A DNA stretch of 64,000 bases from Microbacterium sp. LWH3-1.2 (GTDB taxonomy: Bacteria > Actinomycetota > Actinomycetes > Actinomycetales > Microbacteriaceae), in assembly GCF_040675855.1 (NCBI RefSeq), contig NZ_JBEGIK010000001.1, positions 2,852,001 to 2,916,000 of the forward strand, given 5' to 3'. Within the stretch, counting starts at the first letter, position 1. Each line of letters begins with the position of its first letter. Under the pieces are notes generated by a model. That model made no database searches. It saw only the letters and a list, made by a program, of their open reading frames with translations, and was not told where the DNA came from. This document shows, in pieces, positions 1 to 64,000 of the stretch. The translations under genes were made by a program, and so were the position numbers.

Positions 1-1402
1 CGCGGATCTTCTCGAGCACGCCGGGCTGAGCGGCCAGCGCCTCGTCGATCGCTGCGATGAGCGCACCGTCGTCCGAGACGACGGCGAGCCCACGGGCGTC
101 GACGATCTCCTGAGGCGTGCCCTCACCGGCGATCATGCCCTCGAGAACCTGGCGCGCGAGCTTGTCGGTCAGGGTCCCGGCGTCGACGAGCGCCTGCAGC
201 GCGGCCACGTCCGCGGGGGTCGCCAGCTCGGCCGGTTCGCGACCCTCGGCGTTCGCGATGCGCAGGAGCTCGCCCGTCCACCACTTGCGCGCCGAGGCGG
301 GAGATGTACCCGCAGCGATCGTGGCTTCCACCTCGGCGAGCAGTCCTGCGTTCACGACGCCCTGGAAGTCGATGTCGGCGAAGCCCCAGTCGGCTTTGAG
401 GCGACGCCGGCGAGCCGCAGGCGGCTCAGGCAGCGCGGCTCGGAGCTGCTCGATCAACTCGAGCGACGGCGCGACCGGCAGCAGGTCGGGCTCCGGGAAG
501 TAGCGGTAGTCGTCGGCGTCCGACTTGGGTCGACCAGGCGACGTGGTGCCGGTGTCCTCGTGCCAGTGACGCGTCTCCTGCGTGATCGTCCCGCCGGCGG
601 CGAGGATCGCCGCCTGGCGCTGGATCTCGTACCGCACCGCACGCTCGACCGAGCGCATCGAGTTGACGTTCTTCGTCTCGGTGCGCGTGCCGAGCTTCTC
701 CTGGCCGCGCGGGCGCAGCGACACATTGGCGTCGCAGCGGAGGTTGCCGCGCTCCATGCGCGCCTCCGAGATGCCGAGCGCGATCACGATGTCGCGGATC
801 GTCGCGACGTACGCCTTCGCGATCTCCGGCGCGCGGTGCTCGGCGCCGAAGATCGGCTTCGTGACGATCTCGACGAGCGGGACACCGGCACGGTTGTAGT
901 CGACCAGCGAGTACTCCGCGCCCTGGATGCGTCCGGTCGAGCCGCCGACGTGGGTGAGCTTGCCGGCATCCTCCTCCATGTGCGCGCGTTCGATCGGCAC
1001 GGTGACGATCTTCCCGTCGGCGAGCTCGATGTCGACCGACCCCTCGAACGCGATCGGCTCGTCGTACTGCGAGATCTGGTAGTTCTTGCCGAGGTCGGGG
1101 TAGAAGTAGTTCTTGCGCGCGAACCGGCTCGACGGCGCGATCGAGCAGCCGAGCGCGAGGCCCAGGCTGATCGAGTAGCGGACCGCGGTCTCGTTGACGA
1201 CGGGCAACGCGCCCGGCAGGCCCATGTCGACCGGCGCGACGAGCGTGTTCGCTTCGGCGCCGTGGTTCGCGGAGTTCGCGGGGTTCGCCGCCGCCGAGAA
1301 CATCTTGGTCTCGGTGTTCAGCTCGACGTGCACCTCGAAGCCGAGCACCGGCTCGTAGAGCTCGAGCGCCTTGTCGAAGTCCATCAGCTTGTCCTTCGCC
1401 AT
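1..1402 (-). CDS. gatB: Aspartyl/glutamyl-tRNA(Asn/Gln) amidotransferase subunit B, 3' end cut by window edge
   Basis: Subunit B of the GatCAB amidotransferase, which binds misacylated Glu-tRNA(Gln) or Asp-tRNA(Asn) and phosphorylates the acyl group so that ammonia from GatA can amidate it. The translation starts [19 protein letters not shown] and continues [15 protein letters not shown], the standard GatB opening. It reads open for about 467 codons to base 1, and the last roughly 30 residues of a usual 500-residue protein lie outside. The ATG overlaps the last base of the gatA stop codon (TGATG), so the two are translationally coupled. Last gene of gatC-gatA-gatB on this strand. The identity is secure; only the 3' end is missing. 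Confidence 0.95.
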
Positions 1403-2922
1403 CAGCGGGCACCTCCGTTCGCGCCGAGGGCCGGCGCCCTGTCGAGGAGCGGACCGCCCCACGAGTCGACGAGCAGGGACTCCAGCGCCGCACCGACGCG
1501 GTACAGACGCGCGTCCTCGTGCGCGGGGGCGAGGAACTGGATCCCGACAGGCAGGCCGTCCTCCGACGCGAGACCCGACGGGATCGAGATCCCCGGCACG
1601 CCCGCGAGGTTCGCCGGGATCGTCGTCACGTCGTTGAGGTACATCTGCAGCGGGTCGTCGATCTTCTCGCCGAGCTTGAACGCGGTGGTCGGTGCCGACG
1701 GTGTCGCGATGACATCCACCTGCGAGAATGCGTCCGCGAAATCGCGCTGGATCAGCGTGCGCACCTTCTGGGCCGAGCCGTAATAGGCGTCGTAATAGCC
1801 CGCCGACAGGGCGTACGTGCCGAGGATGATGCGGCGCTTCACCTCGTCGCCGAAGCCGGCATCGCGGGTCTTGGCCATGACATCCTCCACGGTGCCGCCC
1901 GGGACGTCGACGCGCAGGCCGAAGCGCACAGAGTCGAACTTCGCCAGATTGCTGGATGCCTCGGCCGGAAGGATCAGATAGTACGCGGCGACGCCGTACT
2001 CGAAGTGCGGTGCACTGATCTCGACGATCTCGGCGCCCTGTGCCTCCATCGCGGCCAGGGCCGCGCGGAACGACTCCGACACACCGGCCTGGAAGCCGCT
2101 GTCGGGGAGTTCGCGGATGACGCCGACCTTGAGGCCCCTGAGCACCTCGCCGTTCGCACCCTCGCGTGCGGCGGCGGCGAACGACGGCCACTCGTGAGCG
2201 AGCGACGTGGAGTCGTGCGGGTCGTGCCCGCCGATCACGTCGTGAAGGAGTCCCGCGTCGAGCACCGTGCGAGTCACGGGGCCGACCTGATCGAGGCTCG
2301 ATGCCAGTGCGATCGCGCCGTAGCGGCTGACGCCGCCGTAGGTCGGCTTGATGCCCACCGTTCCCGTGACGTGCGCGGGCTGGCGGATCGAGCCACCCGT
2401 GTCGGAGCCGAGCGCCAGGGGAGCTTCGAATGCGGCGACAGCAGCCGCGGAACCACCGCCGGAGCCGCCCGGAATCCGCGTGAGGTCCCACGGGTTGCGG
2501 GTGGGCCCGTACGCCGAGTGCTCGGTCGACGAGCCCATCGCGAACTCGTCCATGTTCGTCTTGCCGAGCGGCACCAGACCCGCGGCGCGCGAGCGCGCGA
2601 CGACGGTCGCGTCGTACGGCGACATGTAGCCCTCGAGGATCTTCGAGCCGCTGGTCGACGGCATGTCCGTCGTCACCAGCACGTCCTTGATCGCCAGAGG
2701 CACCCCCGCGAGGGGACTGAGGTCTTCTCCGGCCGCGCGCCGGCGGTCGATGGCGGCCGCCACGTCGAGCGCGTGCTGGCTGACGTGGAGGAAGGCGTGC
2801 ACGTCGGCATCCACCGCGGCGATGCGGTCGAGGTGGGCCTGCGTGGCCTCCACGCTCGACACCTCGCCGACGGAGAGCTTGTCTGCGAGCGCGGCGGCGC
2901 TCAGCTTCGTGAGATCGGTCAC
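1402..2922 (-). CDS. gatA: Asp-tRNA(Asn)/Glu-tRNA(Gln) amidotransferase subunit A
   Basis: Glutaminase subunit of GatCAB, an amidase-signature enzyme releasing ammonia from glutamine for tRNA-dependent Asn/Gln synthesis in the cytoplasm. 506 residues, the usual family length. The Ser-cisSer-Lys triad is visible: Lys79 in LAIKDV, Ser154 in [10 protein letters not shown], and Ser178 in [11 protein letters not shown]. Lies between gatC (9-base gap) and gatB (1-base overlap), so it is the middle gene of the operon. Nothing looks truncated. Confidence 0.96.
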
Positions 2923-2931
2923 GTCGGGTCC

Positions 2932-3231
2932 TTACTGCTCTTCGCCGAGGATCGCGGTCACGCGGAACCGACCGTCGGCGGAATCCGGGGCGTTCTGCAG
3001 CACCTGAGCGGGCGTGAGCAGATCGCCGGGGACGTCCGAACGGAATACGTTCTCGAGGGCGATCGGGTGGCTGGTGGCGGGGACGTCGGGCGTGGCGACC
3101 TCAGAGACCTTGGCGATGTTGTCGACGATCGCGTCGAGCTGGCCGGTGAGGCGCTCGACCTCGCCGTCGCTCAGCTGGATCCGGGCGAGCACACCGAGAT
3201 GGCGCACGAGATCGGGGGTGATTTCAGACAC
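2932..3231 (-). CDS. gatC: Asp-tRNA(Asn)/Glu-tRNA(Gln) amidotransferase subunit C
   Basis: Small 99-residue subunit that wraps around GatA and GatB and stabilises the complex. The translation begins [21 protein letters not shown] and contains the family's [17 protein letters not shown] region. The start is GTG at 3231. A TAGTCT hexamer sits exactly six bases upstream with no Shine-Dalgarno sequence, which fits a leaderless transcript and supports this start. First gene of gatCAB and divergent from an acyl-CoA ligase across about 60 bases. Confidence 0.95.
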
Positions 3232-3237
3232 CAGACA

Positions 3238-3243
3238 AGACTA
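3238..3243 (-). promoter_or_regulatory. -10 box of gatCAB, leaderless type
   Basis: On the minus strand TAGTCT is followed by six bases (TGTCTG) and then the GTG of gatC. A TAnnnT box at this distance places transcription start at or next to the start codon. No convincing -35 box is visible. It shares a small divergent gap with the equivalent box of the acyl-CoA ligase. Confidence 0.6.
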
Positions 3244-3279
3244 CCGGGGCCGCACCACTGGCCCGTGGCCTGCCCGGCG

Positions 3280-3285
3280 TAGGCT
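3280..3285 (+). promoter_or_regulatory. -10 box of acyl-CoA ligase gene, leaderless type
   Basis: TAGGCT, then six bases (GTGGCC), then GTG at 3292. The spacing matches the other start-proximal TAnnnT boxes in this window. It overlaps the alternative in-frame GTG at 3286, which argues for 3292 as the real start. Confidence 0.6.
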
Positions 3286-3291
3286 GTGGCC

Positions 3292-4992
3292 GTGACGACC
3301 TACGACCCGCCGCGCCCCTGGATCGCCAGCTACGCCGAGGGCGTCCCGGAGGACCTCGCCCCGGTGACCGGTTCCCTCGTCGACATCGTCGCTGCGTCGG
3401 CTCGCGATTACCCGGATGCCGCGGCCCTGCAGTTCTTCGGACGCGAGACGTCGTACCGCTCGCTCCACGAGCAGATCGAGCGCGCGGCGGCAGGACTGCG
3501 CGATCTCGGCGTGAGGGCGGGCGACCCCGTCGCCCTCGTGCTGCCGAACTGCCCGCAACACATCGTCGCGTTCTACGCGATCCTGCGCCTCGGTGCCGTC
3601 GTGGTCGAGCACAACCCGCTGTACACCCCCCGTGAGCTGCGCAAGCAGTTCGAAGACCACGGCGCGAAGCATGCGATCGTGTGGACGAAGGTCGTCGCGA
3701 CCGTGCAGGACTTCCCGGCCGACCTCGCGGTGACGAACCTCATCTCGGTCGACGTCATCACGGCGATGCCGTTCGGCACCCGCCTCGCCCTCAGGCTCCC
3801 CATCGCGAAGGCCCGCGAGGCGCGCGAGGCGCTCTCCGAACGAGTTTCCGGCACGGTGCCGTGGGAGCAGGTCGTGGGATCGTCGCCGCTGCCGGCATCC
3901 CACCCGAGCCCGGCCACCGACGATCTCGCGCTCATCCAATACACGAGCGGCACGACCGGCACCCCGAAGGGCGCCTCGCTCACGCACCGCAACCTGCTCT
4001 CGAACGCAGCGCAGGCGCGGGCGTGGGTGCCTTCTATCGTGCGCGGAGACGGCTGCGTCGTCTACGCGGTGCTCCCGATGTTCCACGCCTACGGACTCAC
4101 CCTCTGCCTCACGTTCGCGATGTCGATGGGCGCGCGGCTGGTGCTCTTCCCGCGCTTCGACCCCGACATGGTGCTGGACGTGACGAAGAAGCACCCCGCG
4201 ACGTTCCTGCCGCTGGTCCCGCCGATCGCCGACCGCCTTCTCAAGGCGGCGCGCGAGAAGGGCGTATCGCTCGTCGGCACCGAGGTCGCGATCTCAGGCG
4301 CCATGGCGCTGCCGCACGAGCTCGTGGTGCCCTTCGAGGCGGCATCCGGCGGGTTCCTCGTCGAGGGCTACGGGCTCAGCGAGTGCTCCCCTGTGCTGAT
4401 GGCCAACCCGGTCGCAGGGAACCGCGTACCGGGCACCGTCGGCCTGCCCCTGCCCGGCACGGAGTGCCGGGTCGTCGATCCCGACGACCCCACGCAGGAC
4501 GTCCCGGCCGGCGAGCGCGGCGAACTCGTCGTGCGCGGACCGCAGGTCTTCGGCGGCTACTACGGCAAGCCCGAAGAGACCGAGGCGGTCTTCAGCGAGG
4601 GATGGTTCCGCACCGGCGACATCGTCACGATCGACGACGCCGGGTTCGTGCGCATCGTCGACCGCATCAAGGAGCTCATCATCACGGGCGGATTCAACGT
4701 CGCGCCGACCGAGGTCGAGAACGCGCTCCGCCAGCACCCGCAGGTCGAGGACGCGGCCGTCGTCGGGCTCCCGAGCGCGCACTCCGGCGAAGAGGTCGTG
4801 GCGGCGATCGTCGTCGCACCCGGCCAGGAGGTCGACATCGAGGCCGTCCGGGATTCCGCCCGCGGCATCCTCACGCCGTACAAGGTGCCCCGCCGCATCT
4901 ACGTCGTCGACGAGCTCCCGAAGTCCCTCATCGGCAAGGTGCTGCGCCGCCAGGTGCGGGACCGCCTGCTCGCGCTCAACACCGGCGCCTGA
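3292..4992 (+). CDS. AMP-dependent acyl-CoA synthetase/ligase (long-chain fatty acid type)
   Basis: ANL-superfamily adenylate-forming enzyme that activates a carboxylic acid with ATP and joins it to CoA. About 566 residues. The AMP-binding P-loop YTSGTTGTPKG, the GYGLSE motif, YTPREL in the N-terminal domain, the TGDI motif and the C-terminal Lys region PKSLIGKVLRR are all present. Close to FadD-type long-chain acyl-CoA ligases, but the substrate cannot be fixed from sequence. Start set at GTG 3292 because TAGGCT lies six bases upstream; GTG 3286 would add two residues. Divergent from gatC and convergent with the YciI-like gene four bases downstream. Confidence 0.88.
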   Translation: MTTYDPPRPWIASYAEGVPEDLAPVTGSLVDIVAASARDYPDAAALQFFGRETSYRSLHEQIERAAAGLRDLGVRAGDPVALVLPNCPQHIVAFYAILRLGAVVVEHNPLYTPRELRKQFEDHGAKHAIVWTKVVATVQDFPADLAVTNLISVDVITAMPFGTRLALRLPIAKAREAREALSERVSGTVPWEQVVGSSPLPASHPSPATDDLALIQYTSGTTGTPKGASLTHRNLLSNAAQARAWVPSIVRGDGCVVYAVLPMFHAYGLTLCLTFAMSMGARLVLFPRFDPDMVLDVTKKHPATFLPLVPPIADRLLKAAREKGVSLVGTEVAISGAMALPHELVVPFEAASGGFLVEGYGLSECSPVLMANPVAGNRVPGTVGLPLPGTECRVVDPDDPTQDVPAGERGELVVRGPQVFGGYYGKPEETEAVFSEGWFRTGDIVTIDDAGFVRIVDRIKELIITGGFNVAPTEVENALRQHPQVEDAAVVGLPSAHSGEEVVAAIVVAPGQEVDIEAVRDSARGILTPYKVPRRIYVVDELPKSLIGKVLRRQVRDRLLALNTGA

Positions 4993-4996
4993 CCGC

Positions 4997-5305
4997 TCAG
5001 TCCTCGAGCCCGTCCCGGGCGACCGCGATCCGATAGGGGTGCAGCGACGCGACGAAGACGCCGGCCGCAACGGCGGGATCGGCGCGCATGATCGCGCGAG
5101 CCGCCGCCTCGTCGTCGGCGTCGAAGATCGTGATACCGAACGTGCCTTCGGCCTCTTGGGTGCGGCCGGCGAGGACGAGAGTGCCGCGATCTCGCAGATC
5201 GACCAAGTAGTCGAAGTGCGCGCCGACGATGCGCTGCTCGTCCGGCGTCGCGTCGGCGACCATCCCGGGCCGCGAGGGGACGATGCGATAGAGCCATTGC
5301 GCCAT
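4997..5305 (-). CDS. YciI family protein
   Basis: 102-residue protein starting MAQWLYRIVPSRPGMVADAT, with the ferredoxin-like YciI fold signature: an early aromatic/basic strand, HFDYLVDLRDRGTLVLAGRT in the middle, and ADPAVAAGVFVASLHPYRI near the end. YciI-like proteins are small dimers; some act in chlorocatechol or muconolactone chemistry, but most have no known role and none can be assigned here. The start at ATG 5305 has GATGAT six bases upstream, one mismatch from the leaderless TAnnnT pattern seen elsewhere. Upstream lies ligA on the same strand. Confidence 0.8.
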   Translation of the reverse strand: MAQWLYRIVPSRPGMVADATPDEQRIVGAHFDYLVDLRDRGTLVLAGRTQEAEGTFGITIFDADDEAAARAIMRADPAVAAGVFVASLHPYRIAVARDGLED

Positions 5306-5360
5306 GCGATCATCATCCCAGCCGACGCGCGCCGACGCATCGTTCGACGACGACGAAGAA

Positions 5361-7745
<2,385 letters not shown>

Positions 7746-7803
7746 GGAGCGGGGTCCGACACCGCCGCGGCGGCCGACCGCCGCGCGGAGACGCAGCATC
7801 CGT

Positions 7804-8901
7804 CTATGCGTCGACCGGGACGGCGGACACCGTGCGATCGATCGTGAACTGCCCGATCACGCGCGTGCCGTCGTAGAGCACCGCGGTCTGCCCCGGTGCG
7901 ACGCCGTCGAACGGCTCGGCCGGGACGACCGTGAGCACGCCGTCGGCCAGCGTCGCGATCGCCGAAACCGGCTCGGCGTGTGCGCGGATCTGCACGTGGC
8001 AGGCGAACTCGCCCGGGCGCTGCGGGCGTCCCGCCCAGGAGTACCGCTCCCCCGCGATCTCGGCGGTGGCGAGAGCCTCCTTGGGACCGACCACGACCGT
8101 GTTGGACACGGGCCGCACCTCGAGCACGAAGCGGGGCTTGCCGTCCGGCGCAGGAACGCCGAGCTGCAGACCGCGGCGCTGGCCGACCGTGAAGGCGTGG
8201 GCGCCCTCGTGCGCGCCCACCACGGCGCCGGTCCGATCGACGATGTCGCCGCGCTCCGTGCCGACCTTCTCGGCGAGCCAGCCGCGCGTGTCGCCGTCGG
8301 GGATGAAGCAGATGTCATGGCTGTCGGGCTTGTGGGCGACGGTCAGGCCGCGCTCCTCGGCCTCGGCGCGCACCAGGGCCTTCGACGGCGTCGCGCCGAG
8401 CGGGAAGTACGTGTGCGCGAGCTGTTCGGCGTTCAGGACGCCGAGCACGTACGACTGGTCCTTCGCGGCGTCCGATGCCCGATGCAGTTCGAGCCCCTCC
8501 GCGCCGTCGATCAGCGTGGCGTAATGGCCCGTGCACACCGCGTCGAAGCCGAGCTCGAGCGCGCGCTCCAGCAGGGCGGCGAACTTGATCTTCTCGTTGC
8601 ACCGCATGCACGGGTTCGGGGTGCGGCCCGCACGGTACTCGGCGACGAAGTCGTCGATCACGTCATCGCGGAATCGCTCGGAGAAGTCCCACACATAGAA
8701 GGGGATGCCGAGCCGGTCGGCGGCCCTGCGGGCGTCCATCGCGTCCTCGATGGTGCAGCAGCCGCGGCTGCCGGTGCGCAGCGTTCCGCCCGCGCGCGAG
8801 AGCGCCAGGTGCACGCCGACGACGTCGTGACCCGCCTCGACGGCCCGTGCGGCCGCGACGGCCGAGTCCACTCCACCGCTCATGGCCGCAAGGATCCGCA
8901 T
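7804..8901 (-). CDS. mnmA: tRNA-specific 2-thiouridylase
   Basis: Introduces the 2-thio group at wobble uridine 34 of tRNA Lys/Glu/Gln, using ATP to activate the base and a persulfide as sulfur source. 365 residues. The PP-loop SGGVDS is at the very N-terminus. The catalytic Cys pair is in NPCMRCNEK (first) and in the [14 protein letters not shown] region (second), with the conserved GHYATL between. Downstream of a cysteine desulfurase on the same strand, nine bases apart, a logical pairing because the desulfurase can supply the sulfur. ATG 8901 also has its own TAGACT box six bases upstream, which overlaps the desulfurase stop codon. Confidence 0.96.
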
Positions 8902-8907
8902 GGGTCC

Positions 8908-8913
8908 AGTCTA
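8908..8913 (-). promoter_or_regulatory. -10 box of mnmA overlapping the upstream stop codon
   Basis: TAGACT on the minus strand, six bases (GGACCC), then ATG of mnmA. The first three bases TAG are also the stop codon of the cysteine desulfurase (8911-8913). It suggests mnmA can be transcribed independently and leaderless even though the genes are nine bases apart. Confidence 0.55.
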
Positions 8914-10104
8914 CGAAGCCCTGCCTGACCGTGGCCCGGACGCCGCTCTCGCGCGCTCGACGAGCTCTGGCAGCACTGCGAGCACAGTGTCGACGTCGTC
9001 ATCGCCGGTGGTGCGACCGAGCGTGAACCGCAGCACCTGACGTGCCTCGGCATCCGTCCGTCCCATCGCGAGGACGACATGCGACGGCTCCGGCACGCCC
9101 GCCTGGCACGCCGACCCGGTGGATACCTCGACGCCGGCCATATCGAGCAGGAAGAGCAGCGTCTCTCCCGACGCCCCGGGGAAGAGCAGGTGCGCGTTGC
9201 CGGGCAGGCGGTCGATCGGGTCTCCCAGCAGCTCGGCATCGGGGACGGAGTTCCGGATGCCGCGCACCAGACGCTCCCGCAGGGCTGCAAGTCGCCGCGC
9301 CTCGGACACGCGCTCGGCCCCCGCGAGTTCGGCCGCGACGGCGAAAGCCGCCGCGCCTGGCACGTCCTGCGTGCCGGCGCGCAGCCGCCGCTGCTGACCA
9401 CCGCCGTGCAGGAGCGCGGTGAGGTCCGCGCTGCGTGCGACGACGAGCGCGCCGACGCCGGTCGGGCCGCCGATCTTGTGGGCCGACACGCTCATGGCCA
9501 CGAGGCCCGCGCGGCCGCGAGCCTCGCCTCGCCAGCCGCGGAACGACACCGGCAGGTGGCCGAACGCTGCGACCGCGTCCAGATGCAGGGGCACGCCGGC
9601 CCCCGCGGCGCCGGCCGACAGTGCGGCCGCGTCGTTCACCGTGCCGGCTTCGTTGTTCGCGACGAGCGCGGTGGCCAGGGCGGCGCCGGACAGGGCCGCA
9701 GTGAACTCGTCGACACGGATGCGGGCGCTGTCGTCGGTGCCGACGTGCCGCACGACCGCGCCCTGCGCGTCGAGCCATTCGACCGCGTCGAGCGTCGCGT
9801 GGTGTTCGCCGTCCGGCAGCACCACGGCGTCGGCGTCTGGTCGCCTGGCCCACCACAGGCCCTTCACGGCGAGGTTGACTGCCTCGGTGCCGCCCGACGT
9901 GAACACGACTTCGATCGGGTCGGCGTCGACCACCGCGGCGAGGCGCTCGCGCGCCTCCTCGAGCACCCGGCGCGCGTGCTGGCCCGCGCCGTGGATGGAT
10001 GAGGCGTTGCCCACCGCCGACGCGGCGTCGATCCAGGCGTCGCGCGCCTCGGGTCGCAGCGGCGCTGTCGCGGCGTGATCGAGATATATCCGTGCATCGC
10101 TCAT
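8911..10104 (-). CDS. Cysteine desulfurase, class V aminotransferase (IscS/NifS type)
   Basis: PLP enzyme that takes sulfur from cysteine to form an enzyme persulfide used for tRNA thiolation and Fe-S assembly. 397 residues from ATG 10104 (MSDARIYLDHAATAPLRPEA). That start has AGGAGG upstream. Visible motifs: ASSIHGAGQHAR near the N-terminus, TSGGTEAVNLAVKG, HATLDAVEW, and the PLP lysine in SVSAHKIGGPTGVGAL. The persulfide Cys is likely in STGSACQAGVPEPSHV. It heads the pair with mnmA, so delivery of sulfur to MnmA is the likely role. Whether it also serves Fe-S assembly is unknown; no scaffold gene is nearby. Confidence 0.93.
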   Translation of the reverse strand: MSDARIYLDHAATAPLRPEARDAWIDAASAVGNASSIHGAGQHARRVLEEARERLAAVVDADPIEVVFTSGGTEAVNLAVKGLWWARRPDADAVVLPDGEHHATLDAVEWLDAQGAVVRHVGTDDSARIRVDEFTAALSGAALATALVANNEAGTVNDAAALSAGAAGAGVPLHLDAVAAFGHLPVSFRGWRGEARGRAGLVAMSVSAHKIGGPTGVGALVVARSADLTALLHGGGQQRRLRAGTQDVPGAAAFAVAAELAGAERVSEARRLAALRERLVRGIRNSVPDAELLGDPIDRLPGNAHLLFPGASGETLLFLLDMAGVEVSTGSACQAGVPEPSHVVLAMGRTDAEARQVLRFTLGRTTGDDDVDTVLAVLPELVERARAASGPRSGRAS

Positions 10105-10206
10105 GACCGGTCCGCCTCCTGCGCGATCGGAAGCGGCGGGCCGCGGCATCCGAGATCCGTGTCCGGTGGGACCCGGTGCCGTAACACCGTCGACTCGGAC
10201 CATGGT

Positions 10207-10212
10207 TATGGT
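10207..10212 (+). promoter_or_regulatory. -10 box of first glgX, leaderless type
   Basis: TATGGT, seven bases (AGTCCGC), then ATG at 10220. This hexamer lies inside the possible longer reading of the gene and is the main reason for choosing the downstream start. No clear -35 box. Confidence 0.55.
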
Positions 10213-10219
10213 AGTCCGC

Positions 10220-12304
10220 ATGATCAGCCCGGTCTCCGTCATCTCGCCCCCTGACGCGGGTCTGCTCGACCCCGCACTCGACGGACTGGGGGTCGTGCTC
10301 CTCGACGGACAGGCACGCCTGCGGGTCTGGTCTGACACGGCGGACGCGATCGAGCTCGTCGTCTTCGACGACACAGACCTCGACTGGATCACCGCCACCG
10401 AGCCGCTCGTCGCCATCGGCGGCGGCGTGTGGGAGATCACGACGCCGCTTCTGCGCCCCGGCACGCGCTACGCGATCCGTGTCGACGGGCCGCACGGCCC
10501 GGGCAACACCTTCAACGGCGGAACGCTCCTGCTCGAGCCCTACTCACGGGGACTCGTCCGCACCGGGTATGACGGCTGGCGCTCGGAGGTGGTCGACGGA
10601 TCGTTCGACTGGGGCGGCGTCGCCAAGCCCGCCATCCCGATGGACCGGACGGTGCTCTACGAGGGCCATCTGAAGGGCCTGTCGAAGCGCCATCCCGACG
10701 TCCCCGGCGCCCTCCGCGGGACGTACGCCGGTCTCGCGCACCCGGCCATGGTGCAGCATCTCCTCGACCTCGGCGTCACGAGCATCGAGCTGCTGCCGGT
10801 GCATGCGTTCACGACCGAACCGCGGCTGCTCCAGCACGGGCTCGCCAACTACTGGGGTTACAACTCGCTGAACTTCTTCACCCCCCATGCCGCGTACGCG
10901 ACCGAGGAGGCCCGCCGGCAGGGTCCCGAGGCGATCCTGCGTGAGTTCAAGGGCATGGTGAAGCTGCTGCACGAGGCCGGGCTCGAGGTCATCCTCGACG
11001 TCGTCTACAACCACACGGCCGAGGAGGGCATCGGCGGTCCGCGCTCGAGCCTGCGCGGCATCGACAACCGCGCCTACTACCGCCAGCAGGAGGACGGCGC
11101 GTACATCGACGTCACGGGCTGCGGCAACGCGGTGGACACGTCGACGGATGCTGCGGCCCGCCTGGTGCTGGATTCCCTCCGCTACTGGGCGAACGACGTG
11201 CAGATCGACGGCTTCCGGTTCGACCTCGCCGCGACGCTCGGACGCGATGCGGGGCACGTGTTCACACCGGAGCACCCGCTGCTGCGCGCCATCCTCGACG
11301 ATCCCGCGCTCGCGGGCGTGAAGATGATCGCGGAGCCGTGGGACGTCGGCATGGGCGGGTGGCAGACGGGCAACTTCGGCGACGGCTGGAGCGAGTGGAA
11401 CGACCGCTATCGCGATCGCGTCCGCAATTTCTGGCTGAGCGACGTGGACTACGCACGTCGCGCGTCGACCTCGCCGGTCGGCATCGGCGGCTTCGCGAAC
11501 CGCCTCGCGGGATCCGCGAACACCTTCGCCGACGCCCGCGGTCCGCTCGCGAGCGTCAACTTCGTGACCGCCCACGACGGTTTCACGCTGCGCGATCTGG
11601 TGTCGTACGACGTCAAGCACAACCTCGGCAACGGCGAGCAGAACCGCGACGGAGCCGACACCAACCGCTCCTTCAACCACGGCGCCGAGGGCCCGACCGA
11701 CGACGAGCGCATCCTCGCGACGCGGCGCAAGGCGATGCGCAACCTCCTGGGCACGCTGCTCCTGTCGGCGGGTGTGCCCATGCTGACCGCCGGTGACGAA
11801 TTCGCCCGCACACAGCGCGGGAACAACAACGCGTACTGCCACGACTCGGTCCTGACGTGGCTGACGTGGGAGCACGCGCCGTGGCAGCAGGATCTGTACG
11901 CCCACGTGCGCCACCTGCTGCGCCTGCGTCGTGAGAACCCGGCGCTGCGGCCGAGCCGCTTCGCGCGGCTCGGCGAACGCACGCCCTCGGCGTCTGTCAT
12001 GGAGTGGTACGACGAGCACGGCGAGACCATGTCGATCGAGCGGTGGACCGATCCGTCCCACCGCACACTGCAGTACGTGGCCGCATCCACGCCCGAGTTC
12101 GAGGGCTTCAACCGGGTGCTGCTCATGGTGCACGGCACCGAGCGGCCGATCGAGGTCACGCTTCCCGACGTGGAGGGCGTCACGCGCTTCGTCTCGCTCT
12201 GGTCGAGCGCCGACGAGACGCCGTCGGAGAGTGCGGAGGTCTTCGTCCCCGGCGACACCGTCGCACTCGCAGGCACGTCGATGCGTCTCTTCCGTGCCGA
12301 GTAG
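10220..12304 (+). CDS. glgX: Glycogen debranching enzyme / isoamylase family (GlgX, first copy)
   Basis: GH13 enzyme that hydrolyses alpha-1,6 branches in glycogen-like glucans. 694 residues from ATG 10220. An N-terminal CBM48-like domain is followed by the (beta/alpha)8 barrel with ILDVVYNHTAEE (region I), FRFDLAATL (nucleophile Asp), IAEPWDVG (general acid Glu) and NFVTAHDGFTLRDL. The open frame extends upstream to 10103, but the TATGGT box seven bases before 10220 favours the shorter protein. Followed by glgE 76 bases downstream, then glgB, giving an alpha-glucan remodelling cluster. A second paralogue lies at 40466-42679 beside treY and treZ. Confidence 0.9.
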   Translation: MISPVSVISPPDAGLLDPALDGLGVVLLDGQARLRVWSDTADAIELVVFDDTDLDWITATEPLVAIGGGVWEITTPLLRPGTRYAIRVDGPHGPGNTFNGGTLLLEPYSRGLVRTGYDGWRSEVVDGSFDWGGVAKPAIPMDRTVLYEGHLKGLSKRHPDVPGALRGTYAGLAHPAMVQHLLDLGVTSIELLPVHAFTTEPRLLQHGLANYWGYNSLNFFTPHAAYATEEARRQGPEAILREFKGMVKLLHEAGLEVILDVVYNHTAEEGIGGPRSSLRGIDNRAYYRQQEDGAYIDVTGCGNAVDTSTDAAARLVLDSLRYWANDVQIDGFRFDLAATLGRDAGHVFTPEHPLLRAILDDPALAGVKMIAEPWDVGMGGWQTGNFGDGWSEWNDRYRDRVRNFWLSDVDYARRASTSPVGIGGFANRLAGSANTFADARGPLASVNFVTAHDGFTLRDLVSYDVKHNLGNGEQNRDGADTNRSFNHGAEGPTDDERILATRRKAMRNLLGTLLLSAGVPMLTAGDEFARTQRGNNNAYCHDSVLTWLTWEHAPWQQDLYAHVRHLLRLRRENPALRPSRFARLGERTPSASVMEWYDEHGETMSIERWTDPSHRTLQYVAASTPEFEGFNRVLLMVHGTERPIEVTLPDVEGVTRFVSLWSSADETPSESAEVFVPGDTVALAGTSMRLFRAE

Positions 12305-12368
12305 CCCGGATCCTTCGCCGAAATCGCGGCACCGCGTCACGTCGCTGTCTTCCCGGTCGGGCGCGCGA

Positions 12369-12374
12369 TAGGTT
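12369..12374 (+). promoter_or_regulatory. -10 box of glgE, leaderless type
   Basis: TAGGTT, six bases (CGAGAC), then GTG at 12381. Indicates that glgE-glgB can be transcribed separately from glgX. Confidence 0.55.
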
Positions 12375-12380
12375 CGAGAC

Positions 12381-14465
12381 GTGGTCACGAAGACGCGCTC
12401 CGTGCGCTCCCATCCGTGGCGGAGCGCCTCTGCCCTCCCTGTCCGCAGGACCCGTGCCGGGCGGACTGAGCCCGACACCGCAGCGCAGCGCATTCCGCTC
12501 GCCAAGCCCACACCCGCCGTCCCGTGGGGTGACTACAGGCCCAAGGCGTTCGTCGGCGAGGTCGTGCCGTTCGGGGTGACGTCGTTCCGTGAGGGGCACG
12601 ACCGCATCGGCGTGCAGGTGCGGCTGGTCTCGCCCTCGGGCGACGAATCGCTGCACCGCCTCGAGCCGCTCGAGGACGGCTTGGACCGGTGGCGCACCGA
12701 GGTGGCTCTGCTCGAACAGGGCGTCTGGCGCTTCCGCTTCGAGTCGTTCGGCGATGACTTCGCCACGTGGGAGCACGCCGCATCCCTCAAGATCGCGGCA
12801 GGGGTGGATGCGTCTCTCATGCGTGAGATGGGCGCCCGCCTGTTCGAACGGGCGAGTGCCGAGCGGGGGCGTCCCGTGACGGAGCGCCGGGTGCTCGCCG
12901 ACGCGGCCGCATCGCTGCGTGACTCCGAGGTCGACGACGCCGGGGCGCTGTCGATCGTCGAGGATCCGGCGATCGCACGATACTTCCACCAGCGACCGTT
13001 GATGTCGCTGGTCACCATCGGCGACGACATGGAACTTCTCGTCGAACGCGAACGCGCGGGTGTCGGGGCGTGGTACGAGTTCTTCCCCCGCTCCGAGGGC
13101 GCCCGTCGACTCAAGGACGGCACGATCAAGAGCGGCACCTTCCGCACGGCCGCCAAACGCCTGCCCGCGGTGGCGGAGATGGGGTTCGACGTCGCCTACC
13201 TTCCGCCCATCCATCCGATCGGGCAGACGAACCGGAAGGGGCGCAACAACACGCTGGATGCGGTGCCCGGCGATCCCGGATCCCCGTATGCGATCGGGGC
13301 ACCGGAAGGGGGCCACGACGCCATCCATCCCGAGCTCGGCTCGCCCGCCGACTTCCGCGCGTTCGTGCGCGCCGCGCAGCAGCACGGCCTCGAGGTCGCC
13401 CTCGACCTCGCCCTCCAGGCCTCGCCCGATCATCCCTGGGTGACAGAGCACCCGGAATGGTTCACGACACTCCCCGACGGCTCGATCGCTTACGCGGAGA
13501 ACCCGCCGAAGAAGTATCAGGACATCTACCCGATCAACTTCGACATCGATCCGGCGGGTATCTACGCCGAGGTGCTCCGGGTGGTGCGGCACTGGATCTC
13601 GCAGGGCGTGAAGATCTTCCGAGTCGACAACCCGCACACCAAGCCTCTGCAGTTCTGGGAGTGGCTCATCACCACCGTGAACGCCGAGCATCCCGACGCG
13701 ATCTTCCTCTCCGAGGCATTCACGCGACCCGCCGTGATGCAGAGTCTGGCGGCTGTCGGGTTCCAGCAGAGCTACTCGTACTTCACGTGGCGCAACACCA
13801 AGCGCGAACTGGAAGAGTTCCTCTCTTCGGTGGCGCATGAGACCGCGGACTTCATGCGGCCCAACCTCTTCGTGAACACCCACGACATCCTCACCGAGTT
13901 CCTGCAGTTCGGAGGCCGGCCGGCGTATGCGATCCGCGCGGCGATCGCAGCGACGGCGGCCCCGACGTACGGCGTGTACGCGGGGTACGAGCTCTACGAG
14001 AACGTGGCGCGCCCGGGGTCGGAAGAGAACATCGACAACGAGAAGTACGAGTACAAGTTCCGGGACTGGGCCGGCGCGATCGAGCGGGGCGACTCACTCG
14101 CCCCGTTCCTGACGCGCCTCAACGAGATCCGGCGCGCGCATCCGGCGCTGAGGCAGCTTCGCAACCTCAGCGTCCACTGGAGCGACGACGACGCGATCCT
14201 GGTGTACGCCAAGCATCTCGATGCGGCTCTTTCGCCCGACGGCCGCAGCGACACGATCATCGTCGTCGTCAACACCGATCCCCACTCGGTGCGTCAGACG
14301 ATGGTCCACCTCGACACCCGCGTGTGGGGCGTCGAGCCGGGTACGCCGTACGAGGTCGAGGACCTCGTCACCGGGGCGCGATGGACGTGGTCGGATCACA
14401 ACTACGTGATGCTCGACGCGTTCACCGACCCGGTCCACATCCTCCACGTGAAGGAGTCCCGATGA
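12381..14465 (+). CDS. glgE: Alpha-1,4-glucan:maltose-1-phosphate maltosyltransferase
   Basis: GH13_3 enzyme that transfers maltosyl units from maltose 1-phosphate to growing alpha-1,4-glucans. 694 residues. GlgE hallmarks: YRPKAFVGEVVPF and FREGHD in the N-terminal domain, AYLPPIHPIGQTNRKGRNN, INFDIDPAG, the nucleophile Asp in KIFRVDNPHTKP, the acid Glu in FLSEAFTRP, and NTHDILTEFLQ. GTG 12381 has TAGGTT six bases upstream. The first 45 residues are basic and poorly ordered, and the conserved part begins near RIPLAKPTP. Overlaps glgB by four bases (ATGA). The maltose-1-phosphate supplying genes treS and mak are not in this window. Confidence 0.95.
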   Translation: MVTKTRSVRSHPWRSASALPVRRTRAGRTEPDTAAQRIPLAKPTPAVPWGDYRPKAFVGEVVPFGVTSFREGHDRIGVQVRLVSPSGDESLHRLEPLEDGLDRWRTEVALLEQGVWRFRFESFGDDFATWEHAASLKIAAGVDASLMREMGARLFERASAERGRPVTERRVLADAAASLRDSEVDDAGALSIVEDPAIARYFHQRPLMSLVTIGDDMELLVERERAGVGAWYEFFPRSEGARRLKDGTIKSGTFRTAAKRLPAVAEMGFDVAYLPPIHPIGQTNRKGRNNTLDAVPGDPGSPYAIGAPEGGHDAIHPELGSPADFRAFVRAAQQHGLEVALDLALQASPDHPWVTEHPEWFTTLPDGSIAYAENPPKKYQDIYPINFDIDPAGIYAEVLRVVRHWISQGVKIFRVDNPHTKPLQFWEWLITTVNAEHPDAIFLSEAFTRPAVMQSLAAVGFQQSYSYFTWRNTKRELEEFLSSVAHETADFMRPNLFVNTHDILTEFLQFGGRPAYAIRAAIAATAAPTYGVYAGYELYENVARPGSEENIDNEKYEYKFRDWAGAIERGDSLAPFLTRLNEIRRAHPALRQLRNLSVHWSDDDAILVYAKHLDAALSPDGRSDTIIVVVNTDPHSVRQTMVHLDTRVWGVEPGTPYEVEDLVTGARWTWSDHNYVMLDAFTDPVHILHVKESR

Positions 14466-16636
14466 CGCCCGCCGACCAGATCCTCGATGCCGTCGCGACG
14501 GGCTCGCACCACGACCCCCACTCCGTTCTCGGCATACATCCCGACACCGATGCCGAGGGCACCGCGACCTGGATCGTGCGCGCCCGGCGGCCGTTGGCAC
14601 GCAGCGTCACCGCCGTGTTCGCCGACGGCACCCGCGTGCCGCTGGAGCACGTGCGCGCAGGGATCTGGGAGGGCACGCGTGCGGGAGGAATCAGCCCGTA
14701 CGAGCTGCTGACCACCTACCCCCACGGGCCTGACTTCACCGCGGACGATCCGTACCGTCACTCCCCCACGATCGGCGAGCTCGACCTCCATCTGATCGGC
14801 GAGGGGCGCCACGAGGAGCTGTGGCGCGTGCTCGGCGCGCATGAGCGCGAGCACGACGGCTCCCTGGGCACCGCCTTCACCGTGTGGGCGCCGAATGCTC
14901 GCGCCGTGCGCGTGGTGGGCGACTTCAACGGCTGGGACGGCCAGGGCCACGCGATGCGCTCGATGGGCGGGAGCGGCGTGTGGGAGCTCTTCGTTCCCGG
15001 AGTCGGTCACGGCGCGACCTACAAGTTCGAGCTTCGGGCGCGGGGCGGCGACTGGGTGCTCAAGGCCGACCCGATGGCCCGGTTCGCCGAGGTGCCGCCG
15101 GCTACGGCATCGGTGGTCGTCCGCTCCTCGTACTCGTGGGGCGATGCCACCTGGCTCGCGCAGCGCGCCAAGTCGACCCCCGTGTCGCAGCCGATGTCGG
15201 TCTACGAGCTGCATCTCGGCTCCTGGCGCCAGGGCCTGTCGTACCGTGAGGCCGCCGACCAGATCATCGATTGCGTGGGCGCACAGGGGTTCACGCACGT
15301 CGAGTTCCTCCCGCTCGCCGAGCATCCGTTCGGTGGTTCGTGGGGATACCAGGTCACGGGCTACTACGCGCCCACCAGCCGCTTCGGGCACCCCGACGAT
15401 CTCCGGTACCTCATCGACCGGCTCCACCAGGCCGGCATCGGCGTCATCATGGACTGGGTCCCTGGGCATTTCCCCAAGGACGCCTTCGCCCTCGCGCGCT
15501 TCGATGGCGAGCCGCTGTACGAGCACGCCGACCCGCGGCGCGGTGAACACCGCGACTGGGGCACGTACATCTTCGACTACGGCCGCAACGAAGTGCGGAA
15601 CTTCCTTGTCGCGAACGCGCTGTACTGGTTCGAGGAGTTCCACGTCGACGGCCTGCGCGTGGACGCCGTGGCATCGATGCTTTACCTCGACTACTCGCGC
15701 GAGGACGGCGAGTGGGCGCCGAACGTGCACGGCGGACGAGAGAACCTCGAGGCGATCCACTTCCTGCAGGAGGTCAACGCCACCGCGTACAAGCGCTACC
15801 CCGGCATCGCCATGATCGCCGAGGAGTCCACGAGCTTCCCCGGGGTCACCGCCCCCACCAACCAGGCCGGTCTCGGGTTCGGGTTCAAGTGGAACATGGG
15901 CTGGATGAACGACTCGCTCCAGTACGTCAAGCGCGATCCGATCTATCGATCGCACCACGAGGGCGAACTGTCGTTCTCGTTCGTCTACGCGTTCAGCGAG
16001 AACTACGTGCTGCCGATCAGCCACGACGAGGTCGTCCACGGGAAGGGGAGCCTCTTCTCCCGGATGCCCGGCGACCACTGGCAGAAGCTCGCGAACATGC
16101 GTGCCTTCCTCGCCTACATGTGGGGGCACCCGGGCAAGCAGCTGCTGTTCATGGGCCAGGAGTTCGGACAGCTCTCCGAGTGGTCCGAGGGACGCTCCCT
16201 CGACTGGTGGCTGCTCGATCAGCCCACCCACGCACAGCTCCAGCAGTTCGTCGGAGCGCTCAACCGGATCTATCGGGAGCATTCCGCGCTGTGGGCGCGC
16301 GACAGCGACGGCGCGGCGTTCACCCGACTCGGCGCTCCGAAGTGGAATCCCAATGTGATCGCGTTCGCGCGACGGGACTGGCACGGCAACACGATCGTCG
16401 TCGCCGCGAACTTCTCCGGGAACCCGATCTCGTATGAGCTCGACCTGCCCGAGACCGGAGTCTGGGATGAGATCCTCAATACCGACGCGCAGGTGTACGG
16501 CGGGTCGGGTGTCGGCAACCTCGGCGTCGTCCACGCGGGCGCCGGCGGACGCGCAGTCCTCGTGCTGCCGCCGCTGGGAGTGCTCTGGCTGCGCCACCGG
16601 ACGGGCGCGCACATCCCGTCGCCGACCCAGGGCTGA
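14462..16636 (+). CDS. glgB: 1,4-alpha-glucan branching enzyme
   Basis: Makes alpha-1,6 branches on linear glucan produced by GlgE or glycogen synthase. 724 residues. Order: short N1 domain (MTPADQILDAVATGSHHDPH), CBM48 domain (VWAPNARAVRVVGDFNGWDG), catalytic barrel with VEFLPLAEHPFGGSWGYQ, GLRVDAVASMLYLDYSR (nucleophile Asp), MIAEESTSFPG (acid Glu) and LPISHDEVVHGKGS, and a C-terminal beta domain. ATG overlaps the glgE stop by four bases, so it is translationally coupled. Ends at a strong symmetric hairpin shared with a convergent gene. Confidence 0.96.
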   Translation: MTPADQILDAVATGSHHDPHSVLGIHPDTDAEGTATWIVRARRPLARSVTAVFADGTRVPLEHVRAGIWEGTRAGGISPYELLTTYPHGPDFTADDPYRHSPTIGELDLHLIGEGRHEELWRVLGAHEREHDGSLGTAFTVWAPNARAVRVVGDFNGWDGQGHAMRSMGGSGVWELFVPGVGHGATYKFELRARGGDWVLKADPMARFAEVPPATASVVVRSSYSWGDATWLAQRAKSTPVSQPMSVYELHLGSWRQGLSYREAADQIIDCVGAQGFTHVEFLPLAEHPFGGSWGYQVTGYYAPTSRFGHPDDLRYLIDRLHQAGIGVIMDWVPGHFPKDAFALARFDGEPLYEHADPRRGEHRDWGTYIFDYGRNEVRNFLVANALYWFEEFHVDGLRVDAVASMLYLDYSREDGEWAPNVHGGRENLEAIHFLQEVNATAYKRYPGIAMIAEESTSFPGVTAPTNQAGLGFGFKWNMGWMNDSLQYVKRDPIYRSHHEGELSFSFVYAFSENYVLPISHDEVVHGKGSLFSRMPGDHWQKLANMRAFLAYMWGHPGKQLLFMGQEFGQLSEWSEGRSLDWWLLDQPTHAQLQQFVGALNRIYREHSALWARDSDGAAFTRLGAPKWNPNVIAFARRDWHGNTIVVAANFSGNPISYELDLPETGVWDEILNTDAQVYGGSGVGNLGVVHAGAGGRAVLVLPPLGVLWLRHRTGAHIPSPTQG

Positions 16637-16653
16637 GGATCGTCAGAGCCGAG

Positions 16654-16681
16654 GAGGGCTCCGGGTGCACCCGGAGCCCTC
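16654..16681. terminator. Bidirectional hairpin terminator between glgB and ybbN
   Basis: Perfect inverted repeat: GAGGGCTCCGGG, loop TGCA, CCCGGAGCCCTC. It lies 17 bases after the glgB stop and 37 bases before the stop of the convergent thioredoxin-like gene. No T run on either side, which is common for actinobacterial terminators. Confidence 0.75.
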
Positions 16682-16718
16682 GTCGGCGAGAGGACCGCGT
16701 CTTCGGGTGCGGGGCCGC

Positions 16719-17657
16719 TCAGAAAAGCAGCGAAGCGAGGCGACCGCGGGCCGCGATCACACGGGGGTCCGCATCGCCGACGAGCGCGAACAGCTCGACG
16801 AGCCGCTCGCGCACCGGGGTGCGCTCGTCGGCCGGAAGCTGGGCGAACAGATCCAGCAAGCGCCCGAAGGCGTCCTCCACATGCCCGCCCGCGAGATCGA
16901 GATCGGCGACGGCGAACTGCGCGGTCACGTCCTGGGGGGCGGATGCTGCGGCGGCACGCGCCGCCTGCAGATCGACGCCCTGCACACGGTCGAGCAGGCG
17001 CACCTGGCCGAGCCCGGCACGCGCCTCGGCGTCTCGGGGGTTCTCGACGAGAGCCTTCTCGTAGGCCGCGATCGCACGGGCGTAGTCCCCGTCCTCGATC
17101 GCCGCGAACGCCTCCGCGTGCAGCGGCGGGAGGGGCGGCTCAGCGGGGTCCTCCTGCGGGACTTCCCCGTCGACCGAGGCGGAGCCGGCCACGCCGTTCT
17201 GGGCCGCGAGCTGAAGGAGCTGTGCGAACACCTCGCGCACCTGCTGCTCGGGCACCGCGCCGGTGAACATCGGCACAGGCTGGCCCGCGACGAGGGCCAC
17301 GACCATCGGAATCGACTGCGCACGGAACGCCTGCGAGAGCTGGGGGTTCGCGTCGACGTCGACCTTGGCCAGCACGACGCGTCCGCCGAGCTCGATCACG
17401 ACCTTCTCGAGGATCGGGCTCAGCTGCTTGCATGGTCCGCACCACTCGGCCCAGAGGTCCACGACCACGGGAACGGTGCGCGACAGCTCGAGCACCTGCG
17501 GGAACGTGTCGTCGGTGACATCCAGGACGAGCGACGGAACGGCCACGCCGGCGCCGGCCGGCGCCTCCTCACCCGGAGCGGCGGGCGCGGGGCGATTGCG
17601 GAGGGAGGAGAGGTCGACGGCGCCGCGAAGCGAGGCGCCCAGAGTGGGATCGGTCAC
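16719..17657 (-). CDS. Thioredoxin-like co-chaperone (YbbN/CnoX family)
   Basis: 312-residue protein with a thioredoxin domain at about residues 40-150 carrying a complete WCGPC active site (72-76), followed by a TPR-like helical region (AIAAYEKALVENPRDAEARAGLGQVRLL) to the C-terminus. This is the layout of YbbN/CnoX holdases that protect or transfer oxidised clients to chaperones. The intact CxxC suggests redox activity, which E. coli CnoX lacks. GTG start overlaps the last base of the upstream gene's TAG stop (TAGTG), so it is coupled to the membrane-protein gene before it. Confidence 0.85.
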   Translation of the reverse strand: MTDPTLGASLRGAVDLSSLRNRPAPAAPGEEAPAGAGVAVPSLVLDVTDDTFPQVLELSRTVPVVVDLWAEWCGPCKQLSPILEKVVIELGGRVVLAKVDVDANPQLSQAFRAQSIPMVVALVAGQPVPMFTGAVPEQQVREVFAQLLQLAAQNGVAGSASVDGEVPQEDPAEPPLPPLHAEAFAAIEDGDYARAIAAYEKALVENPRDAEARAGLGQVRLLDRVQGVDLQAARAAAASAPQDVTAQFAVADLDLAGGHVEDAFGRLLDLFAQLPADERTPVRERLVELFALVGDADPRVIAARGRLASLLF

Positions 17658-19555
17658 TACAGAATCTTCGCATCGAGGATGTCGGACGAGTAACCGAGCA
17701 GACGGATCTTCTCGTTCGAACCCGGACCGGGCACGTAGAAGAACACCTGGTCGCTGAAGGTGGTCGCGAATCCGCTCTGCGACTGGTCGACACCAGCCAG
17801 TGTCTTGACCGTGCGGTTGTCGTTGACCTTGATCACGGCATCCGCGTTGGTGGGCTTCACTGTGTCGATCTCATTGATGTTCACTGCGACGATCGCGCCG
17901 CTCTCGACCGTCTGCAGGGCGAACGGCGCCTGGACCCCCGCCGCCGAGCTGAACTCCAGGGTTCCGGTCGACGACGCCGTCTTGTTGAACTCGTCGAGTC
18001 GCCGCTGACGGTCCGCTGTGATGCTGGCTCGGAGCTGGTCGCCATCGGCCTCGAAGAGGTCGTAGTACTCGCTCTGCTCGCCCTTGTTGACGACGTCCGC
18101 GTACGCGGCCGCGACCTCGTTCGGAGGCAGCAGAAGGAACGGCGAGTCCGGCTCGACCTGGGGCGCGCCGATGTAGGCCGGCGCGAGGTCGGGAAGCGAA
18201 GTCGAGGCCTCGAGACTTCCGACATACGACAGCTTGTAGTCCGACCACTGATCCTGCTGGGTCAGCACCATGATGCTCGACGTCTTGGACTCCTCATCGT
18301 CCGCGACCGCGATGACCGAGCGCGGCCAGCCGTCGTATGCCTGCGGGAGGATGATCTCCAGCGGCTTCGCCAGGATCGGCGCCGGCGCCGGGTAGTCGCC
18401 GAGTGCGCCGCGGAGCTTGTAGTTCGTGTCGCGCGCCGCGAGCGCCGCCCCCTCGAGGCGGGTGTCGGCGAGGTCGCCGTCCATCGCGGCGTCGGCGTCG
18501 GCCACCGTGGCGGCGATGCGCGTGAGGATGCGCTCGGCCTGCGCCTTCGTCACCGCCGGAGCCTGCTGCCCGTCGGGGGCGATCACGGTCGCCGTGGGCG
18601 ACGGGGTCGGCGATGAGCCGAGCGGCGGCCACGCGTCGGCCGAGCAGCCCGAGAACAGCAGCGCCGAGACGGCCACCACCGGAAGCACGGCGAACGCACG
18701 TCGCCCGCCGCTCGAGACGGCGCGACGCGTCGGCTTCGAACTGCTGATCACGCCCTTGTCGTCGTCGTGATCGATCGCGATGTCGATGGGCTCGGTGACC
18801 GGCAGCGGCAGGCCCTTGCGGCGAGGACCGCGCTTGCGCCGCGCGTGGCGGATACCGAGGATGTACAGGAACACGCCGACGGCCATCAGGATGCCGCCGG
18901 CGACGATCAGCGGCCCAGCCCAGGGCGTCGACGTCTGCAGCGGCCACGAGATCGTCACCCTGCTCGGCGCGGGCGCGGTGCCATCCGCGGCGACCAGCAC
19001 GCTCATCCCCTCCGGCAGCTGAAGCGGCGCGATGAGGAGGTCGGTCTGCTGGTACTCGTCTAGCCACAGGTCGGATCCGACGGGGGTGCGGCCGGTGGTC
19101 TCGGCGGCATCCTCCCCGCCGGTCGCATCATCCGCGGCGGCGTCGCCCGCCGCGGGGTCGTCGGATGGGGCCTCTGCGGCGGGATCCGCGGTCGCATCGA
19201 CCTCGGGCTCAACGACGGCGGTCTCGAGTCCGCCCTCGTCGTCGAGCGTGACGTGGGTGTACGTGGAGTCGGAGAGCCAGGCCTCCATGTCGGCCGTGCG
19301 GCCGTACGAGGCGAAGATGTCGCCTTCGGTCTGGGCCCGCAGCGTCTGCGTGCCGGGCATCTGATTGAGCACGGCGCCGTCGATGAGGAGATACGGAGTC
19401 TGCTCTTCGACCGAGATCGCCGTGGTCTCGGTCTTGGGTCCCTGGAAGATCGTCCGCTGGGCGATGCCCGCACCGATCATCACGGTGGCGAGAACGAACG
19501 CCGCCACGGCCCACACGAAACGCACGAAGAACACCTTTCCCGGGCGCGCGGACAC
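17657..19555 (-). CDS. Three-segment membrane protein with an internal lipobox, function unknown
   Basis: 632 residues; family not recognised. Segment 1 at about residues 9-31 (FVWAVAAFVLATVMIGAG) resembles a signal anchor. It is followed by a domain containing an Ala/Asp/Glu-rich stretch (about 115-152). Segment 2 at about 212-234 is followed by a strongly basic run (RHARRKRGPRRKG). Segment 3 at about 286-303 (RRAFAVLPVVAVSALL) ends in FSGC with Cys304, which looks like a lipoprotein signal peptide placed mid-protein. A Pro/Ser/Thr-rich linker and a domain of about 300 residues follow. This predicts N-in, out, in, out topology, with the C-terminal domain outside. It may be a fusion of a membrane protein and a lipoprotein. 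Start GTG 19555 has GAAGGGTG upstream. Coupled to the thioredoxin-like gene. Confidence 0.75.
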   Translation of the reverse strand: MSARPGKVFFVRFVWAVAAFVLATVMIGAGIAQRTIFQGPKTETTAISVEEQTPYLLIDGAVLNQMPGTQTLRAQTEGDIFASYGRTADMEAWLSDSTYTHVTLDDEGGLETAVVEPEVDATADPAAEAPSDDPAAGDAAADDATGGEDAAETTGRTPVGSDLWLDEYQQTDLLIAPLQLPEGMSVLVAADGTAPAPSRVTISWPLQTSTPWAGPLIVAGGILMAVGVFLYILGIRHARRKRGPRRKGLPLPVTEPIDIAIDHDDDKGVISSSKPTRRAVSSGGRRAFAVLPVVAVSALLFSGCSADAWPPLGSSPTPSPTATVIAPDGQQAPAVTKAQAERILTRIAATVADADAAMDGDLADTRLEGAALAARDTNYKLRGALGDYPAPAPILAKPLEIILPQAYDGWPRSVIAVADDEESKTSSIMVLTQQDQWSDYKLSYVGSLEASTSLPDLAPAYIGAPQVEPDSPFLLLPPNEVAAAYADVVNKGEQSEYYDLFEADGDQLRASITADRQRRLDEFNKTASSTGTLEFSSAAGVQAPFALQTVESGAIVAVNINEIDTVKPTNADAVIKVNDNRTVKTLAGVDQSQSGFATTFSDQVFFYVPGPGSNEKIRLLGYSSDILDAKIL

Positions 19556-19699
19556 GGCGCACCCTTCGATTCAACAGTTCAGGGTAGCGAACACGACCTG
19601 TGAGGCGCGTGGGAGGCGGCATTCACGGGGCTGGACGTCTCTGATGCGTATCCTGGGCGGACAGATGGATCGACAGGGCGCCGATCTGAGGGGGACTCG

Positions 19700-20767
19700 A
19701 TGAAGCTGCACAACCCGTTCCGCACCGCGCTTCTCGCGACGCTGGGTGTCGGCCTCGGGCTGCTGCTCATCGGGGGCATCCAGAACCTCCAGACGATCCT
19801 GCTCTACGTCGGCACGGCGCTCTTCCTCTCGCTGGGCCTCGACCCGATCGTCGCATGGCTCGAGCGCCGCAAGCTGCCGCGCTGGGCGGCGGTGCTGATC
19901 ACGATCCTCGGGGTGCTTGCTGTCTTCGCAGGCATCATCCTCATGGTCGTCCCGATCATCGTCCAGCAGATCGGCCAGCTCGTCACGACCATCCAGGACC
20001 TGGCCGAGAAGGGCGAGTTCGACGACCCGGTGGGCGCGATACAGGACTGGCTGCACGCGGTCTTCCCCGCGCTCAACGTCGATGAGGTGTGGGGCTACAT
20101 CGAAGACTGGTACGCCTCGCTCGATGTCGGCGCGATCGGCTCCGAGGTCGGCGGCAGCATCATCGCGATCATGGGTGCGCTCATCGCGGGATTCGCCGGC
20201 GCGTTCATCGTGCTGATCCTCACGATCTATTTCACGGCGTCGACGCCGAACCTGAAGCGCGCCGTCTACCAGCTGGTCCCGGCATCCAAGCGTGCCCGAT
20301 TCATGGATCTCGGCGAGCAGATCACCGACTCGGTCGGCTATTACGTCATCGGCCAGGTCACGCTCGGCCTCATCAACGGCGTGCTCAGCGCGATCTTCCT
20401 CACGATCATCAAGGCGCCCTTCCCCGCGGTGCTCGCGGTGATCGCCTTCTTCTTCTCGCTCATCCCTCTCGTCGGCACGCTCACCGGCTCGATCATCATC
20501 GTGTTCACGTGCCTGGTGGTGGGTTCCCCGACGACCGCACTGATCGCCGCGATCTATTACCTGATCTATATGCAGATCGAGGCGTACGTCATCTCGCCGC
20601 GCATCATGGGGCGCGCCGTGGCGGTCCCCGGAGCGGTGGTCGTGATCGCGGCCCTCGCCGGCGGTTCGCTGCTGGGCCTCCTCGGCGCCCTGGTGGCGAT
20701 CCCGGTGGCGGCCAGCATCCTGATCATCTACCGCCAGGTCGTGATCCCACGCCAGAACGAACGGTGA
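19700..20767 (+). CDS. AI-2E family transporter (PerM-like permease)
   Basis: 355 residues with about eight hydrophobic segments, in the PerM/AI-2E pattern: two at the N-terminus, LDPIVAWLERRKLPRWAAV, a soluble middle part (QDWLHAVFPALNVDEVWGYIED), then repeated C-terminal segments including FPAVLAVIAFFFSLIPLVGT and IEAYVISPRIMGRAVAVPGAVVV. The family holds exporters, Na+/H+ antiporters and permeases of varied substrate; autoinducer transport cannot be assumed. ATG 19700 is preceded by GAGGGGG. Convergent with the hydrolase, leaving three bases between stops. Confidence 0.85.
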   Translation: MKLHNPFRTALLATLGVGLGLLLIGGIQNLQTILLYVGTALFLSLGLDPIVAWLERRKLPRWAAVLITILGVLAVFAGIILMVVPIIVQQIGQLVTTIQDLAEKGEFDDPVGAIQDWLHAVFPALNVDEVWGYIEDWYASLDVGAIGSEVGGSIIAIMGALIAGFAGAFIVLILTIYFTASTPNLKRAVYQLVPASKRARFMDLGEQITDSVGYYVIGQVTLGLINGVLSAIFLTIIKAPFPAVLAVIAFFFSLIPLVGTLTGSIIIVFTCLVVGSPTTALIAAIYYLIYMQIEAYVISPRIMGRAVAVPGAVVVIAALAGGSLLGLLGALVAIPVAASILIIYRQVVIPRQNER

Positions 20768-20770
20768 CGC

Positions 20771-21496
20771 TCACACTGCGGCAGCGGGTCCGTGCCATTC
20801 CACCGGCAGCGGAAGCGCGTCGGGATTGACGGCCGCAACGATCTCGGTCAGCACGCGCCGCGTCTGGTTCTCCCCCACCCACAGGTGCTTTCCGCCCTCG
20901 ACCGGGATCAGGACGGCCTCGGGAACGCTCGCAAAGCGCTGGGTCGCAGCATCCGGTCGGAGATAGTCATCGAATTCCGGGACGAGCACGATCAGCCGGC
21001 GCTCATCGCCGGCCCACGCCGCGACTTCTTCGTCCGTCGCACGATGCAGCGGCGGCGACAGCAGCACCGCGCCCTCGACGCTGTGGTCGCGACCGTATTT
21101 GAGTGCCAGCTCCGTCCCGAACGACCAGCCGACGAACCACGGGCGCGGGAGTCCGCGCTCGCGCACGAAGTCCATCGCCGCGGCGACGTCGAACGCCTCG
21201 GCGCGGCCGCCGTCGAACGAGCCTTCGCTGGTGCCCCGTGGCGACGTCGTCCCACGCGTGTTGAACCGCAGCACCGCGAGATCGGCGAGTGCAGGCAGTC
21301 GGCCCGCGGCCTTGCGGAGGATGTGCGAGTCCATGAACCCGCCGGCGGTGGGGAGCGGATGCAGCGTCACGAGGGTCGCGACCGGGTCGCGGGTTTCGGG
21401 GAGGGCGAGCTCTCCGACGAGGGTCAGCCCGTCCAGCGTGTCGAGCTGGATGTCCTCGCGGCGCGCGGGCAGCTGCATCGGTCCGCGGATCTCCAT
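20771..21496 (-). CDS. Alpha/beta hydrolase family protein
   Basis: 241 residues from ATG 21496 (MEIRGPMQLPARREDIQLD). Pattern: TLVTLHPLPTAGGFMDSH in the oxyanion region, VLRFNTRGTTSPRGTSEGSF, and FVGWSFGTELALKYG, a GxSxG nucleophile elbow with Ser in GWSFG. Candidate Asp in LVPEFDDYLRPD and the His in EGGKHLWVGE complete a triad. Resembles the dienelactone hydrolase/KANL3-like group of small esterases. Substrate unknown. One base separates it from the upstream CxxC gene, so they form a unit. Confidence 0.82.
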   Translation of the reverse strand: MEIRGPMQLPARREDIQLDTLDGLTLVGELALPETRDPVATLVTLHPLPTAGGFMDSHILRKAAGRLPALADLAVLRFNTRGTTSPRGTSEGSFDGGRAEAFDVAAAMDFVRERGLPRPWFVGWSFGTELALKYGRDHSVEGAVLLSPPLHRATDEEVAAWAGDERRLIVLVPEFDDYLRPDAATQRFASVPEAVLIPVEGGKHLWVGENQTRRVLTEIVAAVNPDALPLPVEWHGPAAAV

Positions 21497-21497
21497 G

Positions 21498-21782
21498 TCA
21501 AGCCACCTTCCAGCAGTGCTGATGCCAGTGCCGGCGAGCGGCGAGGTCGGCGGCGTCGCCCAGAACGCCGTCCGCACGCCACGCCACGAGATGTGCGACG
21601 CCGACGTCGATCTGACGTCCGCATCCGGGGCACGTGTACGGCTTCTGGGCCTGCGCCGCCGAGACCGGCTGCACGGTCCACTCGATGCCGCGCCGCATCT
21701 CGGTGCGCTTCCAGCCCGCCAGGAGGCGCTCGAAGGAGTCGTCGCCGCTCGAGTCCTGACGGCGGCGGTTCGACCGCGGCAC
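21498..21782 (-). CDS. Small CxxC / WHxHCW protein, probably metal-binding
   Basis: 94 residues; family not recognised. Features: basic N-terminus (MPRSNRRRQDSSGDDSFERL), a central CPGCGRQIDVGVAHLVAW and C-terminal ARRHWHQHCWKVA. Two cysteines in CPGC plus a His/Cys cluster (HWHQHCW) could form one zinc site, reminiscent of HNH-like or treble-clef proteins but without a full HNH motif. Its stop lies one base from the hydrolase start and three bases from the upstream peptidoglycan-hydrolase gene, so it is part of that unit. Confidence 0.7.
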   Translation of the reverse strand: MPRSNRRRQDSSGDDSFERLLAGWKRTEMRRGIEWTVQPVSAAQAQKPYTCPGCGRQIDVGVAHLVAWRADGVLGDAADLAARRHWHQHCWKVA

Positions 21783-21785
21783 AGG

Positions 21786-22544
21786 TCAGTACCAGCCCGT
21801 GCGCTGCGAGTGGTCCCACGCGCCGCACGGCGTGCCGTAGCGCCCGCCGATGTAACCGAGACCCCACGTGATCTGCGTCGCGGGGTTCGTCTCCCAGTCG
21901 GCGCCGGCGGTGGCCATCTTGCTTCCGGGAAGCGCCTGCGGGATGCCGTAGGCGCCGCTGCTCGCGTTGTACGCGTTGACGCGCCAACCCGACTCCTTCT
22001 TCCAGAGCGCGACGAGGCACGCGAACTGGTCGTCGCCCCACCCGCGCGCCAGCACCATGTCGTAGGCGATGGCCTGGGCGCTGCCGGGGTCCGGCGTCAC
22101 GAACGGAGGACGCCATCCTCCCGATGACGTCGAGGTCGATGCCTGGACGGTCGGCGTGGGCTTGGGCTTCACATACACCGTGTAATTGCCGCGGTCGAGT
22201 GCCGCGGGCTCCGGGTCGGCCGCGTCCTCGTCGCCGGCGCGGGACTGCACGTCATCGAGCCCGCTGGCGTAGAGCGAGACCCGGGACGATTCCTCGTCGG
22301 AGCTGACCTGTGCCAGCGCGAGCCCGGTCGGACCGATGTAGGCGACGACGAAGCCGAGCACCGCGAAGGCGGCGAACGCGCCGACCACTCCGCGACGACG
22401 CGACCAGCGCGGGGCGGCTCTGGTGGCCGGGGAGGAGGAGACCGAAGGAGTGGATCCCGTCACGGCGACCGGCCTCGCAGGCCGGGTCGCCACCTCGTGA
22501 CGTCGGGCGCGTCTGGTGGGGTGCAGCTCGTTTCCAGAAGTCAC
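21786..22544 (-). CDS. Secreted lytic-transglycosylase-like protein (lysozyme-fold C-terminus)
   Basis: 252 residues. N-terminal basic region, one hydrophobic segment (VVGAFAAFAVLGFVVAYIGPTGLAL) acting as signal or anchor, an acidic/Pro/Thr linker (VYVKPKPTPTVQ), and a C-terminal domain of about 90 residues: ARGWGDDQFACLVALWKKESGWRVNAYN, SGAYGIPQALPGSKM and QITWGLGYIGGRYGTPCGAWDH. The KESGW glutamate is the likely catalytic acid, as in SLT-type and aggregation-promoting-factor C-terminal domains. Likely acts on peptidoglycan outside the membrane. Start GTG 22544 with CAGGA-like sequence upstream. First gene of a three-gene unit. Confidence 0.82.
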   Translation of the reverse strand: MTSGNELHPTRRARRHEVATRPARPVAVTGSTPSVSSSPATRAAPRWSRRRGVVGAFAAFAVLGFVVAYIGPTGLALAQVSSDEESSRVSLYASGLDDVQSRAGDEDAADPEPAALDRGNYTVYVKPKPTPTVQASTSTSSGGWRPPFVTPDPGSAQAIAYDMVLARGWGDDQFACLVALWKKESGWRVNAYNASSGAYGIPQALPGSKMATAGADWETNPATQITWGLGYIGGRYGTPCGAWDHSQRTGWY

Positions 22545-22602
22545 AGTGTCCTGATTCTCGCACAGGCGCCCGAGGGCATGCCATCTGCGGAACTCGCGCG
22601 CC

Positions 22603-23166
22603 TCACTTGACGGCGAGCATCACCTCGACGACGGCATCGAGGACCGCGTCGACCTGCGTTTCGCGATACCCCCCGCGTTGCATGCGGAACGCGACCGACC
22701 GCACCTGTTCGACGGTGACGGAGTCGCCGGTCTCCAGGAAGCGCGCGAGCTTGTCGGTGACGAGGTCGACCTCCGCGATGCGGTAGCCGTAACGCAAGGG
22801 CGAGACCCGATCGAAACGGCGCTTGACCGGGCGCGAGAGACGGTCGAGGACCTCCTGGGCGAGCTCGCGTGTGTGGCCGACCCACGCTTTCGCACCCGAG
22901 GCCGCCACCGCCGAGGAGCGCTCGCGAGCCGCGAAGGCGTCCTCGATGCGGCCGAGAGCGGCATCGACCGACGCGATGGCGTAACCGTGCCGCACCAGCG
23001 GGAACGCGACCTGCCGGATGTCGGCCGACGTCAATGCGTCCGTTCCGCGCTCGAACGAGGCGCGTGCCCGCGCGAGGAACTCGTCGACGGGCTGCTTGTC
23101 GTAGCCCTTCTCGCGTCCGCGCGCTTCGGGGAAGGATGTCCGGGCGATCGTCTGCGATGTCGTCAT
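22603..23166 (-). CDS. Protein made of three DivIVA-like modules
   Basis: 187 residues from ATG 23166 (MTTSQTIARTSFPEARG). Three related stretches contain the GY-x-x-x-x-VD core: GYDKQPVDEFLARARASF, HGYAIASVDAALGRIED and YGYRIAEVDLVTDKLA, with a fourth partial one at GGYRETQVDAVLDAV. This matches the actinobacterial DivI1A-domain families, related to the N-terminal lipid-binding part of DivIVA/Wag31, without a long coiled-coil tail. It may sense membrane curvature or bind growth-pole proteins; this is an inference. Its ATG overlaps the cdsA stop (ATGA), so it is coupled to phospholipid synthesis. Confidence 0.78.
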   Translation of the reverse strand: MTTSQTIARTSFPEARGREKGYDKQPVDEFLARARASFERGTDALTSADIRQVAFPLVRHGYAIASVDAALGRIEDAFAARERSSAVAASGAKAWVGHTRELAQEVLDRLSRPVKRRFDRVSPLRYGYRIAEVDLVTDKLARFLETGDSVTVEQVRSVAFRMQRGGYRETQVDAVLDAVVEVMLAVK

Positions 23167-24206
23167 GATGCCACCAGCGGAGTGAAGAGATAGTAGAGGG
23201 TCAGCGCTGCGACGACGGACAGCAGGATCGAGTCGAGTCGATCCAGCACGCCGCCGTGGCCCGGAAGCCAGGAGCTCATGTCCTTGATGCCGAGGTCGCG
23301 CTTGATCATCGATTCTCCCAGATCGCCGACCGTGGCCGTGGCGAGGATGAGGATGCCGAAGATGGCACCCATCCACCACTCGAGACCGAGCATGAAAAGC
23401 CCGACGAGAACGCCGGCGAGGATCGCGGCAGCTCCGGCACCCGCGAAGCCCTCCCACGTCTTCTTCGGGCTGATGCGGGGCGCCATGGGGTGCTTGCCCA
23501 TCGTGATGCCCGCAGCGTACGCGCCCGTGTCCACCGCGACGGCGACGATGATGAACGACAGGACCCACCACTCGCCGCCGTCCTTCGCCAGCAGGACGAG
23601 GGTGAGGCTTCCGAGGAAGGCAACATACAGCTGCAAGAACGTCGAGATGAGCACGTCGCCCAGGACGAGGCCGTACGCGCGGCCGTCGTGCGCTGCCATC
23701 TGACCGACCAGTCGCCACACCACGACGAACGCCAGCGCGACGAACAGCAACACCCAGTGCAGCCAGGAATCGACGAAGTACGCCGACAGCACCATCACCG
23801 TGGCTGCGATGAGCTGCGGGATCAGATCGACCCGACGACCGCTGGCGATCAGCGCGCGCGCGAACTCGAAGATCGCGAGCAGCGCTACGGCGACGGCGAA
23901 CGGCACGAACGCCCATTTCACGAACAGCAGCGATCCGAGCAGCACGACACCGATCGCGAGGCCGATGAGGATCGCGACGATGAGGTCGCGACCGGTGCGC
24001 TCCTTGATGCGCTCGTTCGCCTCCTCGAAGTCTGCCCGCGCCTGGGCCACGTGGCCCTCCAACTCGCTGCGCGCCGCGCGCAGATGCGACTGCAGCGCGG
24101 GGCCGGTCTCGTGGACCTCCGCGGCGCGCCGCGCCTCCCCCGCCTCGCGCCGCGTCTGCGGTGAGGAGGGCACGTCGCTCCGCGGCGGGTCGGATGCGTC
24201 GGTCAT
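23163..24206 (-). CDS. cdsA: Phosphatidate cytidylyltransferase
   Basis: Makes CDP-diacylglycerol from phosphatidic acid and CTP at the membrane. 347 residues. The first 70 or so are hydrophilic, charged and probably coiled coil (SHLRAARSELEGHVAQARADFEEANERIKERTG), followed by about eight membrane segments. The family signature near the C-terminus is complete: SMIKRDLGIKDMSS then LPGHGGVLDRLDS. Nine bases downstream of frr, placing it in the pyrH-frr-cdsA unit typical of bacteria. Overlaps the DivIVA-module gene by four bases. Confidence 0.95.
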   Translation of the reverse strand: MTDASDPPRSDVPSSPQTRREAGEARRAAEVHETGPALQSHLRAARSELEGHVAQARADFEEANERIKERTGRDLIVAILIGLAIGVVLLGSLLFVKWAFVPFAVAVALLAIFEFARALIASGRRVDLIPQLIAATVMVLSAYFVDSWLHWVLLFVALAFVVVWRLVGQMAAHDGRAYGLVLGDVLISTFLQLYVAFLGSLTLVLLAKDGGEWWVLSFIIVAVAVDTGAYAAGITMGKHPMAPRISPKKTWEGFAGAGAAAILAGVLVGLFMLGLEWWMGAIFGILILATATVGDLGESMIKRDLGIKDMSSWLPGHGGVLDRLDSILLSVVAALTLYYLFTPLVAS

Positions 24207-24215
24207 GGCCAGACC

Positions 24216-24770
24216 TCAGACCTCGAGGAGTTCGGCCTCTTTGCGCTTGAGCGCCTCGTCGATGGCGTCGACGTGCGCGCGCGTGAGCGCGTCGAGCTCC
24301 TTCTCGCCACGGGCGAGCTCGTCTTCGCCGACTTCGCCCTTCAGCGCGTCGATGTCGTCCTTCGCCTTGCGACGGATGCCGCGAACGTGGACCTTGGCGT
24401 CCTCGCCCTTGGTGCGCGTGAGCTTCACGTATTCCTTGCGGCGCTCCTCGGTGAGCTCGGGCATCGTGACGCGCACGAGGTTGCCGTCGTTCGTCGGGTT
24501 GACGCCCAGGTTCGGAATGTCGCGGATCGCCTGCTCGATCGCCTTCAGCGCCGACTTGTCGTACGGCGTGATGAGGAGCGTGCGCGCCTCGGGGTTGTTG
24601 ATCGACGCGAGCTGCGCAAGCGGCGTCGGGCTGCCGTAGTAGTCGACGAGGACCTTCTGGAACAGCTGCGGGTTCGCGCGTCCGGTGCGCACCGTGGCGA
24701 AGTCCTCCTTCGCTGCCTCGACGGCGCGGTCCATGCGCACTCCGGCATCGGCCAAGACGTCCGCGATCAC
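24216..24770 (-). CDS. frr: Ribosome recycling factor
   Basis: Splits post-termination ribosomes together with EF-G. 184 residues, standard length, with the family landmarks [65 protein letters not shown] and [17 protein letters not shown] start at 24770 is preceded by AAGGAG. Lies between pyrH (52-base gap) and cdsA. Confidence 0.97.
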
Positions 24771-24822
24771 AGTGTCTCCTTCGCGTAGATGGGGCTGGTC
24801 AAGTCTATCGACGCGCGGCGCG

Positions 24823-25542
24823 TCACGCCGTGACCAGCGTGCCGATGGTCTCCCCCAGGAGAGCCTTCGTCACATTGCCCGCGGGTTCCATGCCGAACAC
24901 GCGCATGTCCATCCGGTTGTCCATGCAGAGGCTGAACGCGGTCGAGTCGACGACCTTCAGACCGCGCTGCAGCGCGTCGAGGTACGTGATGCGATCGATG
25001 AGGGTGGCCGAGGCATCCTTCTTCGGGTCCGCGGTGTACACGCCGTCCACCCCGTTCTTCGCGACGAGCACCTCCTGCGCGTCGATCTCGAGCGCGCGCT
25101 GCGCGGCGACGGTGTCGGTGGAGAAGTACGGCAGACCGGCGCCGGCGCCGAAGATCACCACGCGGCCCTTCTCCATGTGACGCTCCGCGCGGCGTGGGAT
25201 GTAGGGCTCGGCGACCTGCGTCATCGAGATCGCCGACTGCACGCGCGTGGCGGCGCCGGCCTGCTCGAGGAAGTCCTGCAGCGCGAGGGCGTTCATGACG
25301 GTGCCGAGCATGCCCATGTAGTCAGCTCGCCCGCGGTCCATGCCGCGCTGACTCAACTCCGCGCCGCGGAAGAAGTTGCCGCCGCCGACGACCACAGCGA
25401 TCTCGACCCGGTCGACCGCTGCCGCGATCTCCTGGGCGATCTGGCTGACCACGTCGGGGTTCACACCCAGCTGGCCTCCGCCGAACGCTTCGCCGGACAG
25501 CTTCAGAAGGACGCGGCGGCGCCCGGTGTTCTCGTTGATCAC
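24823..25542 (-). CDS. pyrH: UMP kinase
   Basis: Phosphorylates UMP to UDP in pyrimidine nucleotide synthesis; hexameric bacterial type. 239 residues with [11 protein letters not shown] at the N-terminus, [45 protein letters not shown] and [17 protein letters not shown] start 25542 has GAGAGGACC upstream. A -10 box lies further upstream, and the tsf terminator precedes it, so pyrH starts a new transcription unit. Confidence 0.96.
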
Positions 25543-25563
25543 TGTGGTCCTCTCGTCTACGAC

Positions 25564-25569
25564 AAACTA
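25564..25569 (-). promoter_or_regulatory. -10 box of pyrH-frr-cdsA
   Basis: TAGTTT on the minus strand, 21 bases upstream of the pyrH GTG, with a ribosome-binding sequence between. It lies just after the tsf terminator, consistent with a separate promoter. Confidence 0.45.
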
Positions 25570-25585
25570 TCGAAGGGCATGCGAA

Positions 25586-25617
25586 AAGGCCCGCATCGGA
25601 TTGCCGATGCGGGCCTT
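25586..25617 (-). terminator. Rho-independent terminator of rpsB-tsf
   Basis: On the minus strand AAGGCCCGCATCGG, loop CAAT, CCGATGCGGGCCTT, continuing into a short T run (CCTTTTCGC). A 14-bp perfect stem, nine bases after the tsf stop. Confidence 0.88.
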
Positions 25618-25626
25618 CTCAGAAGG

Positions 25627-26454
25627 TCAGGCGCCGACCTTGTAACGGGCGAAGCCCGTCAGGGTGAGACCGGCGTCCTTCGCGACCTGCGCGACGGACT
25701 GCTTGTTGTCCTTCGCGTAATCCTGATCGAGGAGCGAGACCTGCTTGAAGAACGCGTTCACGCGGCCCTCGACGATCTTCGGCAGGGCGGCCTCGGGCTT
25801 GCCCTCGTTGCGGGAGATCTCTGTGACGATCTCGCGCTCCTTTTCGACCTCGGCCTCGGGGACCTCGTCGCGCGACAGGTAGGACGGGTTCGCGAACGAG
25901 ATGTGCTGTGCGAGGCTGCGCGCCGTCTCGGCGTCGTCACCCGAGTAGGCGAGGACGACACCGACCTGCGGCGGCAGGTCCTTGCTGGTCTTGTGGAGGT
26001 AGATCTCGAACTTGTCGCCCGAGAGCGTGTTCACACGGCGCAGTTCCACCTTCTCGCCGATGATCGCGGCCTCGTCCGAGATGAGCTCGGCGACCGTCTG
26101 GCTGCCGGCGGGCGCGGCGAGTGCGGCCTCGGCAGAGTCGGCGTGGGCCGCGGCGGCGGCGTCGAGCACCTTGTCCGCGAGGGCGAGGAAGCGGTCGTTC
26201 TTCGCGACGAAGTCGGTCTCGGTGTTGAGCTCGATGATGGTGACCTGACCGTCGACCTCCTTGGCCGCGACGAGGCCCTCGCTCGTGGAGCGGTCGGCAC
26301 GCTTGGCGTTGCCCTTCGCACCCTTGAGGCGCAGGATCTCGACGGCCTTCTCGAGGTCGCCGTCGGCCTCCTCGAGAGCCTTCTTGGTGTCGACCATGCC
26401 CGTGCCGAGCTGCTCACGCAGCGTCTTGATGTCGGCGATCGTGAAGTTTGCCAT
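25627..26454 (-). CDS. tsf: Translation elongation factor Ts
   Basis: Nucleotide exchange factor for EF-Tu. 275 residues from ATG 26454 (MANFTIADIKTLREQLGTGM). Characteristic DTKKALEEADGDLEKAVEILRLKG and the TDFVAKNDRF motif that contacts EF-Tu are present. Downstream of rpsB by about 100 bases, the classical pair, and followed by a strong terminator. Confidence 0.97.
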   Translation of the reverse strand: MANFTIADIKTLREQLGTGMVDTKKALEEADGDLEKAVEILRLKGAKGNAKRADRSTSEGLVAAKEVDGQVTIIELNTETDFVAKNDRFLALADKVLDAAAAAHADSAEAALAAPAGSQTVAELISDEAAIIGEKVELRRVNTLSGDKFEIYLHKTSKDLPPQVGVVLAYSGDDAETARSLAQHISFANPSYLSRDEVPEAEVEKEREIVTEISRNEGKPEAALPKIVEGRVNAFFKQVSLLDQDYAKDNKQSVAQVAKDAGLTLTGFARYKVGA

Positions 26455-26498
26455 GGGTGGCGGCTCCTTGATTTGTGTGAGTTCTCGTGGGATGCCTC

Positions 26499-26538
26499 GG
26501 CGGGACCGTCCGGACCGCTCGGTCTGGTCGATCCCGCC
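26499..26538 (-). other. Inverted repeat in the rpsB-tsf gap
   Basis: GGCGGGA at 26499-26505 pairs with TCCCGCC at 26532-26538, enclosing further short complementary pieces (ACCG/CGGT). It could be an attenuating or processing hairpin between rpsB and tsf. No T run. Confidence 0.35.
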
Positions 26539-26557
26539 GCGGCGGAGTGTGTGAGCC

Positions 26558-27436
26558 TTACTCGGCGGGGGTCGCCTCAGCGGCCTCTGCGACCTCAGCG
26601 GCCTCAGCACCGGCCTCATCGGCAGCCGACTCGGTGGCGATGGTCTCGACCTCGGCGACGTCGGTCACGACGGGCGCGCCCTGCTCGAGCAGCTCGCGCT
26701 CCCAGTCGGCGAGGGGCTCCGCGTCAGCGGCCTCGTCGGTGGGCTGGTGGCGCTGGATCAGGCCCTCGGCGGCGGCGTCGGCGATGATGCGGGTGAGCAG
26801 GCCCACCGAGCGGATCGCGTCGTCGTTGCCCGGGATCGGGTACTGGAACTCGTCCGGATCGGCGTTGGTGTCGAGGATGCCGATCACCGGGATGCCGAGC
26901 TTCGACGCCTCGTCGATCGCGAGGTGCTCGCGCTTGGCGTCGACGACCCAGATGGCCGAGGGGGTCTTCTGCAGGTTGCGGATACCGCCGAGCGACTTGT
27001 GGAGCTTGTCGAGCTCGCGCTTCTTGAGGAGGAGCTCCTTCTTGGTGAAGCCGCTCGCAGCCGGGTCCTCGAAGTCGAGCTCCTCGAGCTCCTTCATGCG
27101 CGCGAGACGCTTGGACACGGTCGAGAAGTTGGTGAGCAGACCGCCCAGCCAGCGCTGGTTGACGTAGGGCTGGCCCACGCGGGTCGCCTGCTCGGCGATG
27201 ACTTCCTGAGCCTGCTTCTTGGTGCCGACGAAGAGGATGGTGCCGCCGTGCGCGACGGTCTCCTTGACGAACTCGTACGCCTTGTCGATGTACGTCAGCG
27301 ACTGCTGCAGGTCGATGATGTGGATGCCGCTGCGCTCCGTGAGGATGAAGCGCTTGACCTTCGGATTCCACCGGCGGGTCTGGTGTCCGAAGTGGACGCC
27401 GCTGTCGAGCAGCTGGCGAATGGTGACGACGGCCAT
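26558..27436 (-). CDS. rpsB: 30S ribosomal protein S2
   Basis: 292 residues from ATG 27436 ([27 protein letters not shown] in two pieces), with [25 protein letters not shown] and the conserved [19 protein letters not shown] region. The C-terminal 45 residues are Ala/Glu-rich ([20 protein letters not shown]), an extension common in actinobacterial S2. AGGAGA precedes the start. It is the first gene of rpsB-tsf and has a long leader. Confidence 0.97.
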
Positions 27437-27662
27437 GGCCGTTCTCCTGTTCCGGCGCGTGCGCGCCTGTTGCGGTTGTTCTCGCGCCGGCTCGTGGCCG
27501 GCGTGGCCTGGCGCCCGGCTCATTCCCGCCCTGCGCTCGCTCGAAAGCGCTCGCGGGGACCGTTGGGGATGGATGCCGCGCCTCACCCTTCGTCAGACTC
27601 GGGGTTTGCGGCGCTCTGGGCACGCGGAGTCACCCCGACATGCGGAGTGCGCACTCAGTGTA
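27437..27662 (-). promoter_or_regulatory. rpsB promoter and long 5' leader
   Basis: An extended -10 box, TGATACACT, lies on the minus strand with TACACT at 27657-27662. A start about seven bases downstream gives a leader of roughly 210 bases before the rpsB ATG. The leader can form several short GC-rich hairpins (for example GCCGGC/GCCGGC and GGCGCG/CGCGCC arms near the start codon). S2 represses its own mRNA in other bacteria, so an autoregulatory leader is plausible but not shown. No gene is visible in this stretch. Confidence 0.5.
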
Positions 27663-27771
27663 TCAGGAGCGGCCGGACCGCTCCTCCTCCCCCGACGGCA
27701 GATCGCGACGCTTGTCCACGTCGTTCCGTCGCTTCCATCCGCCGCCGCCTCGGGCGGGTCAGGGTGGTGCC

Positions 27772-28344
27772 ATGCCGAAGCGCGCGCTCATCCGCCAGCA
27801 CCGATTCAGCCGGCCGCCTGCCCACCTCGGCGCCGTCATCGCCGTGGGCGTCGTGCTCGCTCTTTCGCCGGGCACGAAGGCGCACGCCGATGTCACGGAG
27901 CCGGGCCCGGTCGTCGACGGCGGAACGGTGTCGCTCGCGCGCGACTGGCAGTGGCCCGTGCATCCGTTCCGGCTGGCGCACCCCTTCGTCGCGCCGCCCC
28001 ACGAGTACGGACCAGGACACCGGGGCGTCGACCTCCTACCGGTCGGCGAGGGCGTCGTACTCGCCCCCGCCGCGGGCGTCGTCGCGTTCTCAGGTCAGGT
28101 CGCCGGACGCGACGTGATCACCGTGGACCACGGCGACGGTCTCGTGTCGACACTCGAGCCCATCCACTCAGCCCTCCGCGCAGGAACACCGGTCGGCGAG
28201 GGCGCGACACTGGGAACGGTGTCGGAGGGCGGGCACGCCGAGACCGGTACGGTGCACTTCGGTGTCCGGCTCGACGGCGTCTACATCAACCCGCTCGTCC
28301 TCCTGGGCGGGGTGCCCCGCGCGGTGCTGCTCCCCTGCTGCTGA
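27772..28344 (+). CDS. Secreted M23-family peptidase-like protein
   Basis: 190 residues from ATG 27772, preceded by AGGGTGG. N-terminal signal peptide (HLGAVIAVGVVLALSPGTKAHA) followed by a LytM/M23 domain: WPVHPFRLAHPF, GHRGVDLLP (zinc-binding His and Asp), VVTV-like strand DVITVDHGDGLVSTLEPIHSAL, and TVHFGVRLDG. The usual HxH is T-V-H here, so the first His is absent while the zinc-binding second His is kept. I recall related actinobacterial proteins also lacking it (LHWG pattern). It may be a weak or non-catalytic peptidoglycan binder. Lies between rpsB (divergent) and xerC (convergent). Confidence 0.82.
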   Translation: MPKRALIRQHRFSRPPAHLGAVIAVGVVLALSPGTKAHADVTEPGPVVDGGTVSLARDWQWPVHPFRLAHPFVAPPHEYGPGHRGVDLLPVGEGVVLAPAAGVVAFSGQVAGRDVITVDHGDGLVSTLEPIHSALRAGTPVGEGATLGTVSEGGHAETGTVHFGVRLDGVYINPLVLLGGVPRAVLLPCC

Positions 28345-28350
28345 CGGAGA

Positions 28351-29256
28351 TCAAGCCCGCGGGTGCGCGAGGCGGTACGACGCCGCCAGTCTCTCGCTGG
28401 AGACGTGGGTGTAGATCTGCGTGGTGCCCAGACTCGCATGGCCCAGGATCTCCTGGACAGCGCGCAGGTCTGCGCCGCCGTCGAGGAGGTGGGTCGCCGC
28501 CGAGTGGCGCAGCGCGTGCGGTCCCACCTGGGCGCCGAGCTCGGGTCCGAGCCGCCGCGATACGAGAGCGTAGACGGCGCGCGGCCCGATCCGCCCGCCC
28601 CGGGCACCCAGGAAGAGCGCGGGAACGGACGTGTCGTCCGCTCGTCGGGCGAGAAGCGCCGGCCGGCCGCGGACGACGTAGGCGTCGATCGCCCTGAGCG
28701 CGGGGAGCCCGAAAGGTACGACCCTCTCCTTCGATCCCTTGCCCAGCAGGCGGGCCGTGCGGCGGTCGTGATCCAGATCGTCGACGTCGAGCCCGCACAG
28801 CTCGGAGACGCGCACCGCTGCGCCGTACAGCAGCTCGAGCATCGCATGATCGCGCAGCGCGACGGGATCGCCGTCTGCGGCCGCCGATGCGAGGCGATCG
28901 AGCATGTCGCTCAGCGTGTCGGCGGTGGCGACCTTGGGCAGAGTCTTCCCGCGCTTCGGGGCGACCAGCCGAAGGCTCGGGTCAGCGGCGATCGCGCCAG
29001 TCTCGGTCACCCACGCGAAGAAGCCCCGGACGGCTGCAGTGCGCCGCGCGATCGTGGCGCGGCTGTCGCCGCGCTGGACGGCGTGCCACAGCCAATCGCG
29101 GAGGCTCTCGAGATCGACGGCGGCGAGTTCGACGTCGCCGCAGGCATCGACCAGTCCGTCCAGGTCGGACCGGTAGGCCCGCACAGTGGCGGGCGAGAGG
29201 CGGCGCACCTCCGCGAGATGACGCAGATACACGGTCGCCGCCTCCCCGATCTCCAT
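28351..29256 (-). CDS. xerC: Tyrosine recombinase, XerC type
   Basis: 301 residues. N-terminal SAM-like domain (TVYLRHLAEVRRLSPATVRAYRSDL) and catalytic domain with Arg in AAVRVSELCGLD, Lys in the GKGSKERVVPFG hairpin, HALRHSAATHLLDGG (HxxR), LGHASLGTTQIYTHV with the second His and the nucleophilic Tyr. Full catalytic set, standard length. Likely resolves chromosome dimers at dif with a XerD encoded elsewhere. Its position after dprA is typical for actinobacteria, so this is a housekeeping recombinase and not a phage integrase. CATGCT lies six bases before ATG, close to the leaderless pattern. Confidence 0.9.
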   Translation of the reverse strand: MEIGEAATVYLRHLAEVRRLSPATVRAYRSDLDGLVDACGDVELAAVDLESLRDWLWHAVQRGDSRATIARRTAAVRGFFAWVTETGAIAADPSLRLVAPKRGKTLPKVATADTLSDMLDRLASAAADGDPVALRDHAMLELLYGAAVRVSELCGLDVDDLDHDRRTARLLGKGSKERVVPFGLPALRAIDAYVVRGRPALLARRADDTSVPALFLGARGGRIGPRAVYALVSRRLGPELGAQVGPHALRHSAATHLLDGGADLRAVQEILGHASLGTTQIYTHVSSERLAASYRLAHPRA

Positions 29257-29328
29257 GGTTCCAGCATGGGCCAGGCGGTTCCCTCGAGCGCCCTGCGACG
29301 CGCACTCGCGTGCCCAGTCATCCGTCGA

Positions 29329-30516
29329 TCACCCTCCGATGCGGAGCAGCCGCCAGCCCTCGACCCCCGACTCGACAGCTCCTTCGAGTCGCAGCAGCCC
29401 GAGGATGCCCTCGACGACGTCGGCCGCCATGCCCGCGCGCCGCGCGATGTCGCGGGCATCCCGCCAGACGCGGGTGCTCATGGCGTCCTTCACCCGGGTC
29501 GCGTCGCCGGTGTAGGTCCCGCGCGGGGCGGCGGCAGCATCCGTTCCGCCATCCATCCCCAGCAGCTCTCGCACGTCGTCGGCGCTCGTGATGCACTGCG
29601 CCCCGTACTCGCGGATGAGCCGGTGCGTGCCCGCCGACGTCGCCGAGGTGATCTGTCCGGGCACGGCACCGAGCGGACGTGACAGGGCGGCCGCGTGGCC
29701 GGCAGTGTTGAGCGAGCCGCTGCGCCACCCCGCCTCGACCACGACGGTAGCGGCCGAGAGCGCGGCGATCAGCCGGTTTCGCTGCAGGAAGCGCCATTTC
29801 GTGGGCGCAGAGCCGCATGCGACCTCGCTCACCACGACCCCGCGTCGGGCGATGTCGTCGATCAGCTGGGTGTGGCCGGCGGGATACGCGCGATCAGCGC
29901 CGCCAGCGAGCAGTGCGACCGTGAGACCGCTCGCCATCAGCGCCGCGCGGTGCGCAGAGCCGTCGATGCCGTAGGCGCCGCCTGAGACCACCGCCACGCC
30001 GCTGCCCGCCAGATCGGCCGCGAGCTCCCGCGCCACGTGGTCGCCGTAGTGGGTCGCCGCCCTGGCGCCGACGATGGCGACCGATGCGTGGACGCGTGGG
30101 AGCGCGGACGCATCGCCCCGGACCCACAGACACAGTGGCGCGTGTGCTCCGAGGTCGTCCAGCTGCACGGGCCATTCGGGATCGGCCCGCGTCACCAACC
30201 TCACGCCGCGGGCCGCCGCCGCGGTCAGGGAGTCGGCAACGCCGCCGGCGGACAACCGCGGCAGCCAACGCTTACGGCCCTCCGCCGCTTCTCTGGGCGA
30301 GAGCTCGGCGAGTTCGTCGCCCGCCACGACCGCCTCCAGGCTCGCGACCGGACCGCGGGCGCCGATGATGCGCCCCGCGACCGAGTCGCCTGGCTCGGTG
30401 AGCAGGCACCAGACCGCCGTCGCATACCGCTCCCGGGCCGCATCAGCGTCGTACTCGACACCCGCGGGCGAGAGTGCGCGCCGGGCGGCGTCGGCGCTCA
30501 GATCGAACGCGATCAC
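29329..30516 (-). CDS. dprA: DNA-processing protein DprA
   Basis: Binds single-stranded DNA and loads RecA in natural transformation. 395 residues from GTG 30516. The Rossmann-like core is clear: VAIVGARAATHYGDHVARELAADLA, AVVSGGAYGIDGSAHRAAL, LLAGGADRAYPAGHTQLI, SEVACGSAPTKWRFLQRNRLIAALS and VVEAGWRSGSLNTAGHAA. A C-terminal winged-helix-like region (ARRAGMAADVVEGILGLLRLEGAVE) follows. GTG overlaps the comM stop (GTGA). Part of yraN-comM-dprA. Confidence 0.94.
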   Translation of the reverse strand: MIAFDLSADAARRALSPAGVEYDADAARERYATAVWCLLTEPGDSVAGRIIGARGPVASLEAVVAGDELAELSPREAAEGRKRWLPRLSAGGVADSLTAAAARGVRLVTRADPEWPVQLDDLGAHAPLCLWVRGDASALPRVHASVAIVGARAATHYGDHVARELAADLAGSGVAVVSGGAYGIDGSAHRAALMASGLTVALLAGGADRAYPAGHTQLIDDIARRGVVVSEVACGSAPTKWRFLQRNRLIAALSAATVVVEAGWRSGSLNTAGHAAALSRPLGAVPGQITSATSAGTHRLIREYGAQCITSADDVRELLGMDGGTDAAAAPRGTYTGDATRVKDAMSTRVWRDARDIARRAGMAADVVEGILGLLRLEGAVESGVEGWRLLRIGG

Positions 30517-32036
30517 AGCGCGATCCCCTTCTTCAGGTAGAGCGCGCGGCCGACGTGCTCCGCCCCGAGCTGGCCGCGCCCCTCGATGTCGGCCAACGAC
30601 CACGCGACGCGCAGCACCCTGTCGTACCCGCGCAGAGTGAGCGCGCCGCGGTGCAGGGCCGCATCGAGCGGACGTCGCACGACCGGGGACGGTGCGGCGG
30701 GGCCTTCGCGGAGCCAGGTGCCGGGCACGTCGGCGTTCACCGTCCACGGCGTCTCGGCGAGGCGATGGCTCGCGCGTGCCCGCGCAACGGCGACCTGCTC
30801 CCGGGCGGTCGCCGTCGAGACGGTCGGCCCCGCGCCTCGCTGCGCGACGCCGACGCGCGTCAAGGTCAGCTCGATGTCCATGCGGTCCAGGAGCGGCCCC
30901 GATAGCCGGCCGAGGTAACGACGGATCGCCGCCGGCGGACAGGTGCAGGTGCCTCCCCGGATCCCGTAGTCGCCGCAGGGACAGGGGTTGGTGGCGAGAA
31001 CGAGCTGGAACCGCGCGGGATACTCGGCGCGGGCGCCCGCACGGTCGATTGTGATCGCTCCGGACTCGAGCGGCTGCCGGAGCGCGTCGAGCGCGCTCGC
31101 GGCGAACTCCCCCGCCTCGTCGAGGAACAGCACGCCCTCGCTGGCACGTGCGATCGCGCCGGGGCGCACCAACCGCGTGCCGCCGCCCACGAGAGCGGCC
31201 ACGCTCGCGCTGTGGTGCGGCGCGACGAAGGGCGGGGTACGCGACAGTTCCACGACCCGTGAACCTGCGAGGCTCCGTATCGAGGCAGCGACCAGCGCGG
31301 CACGATCGTCGAGTTCGGGGAGGATCCCGGGCAGCCGCCGGGCGAGCATCGTCTTGCCCGCGCCCGGCGGTCCGCACATCAGCAGATGATGGCCGCCGGC
31401 GGCGGCGACGACCAGCGCCTCGACGGCGTCGCGCTGCCCGATCACCTCCGCGAGATCGAGGACGGGTTCGGATGGGGCCCCATCATCCGGCAACACCACC
31501 GGATCGACATCGGCGACCTCGACGTCACCTCCGTGCCACGCGATCACCTGCGCGAGACTGACGGCGGCGAGTACCTCGATGCCCTCGACGAGCGCCGCCT
31601 CGGGACCGTTGGCATGCGGCACGACGACGCGGCGATGCCCCGCCCGACGTGCAGCGACCACTGCGGGAAGGACCCCCGGCACGGGTCGGAGTCGGCCGTC
31701 GAGCCCGAGCTCTCCGATGTGGACTGCGGACGCCACCGAGGCCGCGTCCATGGAGGTCTCGGTCGCAAGGGACGCCACTGCGATGGCGACGTCGAATCCG
31801 GACCCGTGCTTGGGGAGGCTGGCGGGCGACAGGTTCACCGTGAGGCGTCGCCGCGTGAGCGGCATGCCGCTGTTCGCGCAGGCGTTGTGCACGCGCTGGA
31901 CCGATTCGCCGAGCGCTTTGTCGGGAAGCCCGATGATGCGGAAGTCCGGCTGCTGATTCGAGAGGTCCGCTTCGACCTCGACGCACTCGCCCTCCGCCCC
32001 GACGAGGGCGACGGCCCACGTGCGCGCGACCCTCAC
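30513..32036 (-). CDS. comM: YifB/ComM family AAA+ ATPase (Mg-chelatase-like)
   Basis: 507 residues. Hexameric helicase-like ATPase linked to branch migration during natural transformation in Vibrio. N-terminal Lon-like domain (IGLPDKALGESVQRVHNA, NLSPASLPKHGSGFDVAIA), AAA+ domain with Walker A GPPGAGKTML, Walker B GVLFLDEAGEF and a Cys-rich CPCGDYGIRGGTCTC insert, then the C-terminal LRGYDRVLRVAWSLADIEG. GTG 32036 overlaps the yraN stop by four bases (GTGA), and its own stop overlaps dprA the same way. Confidence 0.94.
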   Translation of the reverse strand: MRVARTWAVALVGAEGECVEVEADLSNQQPDFRIIGLPDKALGESVQRVHNACANSGMPLTRRRLTVNLSPASLPKHGSGFDVAIAVASLATETSMDAASVASAVHIGELGLDGRLRPVPGVLPAVVAARRAGHRRVVVPHANGPEAALVEGIEVLAAVSLAQVIAWHGGDVEVADVDPVVLPDDGAPSEPVLDLAEVIGQRDAVEALVVAAAGGHHLLMCGPPGAGKTMLARRLPGILPELDDRAALVAASIRSLAGSRVVELSRTPPFVAPHHSASVAALVGGGTRLVRPGAIARASEGVLFLDEAGEFAASALDALRQPLESGAITIDRAGARAEYPARFQLVLATNPCPCGDYGIRGGTCTCPPAAIRRYLGRLSGPLLDRMDIELTLTRVGVAQRGAGPTVSTATAREQVAVARARASHRLAETPWTVNADVPGTWLREGPAAPSPVVRRPLDAALHRGALTLRGYDRVLRVAWSLADIEGRGQLGAEHVGRALYLKKGIAL

Positions 32037-32401
32037 GGCACCTCCACGTCGACGAGGTGCTCCAGGCGCGCTGTGCGAGGGTCGGGGCCGACGATGCCGA
32101 TCGCGTCGATGCGGAGCCGCCGCCCCTGGACGAGTTCGCGGTGCGCACTCGCCCACGCGATCGTGAGTCGCCAGAGTCGGCCGCGCTTGCGTGCGTCGAG
32201 AGCCTCGAACGGATGCCCGAACTCCTCGCCCCGGCGCGTCTTGACCTCCACGACGACAAGCGCGGACCGGTCGCCGACCACGAGGTCGATCTCGCCCTCC
32301 CGGCATCGCCAGTTGCGGGCGAGGACGGTGAAACCCTGCGCCTCGAAATACCGGGCGGCGCGTTCCTCGCCTGCGCGCCCGAGAACGTCTTTGTCTGCCA
32401 T
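32033..32401 (-). CDS. YraN/UPF0102 family nuclease-like protein
   Basis: 122 residues from ATG 32401 (MADKDVLGRAGEERAARYFEAQG). A restriction-endonuclease-like core: E in GEERAA, GEIDLVVGDRSALVVVEVKTRRG with the D-x(n)-ExK signature (EID, EVK). The function of this widespread family is unsettled, though the fold predicts a nuclease, and it usually lies beside comM and dprA as here. An in-frame ATG at 32452 would add 17 Arg/Ala-rich residues; the shorter form is chosen because family members begin near the G-x-x-GE motif. Confidence 0.85.
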   Translation of the reverse strand: MADKDVLGRAGEERAARYFEAQGFTVLARNWRCREGEIDLVVGDRSALVVVEVKTRRGEEFGHPFEALDARKRGRLWRLTIAWASAHRELVQGRRLRIDAIGIVGPDPRTARLEHLVDVEVP

Positions 32402-32513
32402 TCCGGCATCGTCGCGCGCGCGGGCATCCGCGCGGGCGCGGGGTCGCGTCATCCGTTCAGAACTCGGTCAGAGTCCCTGGACGAGCGCCCTGGGGAGGAG
32501 GCGCCGCGCCCGC

Positions 32514-32837
32514 TCAGGTGTCGAGCGAGAGCTCTTCCGGGAGGTGGAAGTCGCGTCGCGAGAGCTCCTCGACGTTGACGTCCTTGAACGTCAGCACCCG
32601 CACCGCCTTCACGAAGCGGTCGGCGCGGTAGATGTCCCAGACCCAGACGTCGGACATCGAGATCTCGAAGTAGAAGTCGTGCTCGGTGTCGCGGCGCACG
32701 ACGTTGACCTCGTTCGCGAGGTAGAAGCGCCGCTCCGTCTCGATCACGTACTGGAACTGCGAGACGACATCGCGGTACTCGCGGTACAGAGCGAGTTCGA
32801 GCTCGCGGTCGTAGTCTTCGAAGACCTCGTCATCCAT
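32514..32837 (-). CDS. DUF2469 family protein
   Basis: 107-residue acidic protein starting MDDEVFEDYDRELELALYRE, with ETERRFYLANEVNV and MSDVWVWDIYRADRFV. This strongly conserved actinobacterial family lies between rnhB and yraN in many genomes. No biochemical role known. TAGGAT lies nine bases before the ATG, so the transcript would start only a few bases upstream of the start codon. Confidence 0.9.
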   Translation of the reverse strand: MDDEVFEDYDRELELALYREYRDVVSQFQYVIETERRFYLANEVNVVRRDTEHDFYFEISMSDVWVWDIYRADRFVKAVRVLTFKDVNVEELSRRDFHLPEELSLDT

Positions 32838-32846
32838 GGTGATCCC

Positions 32847-32852
32847 ATCCTA
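32847..32852 (-). promoter_or_regulatory. -10 box of the DUF2469 gene
   Basis: TAGGAT on the minus strand, nine bases before the ATG at 32837. The predicted leader is nearly absent. Separates DUF2469-yraN-comM-dprA from rnhB upstream. Confidence 0.45.
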
Positions 32853-32899
32853 TGGGCGCGAGCGTATGCCCGGAGTCCGGGTCCGCGGGTGGCGAACGC

Positions 32900-33559
32900 T
32901 CAGAACAGCGTGGGCGCGTCGGCGATCGACCACGACGCGCGGTGGTGCCGGCTGATGCCGTGCTCACGGATCGCTTCGCGATGGTCCGCGCTCGCGTATC
33001 CCTTGTTGCGGGCCCAGCGGTACGCGGGAAGCTCGTCGTGCAGCTCCGTCATGAGGCGGTCGCGCGCGACCTTGGCGATGACGGATGCCGCGGCCGCCGA
33101 TGCGCAGTCGCGGTCGGCCTTGATCACCGGACGCACCGTGAGTCCCGATTCCCCGGCGGGACGGATGTAGTCGTAGTTGCCGTCGAGGATCACGATGGCG
33201 TCCTCCGGCACGACGCCGTGCGCGCGGAGATCCGCGATCGCGCGGATCGAGGCGAGCCCGAGGGCGCGCATGATGCCGATCTCGTCGATCTCCTCGGAGC
33301 TCGCCCATCCGACGGCGCTGGCGGCGACCCACGACGCGGCGCGCGCCGCGACGTCGGCGCGTCGGAGTTCCGGCACCAGCTTCGAGTCGCGCAGGCCCTG
33401 TGGGATGCGCTTGCGCGATCGCGGGGCGTCGACGACCGCCGCCCCGACCGCGACCGGCCCGGCCAGCGCTCCTCGCCCCACCTCGTCGCACGCGATGACG
33501 AGCGTGTGCTCTCGCAGGAGCCGGCGCTCGAGCGTGAGGCGGGGCTCGGCGACGGTCAC
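32900..33559 (-). CDS. rnhB: Ribonuclease HII
   Basis: Removes ribonucleotides from DNA and RNA primers. 219 residues. Active-site acidic residues are visible in IACDEVGRGALAGP (DEVGRG motif), VILDGNYDYI and VIKADRDCASAAAASVIAKVARD. GTG 33559 overlaps the lepB stop (GTGA), so it is coupled to signal peptidase. Typical neighbourhood rplS-lepB-rnhB. Confidence 0.96.
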   Translation of the reverse strand: MTVAEPRLTLERRLLREHTLVIACDEVGRGALAGPVAVGAAVVDAPRSRKRIPQGLRDSKLVPELRRADVAARAASWVAASAVGWASSEEIDEIGIMRALGLASIRAIADLRAHGVVPEDAIVILDGNYDYIRPAGESGLTVRPVIKADRDCASAAAASVIAKVARDRLMTELHDELPAYRWARNKGYASADHREAIREHGISRHHRASWSIADAPTLF

Positions 33560-34332
33560 TGCCCGCCGCCCTCCGGCTCCGCGTCGGGGACACCGGCGAA
33601 CACGTCGTGGTGGAAATCGAGGAGCCCGAAGCGGTCGAAGGGCCACGTCACGAGGAACGCGCGGCCGACGAGGTTGTCGATCGGGACGAAGCCCTTGCCC
33701 GGTTGGTCGGTGTTGTACCGCGAGTCTTTGGAGCGATAGCGGTTGTCGCCGAGCACCCAGAGGCTGCCGACCGGAACCGTCACGTCGAAGGAATCGCCCG
33801 ACGCCGCCGTCTCGCCCGCGGGAAGCTTCAAGTAGGCGGACTCATCGATCGGCACATCATTGACCGTGATCTGGCCGATGGCGTTGCAGCACACGACGTG
33901 GTCACCGGGCAGCCCGATGATGCGCTTGACGAGATGGTCGTCGCTGTCGGGCGCGGCCAGGCCGACAAGAGACAGCAGCCACTCAACGCCCTCGACGAGG
34001 GGCGGACGCGCGGGATCGGTGCTCGGAGGAAGCCAGCCTCCCGGGTCCTGGAAGACCACGATGTCGCCGCGCTCGTAGGCGCCGAACCGCGGGGTGATCT
34101 CGTCGACGAGGATGCGGTCCTTGACGTGGAGGGTGTCCTCCATCGATCCCGAGGGGATGTAGAACGACCGCACGAGGAACGTCTTGACCACGAGGGAGAC
34201 GAGCACCGCGATCAAGATGATCACGACCACGTCGCGCAGGAACACCAGCCAGCTCCGACGACGCGGCTGGATGGTCGCGGCGGGCTCGGGCCCGGGCGCC
34301 GGCTCGGCCGGAGCCGATTTCTCGGTCGTCAT
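33556..34332 (-). CDS. lepB: Signal peptidase I
   Basis: Membrane serine/lysine protease that removes Sec and Tat signal peptides. 258 residues from ATG 34332 with AAGGAA upstream. A Pro/Ala-rich cytoplasmic start, one membrane anchor (VVVIILIAVLVSLVVKTFLV), catalytic Ser in IPSGSMEDTL, GDIVVFQDP, catalytic Lys in LVKRIIGLPGDHV, and the GDNRYRSKDSR box near the C-terminus. Downstream of rplS and separated from it by a strong hairpin. Confidence 0.95.
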   Translation of the reverse strand: MTTEKSAPAEPAPGPEPAATIQPRRRSWLVFLRDVVVIILIAVLVSLVVKTFLVRSFYIPSGSMEDTLHVKDRILVDEITPRFGAYERGDIVVFQDPGGWLPPSTDPARPPLVEGVEWLLSLVGLAAPDSDDHLVKRIIGLPGDHVVCCNAIGQITVNDVPIDESAYLKLPAGETAASGDSFDVTVPVGSLWVLGDNRYRSKDSRYNTDQPGKGFVPIDNLVGRAFLVTWPFDRFGLLDFHHDVFAGVPDAEPEGGGQ

Positions 34333-34410
34333 GAGTTCCTTCGCGGGTGCCGACGGTCGCGGCGACCCCGCCTTCAAGGGTCGCACACTCCGGCCCTTCC
34401 GGAGTACGAC

Positions 34411-34441
34411 GAGGCCCCGGACCTCTGTGGTCCGGGGCCTC
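34411..34441 (-). terminator. Hairpin between rplS and lepB
   Basis: GAGGCCCCGGACC, five-base loop, GGTCCGGGGCCTC: a perfect 13-bp stem 23 bases after the rplS stop. No T run. It could terminate or reduce read-through from highly expressed rplS into lepB. Confidence 0.75.
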
Positions 34442-34464
34442 GCGAAAACGCTGCGAGAGGAGCG

Positions 34465-34815
34465 TCAGTTGCTCTCGCGCTTCTCCTTGATCTTGGCCTT
34501 CTTGCCACGGAGGTTGCGCAGGTAGTACAGCTTCGCGCGACGCACGTCACCGCGGGTCACGACCTCGATGTGGTCGATGACCGGGGAGTGCACCGGGAAG
34601 GTGCGCTCGACGCCGACCTGGAAGCTGATCTTGCGGACCGTGAAGGTCTCGCGCACGCCGTCGCCCGAGCGGCCGATGACGACGCCCTGGAAGACCTGGA
34701 TACGCGAGCGGTTGCCCTCGGTGATGTTGACGTGCACCTTCACGGTGTCGCCGGCGTTGAACGCGGGGATGTCGGAGCGGAGCGAAGCCGCGTCGACGGC
34801 GTCGAGGATCTGCAT
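34465..34815 (-). CDS. rplS: 50S ribosomal protein L19
   Basis: 116 residues with the L19 signature: [50 protein letters not shown] and [24 protein letters not shown] 34815 is preceded by a purine-rich GAGAGAGA. In most bacteria it directly follows trmD; here trmD is 13 kb away, with trehalose and nitrite genes and map between. Confidence 0.97.
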
Positions 34816-34984
34816 GATCGTCTCTCTCTGCGGCCGCCACAGGTCGACCGCGGGAAGGATGGTAAAGGACTAGAGCGTGCCGCAGGCCTCCGGCATGAAG
34901 CCGTCCAGCTGGTTCCCCTGAGGCAGAACCGGTCAGGGCACAAACATCCATTCTGCCATGGATGCCGCACCCGGCCAAAACGCG

Positions 34985-35479
34985 TCAGTTCGCGGGCGGC
35001 GTCTGCTTCTCCGTGATGACGATGACCTCGCGCGGAGGCGCCTCGGGCGCGTCCGACGGGGCCGGGATGTACGCGACCCCCTCCGACGCGCGCAAGACGA
35101 ACCGCGAGGGTCGCGCCTCACTCCACAGCTGCCACAGCTCGAGCCAGAACAGACCGACGCCGGCGAGGATCGCGACGACCATCACGGGTGCCCACCACGC
35201 TTCCGCGAAGAAGCCGAGTGAGATCACGAGGAGGTGCCAGACCGTGAAGCCCAGGGCGTCCCACCAGGAGACGGCGCGGTGCGCACGAACCGTGCCCCGC
35301 GCACGCACCAGGAGCGTGAGGAGGAGCTGCCACAGGAACACGCCCGGGATGGCGAGGAACAGCACCCACAGGAAGGCCCATCCTCCGGCGTTGAACACGG
35401 CCCATCCGACGAGGAGCCACAGCGGCAGCAGGAAGGCGGCCGGGATCAGCCAGCCGAAGAATGCGCGACGCAGCCACAT
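34985..35479 (-). CDS. Small four-segment membrane protein, function unknown
   Basis: 164 residues; family not recognised. Four hydrophobic, Trp-rich segments (FFGWLIPAAFLLPLWLLVGW, GWAFLWVLFLAIPGVFLWQL, WDALGFTVWHLLVISLGFF, WWAPVMVVAILAGVGLFWL) then a cytoplasmic or external tail of about 45 residues with VAYIPAPSDAPEAPPREVIVITEKQ. Start ATG 35479 is supported by TACCAT seven bases upstream. Divergent from map. Confidence 0.75.
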   Translation of the reverse strand: MWLRRAFFGWLIPAAFLLPLWLLVGWAVFNAGGWAFLWVLFLAIPGVFLWQLLLTLLVRARGTVRAHRAVSWWDALGFTVWHLLVISLGFFAEAWWAPVMVVAILAGVGLFWLELWQLWSEARPSRFVLRASEGVAYIPAPSDAPEAPPREVIVITEKQTPPAN

Positions 35480-35486
35480 GCCACTG

Positions 35487-35492
35487 ATGGTA
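35487..35492 (-). promoter_or_regulatory. -10 box of the four-segment membrane protein gene, leaderless type
   Basis: TACCAT on the minus strand, seven bases (CAGTGGC), then ATG at 35479. Confidence 0.55.
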
Positions 35493-35597
35493 CGCCCGCG
35501 GACGACGCCGTGGTCCGCTTCCGCGTGCCGCAGAACATCCTCCCGGCGCTGCGCCGACCGGTCAGACAGAATGGAGGGGAACGAGAGGATCCCCCAC

Positions 35598-36380
35598 ATG
35601 ATCGAGTTGCGCACGCCTGCCGAGATCGAGGCGATGAAGCCCGCCGGGCGGTTCGTCGCCGAGACCCTCGCGACGCTGCGCGACGAGACCAAGGTGGGGA
35701 CGAACCTGCTCGCGATCGACCGTCGAGCGCACGACCTCATCCGCCGCGCCGGGGCCGAGTCCTGCTACATCGACTACCACCCGTCGTTCGGGGCCCGCCC
35801 GTTCGGGAAGGTCATCTGCACGTCCGTCAACGATGCGGTGCTGCACGGCCTCCCCTTCGACTACACCCTGCGCGACGGCGACCTCGTCTCGCTCGACTTC
35901 GCTGTGTCGGTGAACGGCTGGGTCGCTGACTCGGCTGTCTCGTTCGTCGTCGGCACACCACGCGACGAGGACCTCTCGCTCATCGACACGACCGAACGCG
36001 CGCTGGCCGCCGCCATCGACGCGGCGGCGGTGGGAAATCGCATCGGCGACATCTCGGCGTCGATCGCCGCGATCGCGCACGCCGACGGCTACTCGATCAA
36101 CACCGACTTCGGCGGCCACGGCGTCGGTCGCGAGATGCACGGCGATCCGCACGTCGCGAACGACGGCAAGGCGGGCCGCGGCTACCCTCTCCGCGCGGGT
36201 CTCGTCCTCGCACTGGAGCCGTGGTTCCTGCAGACGACCGACGAGCTCGTCACCGACCCCGACGGCTGGACGCTCCGATCGGCCGACGGCTCCCGAGGCG
36301 CTCACTCCGAGCACACCGTCGCGATCACCGACGGCGGCCCGATCGTCCTCACCGACCGATCGTGGCTCGGCGTCGCCTGA
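35598..36380 (+). CDS. map: Methionine aminopeptidase, type I
   Basis: Removes the initiator methionine. 260 residues from ATG 35598, with GAGAGG upstream. Metal ligands in the expected order: YHPSFGARPFGKVICTSVNDAVLHG, DLVSLDFAVSVNGWVADSAVSF (two Asp), FGGHGVGREMHGDPHV (His), LEPWF (Glu) and AHSEHTVAI (Glu). Stand-alone gene convergent with treZ two bases away. Probably one of more than one map gene in an actinobacterium. Confidence 0.94.
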   Translation: MIELRTPAEIEAMKPAGRFVAETLATLRDETKVGTNLLAIDRRAHDLIRRAGAESCYIDYHPSFGARPFGKVICTSVNDAVLHGLPFDYTLRDGDLVSLDFAVSVNGWVADSAVSFVVGTPRDEDLSLIDTTERALAAAIDAAAVGNRIGDISASIAAIAHADGYSINTDFGGHGVGREMHGDPHVANDGKAGRGYPLRAGLVLALEPWFLQTTDELVTDPDGWTLRSADGSRGAHSEHTVAITDGGPIVLTDRSWLGVA

Positions 36381-36382
36381 TC

Positions 36383-38116
36383 TCACCGGCCTCGGTCCGC
36401 GAGGACAACGGCTGACCGCGCCGGCAGCGCCGCCGTCCCGTCGACCACGTACGCGTCCGGGTCGGTGGCCAGGTGCACGTCGGTGGCCTCCGGAGCGGGA
36501 ACCATGACCGGCTCGTCGGCGAAGTTCACCAGAACCTCGGTCCTGCCACGGCGCAGCCGGAACCAGCGCTGCTCTTCGTCCGCCTCGGCCGTGAAGTCAC
36601 GCAGGTCCGGTTCCGTCAGGTCGGCATGCCCCCGGCGGAGCCGGAGGAGGGATCGATAGAGCGCGAGGATCCGGGCGTGGACACCGGCATCCGTCTCCGA
36701 CCACCGCAGCTTGGAGCGCTGGAACGTCTCAGGATCCTGTGGATCGGGCACCACCGACTCGTCCCACCCCATCGCCGCGAACTCGGCCTTGCGCCCGCGC
36801 GCCGTCGCTTCGCCGAGTTCCGGCTCCGGGTGCGACGTGAAGAACTGCCACGGCGTCGACGCAGCCCACTCCTCCCCCATGAACAGCATCGGTGTGAAGG
36901 GGGTGAGGACGGTGAGGACCGCGGCGATCGCGAGACCGCCCTCGTCCAGCGTCTGCGAGAGCCGGTCGCCCGCCGCGCGATTGCCGATCTGGTCGTGGTC
37001 CTGTGAGAACGTGACCAGTCGCCAGGCCGGGATACGGGGATCGATGGGATGCCCGTGCTCACGCCCCCGGAACGACGACCAGGTGCCGTCGTGGAAGAAC
37101 CCTCGCGTCGAAGCCTTGACGAGAGCGGCCAGGGGGGCGAAGTCGGCGTAATAGCCCGCGGTCTCGCCGGTCAGCGCGACGTGCAGCGCGTGGTGGTAGT
37201 CATCGCTCCACTGCGCCGTCAGGCCGTAGCCGTCGGCCTCACGCGCAGCGATCAGCCGCGCATCGTTCAAGTCGGACTCCGCAATGAGGGTGAGCGGCCT
37301 CCCCAGATGCGCGCTCAGCGCGTCGACCGCCTCGGCCAGCTCCTGCAGGATGTGGATGGGCGAGCGATCCTTGAGCGCGTGGACGGCGTCGAGGCGCAGA
37401 CCGTCGACGTGGTGGTCGCGGAGCCACATCAGCGCGTTCTCGACGATGAAGCGGCGCACCTCGGGCTCGTCGAGGTCGACGGATGAGCCCCACGTGTTCG
37501 ACTCGGCGTCACGCAGGTACGGGCCGAACTCGGGCAGATAGTTGCCGCTGGGGCCGAGGTGGTTGTACACGACGTCCTGGATGACGGCGATGCCGTGGGC
37601 ATGGCACGCGTCGACGAAGCGCTGGTAGGCGGCAGGCCCGCCGTAGGGCTCGTGCACGGCGTACCAGAGCACGCCGTCGTAGCCCCAGTTGTGGACGCCG
37701 TTGAAGCCGTTCACCGGCAGCAGCTCCACGAAGTCGATGCCCAGCTCCACGAGGTGCCCGAGCCGGTCGATCGCGGCATCCAGCGTCCCCTCCGGTGTGA
37801 AGGTGCCGACATGCAGCTCGTAGACGACTCCGCCCGCGAGCTGGCGTCCTGTCCAGGTCGCGTCCGCCCACTCGTGCGCCGCGGGATCGAAGACGGCACT
37901 GAGTTCATGGACGCCACGCGGCTGCCTGCGCGAGCGCGGATCCGGGCGGGCATGGTCCGCGCCGTCGAGGACGAACCCGTACTCGTCTCCATCGTGGAGT
38001 TCGGTTTCGGCGCGCCACCATCCGCCCCCGACGGGTGCCATCACACAATCGTCACCGCGCCCGGCCACACGGAGTGCCACGCTGTCGGCGCGCGGCGCCC
38101 ACACCTCGGGGATCAC
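36383..38116 (-). CDS. treZ: Malto-oligosyltrehalose trehalohydrolase
   Basis: Cleaves the alpha-1,4 bond next to the trehalose unit in maltooligosyl-trehalose, releasing trehalose. 577 residues from GTG 38116, which overlaps the treY stop (GTGA). Motifs: [70 protein letters not shown] (nucleophile), LIAESDLND (acid) and [16 protein letters not shown]. Last gene of glgX-treY-treZ. The N-terminal CBM48-like part begins almost directly at IPEVWAP. Confidence 0.94.
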
Positions 38117-40455
38117 GGGAGCTCTCCCGCGACGAGGAGGGCTACGGGATAGAGGTCCAGCAGCTCCGCCAGCAGGACGTGTCCGGAGTACACGCGTCCC
38201 GTCAGCACATCGGTCGTGGGCCCCGCATGGCGCAGCAGCATCGTGTCCTCCCAGGGTGAGCCGGTGGCTTCGCCCCGCTCCGCCAAGCCGACGGGCAGCC
38301 GTGTGGCCACCGCTACCGCACCGCCACGATCGACGGCGATCGCGTGATCCGCCGCGGCGCCGACGACCGTCATGGGTGTGTATCGGGTGAAGAGCTCGGG
38401 CCGGTCTCGACGCAGTCGCAGCGCGCGGGCGGTGACGAGCAGCTTCGCCGCGCCGGTCCTGTCGACGACAGGCTGTGCTCCTGCGTCGATGAGCGACAGG
38501 AGGCGACGGCGCTCGTCGAAGTCCACGGGTCGACGATTGTCGGGGTCGACCAGGCTCTGCTCCCAGAGCTCGCTCCCTTGGTAGACGTCGGGCACGCCGG
38601 GTCCCGTGAGCTGCAGCAGCTTCGCCGAGAGAGAGTTCGACCATCCGGCGCCCTCGATCTCCGACACGAACGACTCCAGCCGCGCAGCGACGTCGTGGTC
38701 GTCGAACGCCCCGTCGACCACGACGTGCATGCGGCGCTCGAACGCCTCGTCCGGTGCGAGCCACGACGTTGCCTCGGCGGCCTCGCGCGCAGCCTTCTCG
38801 GCGTAGGCGTGCAGGCGCTCCCGGGAGGCCGGCCACGCACCCACGATCGCCTGCCAGAGCAGCGCGTCGAAAGGACCGTGACCGGTGGTGGCAGCATCCG
38901 TCAGCTCTTCGAGGACCTGCGCCCAGCGTGCCGGGATCTCCGCCAGCACCGCGAGCCGCGCGCGCACGTCCTCCCCCCGCTTGGTGTCGTGGGTCGACAG
39001 CGTCGTCATGGAATGGGGCCATGCTGCGTGCCGCGCCGCCTGCGCAGCGTGGAAGCGGTCGACAGGCAGCGCGAAAACCGACGGATCCGCGCCGACTTCG
39101 GTCAAGGTGCCGAGGCGAGTCGCGCGGTAGAACGCGGTGTCCTCGACGCCCTTGGCCATCACCATGCCGCTCGTCTGCTGAAATCGCAGGGCGGCAGGAT
39201 GCTGCGGATCGGCCAGGGCCGGAAGCACGGCGTCGAGCGCACCGGCCAGATCCGGACGGTGCATCCGCGCCGCCGCGGCCGCCTCGTCGAGGTGCTCGCG
39301 TCCGGCGGGCAGGTAGGAACGGTACACGGGGAAGCGTGCGAGCAGCTCGACGAGCGCGTCCTGCGTGGCGGGCTCGTCCGGCACACCCAGGTCGCGCGCG
39401 AGCCGGCGCACCTCTGAGCGCAGGATGCCCTCGCCGACGGCGCGCTTGGTGCCGGCTATCACCTCCGCCCACGGGAGCGCAGCCGGCAGATCGGATGCCG
39501 CGCGCAGCCGTTCGTCGAGCGTGCCCAGTCCCGGCTCGCCGGACGGATCCACCAGAACGCGGTCGATGTCGGCGAGCGTCTCGTAGCCCGTCGTGCCCTC
39601 GGCGGCGAAGAACTGCGGGAGGTCCTCGCCGTGCTCGAGGATCTTCTCGACCGCCACGTATGCGCCGCCCGTGAGCTCCTGCAGCCGCTCGAGGTACTCG
39701 ACGGGAGCGCGCAGGCCGTCCGGATGGTCGACTCGCAGGCCGTCCACCAGCCCCTCGGCGAACCAGTTGCCGACCTCCGCGTGGGTCTCGTCGAACACGG
39801 CGCGATCTTCGACCCGCACGGCCGCCAGGCTCGACACCCCGAAGAAGCGGCGGTAGTTCAGGTCGTACGCCTCTCTCCGCCAGTCCATGAGCTCGTAATG
39901 CTGTCGATCGTGCACATCCAGGACATCGTCACCGACGGCGGCACTGCCCGGCGCGAGCGGGTACCGGTGGTCGTAGTAGCGGAGCTCGCCGCCCTCGACG
40001 CGCAGCGCTCCCGAGGAGGCGGCGGCACCGACATCCTCGCCGAGGACCGGGAGGCGCACCCTGCCGCCGCCGAACGCCCAGTCGATATCGAATGCGGCCG
40101 CGTGACGCGACGCGGGCCCGTGGGCAAGGACGTCCCACCACCAGGCGTTCTGCTCGGCGCGCGCCACGCCGACGTGGTTCGGGACGATGTCGACGAGGAT
40201 GCCGAGCCCCGCGTCGTGGAAGACACGCGAAGCGCGCTCGAGCGCGCGGCGGCCCCCCCGAGCCGGGTCGACGGTGGTGGGGTCCACGACGTCGTAGCCG
40301 TGGTCCGAGCCCTCCGACGCCGTGAGGATGGGTGACAAGTACACCCAGTCCGCCCCGAGATCGCTCAGGTACTGCTGCAGGACAGCGGCGTCGTCGAGGG
40401 TGAACGACTGTCGGATCTGGAGGCGGTACGTGGATCTCGGTCGAGGCGTCGGCAC
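38113..40455 (-). CDS. treY: Malto-oligosyltrehalose synthase
   Basis: Converts the reducing end of maltodextrin into a trehalosyl group by intramolecular transglycosylation. 780 residues, within the family range. Starts [19 protein letters not shown], then [68 protein letters not shown] (nucleophile Asp), GVEDTAFYR and [31 protein letters not shown]. Between the second glgX (10-base gap) and treZ (4-base overlap). Confidence 0.95.
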
Positions 40456-40465
40456 GGCGGTCCTC

Positions 40466-42679
40466 TCAGCGGGAGAGCTCGGGACGGGGGGCGGCGCCCG
40501 GAACCTCGTCGATGCCGGCGACGCTCGTCACGGCAAGCGACGCGGCGACCGAGTGATCGATCTCGGGCTCGGGCAGCTCATGCTCGCGGAGCACCATGAG
40601 GGAACGCCCCGGCACCAACAGCGTGGAGCCGGGCTCCACCGGCGCGGTGTTCGCGTGCAGACCGGCGGTGTCGACGATGACATCCCATTCAGGGCTGAAC
40701 TCCACGTCGGGGATGACGAAGTCGACCACGTCGTCGCCCGCGTTGAACAGCACGATGAAGTGGTCGTCGGTGATCGGGTCTCCGCGGCGATCCCGCTCCC
40801 GGATGCCGTCGCCGTTGAGGAACACGGCCACCGCGCGCCCGAAGCCCGAGTCCCAGTCCTCGGGCTGCATCTGCGACCCGTCCGGACGCGCCCAGGCGAT
40901 GTCGGGGATGGGCGCGCCCTCCTCGCGGCGCACAGGACGGCCGTCGAAGAAGCGACGCCGGCGGAAGGTCGGGTGCTCGCGGCGCAGGCGTGCCAAGGCG
41001 GCCGTGAACTCGACCAGCGGCTGATCCGGGGCCGACCAGTCCACCCACGTGATCTCGTTGTCCTGTGCGTAGCCGTTGTTGTTCCCCTGCTGGGTTCGGC
41101 CGAGCTCGTCGCCGTGCAGCAGCATCGGCACCCCCTGCGACAGCAGCAGCGTTGCGATGAAGTTGCGCTGTTGGCGCGCGCGCAGCGCCAGGACGTCCGG
41201 GTCGTCCGTCGGTCCTTCGACGCCGCCGTTCCAGGAACGGTTGTCGTCGGCACCGTCGCGGTTGTCTTCCCCGTTGGCCTCGTTGTGCTTCTCGTCGTAA
41301 GAGACGAGATCGCGCAGCGTGAACCCGTCGTGCGCCGTGACGAAGTTGATGGATGCCACCGGACGCCGGCCGGAATGCTCATAGAGATCGGACGAGCCGG
41401 TGAGCCGCGAGGCGAACTCCCCCAGCGTCGCAGGTTCACCCCGCCAGAAGTCTCGGACGGTGTCGCGGTACTTGCCGTTCCACTCGGTCCACTGAGGGGG
41501 GAAGTTGCCGACCTGGTAGCCGCCCGGCCCGACGTCCCACGGCTCCGCGATGAGCTTGACCTGCGACACCACCGGGTCCTGCTGCACGAGTTCGAAGAAC
41601 GCCGCCAGGCGGTCGACTTCGTAGAACTCGCGCGCAAGCGTCGATGCGAGGTCGAACCGGAAGCCGTCCACGTGCATCTCGAGCACCCAGTAGCGCAGCG
41701 AGTCCATGATGAGTTGCAACGTGTGCGGGTTGCCGACGTTGAGGCTGTTCCCGGTGCCGGTGTAGTCCGTGTAGTAGCGCTTGTCGTCGTCTTCCAGCCG
41801 GTAGTAGGCCTCGTTGTCGATGCCCCGCATCGACAGAGTGGGTCCCAGATGGTTGCCTTCGGCCGTGTGGTTGTACACGACGTCGAGGATCACCTCGATG
41901 CCGGCGGCGTGGAGCGCCTTGACCATCGCCTTGAACTCCTGCACCTGCTGGCCGCGCTGTCCGCTCGACGAGTAGGTGTTCTGAGGGGCGAGGAAGGCGA
42001 TCGTGTTGTAGCCCCAGTAGTTCGAGAGTCCCTTCTGCTCCAACACCGAGTCGTCGACGAACTGGTGCACCGGCATCAGCTCGATCGCCGTCACGCCGAG
42101 CTTCTGAAGGTGCTCGATGATGGCGGGGTGCGCGATGGCGCTGTACGTCCCGCGGATGTCCTCCGGGATCGACGGATGCAGCTGGGTGAGCCCTCGGACA
42201 TGCGCCTCATAGATGAAGGACTCGGCGTACGGCGTCTTCGGTTGCCGGTCTCCGCTCCAGTCGAAGTACGGATTCACGACGACGCCCATCATCTGCTGCG
42301 CGGCGGAGTCCTCGTCGTTGCGTGAGTCCGGATCGCCGAATTCATAGCCGAACACGGACTGACCCCACTGGATCTGCCCCTCGACGGCCTTGGCATACGG
42401 ATCGAGCAGGAGCTTGTTCGGGTTGAACCTCTTGCCCTGCGAGGGGTCGTAGTCGCCGTGGACGCGGTAGCCGTAGCGCTGGCCGGGCTGCACGGACGGA
42501 ACGTATCCGTGATGGACGAAGGCGTCCACGTCAACGAGCTCGACGCGGGTCTCGCCGCCGTCATCGTCGAACAGGCACAGCTCGACGCGTTCGGCCCCCT
42601 CGCTGTACAGAGCGAAGTTGGTGCCGCTTCCATCGAAGGTCGCACCAAGCGGGTAGGGGGATCCGGGCCAGATCTGCAT
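40466..42679 (-). CDS. glgX: Glycogen debranching enzyme (GlgX/TreX type, second copy)
   Basis: 737 residues starting MQIWPGSPYPLGATFDGSGTNF, the standard GlgX opening. CBM48 domain, then GH13 barrel with LDVVYNHTAEGN, GFRFDLASTLARE (nucleophile), LIAEPWDVGPGGY (acid) and NFVTAHDGFTLRDLVSYDEKHNE. As first gene of glgX-treY-treZ it should debranch glycogen to feed TreY, the role called TreX. Retains the N-terminal part that the first copy at 10220 shows in altered form. ATG 42679 is preceded by TGGAGCG, and a TAGGGT box lies 26 bases upstream. Confidence 0.94.
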   Translation of the reverse strand: MQIWPGSPYPLGATFDGSGTNFALYSEGAERVELCLFDDDGGETRVELVDVDAFVHHGYVPSVQPGQRYGYRVHGDYDPSQGKRFNPNKLLLDPYAKAVEGQIQWGQSVFGYEFGDPDSRNDEDSAAQQMMGVVVNPYFDWSGDRQPKTPYAESFIYEAHVRGLTQLHPSIPEDIRGTYSAIAHPAIIEHLQKLGVTAIELMPVHQFVDDSVLEQKGLSNYWGYNTIAFLAPQNTYSSSGQRGQQVQEFKAMVKALHAAGIEVILDVVYNHTAEGNHLGPTLSMRGIDNEAYYRLEDDDKRYYTDYTGTGNSLNVGNPHTLQLIMDSLRYWVLEMHVDGFRFDLASTLAREFYEVDRLAAFFELVQQDPVVSQVKLIAEPWDVGPGGYQVGNFPPQWTEWNGKYRDTVRDFWRGEPATLGEFASRLTGSSDLYEHSGRRPVASINFVTAHDGFTLRDLVSYDEKHNEANGEDNRDGADDNRSWNGGVEGPTDDPDVLALRARQQRNFIATLLLSQGVPMLLHGDELGRTQQGNNNGYAQDNEITWVDWSAPDQPLVEFTAALARLRREHPTFRRRRFFDGRPVRREEGAPIPDIAWARPDGSQMQPEDWDSGFGRAVAVFLNGDGIRERDRRGDPITDDHFIVLFNAGDDVVDFVIPDVEFSPEWDVIVDTAGLHANTAPVEPGSTLLVPGRSLMVLREHELPEPEIDHSVAASLAVTSVAGIDEVPGAAPRPELSR

Positions 42680-42705
42680 GCACGCTCCATTTCGGCGGGG
42701 CCTTC

Positions 42706-42711
42706 ACCCTA
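42706..42711 (-). promoter_or_regulatory. -10 box of glgX-treY-treZ
   Basis: TAGGGT on the minus strand, 26 bases before the glgX ATG, with a ribosome-binding sequence between. Divergent from the nirB promoter. Confidence 0.4.
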
Positions 42712-42821
42712 GCGGGAGACGGTGACAGGCCTCCCGGGGTGGCGCGTGCGGCAGAGACACGGTAGGCGCCCCGCTTTTCACAACACTGCGCAGAACGGTG
42801 TGAGAGAAACGTTCGCTCGAG

Positions 42822-42864
42822 GTAATCGCCGCCCACGGGAGGCGAAACACCGCCCTCGTAGCGT
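42822..42864 (+). promoter_or_regulatory. nirB promoter with GlnR-like elements
   Basis: GTAAT at 42822-42826, GAAACAC at 42844-42850, eight bases, then a TAGCGT -10 box at 42859-42864. GTAAT and GAAAC are 22 bases apart, two helical turns, matching the spacing logic of GlnR boxes (GTnAC-n6-GAAAC, 11-base period) though no single perfect box is present. The GAAACAC-N8-TAnCGT arrangement is repeated exactly before narK. Predicted start near 42871, giving a 30-base leader with AGGAGG. Confidence 0.55.
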
Positions 42865-42900
42865 CAACGTGACCGAGACGTCCGCCCCAGAGGAGGAGCC

Positions 42901-45558
42901 ATGGCCCACCGCGACCGCGTCAACAGCCGGAAACACGACGCTGACGCTGCTGCAACATCACCCGCGTACGGTGACGGCATGAGTGAGACCCCTGCCCTCG
43001 GCACCCACGTGGTGATCGTCGGCGCGGGCATGGTCGCCCACCGCTTCGTCGAGAGCCTGCTCAGCCGGGCCGGCGAGGAGTGGCGCATCACGCTCATCGG
43101 CGAGGAGGAGCGCCACCCCTACGACCGGGTGGGACTGACCGGGTTCTTCGCGGGCGCCTCCCCCGAAGACCTGGAGCTCGAACGCGCAGTGCTCGACGAC
43201 GAGCGCGTGCGGTTCCTCCGCGGCGAGGCCGTCACCCGCATCGACCGCGGCGCGCGTCGCGTGACGACGCGCAGCGGCACGAGCGTCGCCTACGACCGTC
43301 TCGTCCTCGCGACAGGCTCCTACGCCGCACGTCTGGCCGTCGACGGCTTCGGCCTCGAAGGCTGTTTCGTGTACCGCACCCTCGACGACGTCGAGGAGCT
43401 CGAGGAGTTCGTGCAGCGCCGCTCGGCCGAGCTCGGGCGTCCGCTCGTCGGCACCGTCATCGGCGGCGGACTCCTCGGACTCGAGGCCGCGGGCGCCCTG
43501 CAGGGCCTCGACGTCGACTGCACGGTGGTCCAGTCCTCCGACCGGCTGATGTCGGCGCAGCTGGATCTCCCCGCAGGCAACGCCCTGCGGCGCCTCATCG
43601 AATCGCGCGGCATCGCGGTCAAGACCGAGGCGGTCACGACCCGCCTCGACCCCGACCGTTCCGGGCAGGTGACGGGCCTCGAGTTCCGCGACGGCACCTA
43701 CGCGCGCACCGACGTCGTGGTCTTCACTGTCGGCGTGCGGCCTCGCGACGAGCTCGCGCGCACCGCGGGCCTCGACGTGCACCCTCGCGGCGGCGTGCTG
43801 ATCGACGCCGGCTGCCAGACGTCCGATCCCCGCGTGCTGGCGATCGGCGAGGTCGCCAATTACGACGGAATGTGCGTCGGCCTCGTTGCTCCCGGCTATG
43901 CCATGGCCGAGGTCGCCGCGACGCGCCTGCTCGGTGGCGAGGCATCCTTCCCCGGTTACGACCTGTCGACGAAGCTCAAGCTGTCGGGCGTGGATGTTGC
44001 CAGCTTCGGCGACGCCTTCGCCGAGACGCCTGGCGCGCTGGACGTCACCTACGCCGATCCCGTGGCCGGCGTCTACAAGAAGCTCGTGCTCTCGGACGAC
44101 GCGAAAACGCTGCTCGGCGGCATCCTCGTCGGCGACGCATCGGCGTACGGGTCGCTCCGGCCGCTCGTCGGCGGCGCGCTGGGCGGTGACCCTGCCGCCT
44201 ATCTCATGCCCGAGGGCGGCGTCGCCGCACCGACCGGCGACCTTCCCGACGAGGCGCTCGTGTGCTCGTGCAACAGCGTCACGGCGGGGGCCATCCGCCA
44301 CGCGGTGCACGAGGAGGGCTGCACGGATGTCGCGGCCATCAAGTTCTGCACGAAGGCCGGGGCCGCGTGCGGTTCGTGCGTGATGATGGTCAAGAAGATC
44401 GTCGGCACCGAGCTCGCGAAGTCCGGAGCGGCGCTCAGCAACGCGATCTGCGAGCACTTCGACATGTCGCGTCGCCAGCTGTTCGACGCCGTGCGGGTGT
44501 CGGGTCTTGAGACCTTCAGCGCCGTCATCGAGCGCTTCGGCACCGGTCGCGGCTGCGACATCTGCAAGCCGGCCCTCGCCAGCATCCTGTCGACGCTCGT
44601 GCGGGGCCACGTGCTCGAGGGCGAGAACGCCACTCTGCAGGACACCAACGACCACGTGATGGCGAACCTCCAGAAGGACGGCAGCTACTCGGTGGTCCCC
44701 CGCATCCCCGGCGGCGAGATCACGCCAGAGGGGCTGCTGGTCATCGGCCAGGTCGCGAAGGACTTCGGTCTCTACACGAAGATCACGGGCGGCCAGCGGA
44801 TCGATATGTTCGGCGCCCGCCTCGAGCAGCTGCCCGAGATCTGGAAGCAGCTCGTGGACGCCGGCTTCGAGTCCGGCCACGCGTACGGCAAGTCGCTGCG
44901 CACGGTGAAGTCGTGCGTCGGCTCGACGTGGTGCCGCTATGGCGTGCAGGACTCGGTCGGCATGGCGGTGCAGCTCGAGCTGCGCTACCGGGGGCTCCGC
45001 TCGCCGCACAAGCTGAAGCTCGGCGTCTCGGGCTGCGCCCGGGAGTGCGCGGAGGCGCGCGGCAAGGACGTCGGCGTGATCGCCACCGAGGCGGGCTGGA
45101 ACATGTACGTCGGTGGCAACGGCGGCTTCACGCCCCGCCACGCGGTCCTGCTCGCCGAGGGACTCAGCGACGATGAGCTCCTCACGGCCATCGACCGGTT
45201 CCTGATGTACTACATCTTCACCGCCGACCGCCTGCAGCGCACTGCGCCGTGGTTCGAGGACCTGGACGGCGGCATCCAGGGTCTGCGCGACGTCATCTTC
45301 GAGGACAGTCTCGGCATCTGCGCCGACCTCGACGCTGCGATGGCGGCCCACCTCGACTCGTACGAGGACGAGTGGAAGGCGACCCTCGAAGACCCTGAGA
45401 AGCTCCGCCGGTTCGCGTCGTTCGTCAACGCGCCGACCACGCCCGACCCCTCGCTGGCCTACACCGCCGAGCGCGGCCAGCCCCGACCCGCCACCGAGGA
45501 TGAGCGCGCCGACTCGCGCGTCCTCATCGCCGGAACGACCCTGGAGGTGCGCCGATGA
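42901..45558 (+). CDS. nirB: Nitrite reductase (NADH) large subunit
   Basis: Cytoplasmic assimilatory nitrite reductase, reducing nitrite to ammonium with FAD, Fe-S clusters and sirohaem. 885 residues. Order: FAD/NAD(P)-binding domain (HVVIVGAGMVAHRF; GTVIGGGLLGLEAAGALQ), BFD-like [2Fe-2S] domain (CSCNSVTAGAI ... FCTKAGAACGSC), a second CxxC region (GRGCDICKPAL), then the nitrite/sulfite reductase halves with CVGSTWCRYG and LGVSGCARECAEARGKD carrying the [4Fe-4S]-sirohaem cysteines. ATG 42901 has AGGAGG at good spacing. This adds 26 residues over the usual N-terminus, and an alternative ATG at 42979 exists. Overlaps nirD by four bases. Confidence 0.95.
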   Translation: MAHRDRVNSRKHDADAAATSPAYGDGMSETPALGTHVVIVGAGMVAHRFVESLLSRAGEEWRITLIGEEERHPYDRVGLTGFFAGASPEDLELERAVLDDERVRFLRGEAVTRIDRGARRVTTRSGTSVAYDRLVLATGSYAARLAVDGFGLEGCFVYRTLDDVEELEEFVQRRSAELGRPLVGTVIGGGLLGLEAAGALQGLDVDCTVVQSSDRLMSAQLDLPAGNALRRLIESRGIAVKTEAVTTRLDPDRSGQVTGLEFRDGTYARTDVVVFTVGVRPRDELARTAGLDVHPRGGVLIDAGCQTSDPRVLAIGEVANYDGMCVGLVAPGYAMAEVAATRLLGGEASFPGYDLSTKLKLSGVDVASFGDAFAETPGALDVTYADPVAGVYKKLVLSDDAKTLLGGILVGDASAYGSLRPLVGGALGGDPAAYLMPEGGVAAPTGDLPDEALVCSCNSVTAGAIRHAVHEEGCTDVAAIKFCTKAGAACGSCVMMVKKIVGTELAKSGAALSNAICEHFDMSRRQLFDAVRVSGLETFSAVIERFGTGRGCDICKPALASILSTLVRGHVLEGENATLQDTNDHVMANLQKDGSYSVVPRIPGGEITPEGLLVIGQVAKDFGLYTKITGGQRIDMFGARLEQLPEIWKQLVDAGFESGHAYGKSLRTVKSCVGSTWCRYGVQDSVGMAVQLELRYRGLRSPHKLKLGVSGCARECAEARGKDVGVIATEAGWNMYVGGNGGFTPRHAVLLAEGLSDDELLTAIDRFLMYYIFTADRLQRTAPWFEDLDGGIQGLRDVIFEDSLGICADLDAAMAAHLDSYEDEWKATLEDPEKLRRFASFVNAPTTPDPSLAYTAERGQPRPATEDERADSRVLIAGTTLEVRR

Positions 45559-45947
45559 CCCTCGTCGAGCCGCAGACGGACGAGTACACCGCCCCGGACG
45601 GATGGGTGCGCGTGTGCGCTCTGGACGACCTCGAGGTGGAGCGCGGCCGCGCCGCGCTCCTCGGTGGCACGCAGATCGCGCTCTTCCTCCTGCACGGCCC
45701 CGACGGGTCGGCGGGCCGCGTCCACGCCGTCTCGAACCTTGACCCCTACAGCCACGCGCACGTCATCTCGCGCGGCATCGTCGGCACCCGGCAGGACGTT
45801 CCCACGGTCGCCTCGCCGATGTACAAGCAGGTGTTCGACCTGCGCACCGGCGTCTGCCTCGACACGCAGGGCAAGGAGCCGAAGAGCCTGCACGTCTGGC
45901 CGGTGACCGTCGACGCCGGGCACGTCCTGGTCCGCTGGGACGAGTGA
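45555..45947 (+). CDS. nirD: Nitrite reductase (NADH) small subunit
   Basis: 130 residues with a Rieske-like fold that lacks the cluster ligands, as is normal for NirD: VRVCALDDLEVERGRAALL, YSHAHVISRGIVGTRQDVPTVASPMYKQVFDLRTGVCLD and SLHVWPVTVDAGHVLVRW. Only one Cys, so no [2Fe-2S] centre. ATG lies inside the nirB stop (ATGA), and its own stop overlaps cobA, so nirB-nirD-cobA are tightly coupled. Confidence 0.94.
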   Translation: MTLVEPQTDEYTAPDGWVRVCALDDLEVERGRAALLGGTQIALFLLHGPDGSAGRVHAVSNLDPYSHAHVISRGIVGTRQDVPTVASPMYKQVFDLRTGVCLDTQGKEPKSLHVWPVTVDAGHVLVRWDE

Positions 45948-46720
45948 TGACCGGGCGAGCGAAGAGCACCGTCGGGCGCGTCGACCTCATTGGTGGCGGC
46001 CCGGGTCCCATCGATCTGCTCACACTGCGAGCCTGGCGCCTGCTGACGCGGGCGGAGGTCGTCGTCATGGACAGGCTCGGTCCGACCGACATCCGCGACC
46101 ACGTGGGTCCCGACGTCGAGATCATCGACGTGGGCAAGCTGCCCGGCCACCACCCGGTCCCGCAGGACGAGATCAACGAGCTCCTCGTCGACCGCGCCCG
46201 CGCGGGCAAGCGCGTGGTGCGCCTCAAAGGTGGAGACCCGTTCGTCTTCGGCCGCGGCGGCGAGGAGGTGGCCGCGTGTCTCGCGGCGGGCATTCCCGTC
46301 GACGTCGTGCCCGGCATCTCGAGCGCCGTCGCCGTACCCCAGGCCGCCGGCATCCCGATCACCCATCGCGGTGTCGCGGGGGCGGTGCACATCATGAACG
46401 GTCCCTCGGAGGTGACCGAGGCCACGCTCGCGGCTCTCCGTGACGACTCCGTGACGACGGTCATCCTCATGGGCGTCGGCGCCCTGCCGCGCATCGTGTC
46501 GGACGCCTTGCACGCCGGGGTGCCGGCCGATCGCCCCGTCGCGATCGTCGAGCGCGGCCACCACCGCGATCAGCGCACGACCCGCAGTACCCTGGGGTGT
46601 GTCGTGGTCGACGCGGGCCTCGCCGGCGTGCGCAATCCCGCGGTCATCGTGGTCGGCGAGGTCGCTCGCGCCGGGCTGCTGCTTCCCGACCCCCAACTGG
46701 CAGGTGACATCGTCCTTTGA
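45947..46720 (+). CDS. cobA: Uroporphyrinogen-III C-methyltransferase
   Basis: SAM-dependent methylation of uroporphyrinogen III to precorrin-2, first step of sirohaem for NirB. 257 residues from ATG 45947 (GTG 45944 would add one residue). Motifs: VDLIGGGPGPIDLLTLRAWRLL, VVMDRLG, RLKGGDPFVFGRGGEE, VVPGISSAVAVPQAAGIPITHRG and ILMGVGAL. A single SUMT domain with no CysG-type dehydrogenase/ferrochelatase part, so another enzyme must finish sirohaem. Lies in the nirBD operon. Confidence 0.93.
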   Translation: MTGRAKSTVGRVDLIGGGPGPIDLLTLRAWRLLTRAEVVVMDRLGPTDIRDHVGPDVEIIDVGKLPGHHPVPQDEINELLVDRARAGKRVVRLKGGDPFVFGRGGEEVAACLAAGIPVDVVPGISSAVAVPQAAGIPITHRGVAGAVHIMNGPSEVTEATLAALRDDSVTTVILMGVGALPRIVSDALHAGVPADRPVAIVERGHHRDQRTTRSTLGCVVVDAGLAGVRNPAVIVVGEVARAGLLLPDPQLAGDIVL

Positions 46721-47853
46721 GCTCCACCCCCCGCCCCACCCTCTCGGCCGCACTCGACGGCTGCACGATCGTCATCGCTGTCGATCGTCGCTCCTCGGAG
46801 CTTGCCGCCGCGCTCGAGCGTCACGGCGCGCAGGTGCGCCACGCGCCCGCGCTGACGATCGTGCCGCACATCGACGATGACGCACTGATCGCCGCGACGC
46901 GCAAGCTCATCGCGCTGCAGCCCGACGTGGTCGTCGCGACGACCGGCGTGGGCTTCCGCGGCTGGATGGAGGCCGCCGACGAAGCCGGGCTCCTCGACGA
47001 CCTCCACCTCGCCCTGTCGCGCGCCCAGATCGTCGCGCGCGGGCCCAAGGCTCGCGGCGCGATCCAGCAGGCGGGCCTCACCGCCGACTGGGTGGCGGAG
47101 TCCGAGACCTCGGCCGAGCTGGGAGAGTTCCTCCTCGCCGAGGGCGTCGCGGGCAAGCGCGTAGCGGTCCAGCACCACGGCTCCGGGGCCGATGGCCTCG
47201 ATGAGCTGTTCGAGGGCGCGGGCGCGGAGGTCGTGAGCCTCACCGTGTACCGCTGGGGTCCTCCTCCCGACCCCGCCGCGGTGTCGCGCTCCGTCGTCGC
47301 GGCGGCGCAGGGCGAGGTCGACGCGGTCCTGTTCACGTCCGCCCCCGGCGCCGCGGAGTGGATCGCTGCCGCGCGGGGCGAGGGCGTGCACGACGAGATC
47401 GTCGACCGCGAGGCGGAGGGACGCCTTCTCATGGCCGCCGTCGGACCGATCACCGCCGGGCCGCTGCAGGATGCGGGCCTTCACCCGCTGATCGCCGAGC
47501 GTGGCCGCCTCGGCTCGCTGGTGCGGGCTGTCGTCACGCACTTCGGCGGGGGTGGCGCGGCGTCACTGGCGACCTCGGCGGGACGCCTCGAACTGCGCAG
47601 CACGGGCATCGTGCTCGACGGCCGCCACATCCCCCTGTCGCGAAGCGCCACCGACATCGTCGCCGCGCTGTTCGACGCCCATGGCGGCGTCGTGTCGCGA
47701 CCTCGCCTGCAGGCGGCGCTTCCGCGATCGGGTGAGAACACCCACGCCGTGGAGATGGCCGTCGCACGGCTCCGCGAGTCGCTGGGGGTCCCCGACCTGG
47801 TGAAGACCGTGGTCAAGCGCGGCTACCGGCTCAACGTCATCGAATCTGCTTGA
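46717..47853 (+). CDS. nnaR: HemD-like transcriptional regulator of nitrate/nitrite assimilation (NnaR type)
   Basis: 378 residues. Residues 1 to about 265 resemble uroporphyrinogen-III synthase (CTIVIAVDRRSSELAAALERHGAQV, VAVQHHGSGADGLDELFEGAGAEV, VDAVLFTSAPGAAEW). Residues from about 285 form an OmpR-type winged helix (LDGRHIPLSRSATDIVAALFDAHGGVVSRPRL ... MAVARLRESLGVPDLVKTVVKRGYRLN). In Streptomyces and Mycobacterium smegmatis proteins of this make-up (NnaR) act with GlnR to activate nirB, narK and nitrate reductase genes. Position as last gene of nirB-nirD-cobA supports that role. TTG start overlaps the cobA stop (TTGA). It might still have synthase activity, but the wHTH favours regulation. 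Confidence 0.85.
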   Translation: MSSTPRPTLSAALDGCTIVIAVDRRSSELAAALERHGAQVRHAPALTIVPHIDDDALIAATRKLIALQPDVVVATTGVGFRGWMEAADEAGLLDDLHLALSRAQIVARGPKARGAIQQAGLTADWVAESETSAELGEFLLAEGVAGKRVAVQHHGSGADGLDELFEGAGAEVVSLTVYRWGPPPDPAAVSRSVVAAAQGEVDAVLFTSAPGAAEWIAAARGEGVHDEIVDREAEGRLLMAAVGPITAGPLQDAGLHPLIAERGRLGSLVRAVVTHFGGGGAASLATSAGRLELRSTGIVLDGRHIPLSRSATDIVAALFDAHGGVVSRPRLQAALPRSGENTHAVEMAVARLRESLGVPDLVKTVVKRGYRLNVIESA

Positions 47854-47896
47854 CGCCGCCAGTCGGACCCTCAGCGCTTGCGGCATCCGGCCGTCC

Positions 47897-48592
47897 TCAG
47901 GCGGCGGGATCCCGATCCGGCAGCAGGTCGGGCCGGTGCGCCCGGGTGCGCTCCAGACTCTGCTCGTGCCGCCACGAGGCGATCGCACCGTGGTTGCCGC
48001 TGAGCAGCACCGGCGGCACCTCGTGCCCGCGCCACTCGGCGGGCTTCGTGTAGCTCGGGTACTCGAGCAGGCCGAGCTCGTGCGATTCCTCCACGAGGCT
48101 CTCAGGGTTGCCGACGACGCCGGGGATGAGGCGCGACACGGCCTCGATCACCGCCATCGCGGCCACCTCTCCCCCGTTGAGCACATAGTCGCCGAGGCTC
48201 ACGAGCCGCACTCGCCCGCGCGCCGAGTAGTGGTCGACGACGCGCTGATCGATCCCTTCGTAGCGTCCGCAGGCGAACACGAGGTGCTCCTCGCCGGCGA
48301 GCTCGCGCGCCATCGGCTGGGAGAACAGCTCGCCGGCGGGCGACGGCACCAGCAGCACGGCGTCGTCGCTCAGCACCTGGTCGAGGGCCTCACCCCAGGG
48401 TTCCGGCTTCATCACCATGCCGGCGCCGCCTCCGTAGGGGGTGTCGTCGACGGTGCGGTGCCGATCGTGTGTCCAGTCCCGCAGGTCGTGGACGTGCATG
48501 TCGAGGATGCCCCGATCACGGGCCTTCCCGATCAGCGAGACGCCGAGCACGTCGAAGAACGTCGGGAAGATCGTGACGATGTCGACGCGCAT
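47897..48592 (-). CDS. trmD: tRNA (guanine-N1)-methyltransferase
   Basis: Makes m1G37 in tRNAs, preventing frameshifting. 231 residues, SPOUT family. Starts [17 protein letters not shown], then [34 protein letters not shown] and [31 protein letters not shown], the trefoil-knot SAM site. It sits alone on this strand between nnaR and narK, separated from its usual partners rimM and rplS. TAGACT seven bases before the ATG indicates its own leaderless promoter. Confidence 0.95.
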
Positions 48593-48599
48593 GCCTTCG

Positions 48600-48605
48600 A
48601 GTCTA
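48600..48605 (-). promoter_or_regulatory. -10 box of trmD, leaderless type
   Basis: TAGACT on the minus strand, seven bases (CGAAGGC), then ATG at 48592. Gives the isolated trmD gene an independent promoter. A GlnR-like box lies just upstream (48618-48633). Confidence 0.6.
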
Positions 48606-48617
48606 GGAGCCTGGCGT

Positions 48618-48633
48618 GTTTCCGACGTGTGAC
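48618..48633 (-). promoter_or_regulatory. GlnR-like box in the trmD-narK gap
   Basis: On the minus strand GTCAC, six bases, GAAAC: an exact match to the actinobacterial GlnR pattern GTnAC-n6-GAAAC. Located between the trmD -10 box and the narK promoter, so it could affect either gene. narK is the expected target from known GlnR biology. Confidence 0.6.
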
Positions 48634-48672
48634 GGGGCGTCCACCTCGGGCCGCGGCGTCCGTGATCGAGAA

Positions 48673-48727
48673 GTGACGGAGAGGTAACCGGGTGGGCAGA
48701 CGGGCCGAAACACGGGGTCCCTAACGT
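48673..48727 (+). promoter_or_regulatory. narK promoter with GlnR-like elements
   Basis: GTGAC (48673-48677), six bases, GTAAC (48684-48688), then GAAACAC (48707-48713), eight bases, and a TAACGT -10 box (48722-48727). GTGAC-n6-GTAAC has the 11-base period of a GlnR half-box pair. The GAAACAC-N8-TAnCGT core is the same as before nirB. Predicted leader about 40 bases, with AGGGAGG before the ATG. Confidence 0.6.
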
Positions 48728-48773
48728 GGAGACACACTCACCCCCAAGTGTCTGCTCACCTCAGGGAGGCGCC

Positions 48774-50207
48774 ATGACCACGACCGATACGCCGTCGATG
48801 ACGGATACCGCTGATCCATCCCGCACCATCGCCCCGGCCGATGCGCCGGTCACCCTCACCCATCGCCCGGGCCGCTGGATCGACGGCTGGAATGCGGAGA
48901 ACTCCACGTTCTGGGCGGCCTCGGGCCGCGCCATCGCGCGGCGCAACCTCGGCTGGTCCATCTTCGCCGAGTTCCTCGGGTTCATCATCTGGCAGCTGTG
49001 GAGCATCGTCGTCGTGATGCTGCCGGCCGCCGGCTTCCAGCTCACCAGCTCGGAGTCGTTCTGGCTCATCTCGCTGCCGAGCCTCGTCGGCGCCACGCTG
49101 CGCTTCCCGTACACGTTCATGGTCGCGATCTTCGGCGGCCGCAACTGGACGATCGTGTCGGCGGGCCTGCTGCTCATCCCGGCCGTGCTCCTCGGCATCG
49201 TCGTCGCGAACCCCGAGACCCCGTTCGGCGTGCTGCTGCTCGTCGCGGCCCTCGGCGGCGTCGGCGGCGGCAACTTCGCGAGTTCGATGGCCAACATCAC
49301 CTACTTCTTCCCGCAGAAGGAGAAGGGCTGGGCCCTCGGCCTGAACGCCGCCGGCGGCAACCTCGGTACCTCGGTCGCGCAGTTCGCCGTGCCGATCGCG
49401 GTGACCATCGGCGCCGGCGCGACCCTCAATATCTCGCTCGCCGGCTGGATGTGGATCCCGCTCATCCTCGTCGCGATGTGGGGCGCATGGCGCTACATGG
49501 ACAACCTGTCGTCGGCCAAGGCGGACTTCGGCGGCTCCGCCGCGGCGCTGCGCGAACCTCACCTGTGGATCATGGCGGTGCTCTACATCGGCACCTTCGG
49601 CTCGTTCATCGGCTTCGCGAGCGTCTTCCCGAAGCTCATCGCCGACCAGTTCCCCGAGTTCTCGACGATCCAGGTCGGACAGGCGGCCGTCTCGCTGGCC
49701 TTCCTCGGCGCGCTCGTCGGCTCGCTCGCCCGCCCGTATGGCGGAAAGCTCGCCGATCGGTTCGGCGGCGCACGCGTCACCGTCGGCGCCTTCTCGATCA
49801 TGGCTCTCGGCGCGCTGGCGCTCGTCTGGACGCTGCCGATGCACAACTTCGTGGTGTTCCTCGCGTGCTTCCTCGTGCTGTTCGCGGCCACCGGAATGGG
49901 CAACGGCTCGACCTACCGCATGATCCCGAGCATCTTCGCCGCGCGCTCTCAGGCGCGGGGGTACGAGCCGGGCACGCCGGAGTCGACGAAGATGATCCGC
50001 AAGGCGGCCGCAGCTCTCGGACTCATCTCGGCGATCGGCGCCTACGGCGGCTTCCTCGTGCCGCAGGTGCTCAACGCCTCGCAGCTCGCCACGGGCGGCT
50101 ACCAGGCCGCGTTCTACGGCTTCGTCGCCGCATACGTCGGGCTGCTGCTGCTCACGGTGTTCGTGTACGTGATCCCGCGCACCTCGCTGGCCAAGCAGCG
50201 CATCTGA
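48774..50207 (+). CDS. narK: Nitrate/nitrite transporter, major facilitator superfamily
   Basis: 477 residues from ATG 48774, preceded by AGGGAGG. Cytoplasmic N-terminus of about 50 residues (PGRWIDGWNAENSTFWAASGRAIARRN), then about 12 membrane segments. Nitrate-porter signature motifs: GGVGGGNFASSMANITYFFPQKEKGWALGLNAAGGNLG in the first half, and ARPYGGKLADRFGGARVTVGAF and GMGNGSTYRMIP in the second. Likely imports nitrate for the cytoplasmic nitrate reductase encoded convergently. Has its own promoter with GlnR-like boxes and ends at a strong hairpin. Confidence 0.93.
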   Translation: MTTTDTPSMTDTADPSRTIAPADAPVTLTHRPGRWIDGWNAENSTFWAASGRAIARRNLGWSIFAEFLGFIIWQLWSIVVVMLPAAGFQLTSSESFWLISLPSLVGATLRFPYTFMVAIFGGRNWTIVSAGLLLIPAVLLGIVVANPETPFGVLLLVAALGGVGGGNFASSMANITYFFPQKEKGWALGLNAAGGNLGTSVAQFAVPIAVTIGAGATLNISLAGWMWIPLILVAMWGAWRYMDNLSSAKADFGGSAAALREPHLWIMAVLYIGTFGSFIGFASVFPKLIADQFPEFSTIQVGQAAVSLAFLGALVGSLARPYGGKLADRFGGARVTVGAFSIMALGALALVWTLPMHNFVVFLACFLVLFAATGMGNGSTYRMIPSIFAARSQARGYEPGTPESTKMIRKAAAALGLISAIGAYGGFLVPQVLNASQLATGGYQAAFYGFVAAYVGLLLLTVFVYVIPRTSLAKQRI

Positions 50208-50221
50208 CGCGCGTGCTCAGC

Positions 50222-50260
50222 AGAAGAGCGGATGCCTCGACCAGAGGCATCCGCTCTTCT
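50222..50260. terminator. Bidirectional terminator between narK and the nitrate reductase gene
   Basis: Perfect 17-bp stem: AGAAGAGCGGATGCCTC, five-base loop, GAGGCATCCGCTCTTCT, starting 14 bases after the narK stop. Between convergent genes, so it can stop both. The remaining bases to 50464 show no gene or clear signal. Confidence 0.85.
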
Positions 50261-50464
50261 CATGTGTGAGCGATGATGGCCGCGCGCCGCGACCCTCCCG
50301 GCGGGCATGTCCCGCGCTCGCTCGCAAGACCCGGCACGCGCAGCGGGACTCGGGACAGGAGGGCGAGGCATCGGGACATGCCTGCCCTGGGGTTCTGCCC
50401 TGTCAGCGCGATCCGGGTGGGCGGGACGGCGCTCGCGCGGCCGACGACGGCCGGCGCTGCGGAC

Positions 50465-53400
50465 TCAGTACACGTCGCGGACGTAGCGCTCATCCGCGGC
50501 GAGGCCCCGCACATACTCGGCGGCGGCCTCCTCGGAGAGCTTGCCGTGCTGCTGCGCGATCGCGACGAGGGTCGCGTCGACGTCCTTGGCCATGCGCATG
50601 GCGTCGCCGCACACGTAGACATGGGCGCCGTCGTCCTGGAGCCAGCGCCACAGGTGGGCGCCGTGCTCGATCATGCGGTCCTGCACGTAGATCTTCTGCC
50701 GCTGGTCGCGCGAGAACGCCACGTCGAGCCGCGTGAGGAACCCGTCCTCGCGCATCTCGTCGAGCTCGTCGCGGTAGTAGAAGTCGCTCGCGGCGTGCTG
50801 CTCGCCGAAGAACAGCCAGTTGCGCCCGGTGTGACCGTCGGCGCGGCGGTCGTGCAGGAACGCGCGGAACGGCGCAATGCCCGTGCCGGGCCCGATCATG
50901 ATCATGGGAGTGTCGCCGGTCTTCGGCGGCCGGAACGCCGGCGATCGCTGCAGATAGACGGGCGGCGCGAGCGCGTCGCCGTCCGCCAGGAACGTCGAGC
51001 ACACGCCGCCGCGGGCGCGTCCGGAGTCGGTCTGGAAGCGCACCACCGACACCGTGAGCTCCACGGTGTCGGGGTCTGTCTTGGGGCTCGACGAGATCGA
51101 GTACTGGCGGGGCTGCAGCCGCTTGAGCACGCCGGCCCAGTCAGCGGCGGTGGCCTGCACCGGGAAGTCGCGCACGAGGTCGACGGCCTGCTGGCTCCAC
51201 AGGAACTGCTCGAGGCGGCCTTTGTTCTCGCGCCGCAGCAGCCCCGCGAGCATGCTGTCGCCGCTGCGCTCCGCGACGAAGCGCACCAGGTCGACCGGCG
51301 TCTTCGTGATATCGAGCCGCGTCCTCAGAGCGTCGGCGAAGGTGCGCTCCTCGCCGTCGATCTCCACGATCTCCAGCGCAGCGATGCCGGTCGCGTCGAG
51401 CCATTCCGCGACGACCGCCGGAGCGTTGGCGCACACGACGCCCAGCGAATCGCCGGCCTCGTACGTCGCGCCCGAGTCGGAGAGGTCGAAGGCGAAGCGC
51501 CGAACCTCCTTCTGGGACCCCGGCCCGCTCAGCAGATCGTTGCGCACGAGCGCCGCCTGCACCGGGTTGGCCCGGCTGAACAGCCGCTTGGCCGGTGGAG
51601 CCTGAAGGGAGACGGATGCCGCACCCGTCGTCCCCTCCGCGGCCAGCGTGTCGAGGATCTGGGTCAGCCACGCCTCCCGCGGTTCCTCGGCATCGGGCTC
51701 GAGATCGACCCGGTCGAGGAGCGCCGTCGCGCCGAGCTCGCCCAGGCGCGCGTCGAGGCGGCGGCCGTGGCCGCAGAAATCGTCGTAGTTCGAGTCGCCG
51801 AGCGCGAGCACGGCATAGCGCAGGCCGGACAACTCGGGCGCGCCGTCTGCGTTGAGTTCGTGCCACAGGGCGGCCGCGTTATCGGGTGGGCCGCCGTCGC
51901 CGAACGTGGAGGTGACCACGAGCAGCCGCTTCACCGCCGTGAGGTCCGTCGCGCGCAGTTCGGCCATGCTGCGGGCACGCGCGGGGATGCCACGTGCACC
52001 CAGGGCAGCGCTCGCCGCCGTGGCGAACTCCTCGGCGTTGCCGGTCTGCGAACCCCACAGCACCACGACCTCGTCGAGCGCCTCCGCCGTGGTCACCCCG
52101 ATCGAGGTCCGCGAGAACGCGCCGGCGAGGACGCCGTCGAACCACGCCCGCGCGATTGCTCTCAGGGGGGCCTCCGCCGGCAGCACCGGCACCTCGCCGG
52201 GTGCCAGCACCACCGATCTGACCGTCGAGAGGAAACCGGCGAGGTACGCACCCTCGAGATCGCTGAGCTGAGGCGGAGCGAGGGCCACCCCGGCGCTCGC
52301 GAGCGCCTCGTCGGCGGACGTCGTCGACGAGCCGCCGCCGACCGCGGGGCCGACGCGGCGCAGCGATACCGCCGCGAACTTGAACTCGGGCTGCGACGAC
52401 AGCGGGTCGACGGCGTCGCTGGTCACCGCGTTGACCGTCACGTACTCGCCGTGCTCGTCGTTCCAGTGGAAGGGTGCGAACACGCCCCCTGGCTGCACGC
52501 GGTCGGTGAGCACGGCGGGCACGACGAACCGCCCGCGGCGCGACGCGACCTCGACGTGGTCGCCCGCGGCGATCCCGAGCCGCTCCGCATCGACGGGATG
52601 CACCTCGACGAACGGTCCAGGGTGCAGCTTGGTGAGCTTCGCGACACGGCCTGTCTTGGTGAGCGTGTGCCAGTGATGTGGGAGACGCCCCGTGTTCAGA
52701 ACCCACGGGTAGTCGTCGTCGGGCAGCTCAGCCGGCGCGAGGTGGGGTCGCGCGAGGAACTGCGCGCGCCGCGACGGCGTCGCGAATGCCAGGCGCGGCA
52801 CCGTCCCGTCGTCCTCTACGTGCAGCGACTGGCTCATCCCGTCGTTGAGGTACCGGATCGGATGCCGCGTCGCGGAGTCGTCCGGAGGGGCCGGCCACTG
52901 CACCGGCGTCTCACGCAGCCGCTCGTACGTCACGCCGCGCAGGTCCCACCCCGTCTGCGGGTTCCAGAACCGGCGGATCTCGTCGAACACCTCGGCGCTG
53001 GAGACGAAGTCGAACCCGTCGAAACCCATCGCCCGGGCGATCTGACAGATCGTGAGCCAGTCCGGCTGCGCCTCGCCCGGCGCCGCGACGACGTCGCGGA
53101 CGAGCGTGAGGGTGCGGTCGCTGTTGACCGTGACGCCGTCGGCCTCCACCCACAGCGTGGCCGGCAGCAGGATGTCGGCATAGGCAGTGGTGGCTGTCTC
53201 GGTGTAGACGTCCTGCGCGATGACGAGCTCGGCGGTCTCGAGCGCCTGAATCACCGTCTTGCGATTCGCGACCGACGCGACCGGGTTGCTGCAGATGATC
53301 CAGACGGCCTTGATCTCGCCGTCGGCCGCGCGCCGGAACATGTCGATCGTGCCCGAGCCCGACTCCGCACGGATCGCACCGGACTCGAGCCCCCAGACGT

Positions 53401-54508
53401 CCTCGACGAACGCACGGTCGGGTGCGCTGAACACTGCGCGCTGGCCGGGAAGTCCGGGCCCCATGTAGCCCATCTCCCGCCCGCCCATCGCGTTCGGCTG
53501 GCCGGTGAGAGAGAACGGGCCGCTGCCGGGGCGGCAGATCGCGCCGGTGGCGAGGTGCAGGTTGCAGATCGCGTTCGTGGACCAGGTGCCGTGGGTCGAC
53601 TGGTTGAGTCCCATCGTCCACAGCGTCATCCACTCGCCGGCCTCGCCGATCCAGCGGGCGGCGGTGCGGATGTCCGCCTCGGCGAGTCCCGTCAGTTCGG
53701 CGACGCGCGCCGGCGGGTACTCGGCGAGGAGCTCCGCCATGTGTTCCCACCCCTCGGTGTGCGCGGCGATGAACTCGTCGTCGATGTCCCCGGCCTCCAC
53801 CAGCAGGTGCAGCAGGCCGTTCAGCAGGGCGAGGTCCGTCCCCGGCGCGATCTGCAGGAAGAGGTCCGCGCGATCCGCGGTCGTCGTGCGACGAGGGTCG
53901 ACGACGATGAGCTTCGCACCCTGCTTCAGCCGGTCGGCCATGCGCAGGAACAGGATCGGGTGGCAGTCGGCCGTGTTGGACCCGATGACGAAGAAGAGGT
54001 CGGCGCGGTCGAAGTCCTCGTACGATCCCGGCGGACCGTCGGCTCCGAGCGATTGCTTGTAGCCGGTCCCGGCCGACGCCATGCACAGCCTCGAGTTCGA
54101 CTCGATGTGGATCCCGCGCAGATACCCCTTGACGAGCTTGTTCGAGAGGTACTGCGCCTCCATGCTCATCTGTCCCGATACGTACAGGGCGATCGCATCG
54201 GGCCCGTGCTCGTCGAGGATCGCGCGAAGGCGGGCCGCGGCATCCGTCACCGCATCAGCGACCGGAACCGGCGCCGCCGGTTCGCCGCGAGAGGGCCGAA
54301 CGTGCGCGGTCGTCATCCGGCCCGGAGCCTGCATGAGCTCGGCGTGGGTCGCTCCCTTGGTGCACAGCCGGCCGGCGTTCGTGGGGTGCGCGCGGTCCCC
54401 CGCAACCTTGGCGATGGTGAGCGGATGCCCCGCCCCGGCGTCCGAAGTCGTCACCGAGATACCGCAGCCGACGCCGCAGTAGGAGCACACGGTGCGCACT
54501 TCGCCCAT
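50465..54508 (-). CDS. Assimilatory nitrate reductase fused to a CysJ-like flavoprotein reductase
   Basis: 1347 residues. Residues 1-720: molybdopterin oxidoreductase of NasC/NarB/NapA type with an N-terminal [4Fe-4S] site (Cys8, Cys11, Cys15, Cys49), the Mo-ligand Cys142 in NSRLCMASAGTG, and the C-terminal MGD-binding domain (PWVLNTGRLPHHWHTLTKTGR). About 740-800: linker. About 812-960: flavodoxin domain (LWGSQTGNAEEFA). About 985-1347: FAD/NADPH reductase of sulfite-reductase alpha type (RQYSISSSP, GVCSTFLADGD, IGPGTGIAPFRAFL, LFFGEQHAASDFYYRDEL, ending ERYVRDVY). Electrons would run NADPH-FAD-FMN-[4Fe-4S]-Mo in one chain. No Tat signal, so cytoplasmic. A fusion annotated in some actinobacteria. 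GlnR-like box upstream. Confidence 0.93.
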   Translation of the reverse strand: MGEVRTVCSYCGVGCGISVTTSDAGAGHPLTIAKVAGDRAHPTNAGRLCTKGATHAELMQAPGRMTTAHVRPSRGEPAAPVPVADAVTDAAARLRAILDEHGPDAIALYVSGQMSMEAQYLSNKLVKGYLRGIHIESNSRLCMASAGTGYKQSLGADGPPGSYEDFDRADLFFVIGSNTADCHPILFLRMADRLKQGAKLIVVDPRRTTTADRADLFLQIAPGTDLALLNGLLHLLVEAGDIDDEFIAAHTEGWEHMAELLAEYPPARVAELTGLAEADIRTAARWIGEAGEWMTLWTMGLNQSTHGTWSTNAICNLHLATGAICRPGSGPFSLTGQPNAMGGREMGYMGPGLPGQRAVFSAPDRAFVEDVWGLESGAIRAESGSGTIDMFRRAADGEIKAVWIICSNPVASVANRKTVIQALETAELVIAQDVYTETATTAYADILLPATLWVEADGVTVNSDRTLTLVRDVVAAPGEAQPDWLTICQIARAMGFDGFDFVSSAEVFDEIRRFWNPQTGWDLRGVTYERLRETPVQWPAPPDDSATRHPIRYLNDGMSQSLHVEDDGTVPRLAFATPSRRAQFLARPHLAPAELPDDDYPWVLNTGRLPHHWHTLTKTGRVAKLTKLHPGPFVEVHPVDAERLGIAAGDHVEVASRRGRFVVPAVLTDRVQPGGVFAPFHWNDEHGEYVTVNAVTSDAVDPLSSQPEFKFAAVSLRRVGPAVGGGSSTTSADEALASAGVALAPPQLSDLEGAYLAGFLSTVRSVVLAPGEVPVLPAEAPLRAIARAWFDGVLAGAFSRTSIGVTTAEALDEVVVLWGSQTGNAEEFATAASAALGARGIPARARSMAELRATDLTAVKRLLVVTSTFGDGGPPDNAAALWHELNADGAPELSGLRYAVLALGDSNYDDFCGHGRRLDARLGELGATALLDRVDLEPDAEEPREAWLTQILDTLAAEGTTGAASVSLQAPPAKRLFSRANPVQAALVRNDLLSGPGSQKEVRRFAFDLSDSGATYEAGDSLGVVCANAPAVVAEWLDATGIAALEIVEIDGEERTFADALRTRLDITKTPVDLVRFVAERSGDSMLAGLLRRENKGRLEQFLWSQQAVDLVRDFPVQATAADWAGVLKRLQPRQYSISSSPKTDPDTVELTVSVVRFQTDSGRARGGVCSTFLADGDALAPPVYLQRSPAFRPPKTGDTPMIMIGPGTGIAPFRAFLHDRRADGHTGRNWLFFGEQHAASDFYYRDELDEMREDGFLTRLDVAFSRDQRQKIYVQDRMIEHGAHLWRWLQDDGAHVYVCGDAMRMAKDVDATLVAIAQQHGKLSEEAAAEYVRGLAADERYVRDVY

Positions 54509-54515
54509 GCCTTCG

Positions 54516-54569
54516 ATGGTCCCGGACGGAGGTTCCGGGCCGTTTCCCGTCGTGTTTCCCGCAGGTCAC
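54516..54569 (-). promoter_or_regulatory. Promoter region of the nitrate reductase fusion with a GlnR-like box
   Basis: On the minus strand GTGAC (54565-54569), six bases, GAAAC (54554-54558): an exact GTnAC-n6-GAAAC match. A second GAAAC follows at 54542-54546. A possible -10, GACCAT (54516-54521), lies seven bases before the ATG at 54508. The GAAAC-to--10 distance is 37 bases, exactly two helical turns more than in the nirB and narK promoters. An inverted repeat, CCCGGA/TCCGGG (54521-54526 and 54534-54539), sits between box and -10. Confidence 0.55.
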
Positions 54570-54609
54570 ATCTGCCGCACGGTTCCCCGAGAGGGGTCGT
54601 GAAGTGGCG

Positions 54610-55266
54610 TCAGGCGGAGGGGCCCTCCGAGGCGTCCGGCGACGTCGGAGGCGTCTCGTCGGCCTCGTCGGGGATCTCTTCGAAGAGGCCGGCCGGCGGC
54701 GTCACGATCACGCGGCCGCTCGCGATGTCGACTTCGGGCACGATGGCCTTGACGAAGGGCACCAGCACCTCTTCATCGCGGACCTTCACAATGAGCAGGT
54801 CCTGCGCGGGAAGGTGGTCGACGCGCGCGACCTTGCCGACGGTCTCACCGTCGCGGACGACGTCGAGACCCACGAGCTGGTGGTCGAACCAGGCATCCTC
54901 CTCGGCGGGCGAGGCCTGCATGTCTTCGTCGACCCAGAGGATCGCGCGGATGAGCTCCTCCGCCGCGTCGCGGTCCTCGACACCCTCGAAGAAGGCGACG
55001 GGGTGGCTGTTCATCCACCTGAACTCGCGAACCGTGAGCGGCTTGCCGTGCCACGGTGACGACTCGGGCACCTGAAGGGTGAAGGTGGCGCCGGGGACGA
55101 AGCGACCCTCGGGGTCGTCGGTGTACAGCTCGAGCTTGATCGCGCCCTTCAGACCGTGCGCCTTCACGAGGCGACCGACCCGGAGCTGCGTCTTGCCCGT
55201 CGGGGGAACTGCGTTCACGGGCTTGCGGGCGTCTGCGCCCGGCCCCGTGGTCTCTTCGCCTGACAC
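54610..55266 (-). CDS. rimM: Ribosome maturation factor RimM
   Basis: Helps assemble the 30S head by binding S19. 218 residues from GTG 55266. N-terminal RimM barrel (LRVGRLVKAHGLKGAIKLELYTDDPEGRF), PRC-barrel-like C-terminal domain (DHQLVGLDVVRDGETVGKVARVDHLPAQDLLIV, VPFVKAIVPEVDIASGRVIVTPPAGL), then an acidic tail of about 20 residues. One base after the KH-protein stop. Normally followed by trmD; here the next gene on the strand is the nitrate reductase. Confidence 0.94.
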   Translation of the reverse strand: MSGEETTGPGADARKPVNAVPPTGKTQLRVGRLVKAHGLKGAIKLELYTDDPEGRFVPGATFTLQVPESSPWHGKPLTVREFRWMNSHPVAFFEGVEDRDAAEELIRAILWVDEDMQASPAEEDAWFDHQLVGLDVVRDGETVGKVARVDHLPAQDLLIVKVRDEEVLVPFVKAIVPEVDIASGRVIVTPPAGLFEEIPDEADETPPTSPDASEGPSA

Positions 55267-55267
55267 C

Positions 55268-55498
55268 TCAGTCGTCCGCCACGTCGACGCGCACGCGGCG
55301 TCCGTCGGCGAGGGCGGAGATGAGGGTGCGCAGGGCTTTGGCCGTGCGGCCGCCACGCCCGATCACGCGACCCCGGTCTTCGGGGTGGACGTGCACCTCG
55401 AGCACGTCGCCTCGCGGCGAGGTGCTCGAGTCGATGCGGACATCGTCCGGGTGATCGACGATCCCCTTGACGACGTGTTCGAGCGCGGCGGCGAGCAA
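55268..55498 (-). CDS. khpA: KH-domain RNA-binding protein (KhpA)
   Basis: 76-residue single KH domain: MLAAALEHVVKGIVDHPDDVRI, the GRVIGRGGRTAKALRTLI loop (GxxG) and a C-terminal RVRVDVADD. Lies between rpsP and rimM as in most Gram-positive genomes. KhpA with KhpB influences cell division and small-RNA biology in firmicutes. TTG start four bases after the rpsP stop. Confidence 0.92.
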   Translation of the reverse strand: MLAAALEHVVKGIVDHPDDVRIDSSTSPRGDVLEVHVHPEDRGRVIGRGGRTAKALRTLISALADGRRVRVDVADD

Positions 55499-55502
55499 CG
55501 GA

Positions 55503-55934
55503 TTACTCGGCGGACTCGGCGGCGTCGTCGGCCGCGTCGGTCGCCTCGTCGGCGGGAGCCTCGGCGGGCTCCTCGGCCTTCTTCTCAGTCTTCGGCTTGA
55601 TGACCGACTTCTTGGACGTGTCGGCCTCGTAAGCGGCCTTGTCCTCGCGGGTCTTCACGGTCGAGACCGCGTTCTTGTCACCCTTGAACTGACCCCAGTC
55701 GCCGGTCAGCTTGAGGATGGCGAGCACTTGCTCGGTCGGCTGGGCGCCGACCGACAGCCAGTACTGCGCACGGTCGGAGTCGACCTCGATGAACGAGGGC
55801 TCCTCGGTCGGGTGGTACTTGCCGATCTCCTCGATGACACGACCGTCGCGCTTGGTGCGCGAGTCGGCCACGACGATGCGGTAGTAGGGCGCACGGATCT
55901 TGCCGAGGCGCTTGAGACGAATCTTGACAGCCAC
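55503..55934 (-). CDS. rpsP: 30S ribosomal protein S16
   Basis: 143 residues from GTG 55934, with AGGAGA upstream. The first 80 residues are the S16 core ([41 protein letters not shown]). The remaining 60 are a Lys/Ala/Glu/Asp-rich tail ([28 protein letters not shown]) that is a common actinobacterial extension. First gene of rpsP-khpA-rimM. Confidence 0.96.
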
Positions 55935-56028
55935 GATTCTCCTGAATGTGTGGAAAGTGATTGAACCGGTCGCCTGGAGCGTGGGGTGCACACCCGGCGG
56001 AAGCTCTGAAGGAGGATCTCCGCGCTGG

Positions 56029-56061
56029 ATAGAGGGTCGAGCGGGTGATCCAGCCCTCTAT
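56029..56061 (-). promoter_or_regulatory. Paired inverted repeats in the rpsP leader region
   Basis: ATAGAGGG (56029-56036) pairs perfectly with CCCTCTAT (56054-56061). Overlapping them, CTGGAT (56025-56030) pairs with ATCCAG (56048-56053). The two hairpins share bases and cannot both form completely, which is the layout of a switching leader. About 95 bases upstream of rpsP. Alternatively it could be a DNA operator. The gap 55935-56161 holds no gene that I can see. Confidence 0.35.
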
Positions 56062-56161
56062 TCTGCCAGAACGCAGGAGCTCCCGCGAACGCCCCGCCAC
56101 CAGATGTCTTCGCGTGCCGTGACCAGAGGGACCCGGCGCGGCGCCGTGTCAGACTGTGCCC

Positions 56162-57325
56162 ATGACGGTGCCCTTCGCGACATCCGCCCGTTCGTCCGTG
56201 GGGCTCGAGTGGGAGCTCATGCTCGCCGACACCGCCACCGGAGACCTCATCCCCCGCGGTCCCGAGCTGCTCGCCGCCCTCGAGGACCACTCGTCGCTCG
56301 AGCGCTACACCGTCACCGGCGAGCTGCTGACCAACACCGTGGAGGTGACCAGCGGCACCGGCGGCACCGTCGCTGCCGCGGTCGACGACATCGCCGATGC
56401 GATCGCCGAGGTGCGCACGTACACCGATCCGCACGGGATCGACCTGCTCTGCGCCGGCAGTCACCCATTCGCCCAGTGGTACGACCAGAGCGTCACCGAC
56501 AAGACCCGCTACCACAAGCTGATCCAGCGCACCCAGTGGTGGGGGCGCAACATGATGATCTGGGGCATCCACGTGCACGTCGGCGTCGAGGACGTCGCGA
56601 AGGTGTTCCCGATCATCAACGCCCTCGCGGTCTACCTGCCCCACCTGCAGGCGCTGTCGGCGTCCAGCCCGTTCTGGGCAGGCGAGCGCACCGGGTACGC
56701 CTCCAACCGCGCCCTCGTCTTCCAGCAGCTGCCGACCGCCGGTCTTCCGTGGCCGCTCCGCGACTGGCGCGAGTTCGAGGGATACCTCCACGACATGGTG
56801 AAGACCGGGGTGATGGAGGACGCCACCGAGGTGCGATGGGACATCCGCCCGGCACCGCGCTGGGGCACCATCGAGGTGCGGGCGTGCGACGGCATGTCGA
56901 CCCTGCCCGAACTGGCGGCGATCGCCGCGCTGGTCCAGGTGCTCGTGGAGCACTTCTCACGGCGCCTCGACGAGAGGCTCCCCCTCGAGACGATCCAGCC
57001 CTGGTTCATGCGCGAGAACAAGTGGCGCGCCGCCCGTTACGGCCTCGACGCGCGCGTGATCGTGGACCATCTCGGCACACAGCGCCCCGTCGTCGAGCAC
57101 CTGCGCGAGACCCTGGAACAGGTCGGCGACATCGCCGTGGAGCTCGAGTGCGCTCGCGAACTGGCCGGGATCGAGACGATCCTCTCCGACGGTGCGAGCT
57201 ACTCGCGGCAGCTCGCGATCGCCGACGCATCCGACGGAGACCTGCGTGAGGTCGTCCGTCACCTGGTCGGCGAGTTCCGTTCAGGTCCGACGCTCCGCGA
57301 GCACCTCGCCGCACTCGGCCACTGA
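56162..57325 (+). CDS. Carboxylate-amine ligase, YbdK/GCS2 family (glutamate-cysteine ligase-like)
   Basis: 387 residues starting MTVPFATSARSSVGLEWELMLAD. GCS2 fold signature: SVGLEWELM, TNTVEVTSGT, HPFAQWYDQSVTDKTRY, WGRNMMIWGIHVHVGVED, and IEVRACDGMSTLPELAAI. Family members form gamma-glutamyl-cysteine weakly or ligate other amines; the actinobacterial paralogues are mostly uncharacterised, and mycothiol users do not need glutathione. The start at ATG 56162 has CAGACT six bases upstream, one base off the leaderless pattern. Divergent from rpsP, convergent with ffh. Confidence 0.85.
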   Translation: MTVPFATSARSSVGLEWELMLADTATGDLIPRGPELLAALEDHSSLERYTVTGELLTNTVEVTSGTGGTVAAAVDDIADAIAEVRTYTDPHGIDLLCAGSHPFAQWYDQSVTDKTRYHKLIQRTQWWGRNMMIWGIHVHVGVEDVAKVFPIINALAVYLPHLQALSASSPFWAGERTGYASNRALVFQQLPTAGLPWPLRDWREFEGYLHDMVKTGVMEDATEVRWDIRPAPRWGTIEVRACDGMSTLPELAAIAALVQVLVEHFSRRLDERLPLETIQPWFMRENKWRAARYGLDARVIVDHLGTQRPVVEHLRETLEQVGDIAVELECARELAGIETILSDGASYSRQLAIADASDGDLREVVRHLVGEFRSGPTLREHLAALGH

Positions 57326-57344
57326 CCCTCGAGCGCCGGGAGGA

Positions 57345-57369
57345 CGGATGCTGGGGCCGGCAGCATCCG
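57345..57369. terminator. Bidirectional hairpin between the YbdK-like gene and ffh
   Basis: CGGATGCTG, seven-base loop, CAGCATCCG: a perfect 9-bp stem between convergent genes, 19 bases after one stop and 12 before the other. Confidence 0.7.
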
Positions 57370-57381
57370 ATCCGACCGACG

Positions 57382-58944
57382 TCAGCCGCGGCCGAGCATC
57401 TTCTGCAGCTCGGCCAGGTCGGCCTCGGTGGGCGCACCCTTCGCGCCGCCGCCGAGACCGAAGCCGGAACCGGTGGGCGCCTCGGCGGCCTGAGCTGCGA
57501 TGCCGGCGTTCTCAGCAGCCCGCTTGGCCGGGTTGCCCGAGCGCGAGCCCTTGGTCTTCTGCTGCTTGCCACGCTTGGACGACGAGCCCGGGCGCCCTGC
57601 ACCCGGAACCGGACCCATGCCAGGGATGTTCGGCACGCCGCCGCGGGCGACGGTCTTCATCATCTTCGCGGCCTGGTCGAACCGCTGCACGAGCTGGTTG
57701 ACGTCGGTCACGGTCATACCGGAGCCGCGCGCGATGCGCAGGCGGCGGGAGCCGTTGAGGAGCTTCGTGTTGCGCCGCTCGGCCGGGGTCATCGAACGGA
57801 TGATCGCCTCGGTGCGGTCGATCTCGCGCTCGTCGAAGTCGTCGAGCTGCTGCTTCATCTGCCCCATGCCCGGCAGCATCCCGAGCATCTTCTTCATCGA
57901 GCCCATCTTGCGCATCTGCTGCATCTGCTCGAGGAAGTCCTCGAGCGTGAACTGCTCGGTCGCGAGCTTCTCGGCGACCTTGAGCGCCTCGGCCTCGTCG
58001 AACGCCTGCTGCGCCTGCTCGATGAGGGTGAGGATGTCACCGAGGTCGAGGATGCGCGACGCCATGCGGTCGGGGTGGAACGCCTCGAGGTCGTCGAGAC
58101 CCTCGCCCGTCGACGCGAAGATGATCGGACGCCCGGTCACCGACGCGACCGACAGCGCGGCGCCACCGCGCGCGTCGCCGTCGAGCTTGGAGAGCACGAC
58201 GCCGGTGAAGTCGACGCCGTCCTGGAAGGCCTTCGCCGTGTTGACGGCATCCTGACCGATCATCGCGTCGATGACGAACAGCACCTCGTCGGGATCGGTC
58301 GCCTTGCGGATGTCGGCGGCCTGCTTCATGAGCTCGGCGTCGACGCCGAGACGGCCGGCGGTGTCGATGATGACGATGTCGTGCTGCTGGCGGCGAGCGA
58401 CCTCGACACCGTCCCTCGCGACCTTGACCGGGTCGCCGACGCCGTTGCCCGGCTCGGGCGCGTAGATCGCGGCGCCCGCGCGCTGGGCGACGACCTGCAG
58501 CTGGTTGACGGCGTTCGGGCGCTGAAGGTCGGCGGCGATGAGGAGCGGCGTGTGGCCGTCCTTCTCGAGCATCTTCGCCAGCTTCCCGGCGAACGTCGTC
58601 TTGCCCGAACCCTGAAGGCCGGCGAGCATGATCACCGTCGGCGGGTTCTTCGCGAACTGCAGCCGGCGCTGCTCGCCGCCGAGGATCGCGATGAGCTCCT
58701 CGTTGACGATCTGCACGACCTGCTGCGCAGGGTTCAGCGCCTTGTTGACCTCGTCGCCGAGGGCGCGCTCGCGCACCTTGCCGGTGAACTCCTTGACGAC
58801 GGGCAGCGCCACGTCGGCGTCGAGCAGGGCTCGCCGGATCTCGCGGACCGTGCCGTCGACGTCCGCGGGCGTGAGCTTGCCCTTGGTGCGGAGGTTGCGG
58901 AAGGTCTCGGTGAGCCGGTCGGAGAGAGTGCCGAAAGTCGCCAT
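57382..58944 (-). CDS. ffh: Signal recognition particle protein Ffh
   Basis: GTPase that binds signal sequences and 4.5S RNA and targets ribosomes to FtsY. 520 residues. N domain (SDRLTETFRNLRTKGKLT), G domain with MLAGLQGSGKTTFAGKLA, IIDTAGRLGVD and LSKLDGDARGGAAL, then the Met-rich M domain (EQMQQMRKMGSMKKMLGMLPGMGQMKQQL and GSGMTVTDVNQLVQRF). C-terminal tail is Gly/Ala/Lys-rich and includes GKQQKTKGSRSGN. TAGAAT nine bases before the ATG and GGGGGA between them. Confidence 0.96.
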   Translation of the reverse strand: MATFGTLSDRLTETFRNLRTKGKLTPADVDGTVREIRRALLDADVALPVVKEFTGKVRERALGDEVNKALNPAQQVVQIVNEELIAILGGEQRRLQFAKNPPTVIMLAGLQGSGKTTFAGKLAKMLEKDGHTPLLIAADLQRPNAVNQLQVVAQRAGAAIYAPEPGNGVGDPVKVARDGVEVARRQQHDIVIIDTAGRLGVDAELMKQAADIRKATDPDEVLFVIDAMIGQDAVNTAKAFQDGVDFTGVVLSKLDGDARGGAALSVASVTGRPIIFASTGEGLDDLEAFHPDRMASRILDLGDILTLIEQAQQAFDEAEALKVAEKLATEQFTLEDFLEQMQQMRKMGSMKKMLGMLPGMGQMKQQLDDFDEREIDRTEAIIRSMTPAERRNTKLLNGSRRLRIARGSGMTVTDVNQLVQRFDQAAKMMKTVARGGVPNIPGMGPVPGAGRPGSSSKRGKQQKTKGSRSGNPAKRAAENAGIAAQAAEAPTGSGFGLGGGAKGAPTEADLAELQKMLGRG

Positions 58945-58953
58945 GATCCCCCG

Positions 58954-58959
58954 ATTCTA
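58954..58959 (-). promoter_or_regulatory. -10 box of ffh
   Basis: TAGAAT on the minus strand, nine bases before the ATG at 58944. Close to consensus; the leader would be only a few bases. Confidence 0.5.
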
Positions 58960-59002
58960 CGGGAGCGCATTGCATGCTTCGCCGTGCGCTCCCGCCGTGA
59001 TT

Positions 59003-61072
59003 TCACGCGCGGGCGCCCTCCGGCGCACGCTCGTAGCCGTAGGGCGTGAGCGTCAGCTCCGCCTGACCGCCCGTGAGTGCGCGCAGGTCGAGCACGTAGC
59101 GCGCGAGCTCCGCGTCAGGGACGGTGGCCATGACGCGGGTGCGTCCATCCGCGTCCGTTTCCGTCCCGACCACCCGGCCGCGCCTTCCCGACAGGTCCGT
59201 CAGCACCTGCCCCTGACCTGCGGCCGGCACGGTCACGACGACGGTGGACACCGGTTCGAGCAGCACGGCGCCGGCTTGCGCGAGCGCGGTCTTGACCCCC
59301 ATCGCCGCGGCCGTGCGGAAGGCCATCTCCGACGAGTCGACCGAGTGCGACTTGCCGTCGAAGAGCTCGACACGTACGTCGACGACAGGATGCCCGAGGG
59401 TCCCCCCGGCCGCGAGGGCGTCGCGCACGCCCTTCTCGACGGCGGGGATGTACGAGCGCGGCACGGCGCCGCCGACGACGGAGTCGACGAACTCGAAGCC
59501 CCCACCTGGAGGAAGCGGGGCGACCCTCAGCATGACCACGGCGAACTGCCCGTGTCCGCCCGACTGCTTCTTGAGTTTCCCCTCCGCCGCCGCCCCGTGC
59601 GCGATCGTCTCGCGGTAAGCGACGGGCGCCGGGCCGGTCGTGACGTGCACGCCGAGCACGCGAGCAAGCCGCTCGACGGCGACCGCCACGTGCGTGTCGC
59701 CGAGACCGCGGAGGATCGTGTCGGGGCCCGCGCGATCCACGACGAGCGTCGGGTCCTCGGCGAGGAGGCGGCCGAGCGCCGTCGTGAGCTTCGTGTCGTC
59801 GGACTGCGACACCGGCTGCAGGCTCATCGCGAACACGGGCGGCCGAGAGGGCAGTCGCGCAGGACGGGCATTCGTCTGCGTCCGACTCCACAGCAGCGAG
59901 CCCGACGGCGTGCCGGCGAGCTTGGCGACGGCGCCGATCTCGCCGGCGCGCAGCGCGTCGACCGGCAGGTGGTCGGCGCCCCGCAGCCGGAACAGCCCCG
60001 GCATCCGCTCCTCGACGCCTGTCGTCGCGTTGCGCAGGCGATCGCCGGGGCGTAGGACCCCGGACAGCACCTTCAGCATCGCGATCTGCCCCACGAACGG
60101 GTCGGCCACGGTGCGGAACACGTGCACCAGCTTGTCGCCCGCGGGGTCGGGAGCGACGTCGTGCTCGCTGCCTCCTCCACCGTCCGAATCCACGCCGAGC
60201 ACGATGCGAGTGTCATGGTCCGCCACGGCGGGTGCGAGCTCGCACACGAGATCCAGAACGCGGTCGACTCCTGCCCCCGTCGTCGCGGAGCACACCACGA
60301 CCGGCACGCCCTCGCCGGCGGCGACGGTGCGCGCGAGGGTGCGCCCGAGTTCGGCCGGCGGCGGTTCGCGCCCCTCGAGGTACGCCTCGAGCTGCTCGTC
60401 GTCGCGCGACACGATCTCCTCGGTGACCGCCTGGTGCAGACGGTGCTCCTCCTCGGCGAGGTCGGCCGGCACGGGCTCTTCGTGGTGGCCGCCGTCGGCG
60501 TCGTAGAGCACGGCCTGCTCGCTCAGCACGTCGGCGATGCCGTGGAAGGACTGGGCCTCTCCCACCGGCAGTTCGAGCGCCCAGATGCGGTCTCCGAATT
60601 CCTCGCGGAGCTGATCGAGCACGGCGCGGAACGACGCACGCGCGCGGTCCTCCTGTGTCACGACGACGACGCGCGCGACGCCGGCGGCCTCCGCAGCGGA
60701 CCAAGCGGCGCGGGCGCCCGCCGTCACGCCGTCGATGGCGCTGACCACGAGCACCGCCACATCCGCCACCGCGAGCGCCGCATCGACGGCGCCCACGAAA
60801 TCCGGGTGCCCCGGCGTGTCCATGAGCGTGACGCCATAGTCCGCGTCGTCGGCACGCCATGACAGCCACGCCGGCGACAGTCCGAGCGTGGTGTGGCGAG
60901 CGATCTCCTCGGGTTCGTGATCGCACACGGTGGTCCCCTGCTCGATCGAGCCCCGCCGGGAGATCGCCCCGGCGCGGTGGAGCAGCGCCTCGGCCAGCAT
61001 CGTCTTCCCCGATCCCGTCGCTCCGATGAGGGCGACGGAGCAGTGCAAGGAGAGTGCGGATGCCGATTCCAC
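59003..61072 (-). CDS. Elongation factor G-like translational GTPase (EF-G2/FusA2 type)
   Basis: 689 residues from GTG 61072, chosen because GGGAGGT lies five bases upstream; an earlier in-frame GTG at 61114 has no such site. G domain: LIGATGSGKTMLAEALL (P-loop), LMDTPGHPDFVGAVD (G3), VVVTQEDRARAS where the usual NKxD/TKxD is TQED. Then EF-G domain II (FVGQIAMLKVLSGVLRPGD), domain III, domain IV with KLKKQSGGHGQFAVVMLRVAPL and domain V (ELTLTPYGYERAP). A paralogue of canonical EF-G whose role in actinobacteria is unclear; Mycobacterium FusA2 is related. Not a tetracycline-resistance protein as far as motifs show. Confidence 0.88.
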   Translation of the reverse strand: MESASALSLHCSVALIGATGSGKTMLAEALLHRAGAISRRGSIEQGTTVCDHEPEEIARHTTLGLSPAWLSWRADDADYGVTLMDTPGHPDFVGAVDAALAVADVAVLVVSAIDGVTAGARAAWSAAEAAGVARVVVVTQEDRARASFRAVLDQLREEFGDRIWALELPVGEAQSFHGIADVLSEQAVLYDADGGHHEEPVPADLAEEEHRLHQAVTEEIVSRDDEQLEAYLEGREPPPAELGRTLARTVAAGEGVPVVVCSATTGAGVDRVLDLVCELAPAVADHDTRIVLGVDSDGGGGSEHDVAPDPAGDKLVHVFRTVADPFVGQIAMLKVLSGVLRPGDRLRNATTGVEERMPGLFRLRGADHLPVDALRAGEIGAVAKLAGTPSGSLLWSRTQTNARPARLPSRPPVFAMSLQPVSQSDDTKLTTALGRLLAEDPTLVVDRAGPDTILRGLGDTHVAVAVERLARVLGVHVTTGPAPVAYRETIAHGAAAEGKLKKQSGGHGQFAVVMLRVAPLPPGGGFEFVDSVVGGAVPRSYIPAVEKGVRDALAAGGTLGHPVVDVRVELFDGKSHSVDSSEMAFRTAAAMGVKTALAQAGAVLLEPVSTVVVTVPAAGQGQVLTDLSGRRGRVVGTETDADGRTRVMATVPDAELARYVLDLRALTGGQAELTLTPYGYERAPEGARA

Positions 61073-61171
61073 GGTGACCTCCCACGACGATGTGCGCTGG
61101 GCACCATCGTGCACCGTCTCGGAGGCCGCTGCCAGAGGCGTCCGGCGGAACGGCGTCGAGCGCGTCGGACG

Positions 61172-62167
61172 TCAGTCCTCGGGCCCGAGCTCCTGGAAGA
61201 GCGTCAGCTGCAGGCCGGCGGGGCCGCGGAGGCGCGCGTTGATGGAACGCCAGGGGGTTTCACGAGCGGATGCCTCGATCTCGGCGCCCGCGTTCGCCAG
61301 CCGCGCTGTGGCACTCGTCGTATCGGCCACCTCGAGGGCCAGGCGGATCCGGTCGCTCGGCGAATCGCCGTCGGTCTCGACGCGGTCGATGAACTCGACC
61401 TGCGCCGGATTGGCGATCTCGAGGGTCGCGCGGCCGGCCGCGAGAATCGCGACGCGGGCGCCGCCATCCGCCTCGTACGCCTCGACCTGAGGCATCCCGA
61501 CGACGTCGCGATAGAACGCGAGGGTCTGCTCGAAGGCGGCAGCCTGCACCACGACCCGGAGCTGGGCGACCTCCGCCATCGGGGGCGCGGACCACACCGG
61601 CGCGGCCGCATCGGCGGCGAGGGAGAGGAAGCGCGCCAGCGAAGTACGACCGGCCCCGTCGTGGGCCCACGCCTCGATGGCGGCGAGGACCGCTCCACCC
61701 CACGCCGCTCCCGCGACCTCCGCACGCACGCGGTCGGCGCCGCCGCCCAGAAGGCGGCCGGCGACCGCTCGCGCCACCCGCGCACGCCGCAGCGCGGCAT
61801 CGCGCTCGTACTCCGTCTCGAGACTCATCGCGGTCGCGTTGACGATGCCCAGCGCGAGGCTGTCGGGGGCGAAGGAATCGGCGATCGCCAGCGTCGCGGC
61901 GCGCACGGAGGCGGCCGCATCCTTCCCATCCGGTTCTTCGAGCCGGTGCTCGAAGGCCGCGAGCCTCTCGTCGAGTCCCGCCCAGAGCACGTCGGATTTG
62001 GACGAGAAGTAATTGAAGAAGCTCGATCGGCTGACTCCGGCACGCCGGGCGATGTCGACGATCGACGTCTGCTCGTACCCCTGCTCGAGGAAGAGCTCGC
62101 AGGCGGCCTCGGCGATCGTCTCTCGCGACGACGCCTTGGGGCGTCCGGCGCGCGGCTCGGTGGACAT
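61172..62167 (-). CDS. TetR-family regulator fused to a VOC (glyoxalase-like) domain
   Basis: 331 residues in one frame. Residues 10-56: TetR helix-turn-helix ([41 protein letters not shown] in overlapping pieces). Residues 60-190: TetR ligand/dimer domain. Residues 197-326: VOC domain ([74 protein letters not shown]). The VOC part resembles antibiotic/aldehyde-binding dioxygenase-superfamily proteins. A sensor with an extra ligand pocket is the simplest reading. No ribosome-binding site precedes the internal Met197, so a fusion is favoured over two genes. ATG 62167 has TAGGGT six bases upstream. Divergent from lipB. Confidence 0.88.
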
Positions 62168-62173
62168 GAGCCC

Positions 62174-62179
62174 ACCCTA
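62174..62179 (-). promoter_or_regulatory. -10 box of the TetR-VOC gene, leaderless type
   Basis: TAGGGT on the minus strand, six bases (GGGCTC), then ATG at 62167. Lies about 65 bases from the palindrome in the lipB promoter. Confidence 0.55.
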
Positions 62180-62243
62180 TTGGCCGCCTTCCGCACGCGC
62201 CCCGGCGATGCCGCGCGTACGACATCCTCACCCGTTGCGGATG

Positions 62244-62267
62244 TATTGTTGGACGCGATCCAGCAAT
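62244..62267 (+). promoter_or_regulatory. lipB promoter overlapped by a TetR-type palindrome
   Basis: A TATTGT -10 box (62244-62249) is overlapped by an inverted repeat: ATTGTTGGA (62245-62253), spacer CGCGA, TCCAGCAAT (62259-62267), 8 of 9 positions symmetric. Size and symmetry fit an operator for the divergently encoded TetR-VOC regulator. Binding would block the predicted lipB start near 62256. Confidence 0.6.
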
Positions 62268-62288
62268 CGCCACGAGCGAAGGAGCACG

Positions 62289-62927
62289 ATGCTCGACATC
62301 CAGACCGTCGGCCTGTCCCCCGACTACGTGCCGTATCTCGACGGATGGGCACTGCAGCGCAGCATCCACGCAGACGTCGTCGCGGGGACCCGCCCCGACA
62401 CACTCCTGCTGCTCGAACACGAGCCGGTGTACACGGCAGGCGCGCGCACCGCCCGCCATGAGCGGCCCACCGACGGCACGCCCGTGGTCGACGTCGACCG
62501 GGGCGGCAAGATCACATGGCACGGACCCGGCCAGCTGGTCGGGTACCCGATTTTCCGCCTCGCCGAGCCAGTCGACGTGATCGCGCACGTGCGCCGCCTC
62601 GAGCAGCTCCTGATCGACGCACTGCACGAGTTCGACGTCGACGGGTACCGCGTCGAGGGCCGCAGCGGCGTGTGGGTTCGACGACCGCTCGGCGAGGACA
62701 AAGTGGCGGCCATCGGGGTGCGCGTGCAGCGCGGCGTCACGATGCACGGCTTCGCGCTGAACTGCGACAACACGCTGGCCGGCTTCCGAGGGATCATCCC
62801 GTGCGGGATCACGGATGCCGGGGTCACGACCGTGAGCGAGATCGCCGGCGCCGACATCTCCCCCAGCGACGTGATCGACACCGTCTCGCGGGTTTTCGCC
62901 GACGACTTCGCGGGGGTGGCGGCATGA
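62289..62927 (+). CDS. lipB: Octanoyltransferase LipB
   Basis: Moves octanoyl from acyl carrier protein to the lipoyl domains of 2-oxoacid dehydrogenases. 212 residues from ATG 62289 with AAGGAG upstream. Motifs: [34 protein letters not shown] and the catalytic Lys/Cys region [22 protein letters not shown]. Overlaps lipA by four bases (ATGA). Confidence 0.96.
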
Positions 62928-63955
62928 GCGCCTGTGGCACGCCGGCTGCGGCATCCGCGCCGTCCTCCACTCCCGACGGCCGCAAGCTCCTGCGTCTGGA
63001 GGTCCGCAACGCGCAGACCCCGATCGAGCGCAAGCCCGAGTGGATCAAGACGAGGGCCAAGATGGGGCCTGAGTACCAGGCGCTGCAGTCGCTCGTGAAG
63101 ACGGAGGAGCTGCACACCGTCTGCCAGGAGGCCGGCTGCCCCAACATCTACGAGTGCTGGGAGGACCGCGAGGCCACGTTCCTGATCGGCGGCTCGCAAT
63201 GCACGCGCCGCTGCGACTTCTGCCAGATCGACACCGGCAAGCCCGCCGACTACGACACCGACGAGCCACGCCGTGTCGCCGAGAGCGTCGTGCGCATGAA
63301 CCTCCGCTACGCCACCGTCACGGGGGTCGCGCGCGACGACCTGGCCGACGGCGGAGCGTGGCTGCACGCCGAGACCGTGCGGGCGATCCACGCGGCGAAC
63401 CCGAACACCGGTGTCGAGATCCTCGCGACGGACTTCAACGGAGACCCGGCGCTGCTCGGCGAGGTGTTCGACAGCCGCCCCGAGGTCTTCGCCCACAACG
63501 TGGAGACAGTGCCGCGCATCTTCAAGCGCATCCGCCCCGCGTTCCGCTATGAGCGCTCGCTCGACGTCCTGACGCAGGCGCGTGACGCCGGGCTCATCAC
63601 CAAGTCGAACCTCATCCTCGGCATGGGCGAGGAGCCGGAGGAGGTCGTGCAGGCGCTCGAGGATCTGCACGGGGCCGGCACCGACATCATCACCATCACG
63701 CAGTACCTGCGCCCCTCGCCGCGGCACCTTCCGGTGGCTCGCTGGGTGAAGCCGCAGGAGTTCGTCGAGTTCAAGGAGGCGGCCGAGCGGATCGGGTTCC
63801 TCGGTGTGCTGGCCGGCCCGCTCGTGCGCTCGTCGTACCGCGCCGGGCGCCTGTGGGCGCAGTCGATGATCTCGAAGGGGCGGGAGATCCCGCCGCACCT
63901 GGCGCACATCGCCGAGGACGTGCACGTCGAACGCGGGTTCGCCCAGGCGGTCTGA
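62924..63955 (+). CDS. lipA: Lipoyl synthase LipA
   Basis: Radical-SAM enzyme inserting two sulfurs into octanoyl groups on lipoyl domains. 343 residues. Auxiliary [4Fe-4S] cysteines in [12 protein letters not shown], radical-SAM cluster [22 protein letters not shown], and the C-terminal RSSYRAG that supplies the Ser ligand. A Ser/Ala/Thr-rich N-terminus of about 18 residues. ATG overlaps the lipB stop. Second gene of lipBA. Confidence 0.97.
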
Positions 63956-63966
63956 ACCCGAGGACG

Positions 63967-64000
63967 CTAGTCGGCGCTCGTCACCGACAGCACGCCACCG
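63967..64000 (-). CDS. C-terminal tail of an unidentified gene, cut by the right edge
   Basis: On the minus strand a frame ends GGVLSVTSAD followed by TAG at 63967-63969, 11 bases from the lipA stop. Only about ten codons are in the window, so neither coding status nor family can be judged. Convergent with lipA. Confidence 0.3.
   Translation of the reverse strand, partial: GGVLSVTSAD

Follow-up and report, generated by a model that had tools for sequence, protein, structure and literature searches.

Gene content and order at the trmD locus

The window, a 64,000-nt stretch of the Microbacterium sp. LWH3-1.2 genome, carries the genes rpsP-khpA-rimM, nasC-narK, trmD, nnaR-like-cobA-nirD-nirB, glgX-treY-treZ, map, and rplS-lepB-rnhB in this order (Table 1), and DUF2469, comM, dprA, and xerC follow beyond rnhB. 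The identities and strands of the locus genes were checked with Pfam and NCBIfam models, which confirmed a preliminary description of this DNA in that the members from rpsP to rnhB all lie on the minus strand in the ancestral order. The rimM, trmD, and rplS genes are not contiguous: the separations described before as about 6 and 13 kb amount to 6.0 kb, occupied by nasC and narK, between rimM and trmD, and to 13.1 kb of nitrite and trehalose genes plus map between trmD and rplS. The same description had trmD flanked by plus-strand nitrate genes, which holds for narK and the HemD-type regulator but not for nasC, a minus-strand gene whose NCBIfam matches are below the curated equivalog cut-offs. 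The name NnaR is taken from PMC6277429, with no family model behind it. The locus has the genes, strand, and order of the bacterial rpsP-rimM-trmD-rplS operon in its ancestral state, but is cut twice, and trmD is isolated, with a promoter-like region of its own.

Table 1. Genes and predicted regulatory sites of the trmD locus (positions in the window).
Feature	Positions	Strand	Basis and remarks
rnhB	32900..33646	-	Pfam
lepB	33556..34386	-	Pfam
rplS	34465..34815	-	Pfam
map, methionine aminopeptidase	35601..36380	+	TIGR00500 over cut-off, residues 214-465; start approximate (ORF opens at 34962)
treZ	36383..38104	-	TIGR02402 over cut-off; start uncertain
treY	38113..40455	-	TIGR02401 over cut-off
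glgX	40466..42679	-	TIGR02100 over cut-off
nirB	42901..45558	+	Pfam; NCBIfam over cut-off
nirD	45555..45947	+	Pfam Rieske_2
cobA, uroporphyrinogen-III C-methyltransferase	45944..46720	+	Pfam, NCBIfam
nnaR-like, HemD domain and OmpR-type DNA-binding domain	46717..47853	+	Pfam HEM4 and Trans_reg_C; NF005568
trmD, tRNA m1G37 methyltransferase	47897..48592	-	TrmD equivalog models over cut-off; allele type A by tree
TAGACT, -10-like hexamer	48600..48605	-	alignment of 19 rows; 7 nt before trmD ATG
GlnR-type box GTCAC-N6-GAAACA facing trmD	48617..48633	-	16-base core ends 25 bp before trmD ATG
NnaR-type palindrome TCAC-N17-GTG between two GlnR-type boxes	48642..48665	.	motif from PMC6277429
GlnR-type box facing narK	48673..48688	+	pattern match
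narK, nitrate/nitrite MFS transporter	48774..50207	+	Pfam MFS_1; NarU/NarK models below cut-off
nasC, assimilatory nitrate reductase fused to CysJ-like flavodoxin/FAD/NAD (diflavin) reductase	50465..54508	-	Pfam; 1347 aa
Composite operator TCAC-N18-GTG-N8-GTGAC-N6-GAAACA before nasC	54553..54602	-	1 of 2 genome matches
rimM	54610..~55263	-	Pfam RimM N and PRC domains; start uncertain
khpA	55268..55498	-	Pfam KH_KhpA-B
rpsP, ribosomal protein S16, first gene of upstream operon remnant	55503..55991	-	Pfam Ribosomal_S16

Ancestral operon and added modules

The uninterrupted rimM-trmD-rplS operon is ancestral and was contiguous in the ancestor of the order. In the gene-order comparison proposed earlier, rimM and trmD are contiguous in all 22 fetched genomes of other families, with a gap of at most 56 bp in each (22/22), and in 21 of these genomes no more than 774 bp separate trmD from rplS; the layouts leave out 17 of 39 same-order genomes and seven low-completeness genomes of the genus (G016, G023, G030, G039, G044, G046, and G055). 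The arrangement in the window is not the product of one insertion. The map gene is widespread between trmD and rplS in Microbacteriaceae, and glgX-treY-treZ is a separate insertion, since it is also present at this junction without nitrogen genes (G051, G047, and L056). Nitrogen genes are located at either junction as well as elsewhere in the genome, their presence at the locus changes at least seven times on the Microbacterium flank tree, and unrelated cargo (pyruvate kinase, an MFS transporter, and a DUF559 protein) occupies the same junctions. The initial proposal that whole modules were inserted into a core translation operon is thus borne out, as additions at two junctions of an ancestrally contiguous operon.

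The compositional comparison of block and flanks, also proposed earlier, does not set the inserted block apart. Ten flank genes have a GC content of 0.702, compared with 0.707 for the six nitrogen genes, 0.691 for the three trehalose genes, and 0.703 for trmD, and GC3 ranges from 0.88 to 0.91 over locus and flanks; composition, being the same as in the flanks, is therefore uninformative about foreign origin. A Pfam scan of the ORFs at 34-56 kb gave no match to an integrase or transposase, no tRNA target was found in the 64,000-nt window, and Rfam gave no match in the window at the gathering threshold. We rejected a mobile genomic island, as no integrase or transposase, tRNA, or atypical composition was found at the site. 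Genomic hot spots are fixed chromosomal sites where accessory modules insert; the locus resembles them in the recurrent accessory cargo between conserved genes, but differs in that no integrase, transposase, tRNA, or base-composition shift was found there, and in that its anchor is an essential gene whose allele switches too. The fold between rimM and nasC is no better than those of shuffled sequences in a search for a terminator (z 0.23), and read-through from rpsP into nasC is therefore possible.

Putative operator between narK and trmD

The 181-bp narK-trmD region holds a two-sided putative operator, in which GlnR-type boxes flank one NnaR-type palindrome in the layout of the predicted nasC operator. 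The published GlnR box, Gn2AC-n6-GnAACA (PMC3662644), is matched by the trmD-facing site, and the NnaR consensus, ctCAC(a/c)-N16-(t/g)GTGag, lies close to a GlnR box (PMC6277429). The CAC-to-GTG spacing is 17 in the narK-trmD palindrome, versus 18 before nasC and in the published motif (PMC6277429), and the outer letters are degenerate. Both regulators are encoded in the genome, namely a GlnR ortholog (L276, by comparison with the PDB) and the nnaR-like gene. A simple sigma-70 scan found no promoter in the narK-trmD region, and a hexamer similar to TAGACT is present upstream of trmD in the 19 aligned rows.

In the 3.94-Mb genome of the window, the composite pattern has two matches, before trmD and nasC, which are there by construction because the pattern was drawn from these two sites; only the absence of a third match and the recurrence in other genomes are informative. 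Among 72 other genomes there are 14 matches (seven before trmD, three before nasC, and four without assignment), and the reversed control gave none in either search. The composite precedes trmD in 7 of 12 fetched genomes where narK adjoins trmD, and in five of six further named loci of this kind. It is missing from G013, G038, G019, G120, and G043, the first two of which keep the GlnR box. In the 250 bp upstream of trmD, a strict GlnR box occurs at 9 of the 12 narK-adjacent loci, facing trmD at 25-28 bp in eight and narK only in one, versus 0/88 loci with rimM nearest upstream, 0/19 with nirD, and 0/1 with the neighbor undetermined. Of the 19 aligned rows, 12 have the trmD-facing box 25-28 bp from the trmD start, and one more has it at 44 bp. 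From these sites, trmD appears to share the nitrogen-responsive switch of the nitrate cluster, and we infer its nitrogen control.

The trmD-side GlnR-type box may serve narK alone.

The predicted operator resembles the GlnR/NnaR nitrate regulons described for Mycobacterium and Streptomyces (PMC6277429, PMC3662644, PMC10704036) in the NnaR-type palindrome beside a GlnR box, in the leaderless-type start (predicted here), in the presence of both regulators, and in targets that include narK and nir genes; it differs in that a core tRNA-modification gene would be on the receiving side. The regulon paper on M. smegmatis does not contain the word trmD in its main text, and searches of titles and abstracts in the literature yielded no paper linking trmD to nitrate genes in Microbacteriaceae or to actinobacterial GlnR.

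Two trmD alleles in conflict with flanking genes

Microbacterium has two trmD alleles whose history, as reconstructed from the sequences, conflicts with that of the flanking genes. Each of the 51 Microbacterium genomes used has a single trmD match. The trmD tree separates clade A (28 rows, support 88/95) from clade B (40 rows, 100/100). In AU tests on 30 selected rows (12 of type A, 14 of type B, and 4 outgroup), the flanks reject type A as a single clade (p-AU 1.7e-8), and the trmD data in turn reject the flank clades G048+G018+G037 (p-AU 1.6e-4) and G004+G033+G034+G014 (p-AU 3.8e-4); G043 and L041 were left out of the flank tree because of too few flank columns. In the G048/G018 pair, the colinear flanks are 82.5-84.8% identical at the nucleotide level, and the breaks fall close to the rimM end and directly behind trmD. 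The AU test does not reject monophyly of all Microbacterium trmD (p-AU 0.42), and type B therefore need not originate outside the genus.

Among 66 rows, nitrogen genes are present at the locus in 18 of type A and one of type B, and absent in 8 of type A and 39 of type B; in independent pairs, too few in number, this association is not significant (median p 0.375-0.5). G032 and G038 both have type A trmD (92%) but are unlike in nitrogen genes, so that trmD type and nitrogen genes do not always move together. The preliminary view that trmD merely survived in place is not supported, since its alleles differ in history from both flanks, and independent movement of trmD, named there as a refutation, finds partial support in this conflict and in the promoter-like region beside narK, which is similar to the predicted nasC operator.

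nirB lineages and linkage to trmD

Of 36 nirB-bearing Microbacterium genomes (counting G002 and G040, with partial matches of ~410 aa that may not be nirB), 13 have nirB no more than 25 kb from trmD, as do 22 of 47 nirB-bearing genomes of other Microbacteriaceae genera and 0 of 13 genomes outside the family. The fetched family genomes were selected for nirB, so the counts give no frequency of empty sites; order-level matches of ~40% identity or split into pieces (e.g., G065, G083, and G089) were not counted as nirB. All 35 nearby nirB genes are on the strand opposite to trmD; they lie on either side of it and come from two lineages. In the nirB tree (92 rows), the main Microbacterium lineage and six other-family sequences fall into a group of 50 rows (SH-aLRT 89), and most other Microbacteriaceae genera into a separate group of 39 rows (100), from which G035, a Microbacterium, also has its nirB. 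Inside Microbacterium the nirB groups broadly track the flank groups by eye, and long residence with relocation thus fits as well as repeated transfer.

In 18 of 19 genomes of the other genera, trmD lies at most 93 bp behind the nitrite-cluster gene cbiX, and because of this closeness is probably co-read with the nirD-cbiX unit; strict GlnR boxes occur in the nirB-nirD gap in just 4 of the 19 upstream-side genomes.

Proposed evolution of the locus and alternative explanations

We propose, with a probability of roughly 0.6, that nitrate/nitrite assimilation genes have repeatedly landed and been exchanged at the rimM|trmD|rplS junctions in Microbacteriaceae, that the block moves with trmD, and that trmD has come under a captured promoter. 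The block including trmD would pass between strains by homologous recombination via the conserved flanks (the rimM side and the map/rplS side), and the incoming block would replace the resident trmD. In the clade of the window, trmD is severed from the rpsP operon and lies opposite narK across a symmetric putative operator, and the captured promoter would yield a leaderless trmD mRNA; since trmD would be transcribed from this promoter, GlnR and NnaR would tune the TrmD level up or down with nitrogen or nitrate supply. A promoter inside the cluster that trmD needs would make deletion of the cluster costly. The further reading that trmD left the ribosomal operon for a nitrogen-assimilation regulon, in the Microbacterium clade and through the nirD-cbiX linkage in other Microbacteriaceae, and that m1G37 is set by nitrogen or nitrate, is tentative, and we give it somewhat less than even odds.

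Plain repeated insertion of nitrogen and trehalose modules into tolerant junctions of a relaxed operon, in which trmD stayed and the GlnR/NnaR sites belong to narK only, would fit the unrelated cargo, the nitrogen genes at both junctions and elsewhere, and the box at 48673 that faces narK. We consider it unlikely, though of some weight, given the conflict of trmD alleles with the flanks, the recurrent position of the trmD-facing box, and the absence of a third composite match in the window's own genome. It is less likely still that Microbacteriaceae inherited the pattern from their ancestor and lost it many times over, the seeming independent gains being losses and local rearrangements: two distinct nirB lineages with a different usual side for each, and the G003 cluster that sits beyond treZ with a type B trmD, argue against it, whereas second-lineage nirB clusters upstream in many genera in one order, and cbiX (G032) or a formate/nitrite transporter (Cryobacterium) at the locus without nirB there, fit it. 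Hidden paralogy supposes an early trmD duplication, e.g., by an integration that used trmD as a homologous arm, which left A and B around the cluster, with one copy kept per lineage and the cluster optional. It would account for two old alleles and for side-switching with orientation kept, but the single trmD match in each Microbacterium genome used speaks against it, as do tblastn searches in 185 empty-junction segments with nine proteins of the cluster as queries, which returned two weak matches of narK to MFS genes (an identity tested in one of the two segments, L186) and no other trace of lost nitrogen genes; we regard it as improbable, the most so of the three.

The trmD gene belongs to the core genes of translation and is usually coupled with ribosome synthesis, and m1G37 has a role in reading-frame fidelity and in the decoding of proline-type codons. 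Under the tentative reading that trmD joined the nitrogen-assimilation regulon, tRNA methylation, reading-frame fidelity, and the decoding of these codons would be set by nitrogen or nitrate supply, which, if confirmed, would link translation accuracy to nitrogen supply and allow a direct test of m1G37 tuning to nutrients. The operator would bind the cell to its nitrogen cluster, and the locus suggests that a dispensable pathway may resist loss when the promoter of an essential gene belongs to it. The linkage of trmD to nitrate assimilation by two routes, one of them with a two-sided GlnR/NnaR-type operator, would give a clear example from nature of an essential gene switching regulons. The locus shows that, even in syntenic position, an essential gene can carry an allele whose history differs from that of its neighbors.

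Nitrogen Genes Around trmD

ORF annotation with Pfam and NCBIfam matches bore out the gene order of the preliminary description. In the window, the translation genes keep the order rpsP-khpA-rimM-trmD-rplS-lepB-rnhB and are interrupted by nitrate genes (nasC-narK) between rimM and trmD and by nitrite genes (an nnaR-like regulator gene hemDR, cobA, nirD, nirB), glgX-treY-treZ and map between trmD and rplS. The nasC gene encodes one protein of 1347 residues in which, by profile matches, a molybdopterin nitrate reductase is fused with a CysJ-like flavodoxin/FAD/NAD reductase. The regulator adjoining trmD has a HemD domain and an OmpR-type DNA-binding domain (Pfam), the make-up described for NnaR (PMC6277429). 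The window, G000:C1:2852001-2916000, is from Microbacterium; judged by trmD, M. hibisci, M. jejuense, and M. helvum are its nearest named relatives.

Surroundings of trmD (up to 20 kb) were taken from 51 of 58 Microbacterium, 47 nirB-bearing other-genus, and 22 of 39 other-family genomes; with 80 named loci added and 14 duplicates removed, 186 loci were compared, gene distances being those between tblastn matches. The uninterrupted rimM-trmD order that the preliminary description expected among relatives was found in all 22 other-family genomes (distance ≤56 bp), and the trmD-rplS distance is ≤774 bp in 21 of them and 3.9 kb in G075. A map gene in the trmD-rplS interval is a widespread feature of Microbacteriaceae; it was not found there by tblastn in, for example, two Aurantimicrobium loci among the 186.

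At a threshold of E ≤1e-100, nirB is present in 50 of the 199 family genomes sampled and in 58 of the 98 relatives; the sample has one genome per species and was picked partly for nirB. Among nirB-bearing genomes, 13 of 36 Microbacterium, 22 of 47 from other genera and none of 13 from other families have the gene no more than 25 kb from trmD; in the remainder it is far away (13, 9 and 5 genomes, respectively) or on a different contig (10, 16 and 8). For a genome of 3.5 Mb, a 50 kb span amounts to about 1.5%. All 35 near copies are on the strand opposite to trmD. They lie downstream of it in all 13 Microbacterium cases and upstream in 20 of the 22 from other genera, the two downstream exceptions (G176 and G238) grouping with named Agromyces. 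In G013, trmD is inside the cluster (rimM, hemDR, cobA, nasC, narK, trmD, nirD, nirB, map).

The nirB tree (92 rows) contains a 50-row group (support 89), with all Microbacterium except G035, six other-family sequences and a few from other genera, and a separate 39-row group (100), to which G035 belongs along with three other-family sequences and most of the other genera of Microbacteriaceae. Two nirB lineages have thus arrived in one neighbourhood, that of trmD. Within Microbacterium, the nirB groups broadly track the flank groups by eye, which counts against repeated transfer. A second route by which trmD may have become linked to the nitrogen genes is seen in 19 other-genus genomes with the second lineage upstream. 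In these, a CbiX-family gene (PF01903, membership tested in one of the 19) directly precedes trmD on the same strand, separated from it by 9–93 bp in 18 genomes and by 420 bp in the remaining one; only four of the 19 have strict GlnR boxes in the nirB-nirD gap. Several other genera match the window's nasC only at 32–38% at the locus, so two kinds of nitrate reductase may occupy the trmD neighbourhood across genera; some of these matches adjoin a nirB-like match of about 30%.

The trehalose genes have a history separate from the nitrogen genes: G051, G047 and locus L056 carry glgX-treY-treZ in the trmD-map interval with no nitrogen genes there, and in G003 these three genes stand between trmD and the nir genes. 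Other cargo is listed in the table. In G043, the solute-binding protein and permease resemble molybdate uptake and, with the MoCF_biosynth and MoaE genes, point to cofactor supply at the locus. The pyruvate kinase gene of L081 is another cargo of the trmD-map junction, and two further loci have a related ORF. Cryobacterium loci L062, L063, L070–L072 and L094, which have no nirB at the site, carry an extra gene in the rimM-trmD interval of about 1 kb, a formate/nitrite transporter in L062 with counterparts assigned by clustering, which may be what is left of a nitrite cluster that has been lost. A 174-aa ORF on the rplS side of L168 has no Pfam match.

Conflicting Histories of trmD and Its Flanks

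Identity to the window is higher in the flanks than in trmD for G047 (0.87 vs. 0.73) and G011 (0.83 vs. 0.73), whereas it is lower in the flanks for G004 (0.70 vs. 0.86) and G057 (0.63 vs. 0.81). The trmD tree, which like all single-gene trees here rests on short sequences, separates the Microbacterium sequences into two clades, A (28 rows, 88/95), which includes the window, and B (40 rows, 100/100), whereas in the concatenated-flank tree the genus forms a single clade (100*) in which carriers of A and B are intermixed. AU tests were made on 30 selected rows: the flank data reject monophyly of A (p-AU 1.7e-8), and the trmD data reject two of the clades found with the flanks (p-AU 1.6e-4 and 3.8e-4). 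Monophyly of all Microbacterium trmD was not rejected (p-AU 0.42), and exchange within the genus therefore suffices.

The clearest pair is G048 and G018. Colinearity of their flanks, at 82.5–84.8% nucleotide identity, breaks off close to the rimM end and resumes immediately behind trmD. Inside these breaks, G048 carries nasC-narK-trmD(A)-hemDR-cobA-nirD-nirB and G018 trmD(B) alone; trmD and rimM proteins are each 74% identical, and the nine other flank proteins compared 82–99%. Among 66 rows, nitrogen genes at the locus accompany type A in 18 cases and are missing in 8, and accompany type B in 1 and are missing in 39. The best tree requires at least six changes of trmD type and at least seven of nitrogen-gene presence, and the association was not significant in independent pairs. 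G032 and G038 both carry type A and differ in nitrogen genes, which counts against strict co-movement; since cbiX is retained beside trmD in G032, loss of its nitrogen genes is suggested.

A Candidate Composite Operator Before trmD

The window's intergenic region reads, towards trmD, TCAC-N17-GTG-N8-GTCAC-N6-GAAACA-N11-TAGACT-N7-ATG. It joins an NnaR-type palindrome, one base shorter than the published M. smegmatis motif ctCAC(a/c)-N16-(t/g)GTGag (PMC6277429), to a box of the M. smegmatis GlnR type, Gn2AC-n6-GnAACA (PMC3662644). The operator ahead of nasC is built from the same elements, with an identical 11-base step between GTG and the GlnR box. On the other side of the palindrome before trmD, a further GlnR-type box is directed at narK, making the narK-trmD operator two-sided. 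The window's genome encodes a GlnR ortholog, L276, which matches 8hih (5e-78; titled only transcriptional regulatory protein) and 4o1h (2e-26; titled GlnR).

The strict GlnR pattern has three matches in the 64-kb window, all in the narK-trmD and nasC operator regions, and 33 in 2.36 Mb of relatives' loci. Of 12 loci with narK as neighbour, nine have it in the 250 bp ahead of trmD (eight boxes face trmD at 25–28 bp, one faces narK only); none of 88 loci with rimM as nearest upstream gene, 19 with nirD, or one without an assigned neighbour has it there. The composite pattern, modelled post hoc on the trmD and nasC sites of the window, has no match beyond these two in the 3.94 Mb genome and 14 matches in 11 of 72 other genomes (seven before trmD, three before nasC, four without an assigned gene); the reversed pattern has none in either set. 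A slightly looser form gave 13 matches in 120 loci (seven trmD, four nasC, one narK, one nirD), none elsewhere in them, and none in one base-shuffled copy. The composite precedes trmD in six of eight named loci, or five of six after L033 and L039, repeats of counted genomes, are dropped.

Building on the gene order, the conflict of histories, and the sequence and narrow placement of the operator, all observed directly at the sequence level, we propose that the block would have been exchanged via flanking homology. Because the cluster separates rimM from trmD, the latter needs its own promoter, and the trmD-side region may serve as one. Of the NnaR-regulon transcripts studied in M. smegmatis, most seem to lack a leader and to begin downstream of the GlnR motif (PMC6277429). 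The proposed nitrogen control of trmD could run in either direction: GlnR acts as activator and as repressor, one case involving its binding at a start site (PMC4140684), and since the GlnR-type box would overlap the -35 region of the trmD promoter, trmD might be repressed just as well as activated when nitrogen is limiting.

Coordinates of individual features at the trmD loci compared
Sequence	Positions	Feature
Window	34962-35600	Open frame ahead of map
Window	34985-35740	ORF on the opposite strand between rplS and map, no Pfam match
Window	50465-54508	nasC
L062 (Cryobacterium)	9124-9987	Formate/nitrite transporter gene (PF01226)
L081 (Microbacterium sp. 67-17)	10743-12242	Pyruvate kinase gene in the trmD-map interval
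L127 (G043)	8618-15037	MoCF_biosynth, MoaE, solute-binding protein and permease genes between trmD and nir genes
G034:C1	1619275-1619323	Composite operator match, 21 kb from nirB of G034
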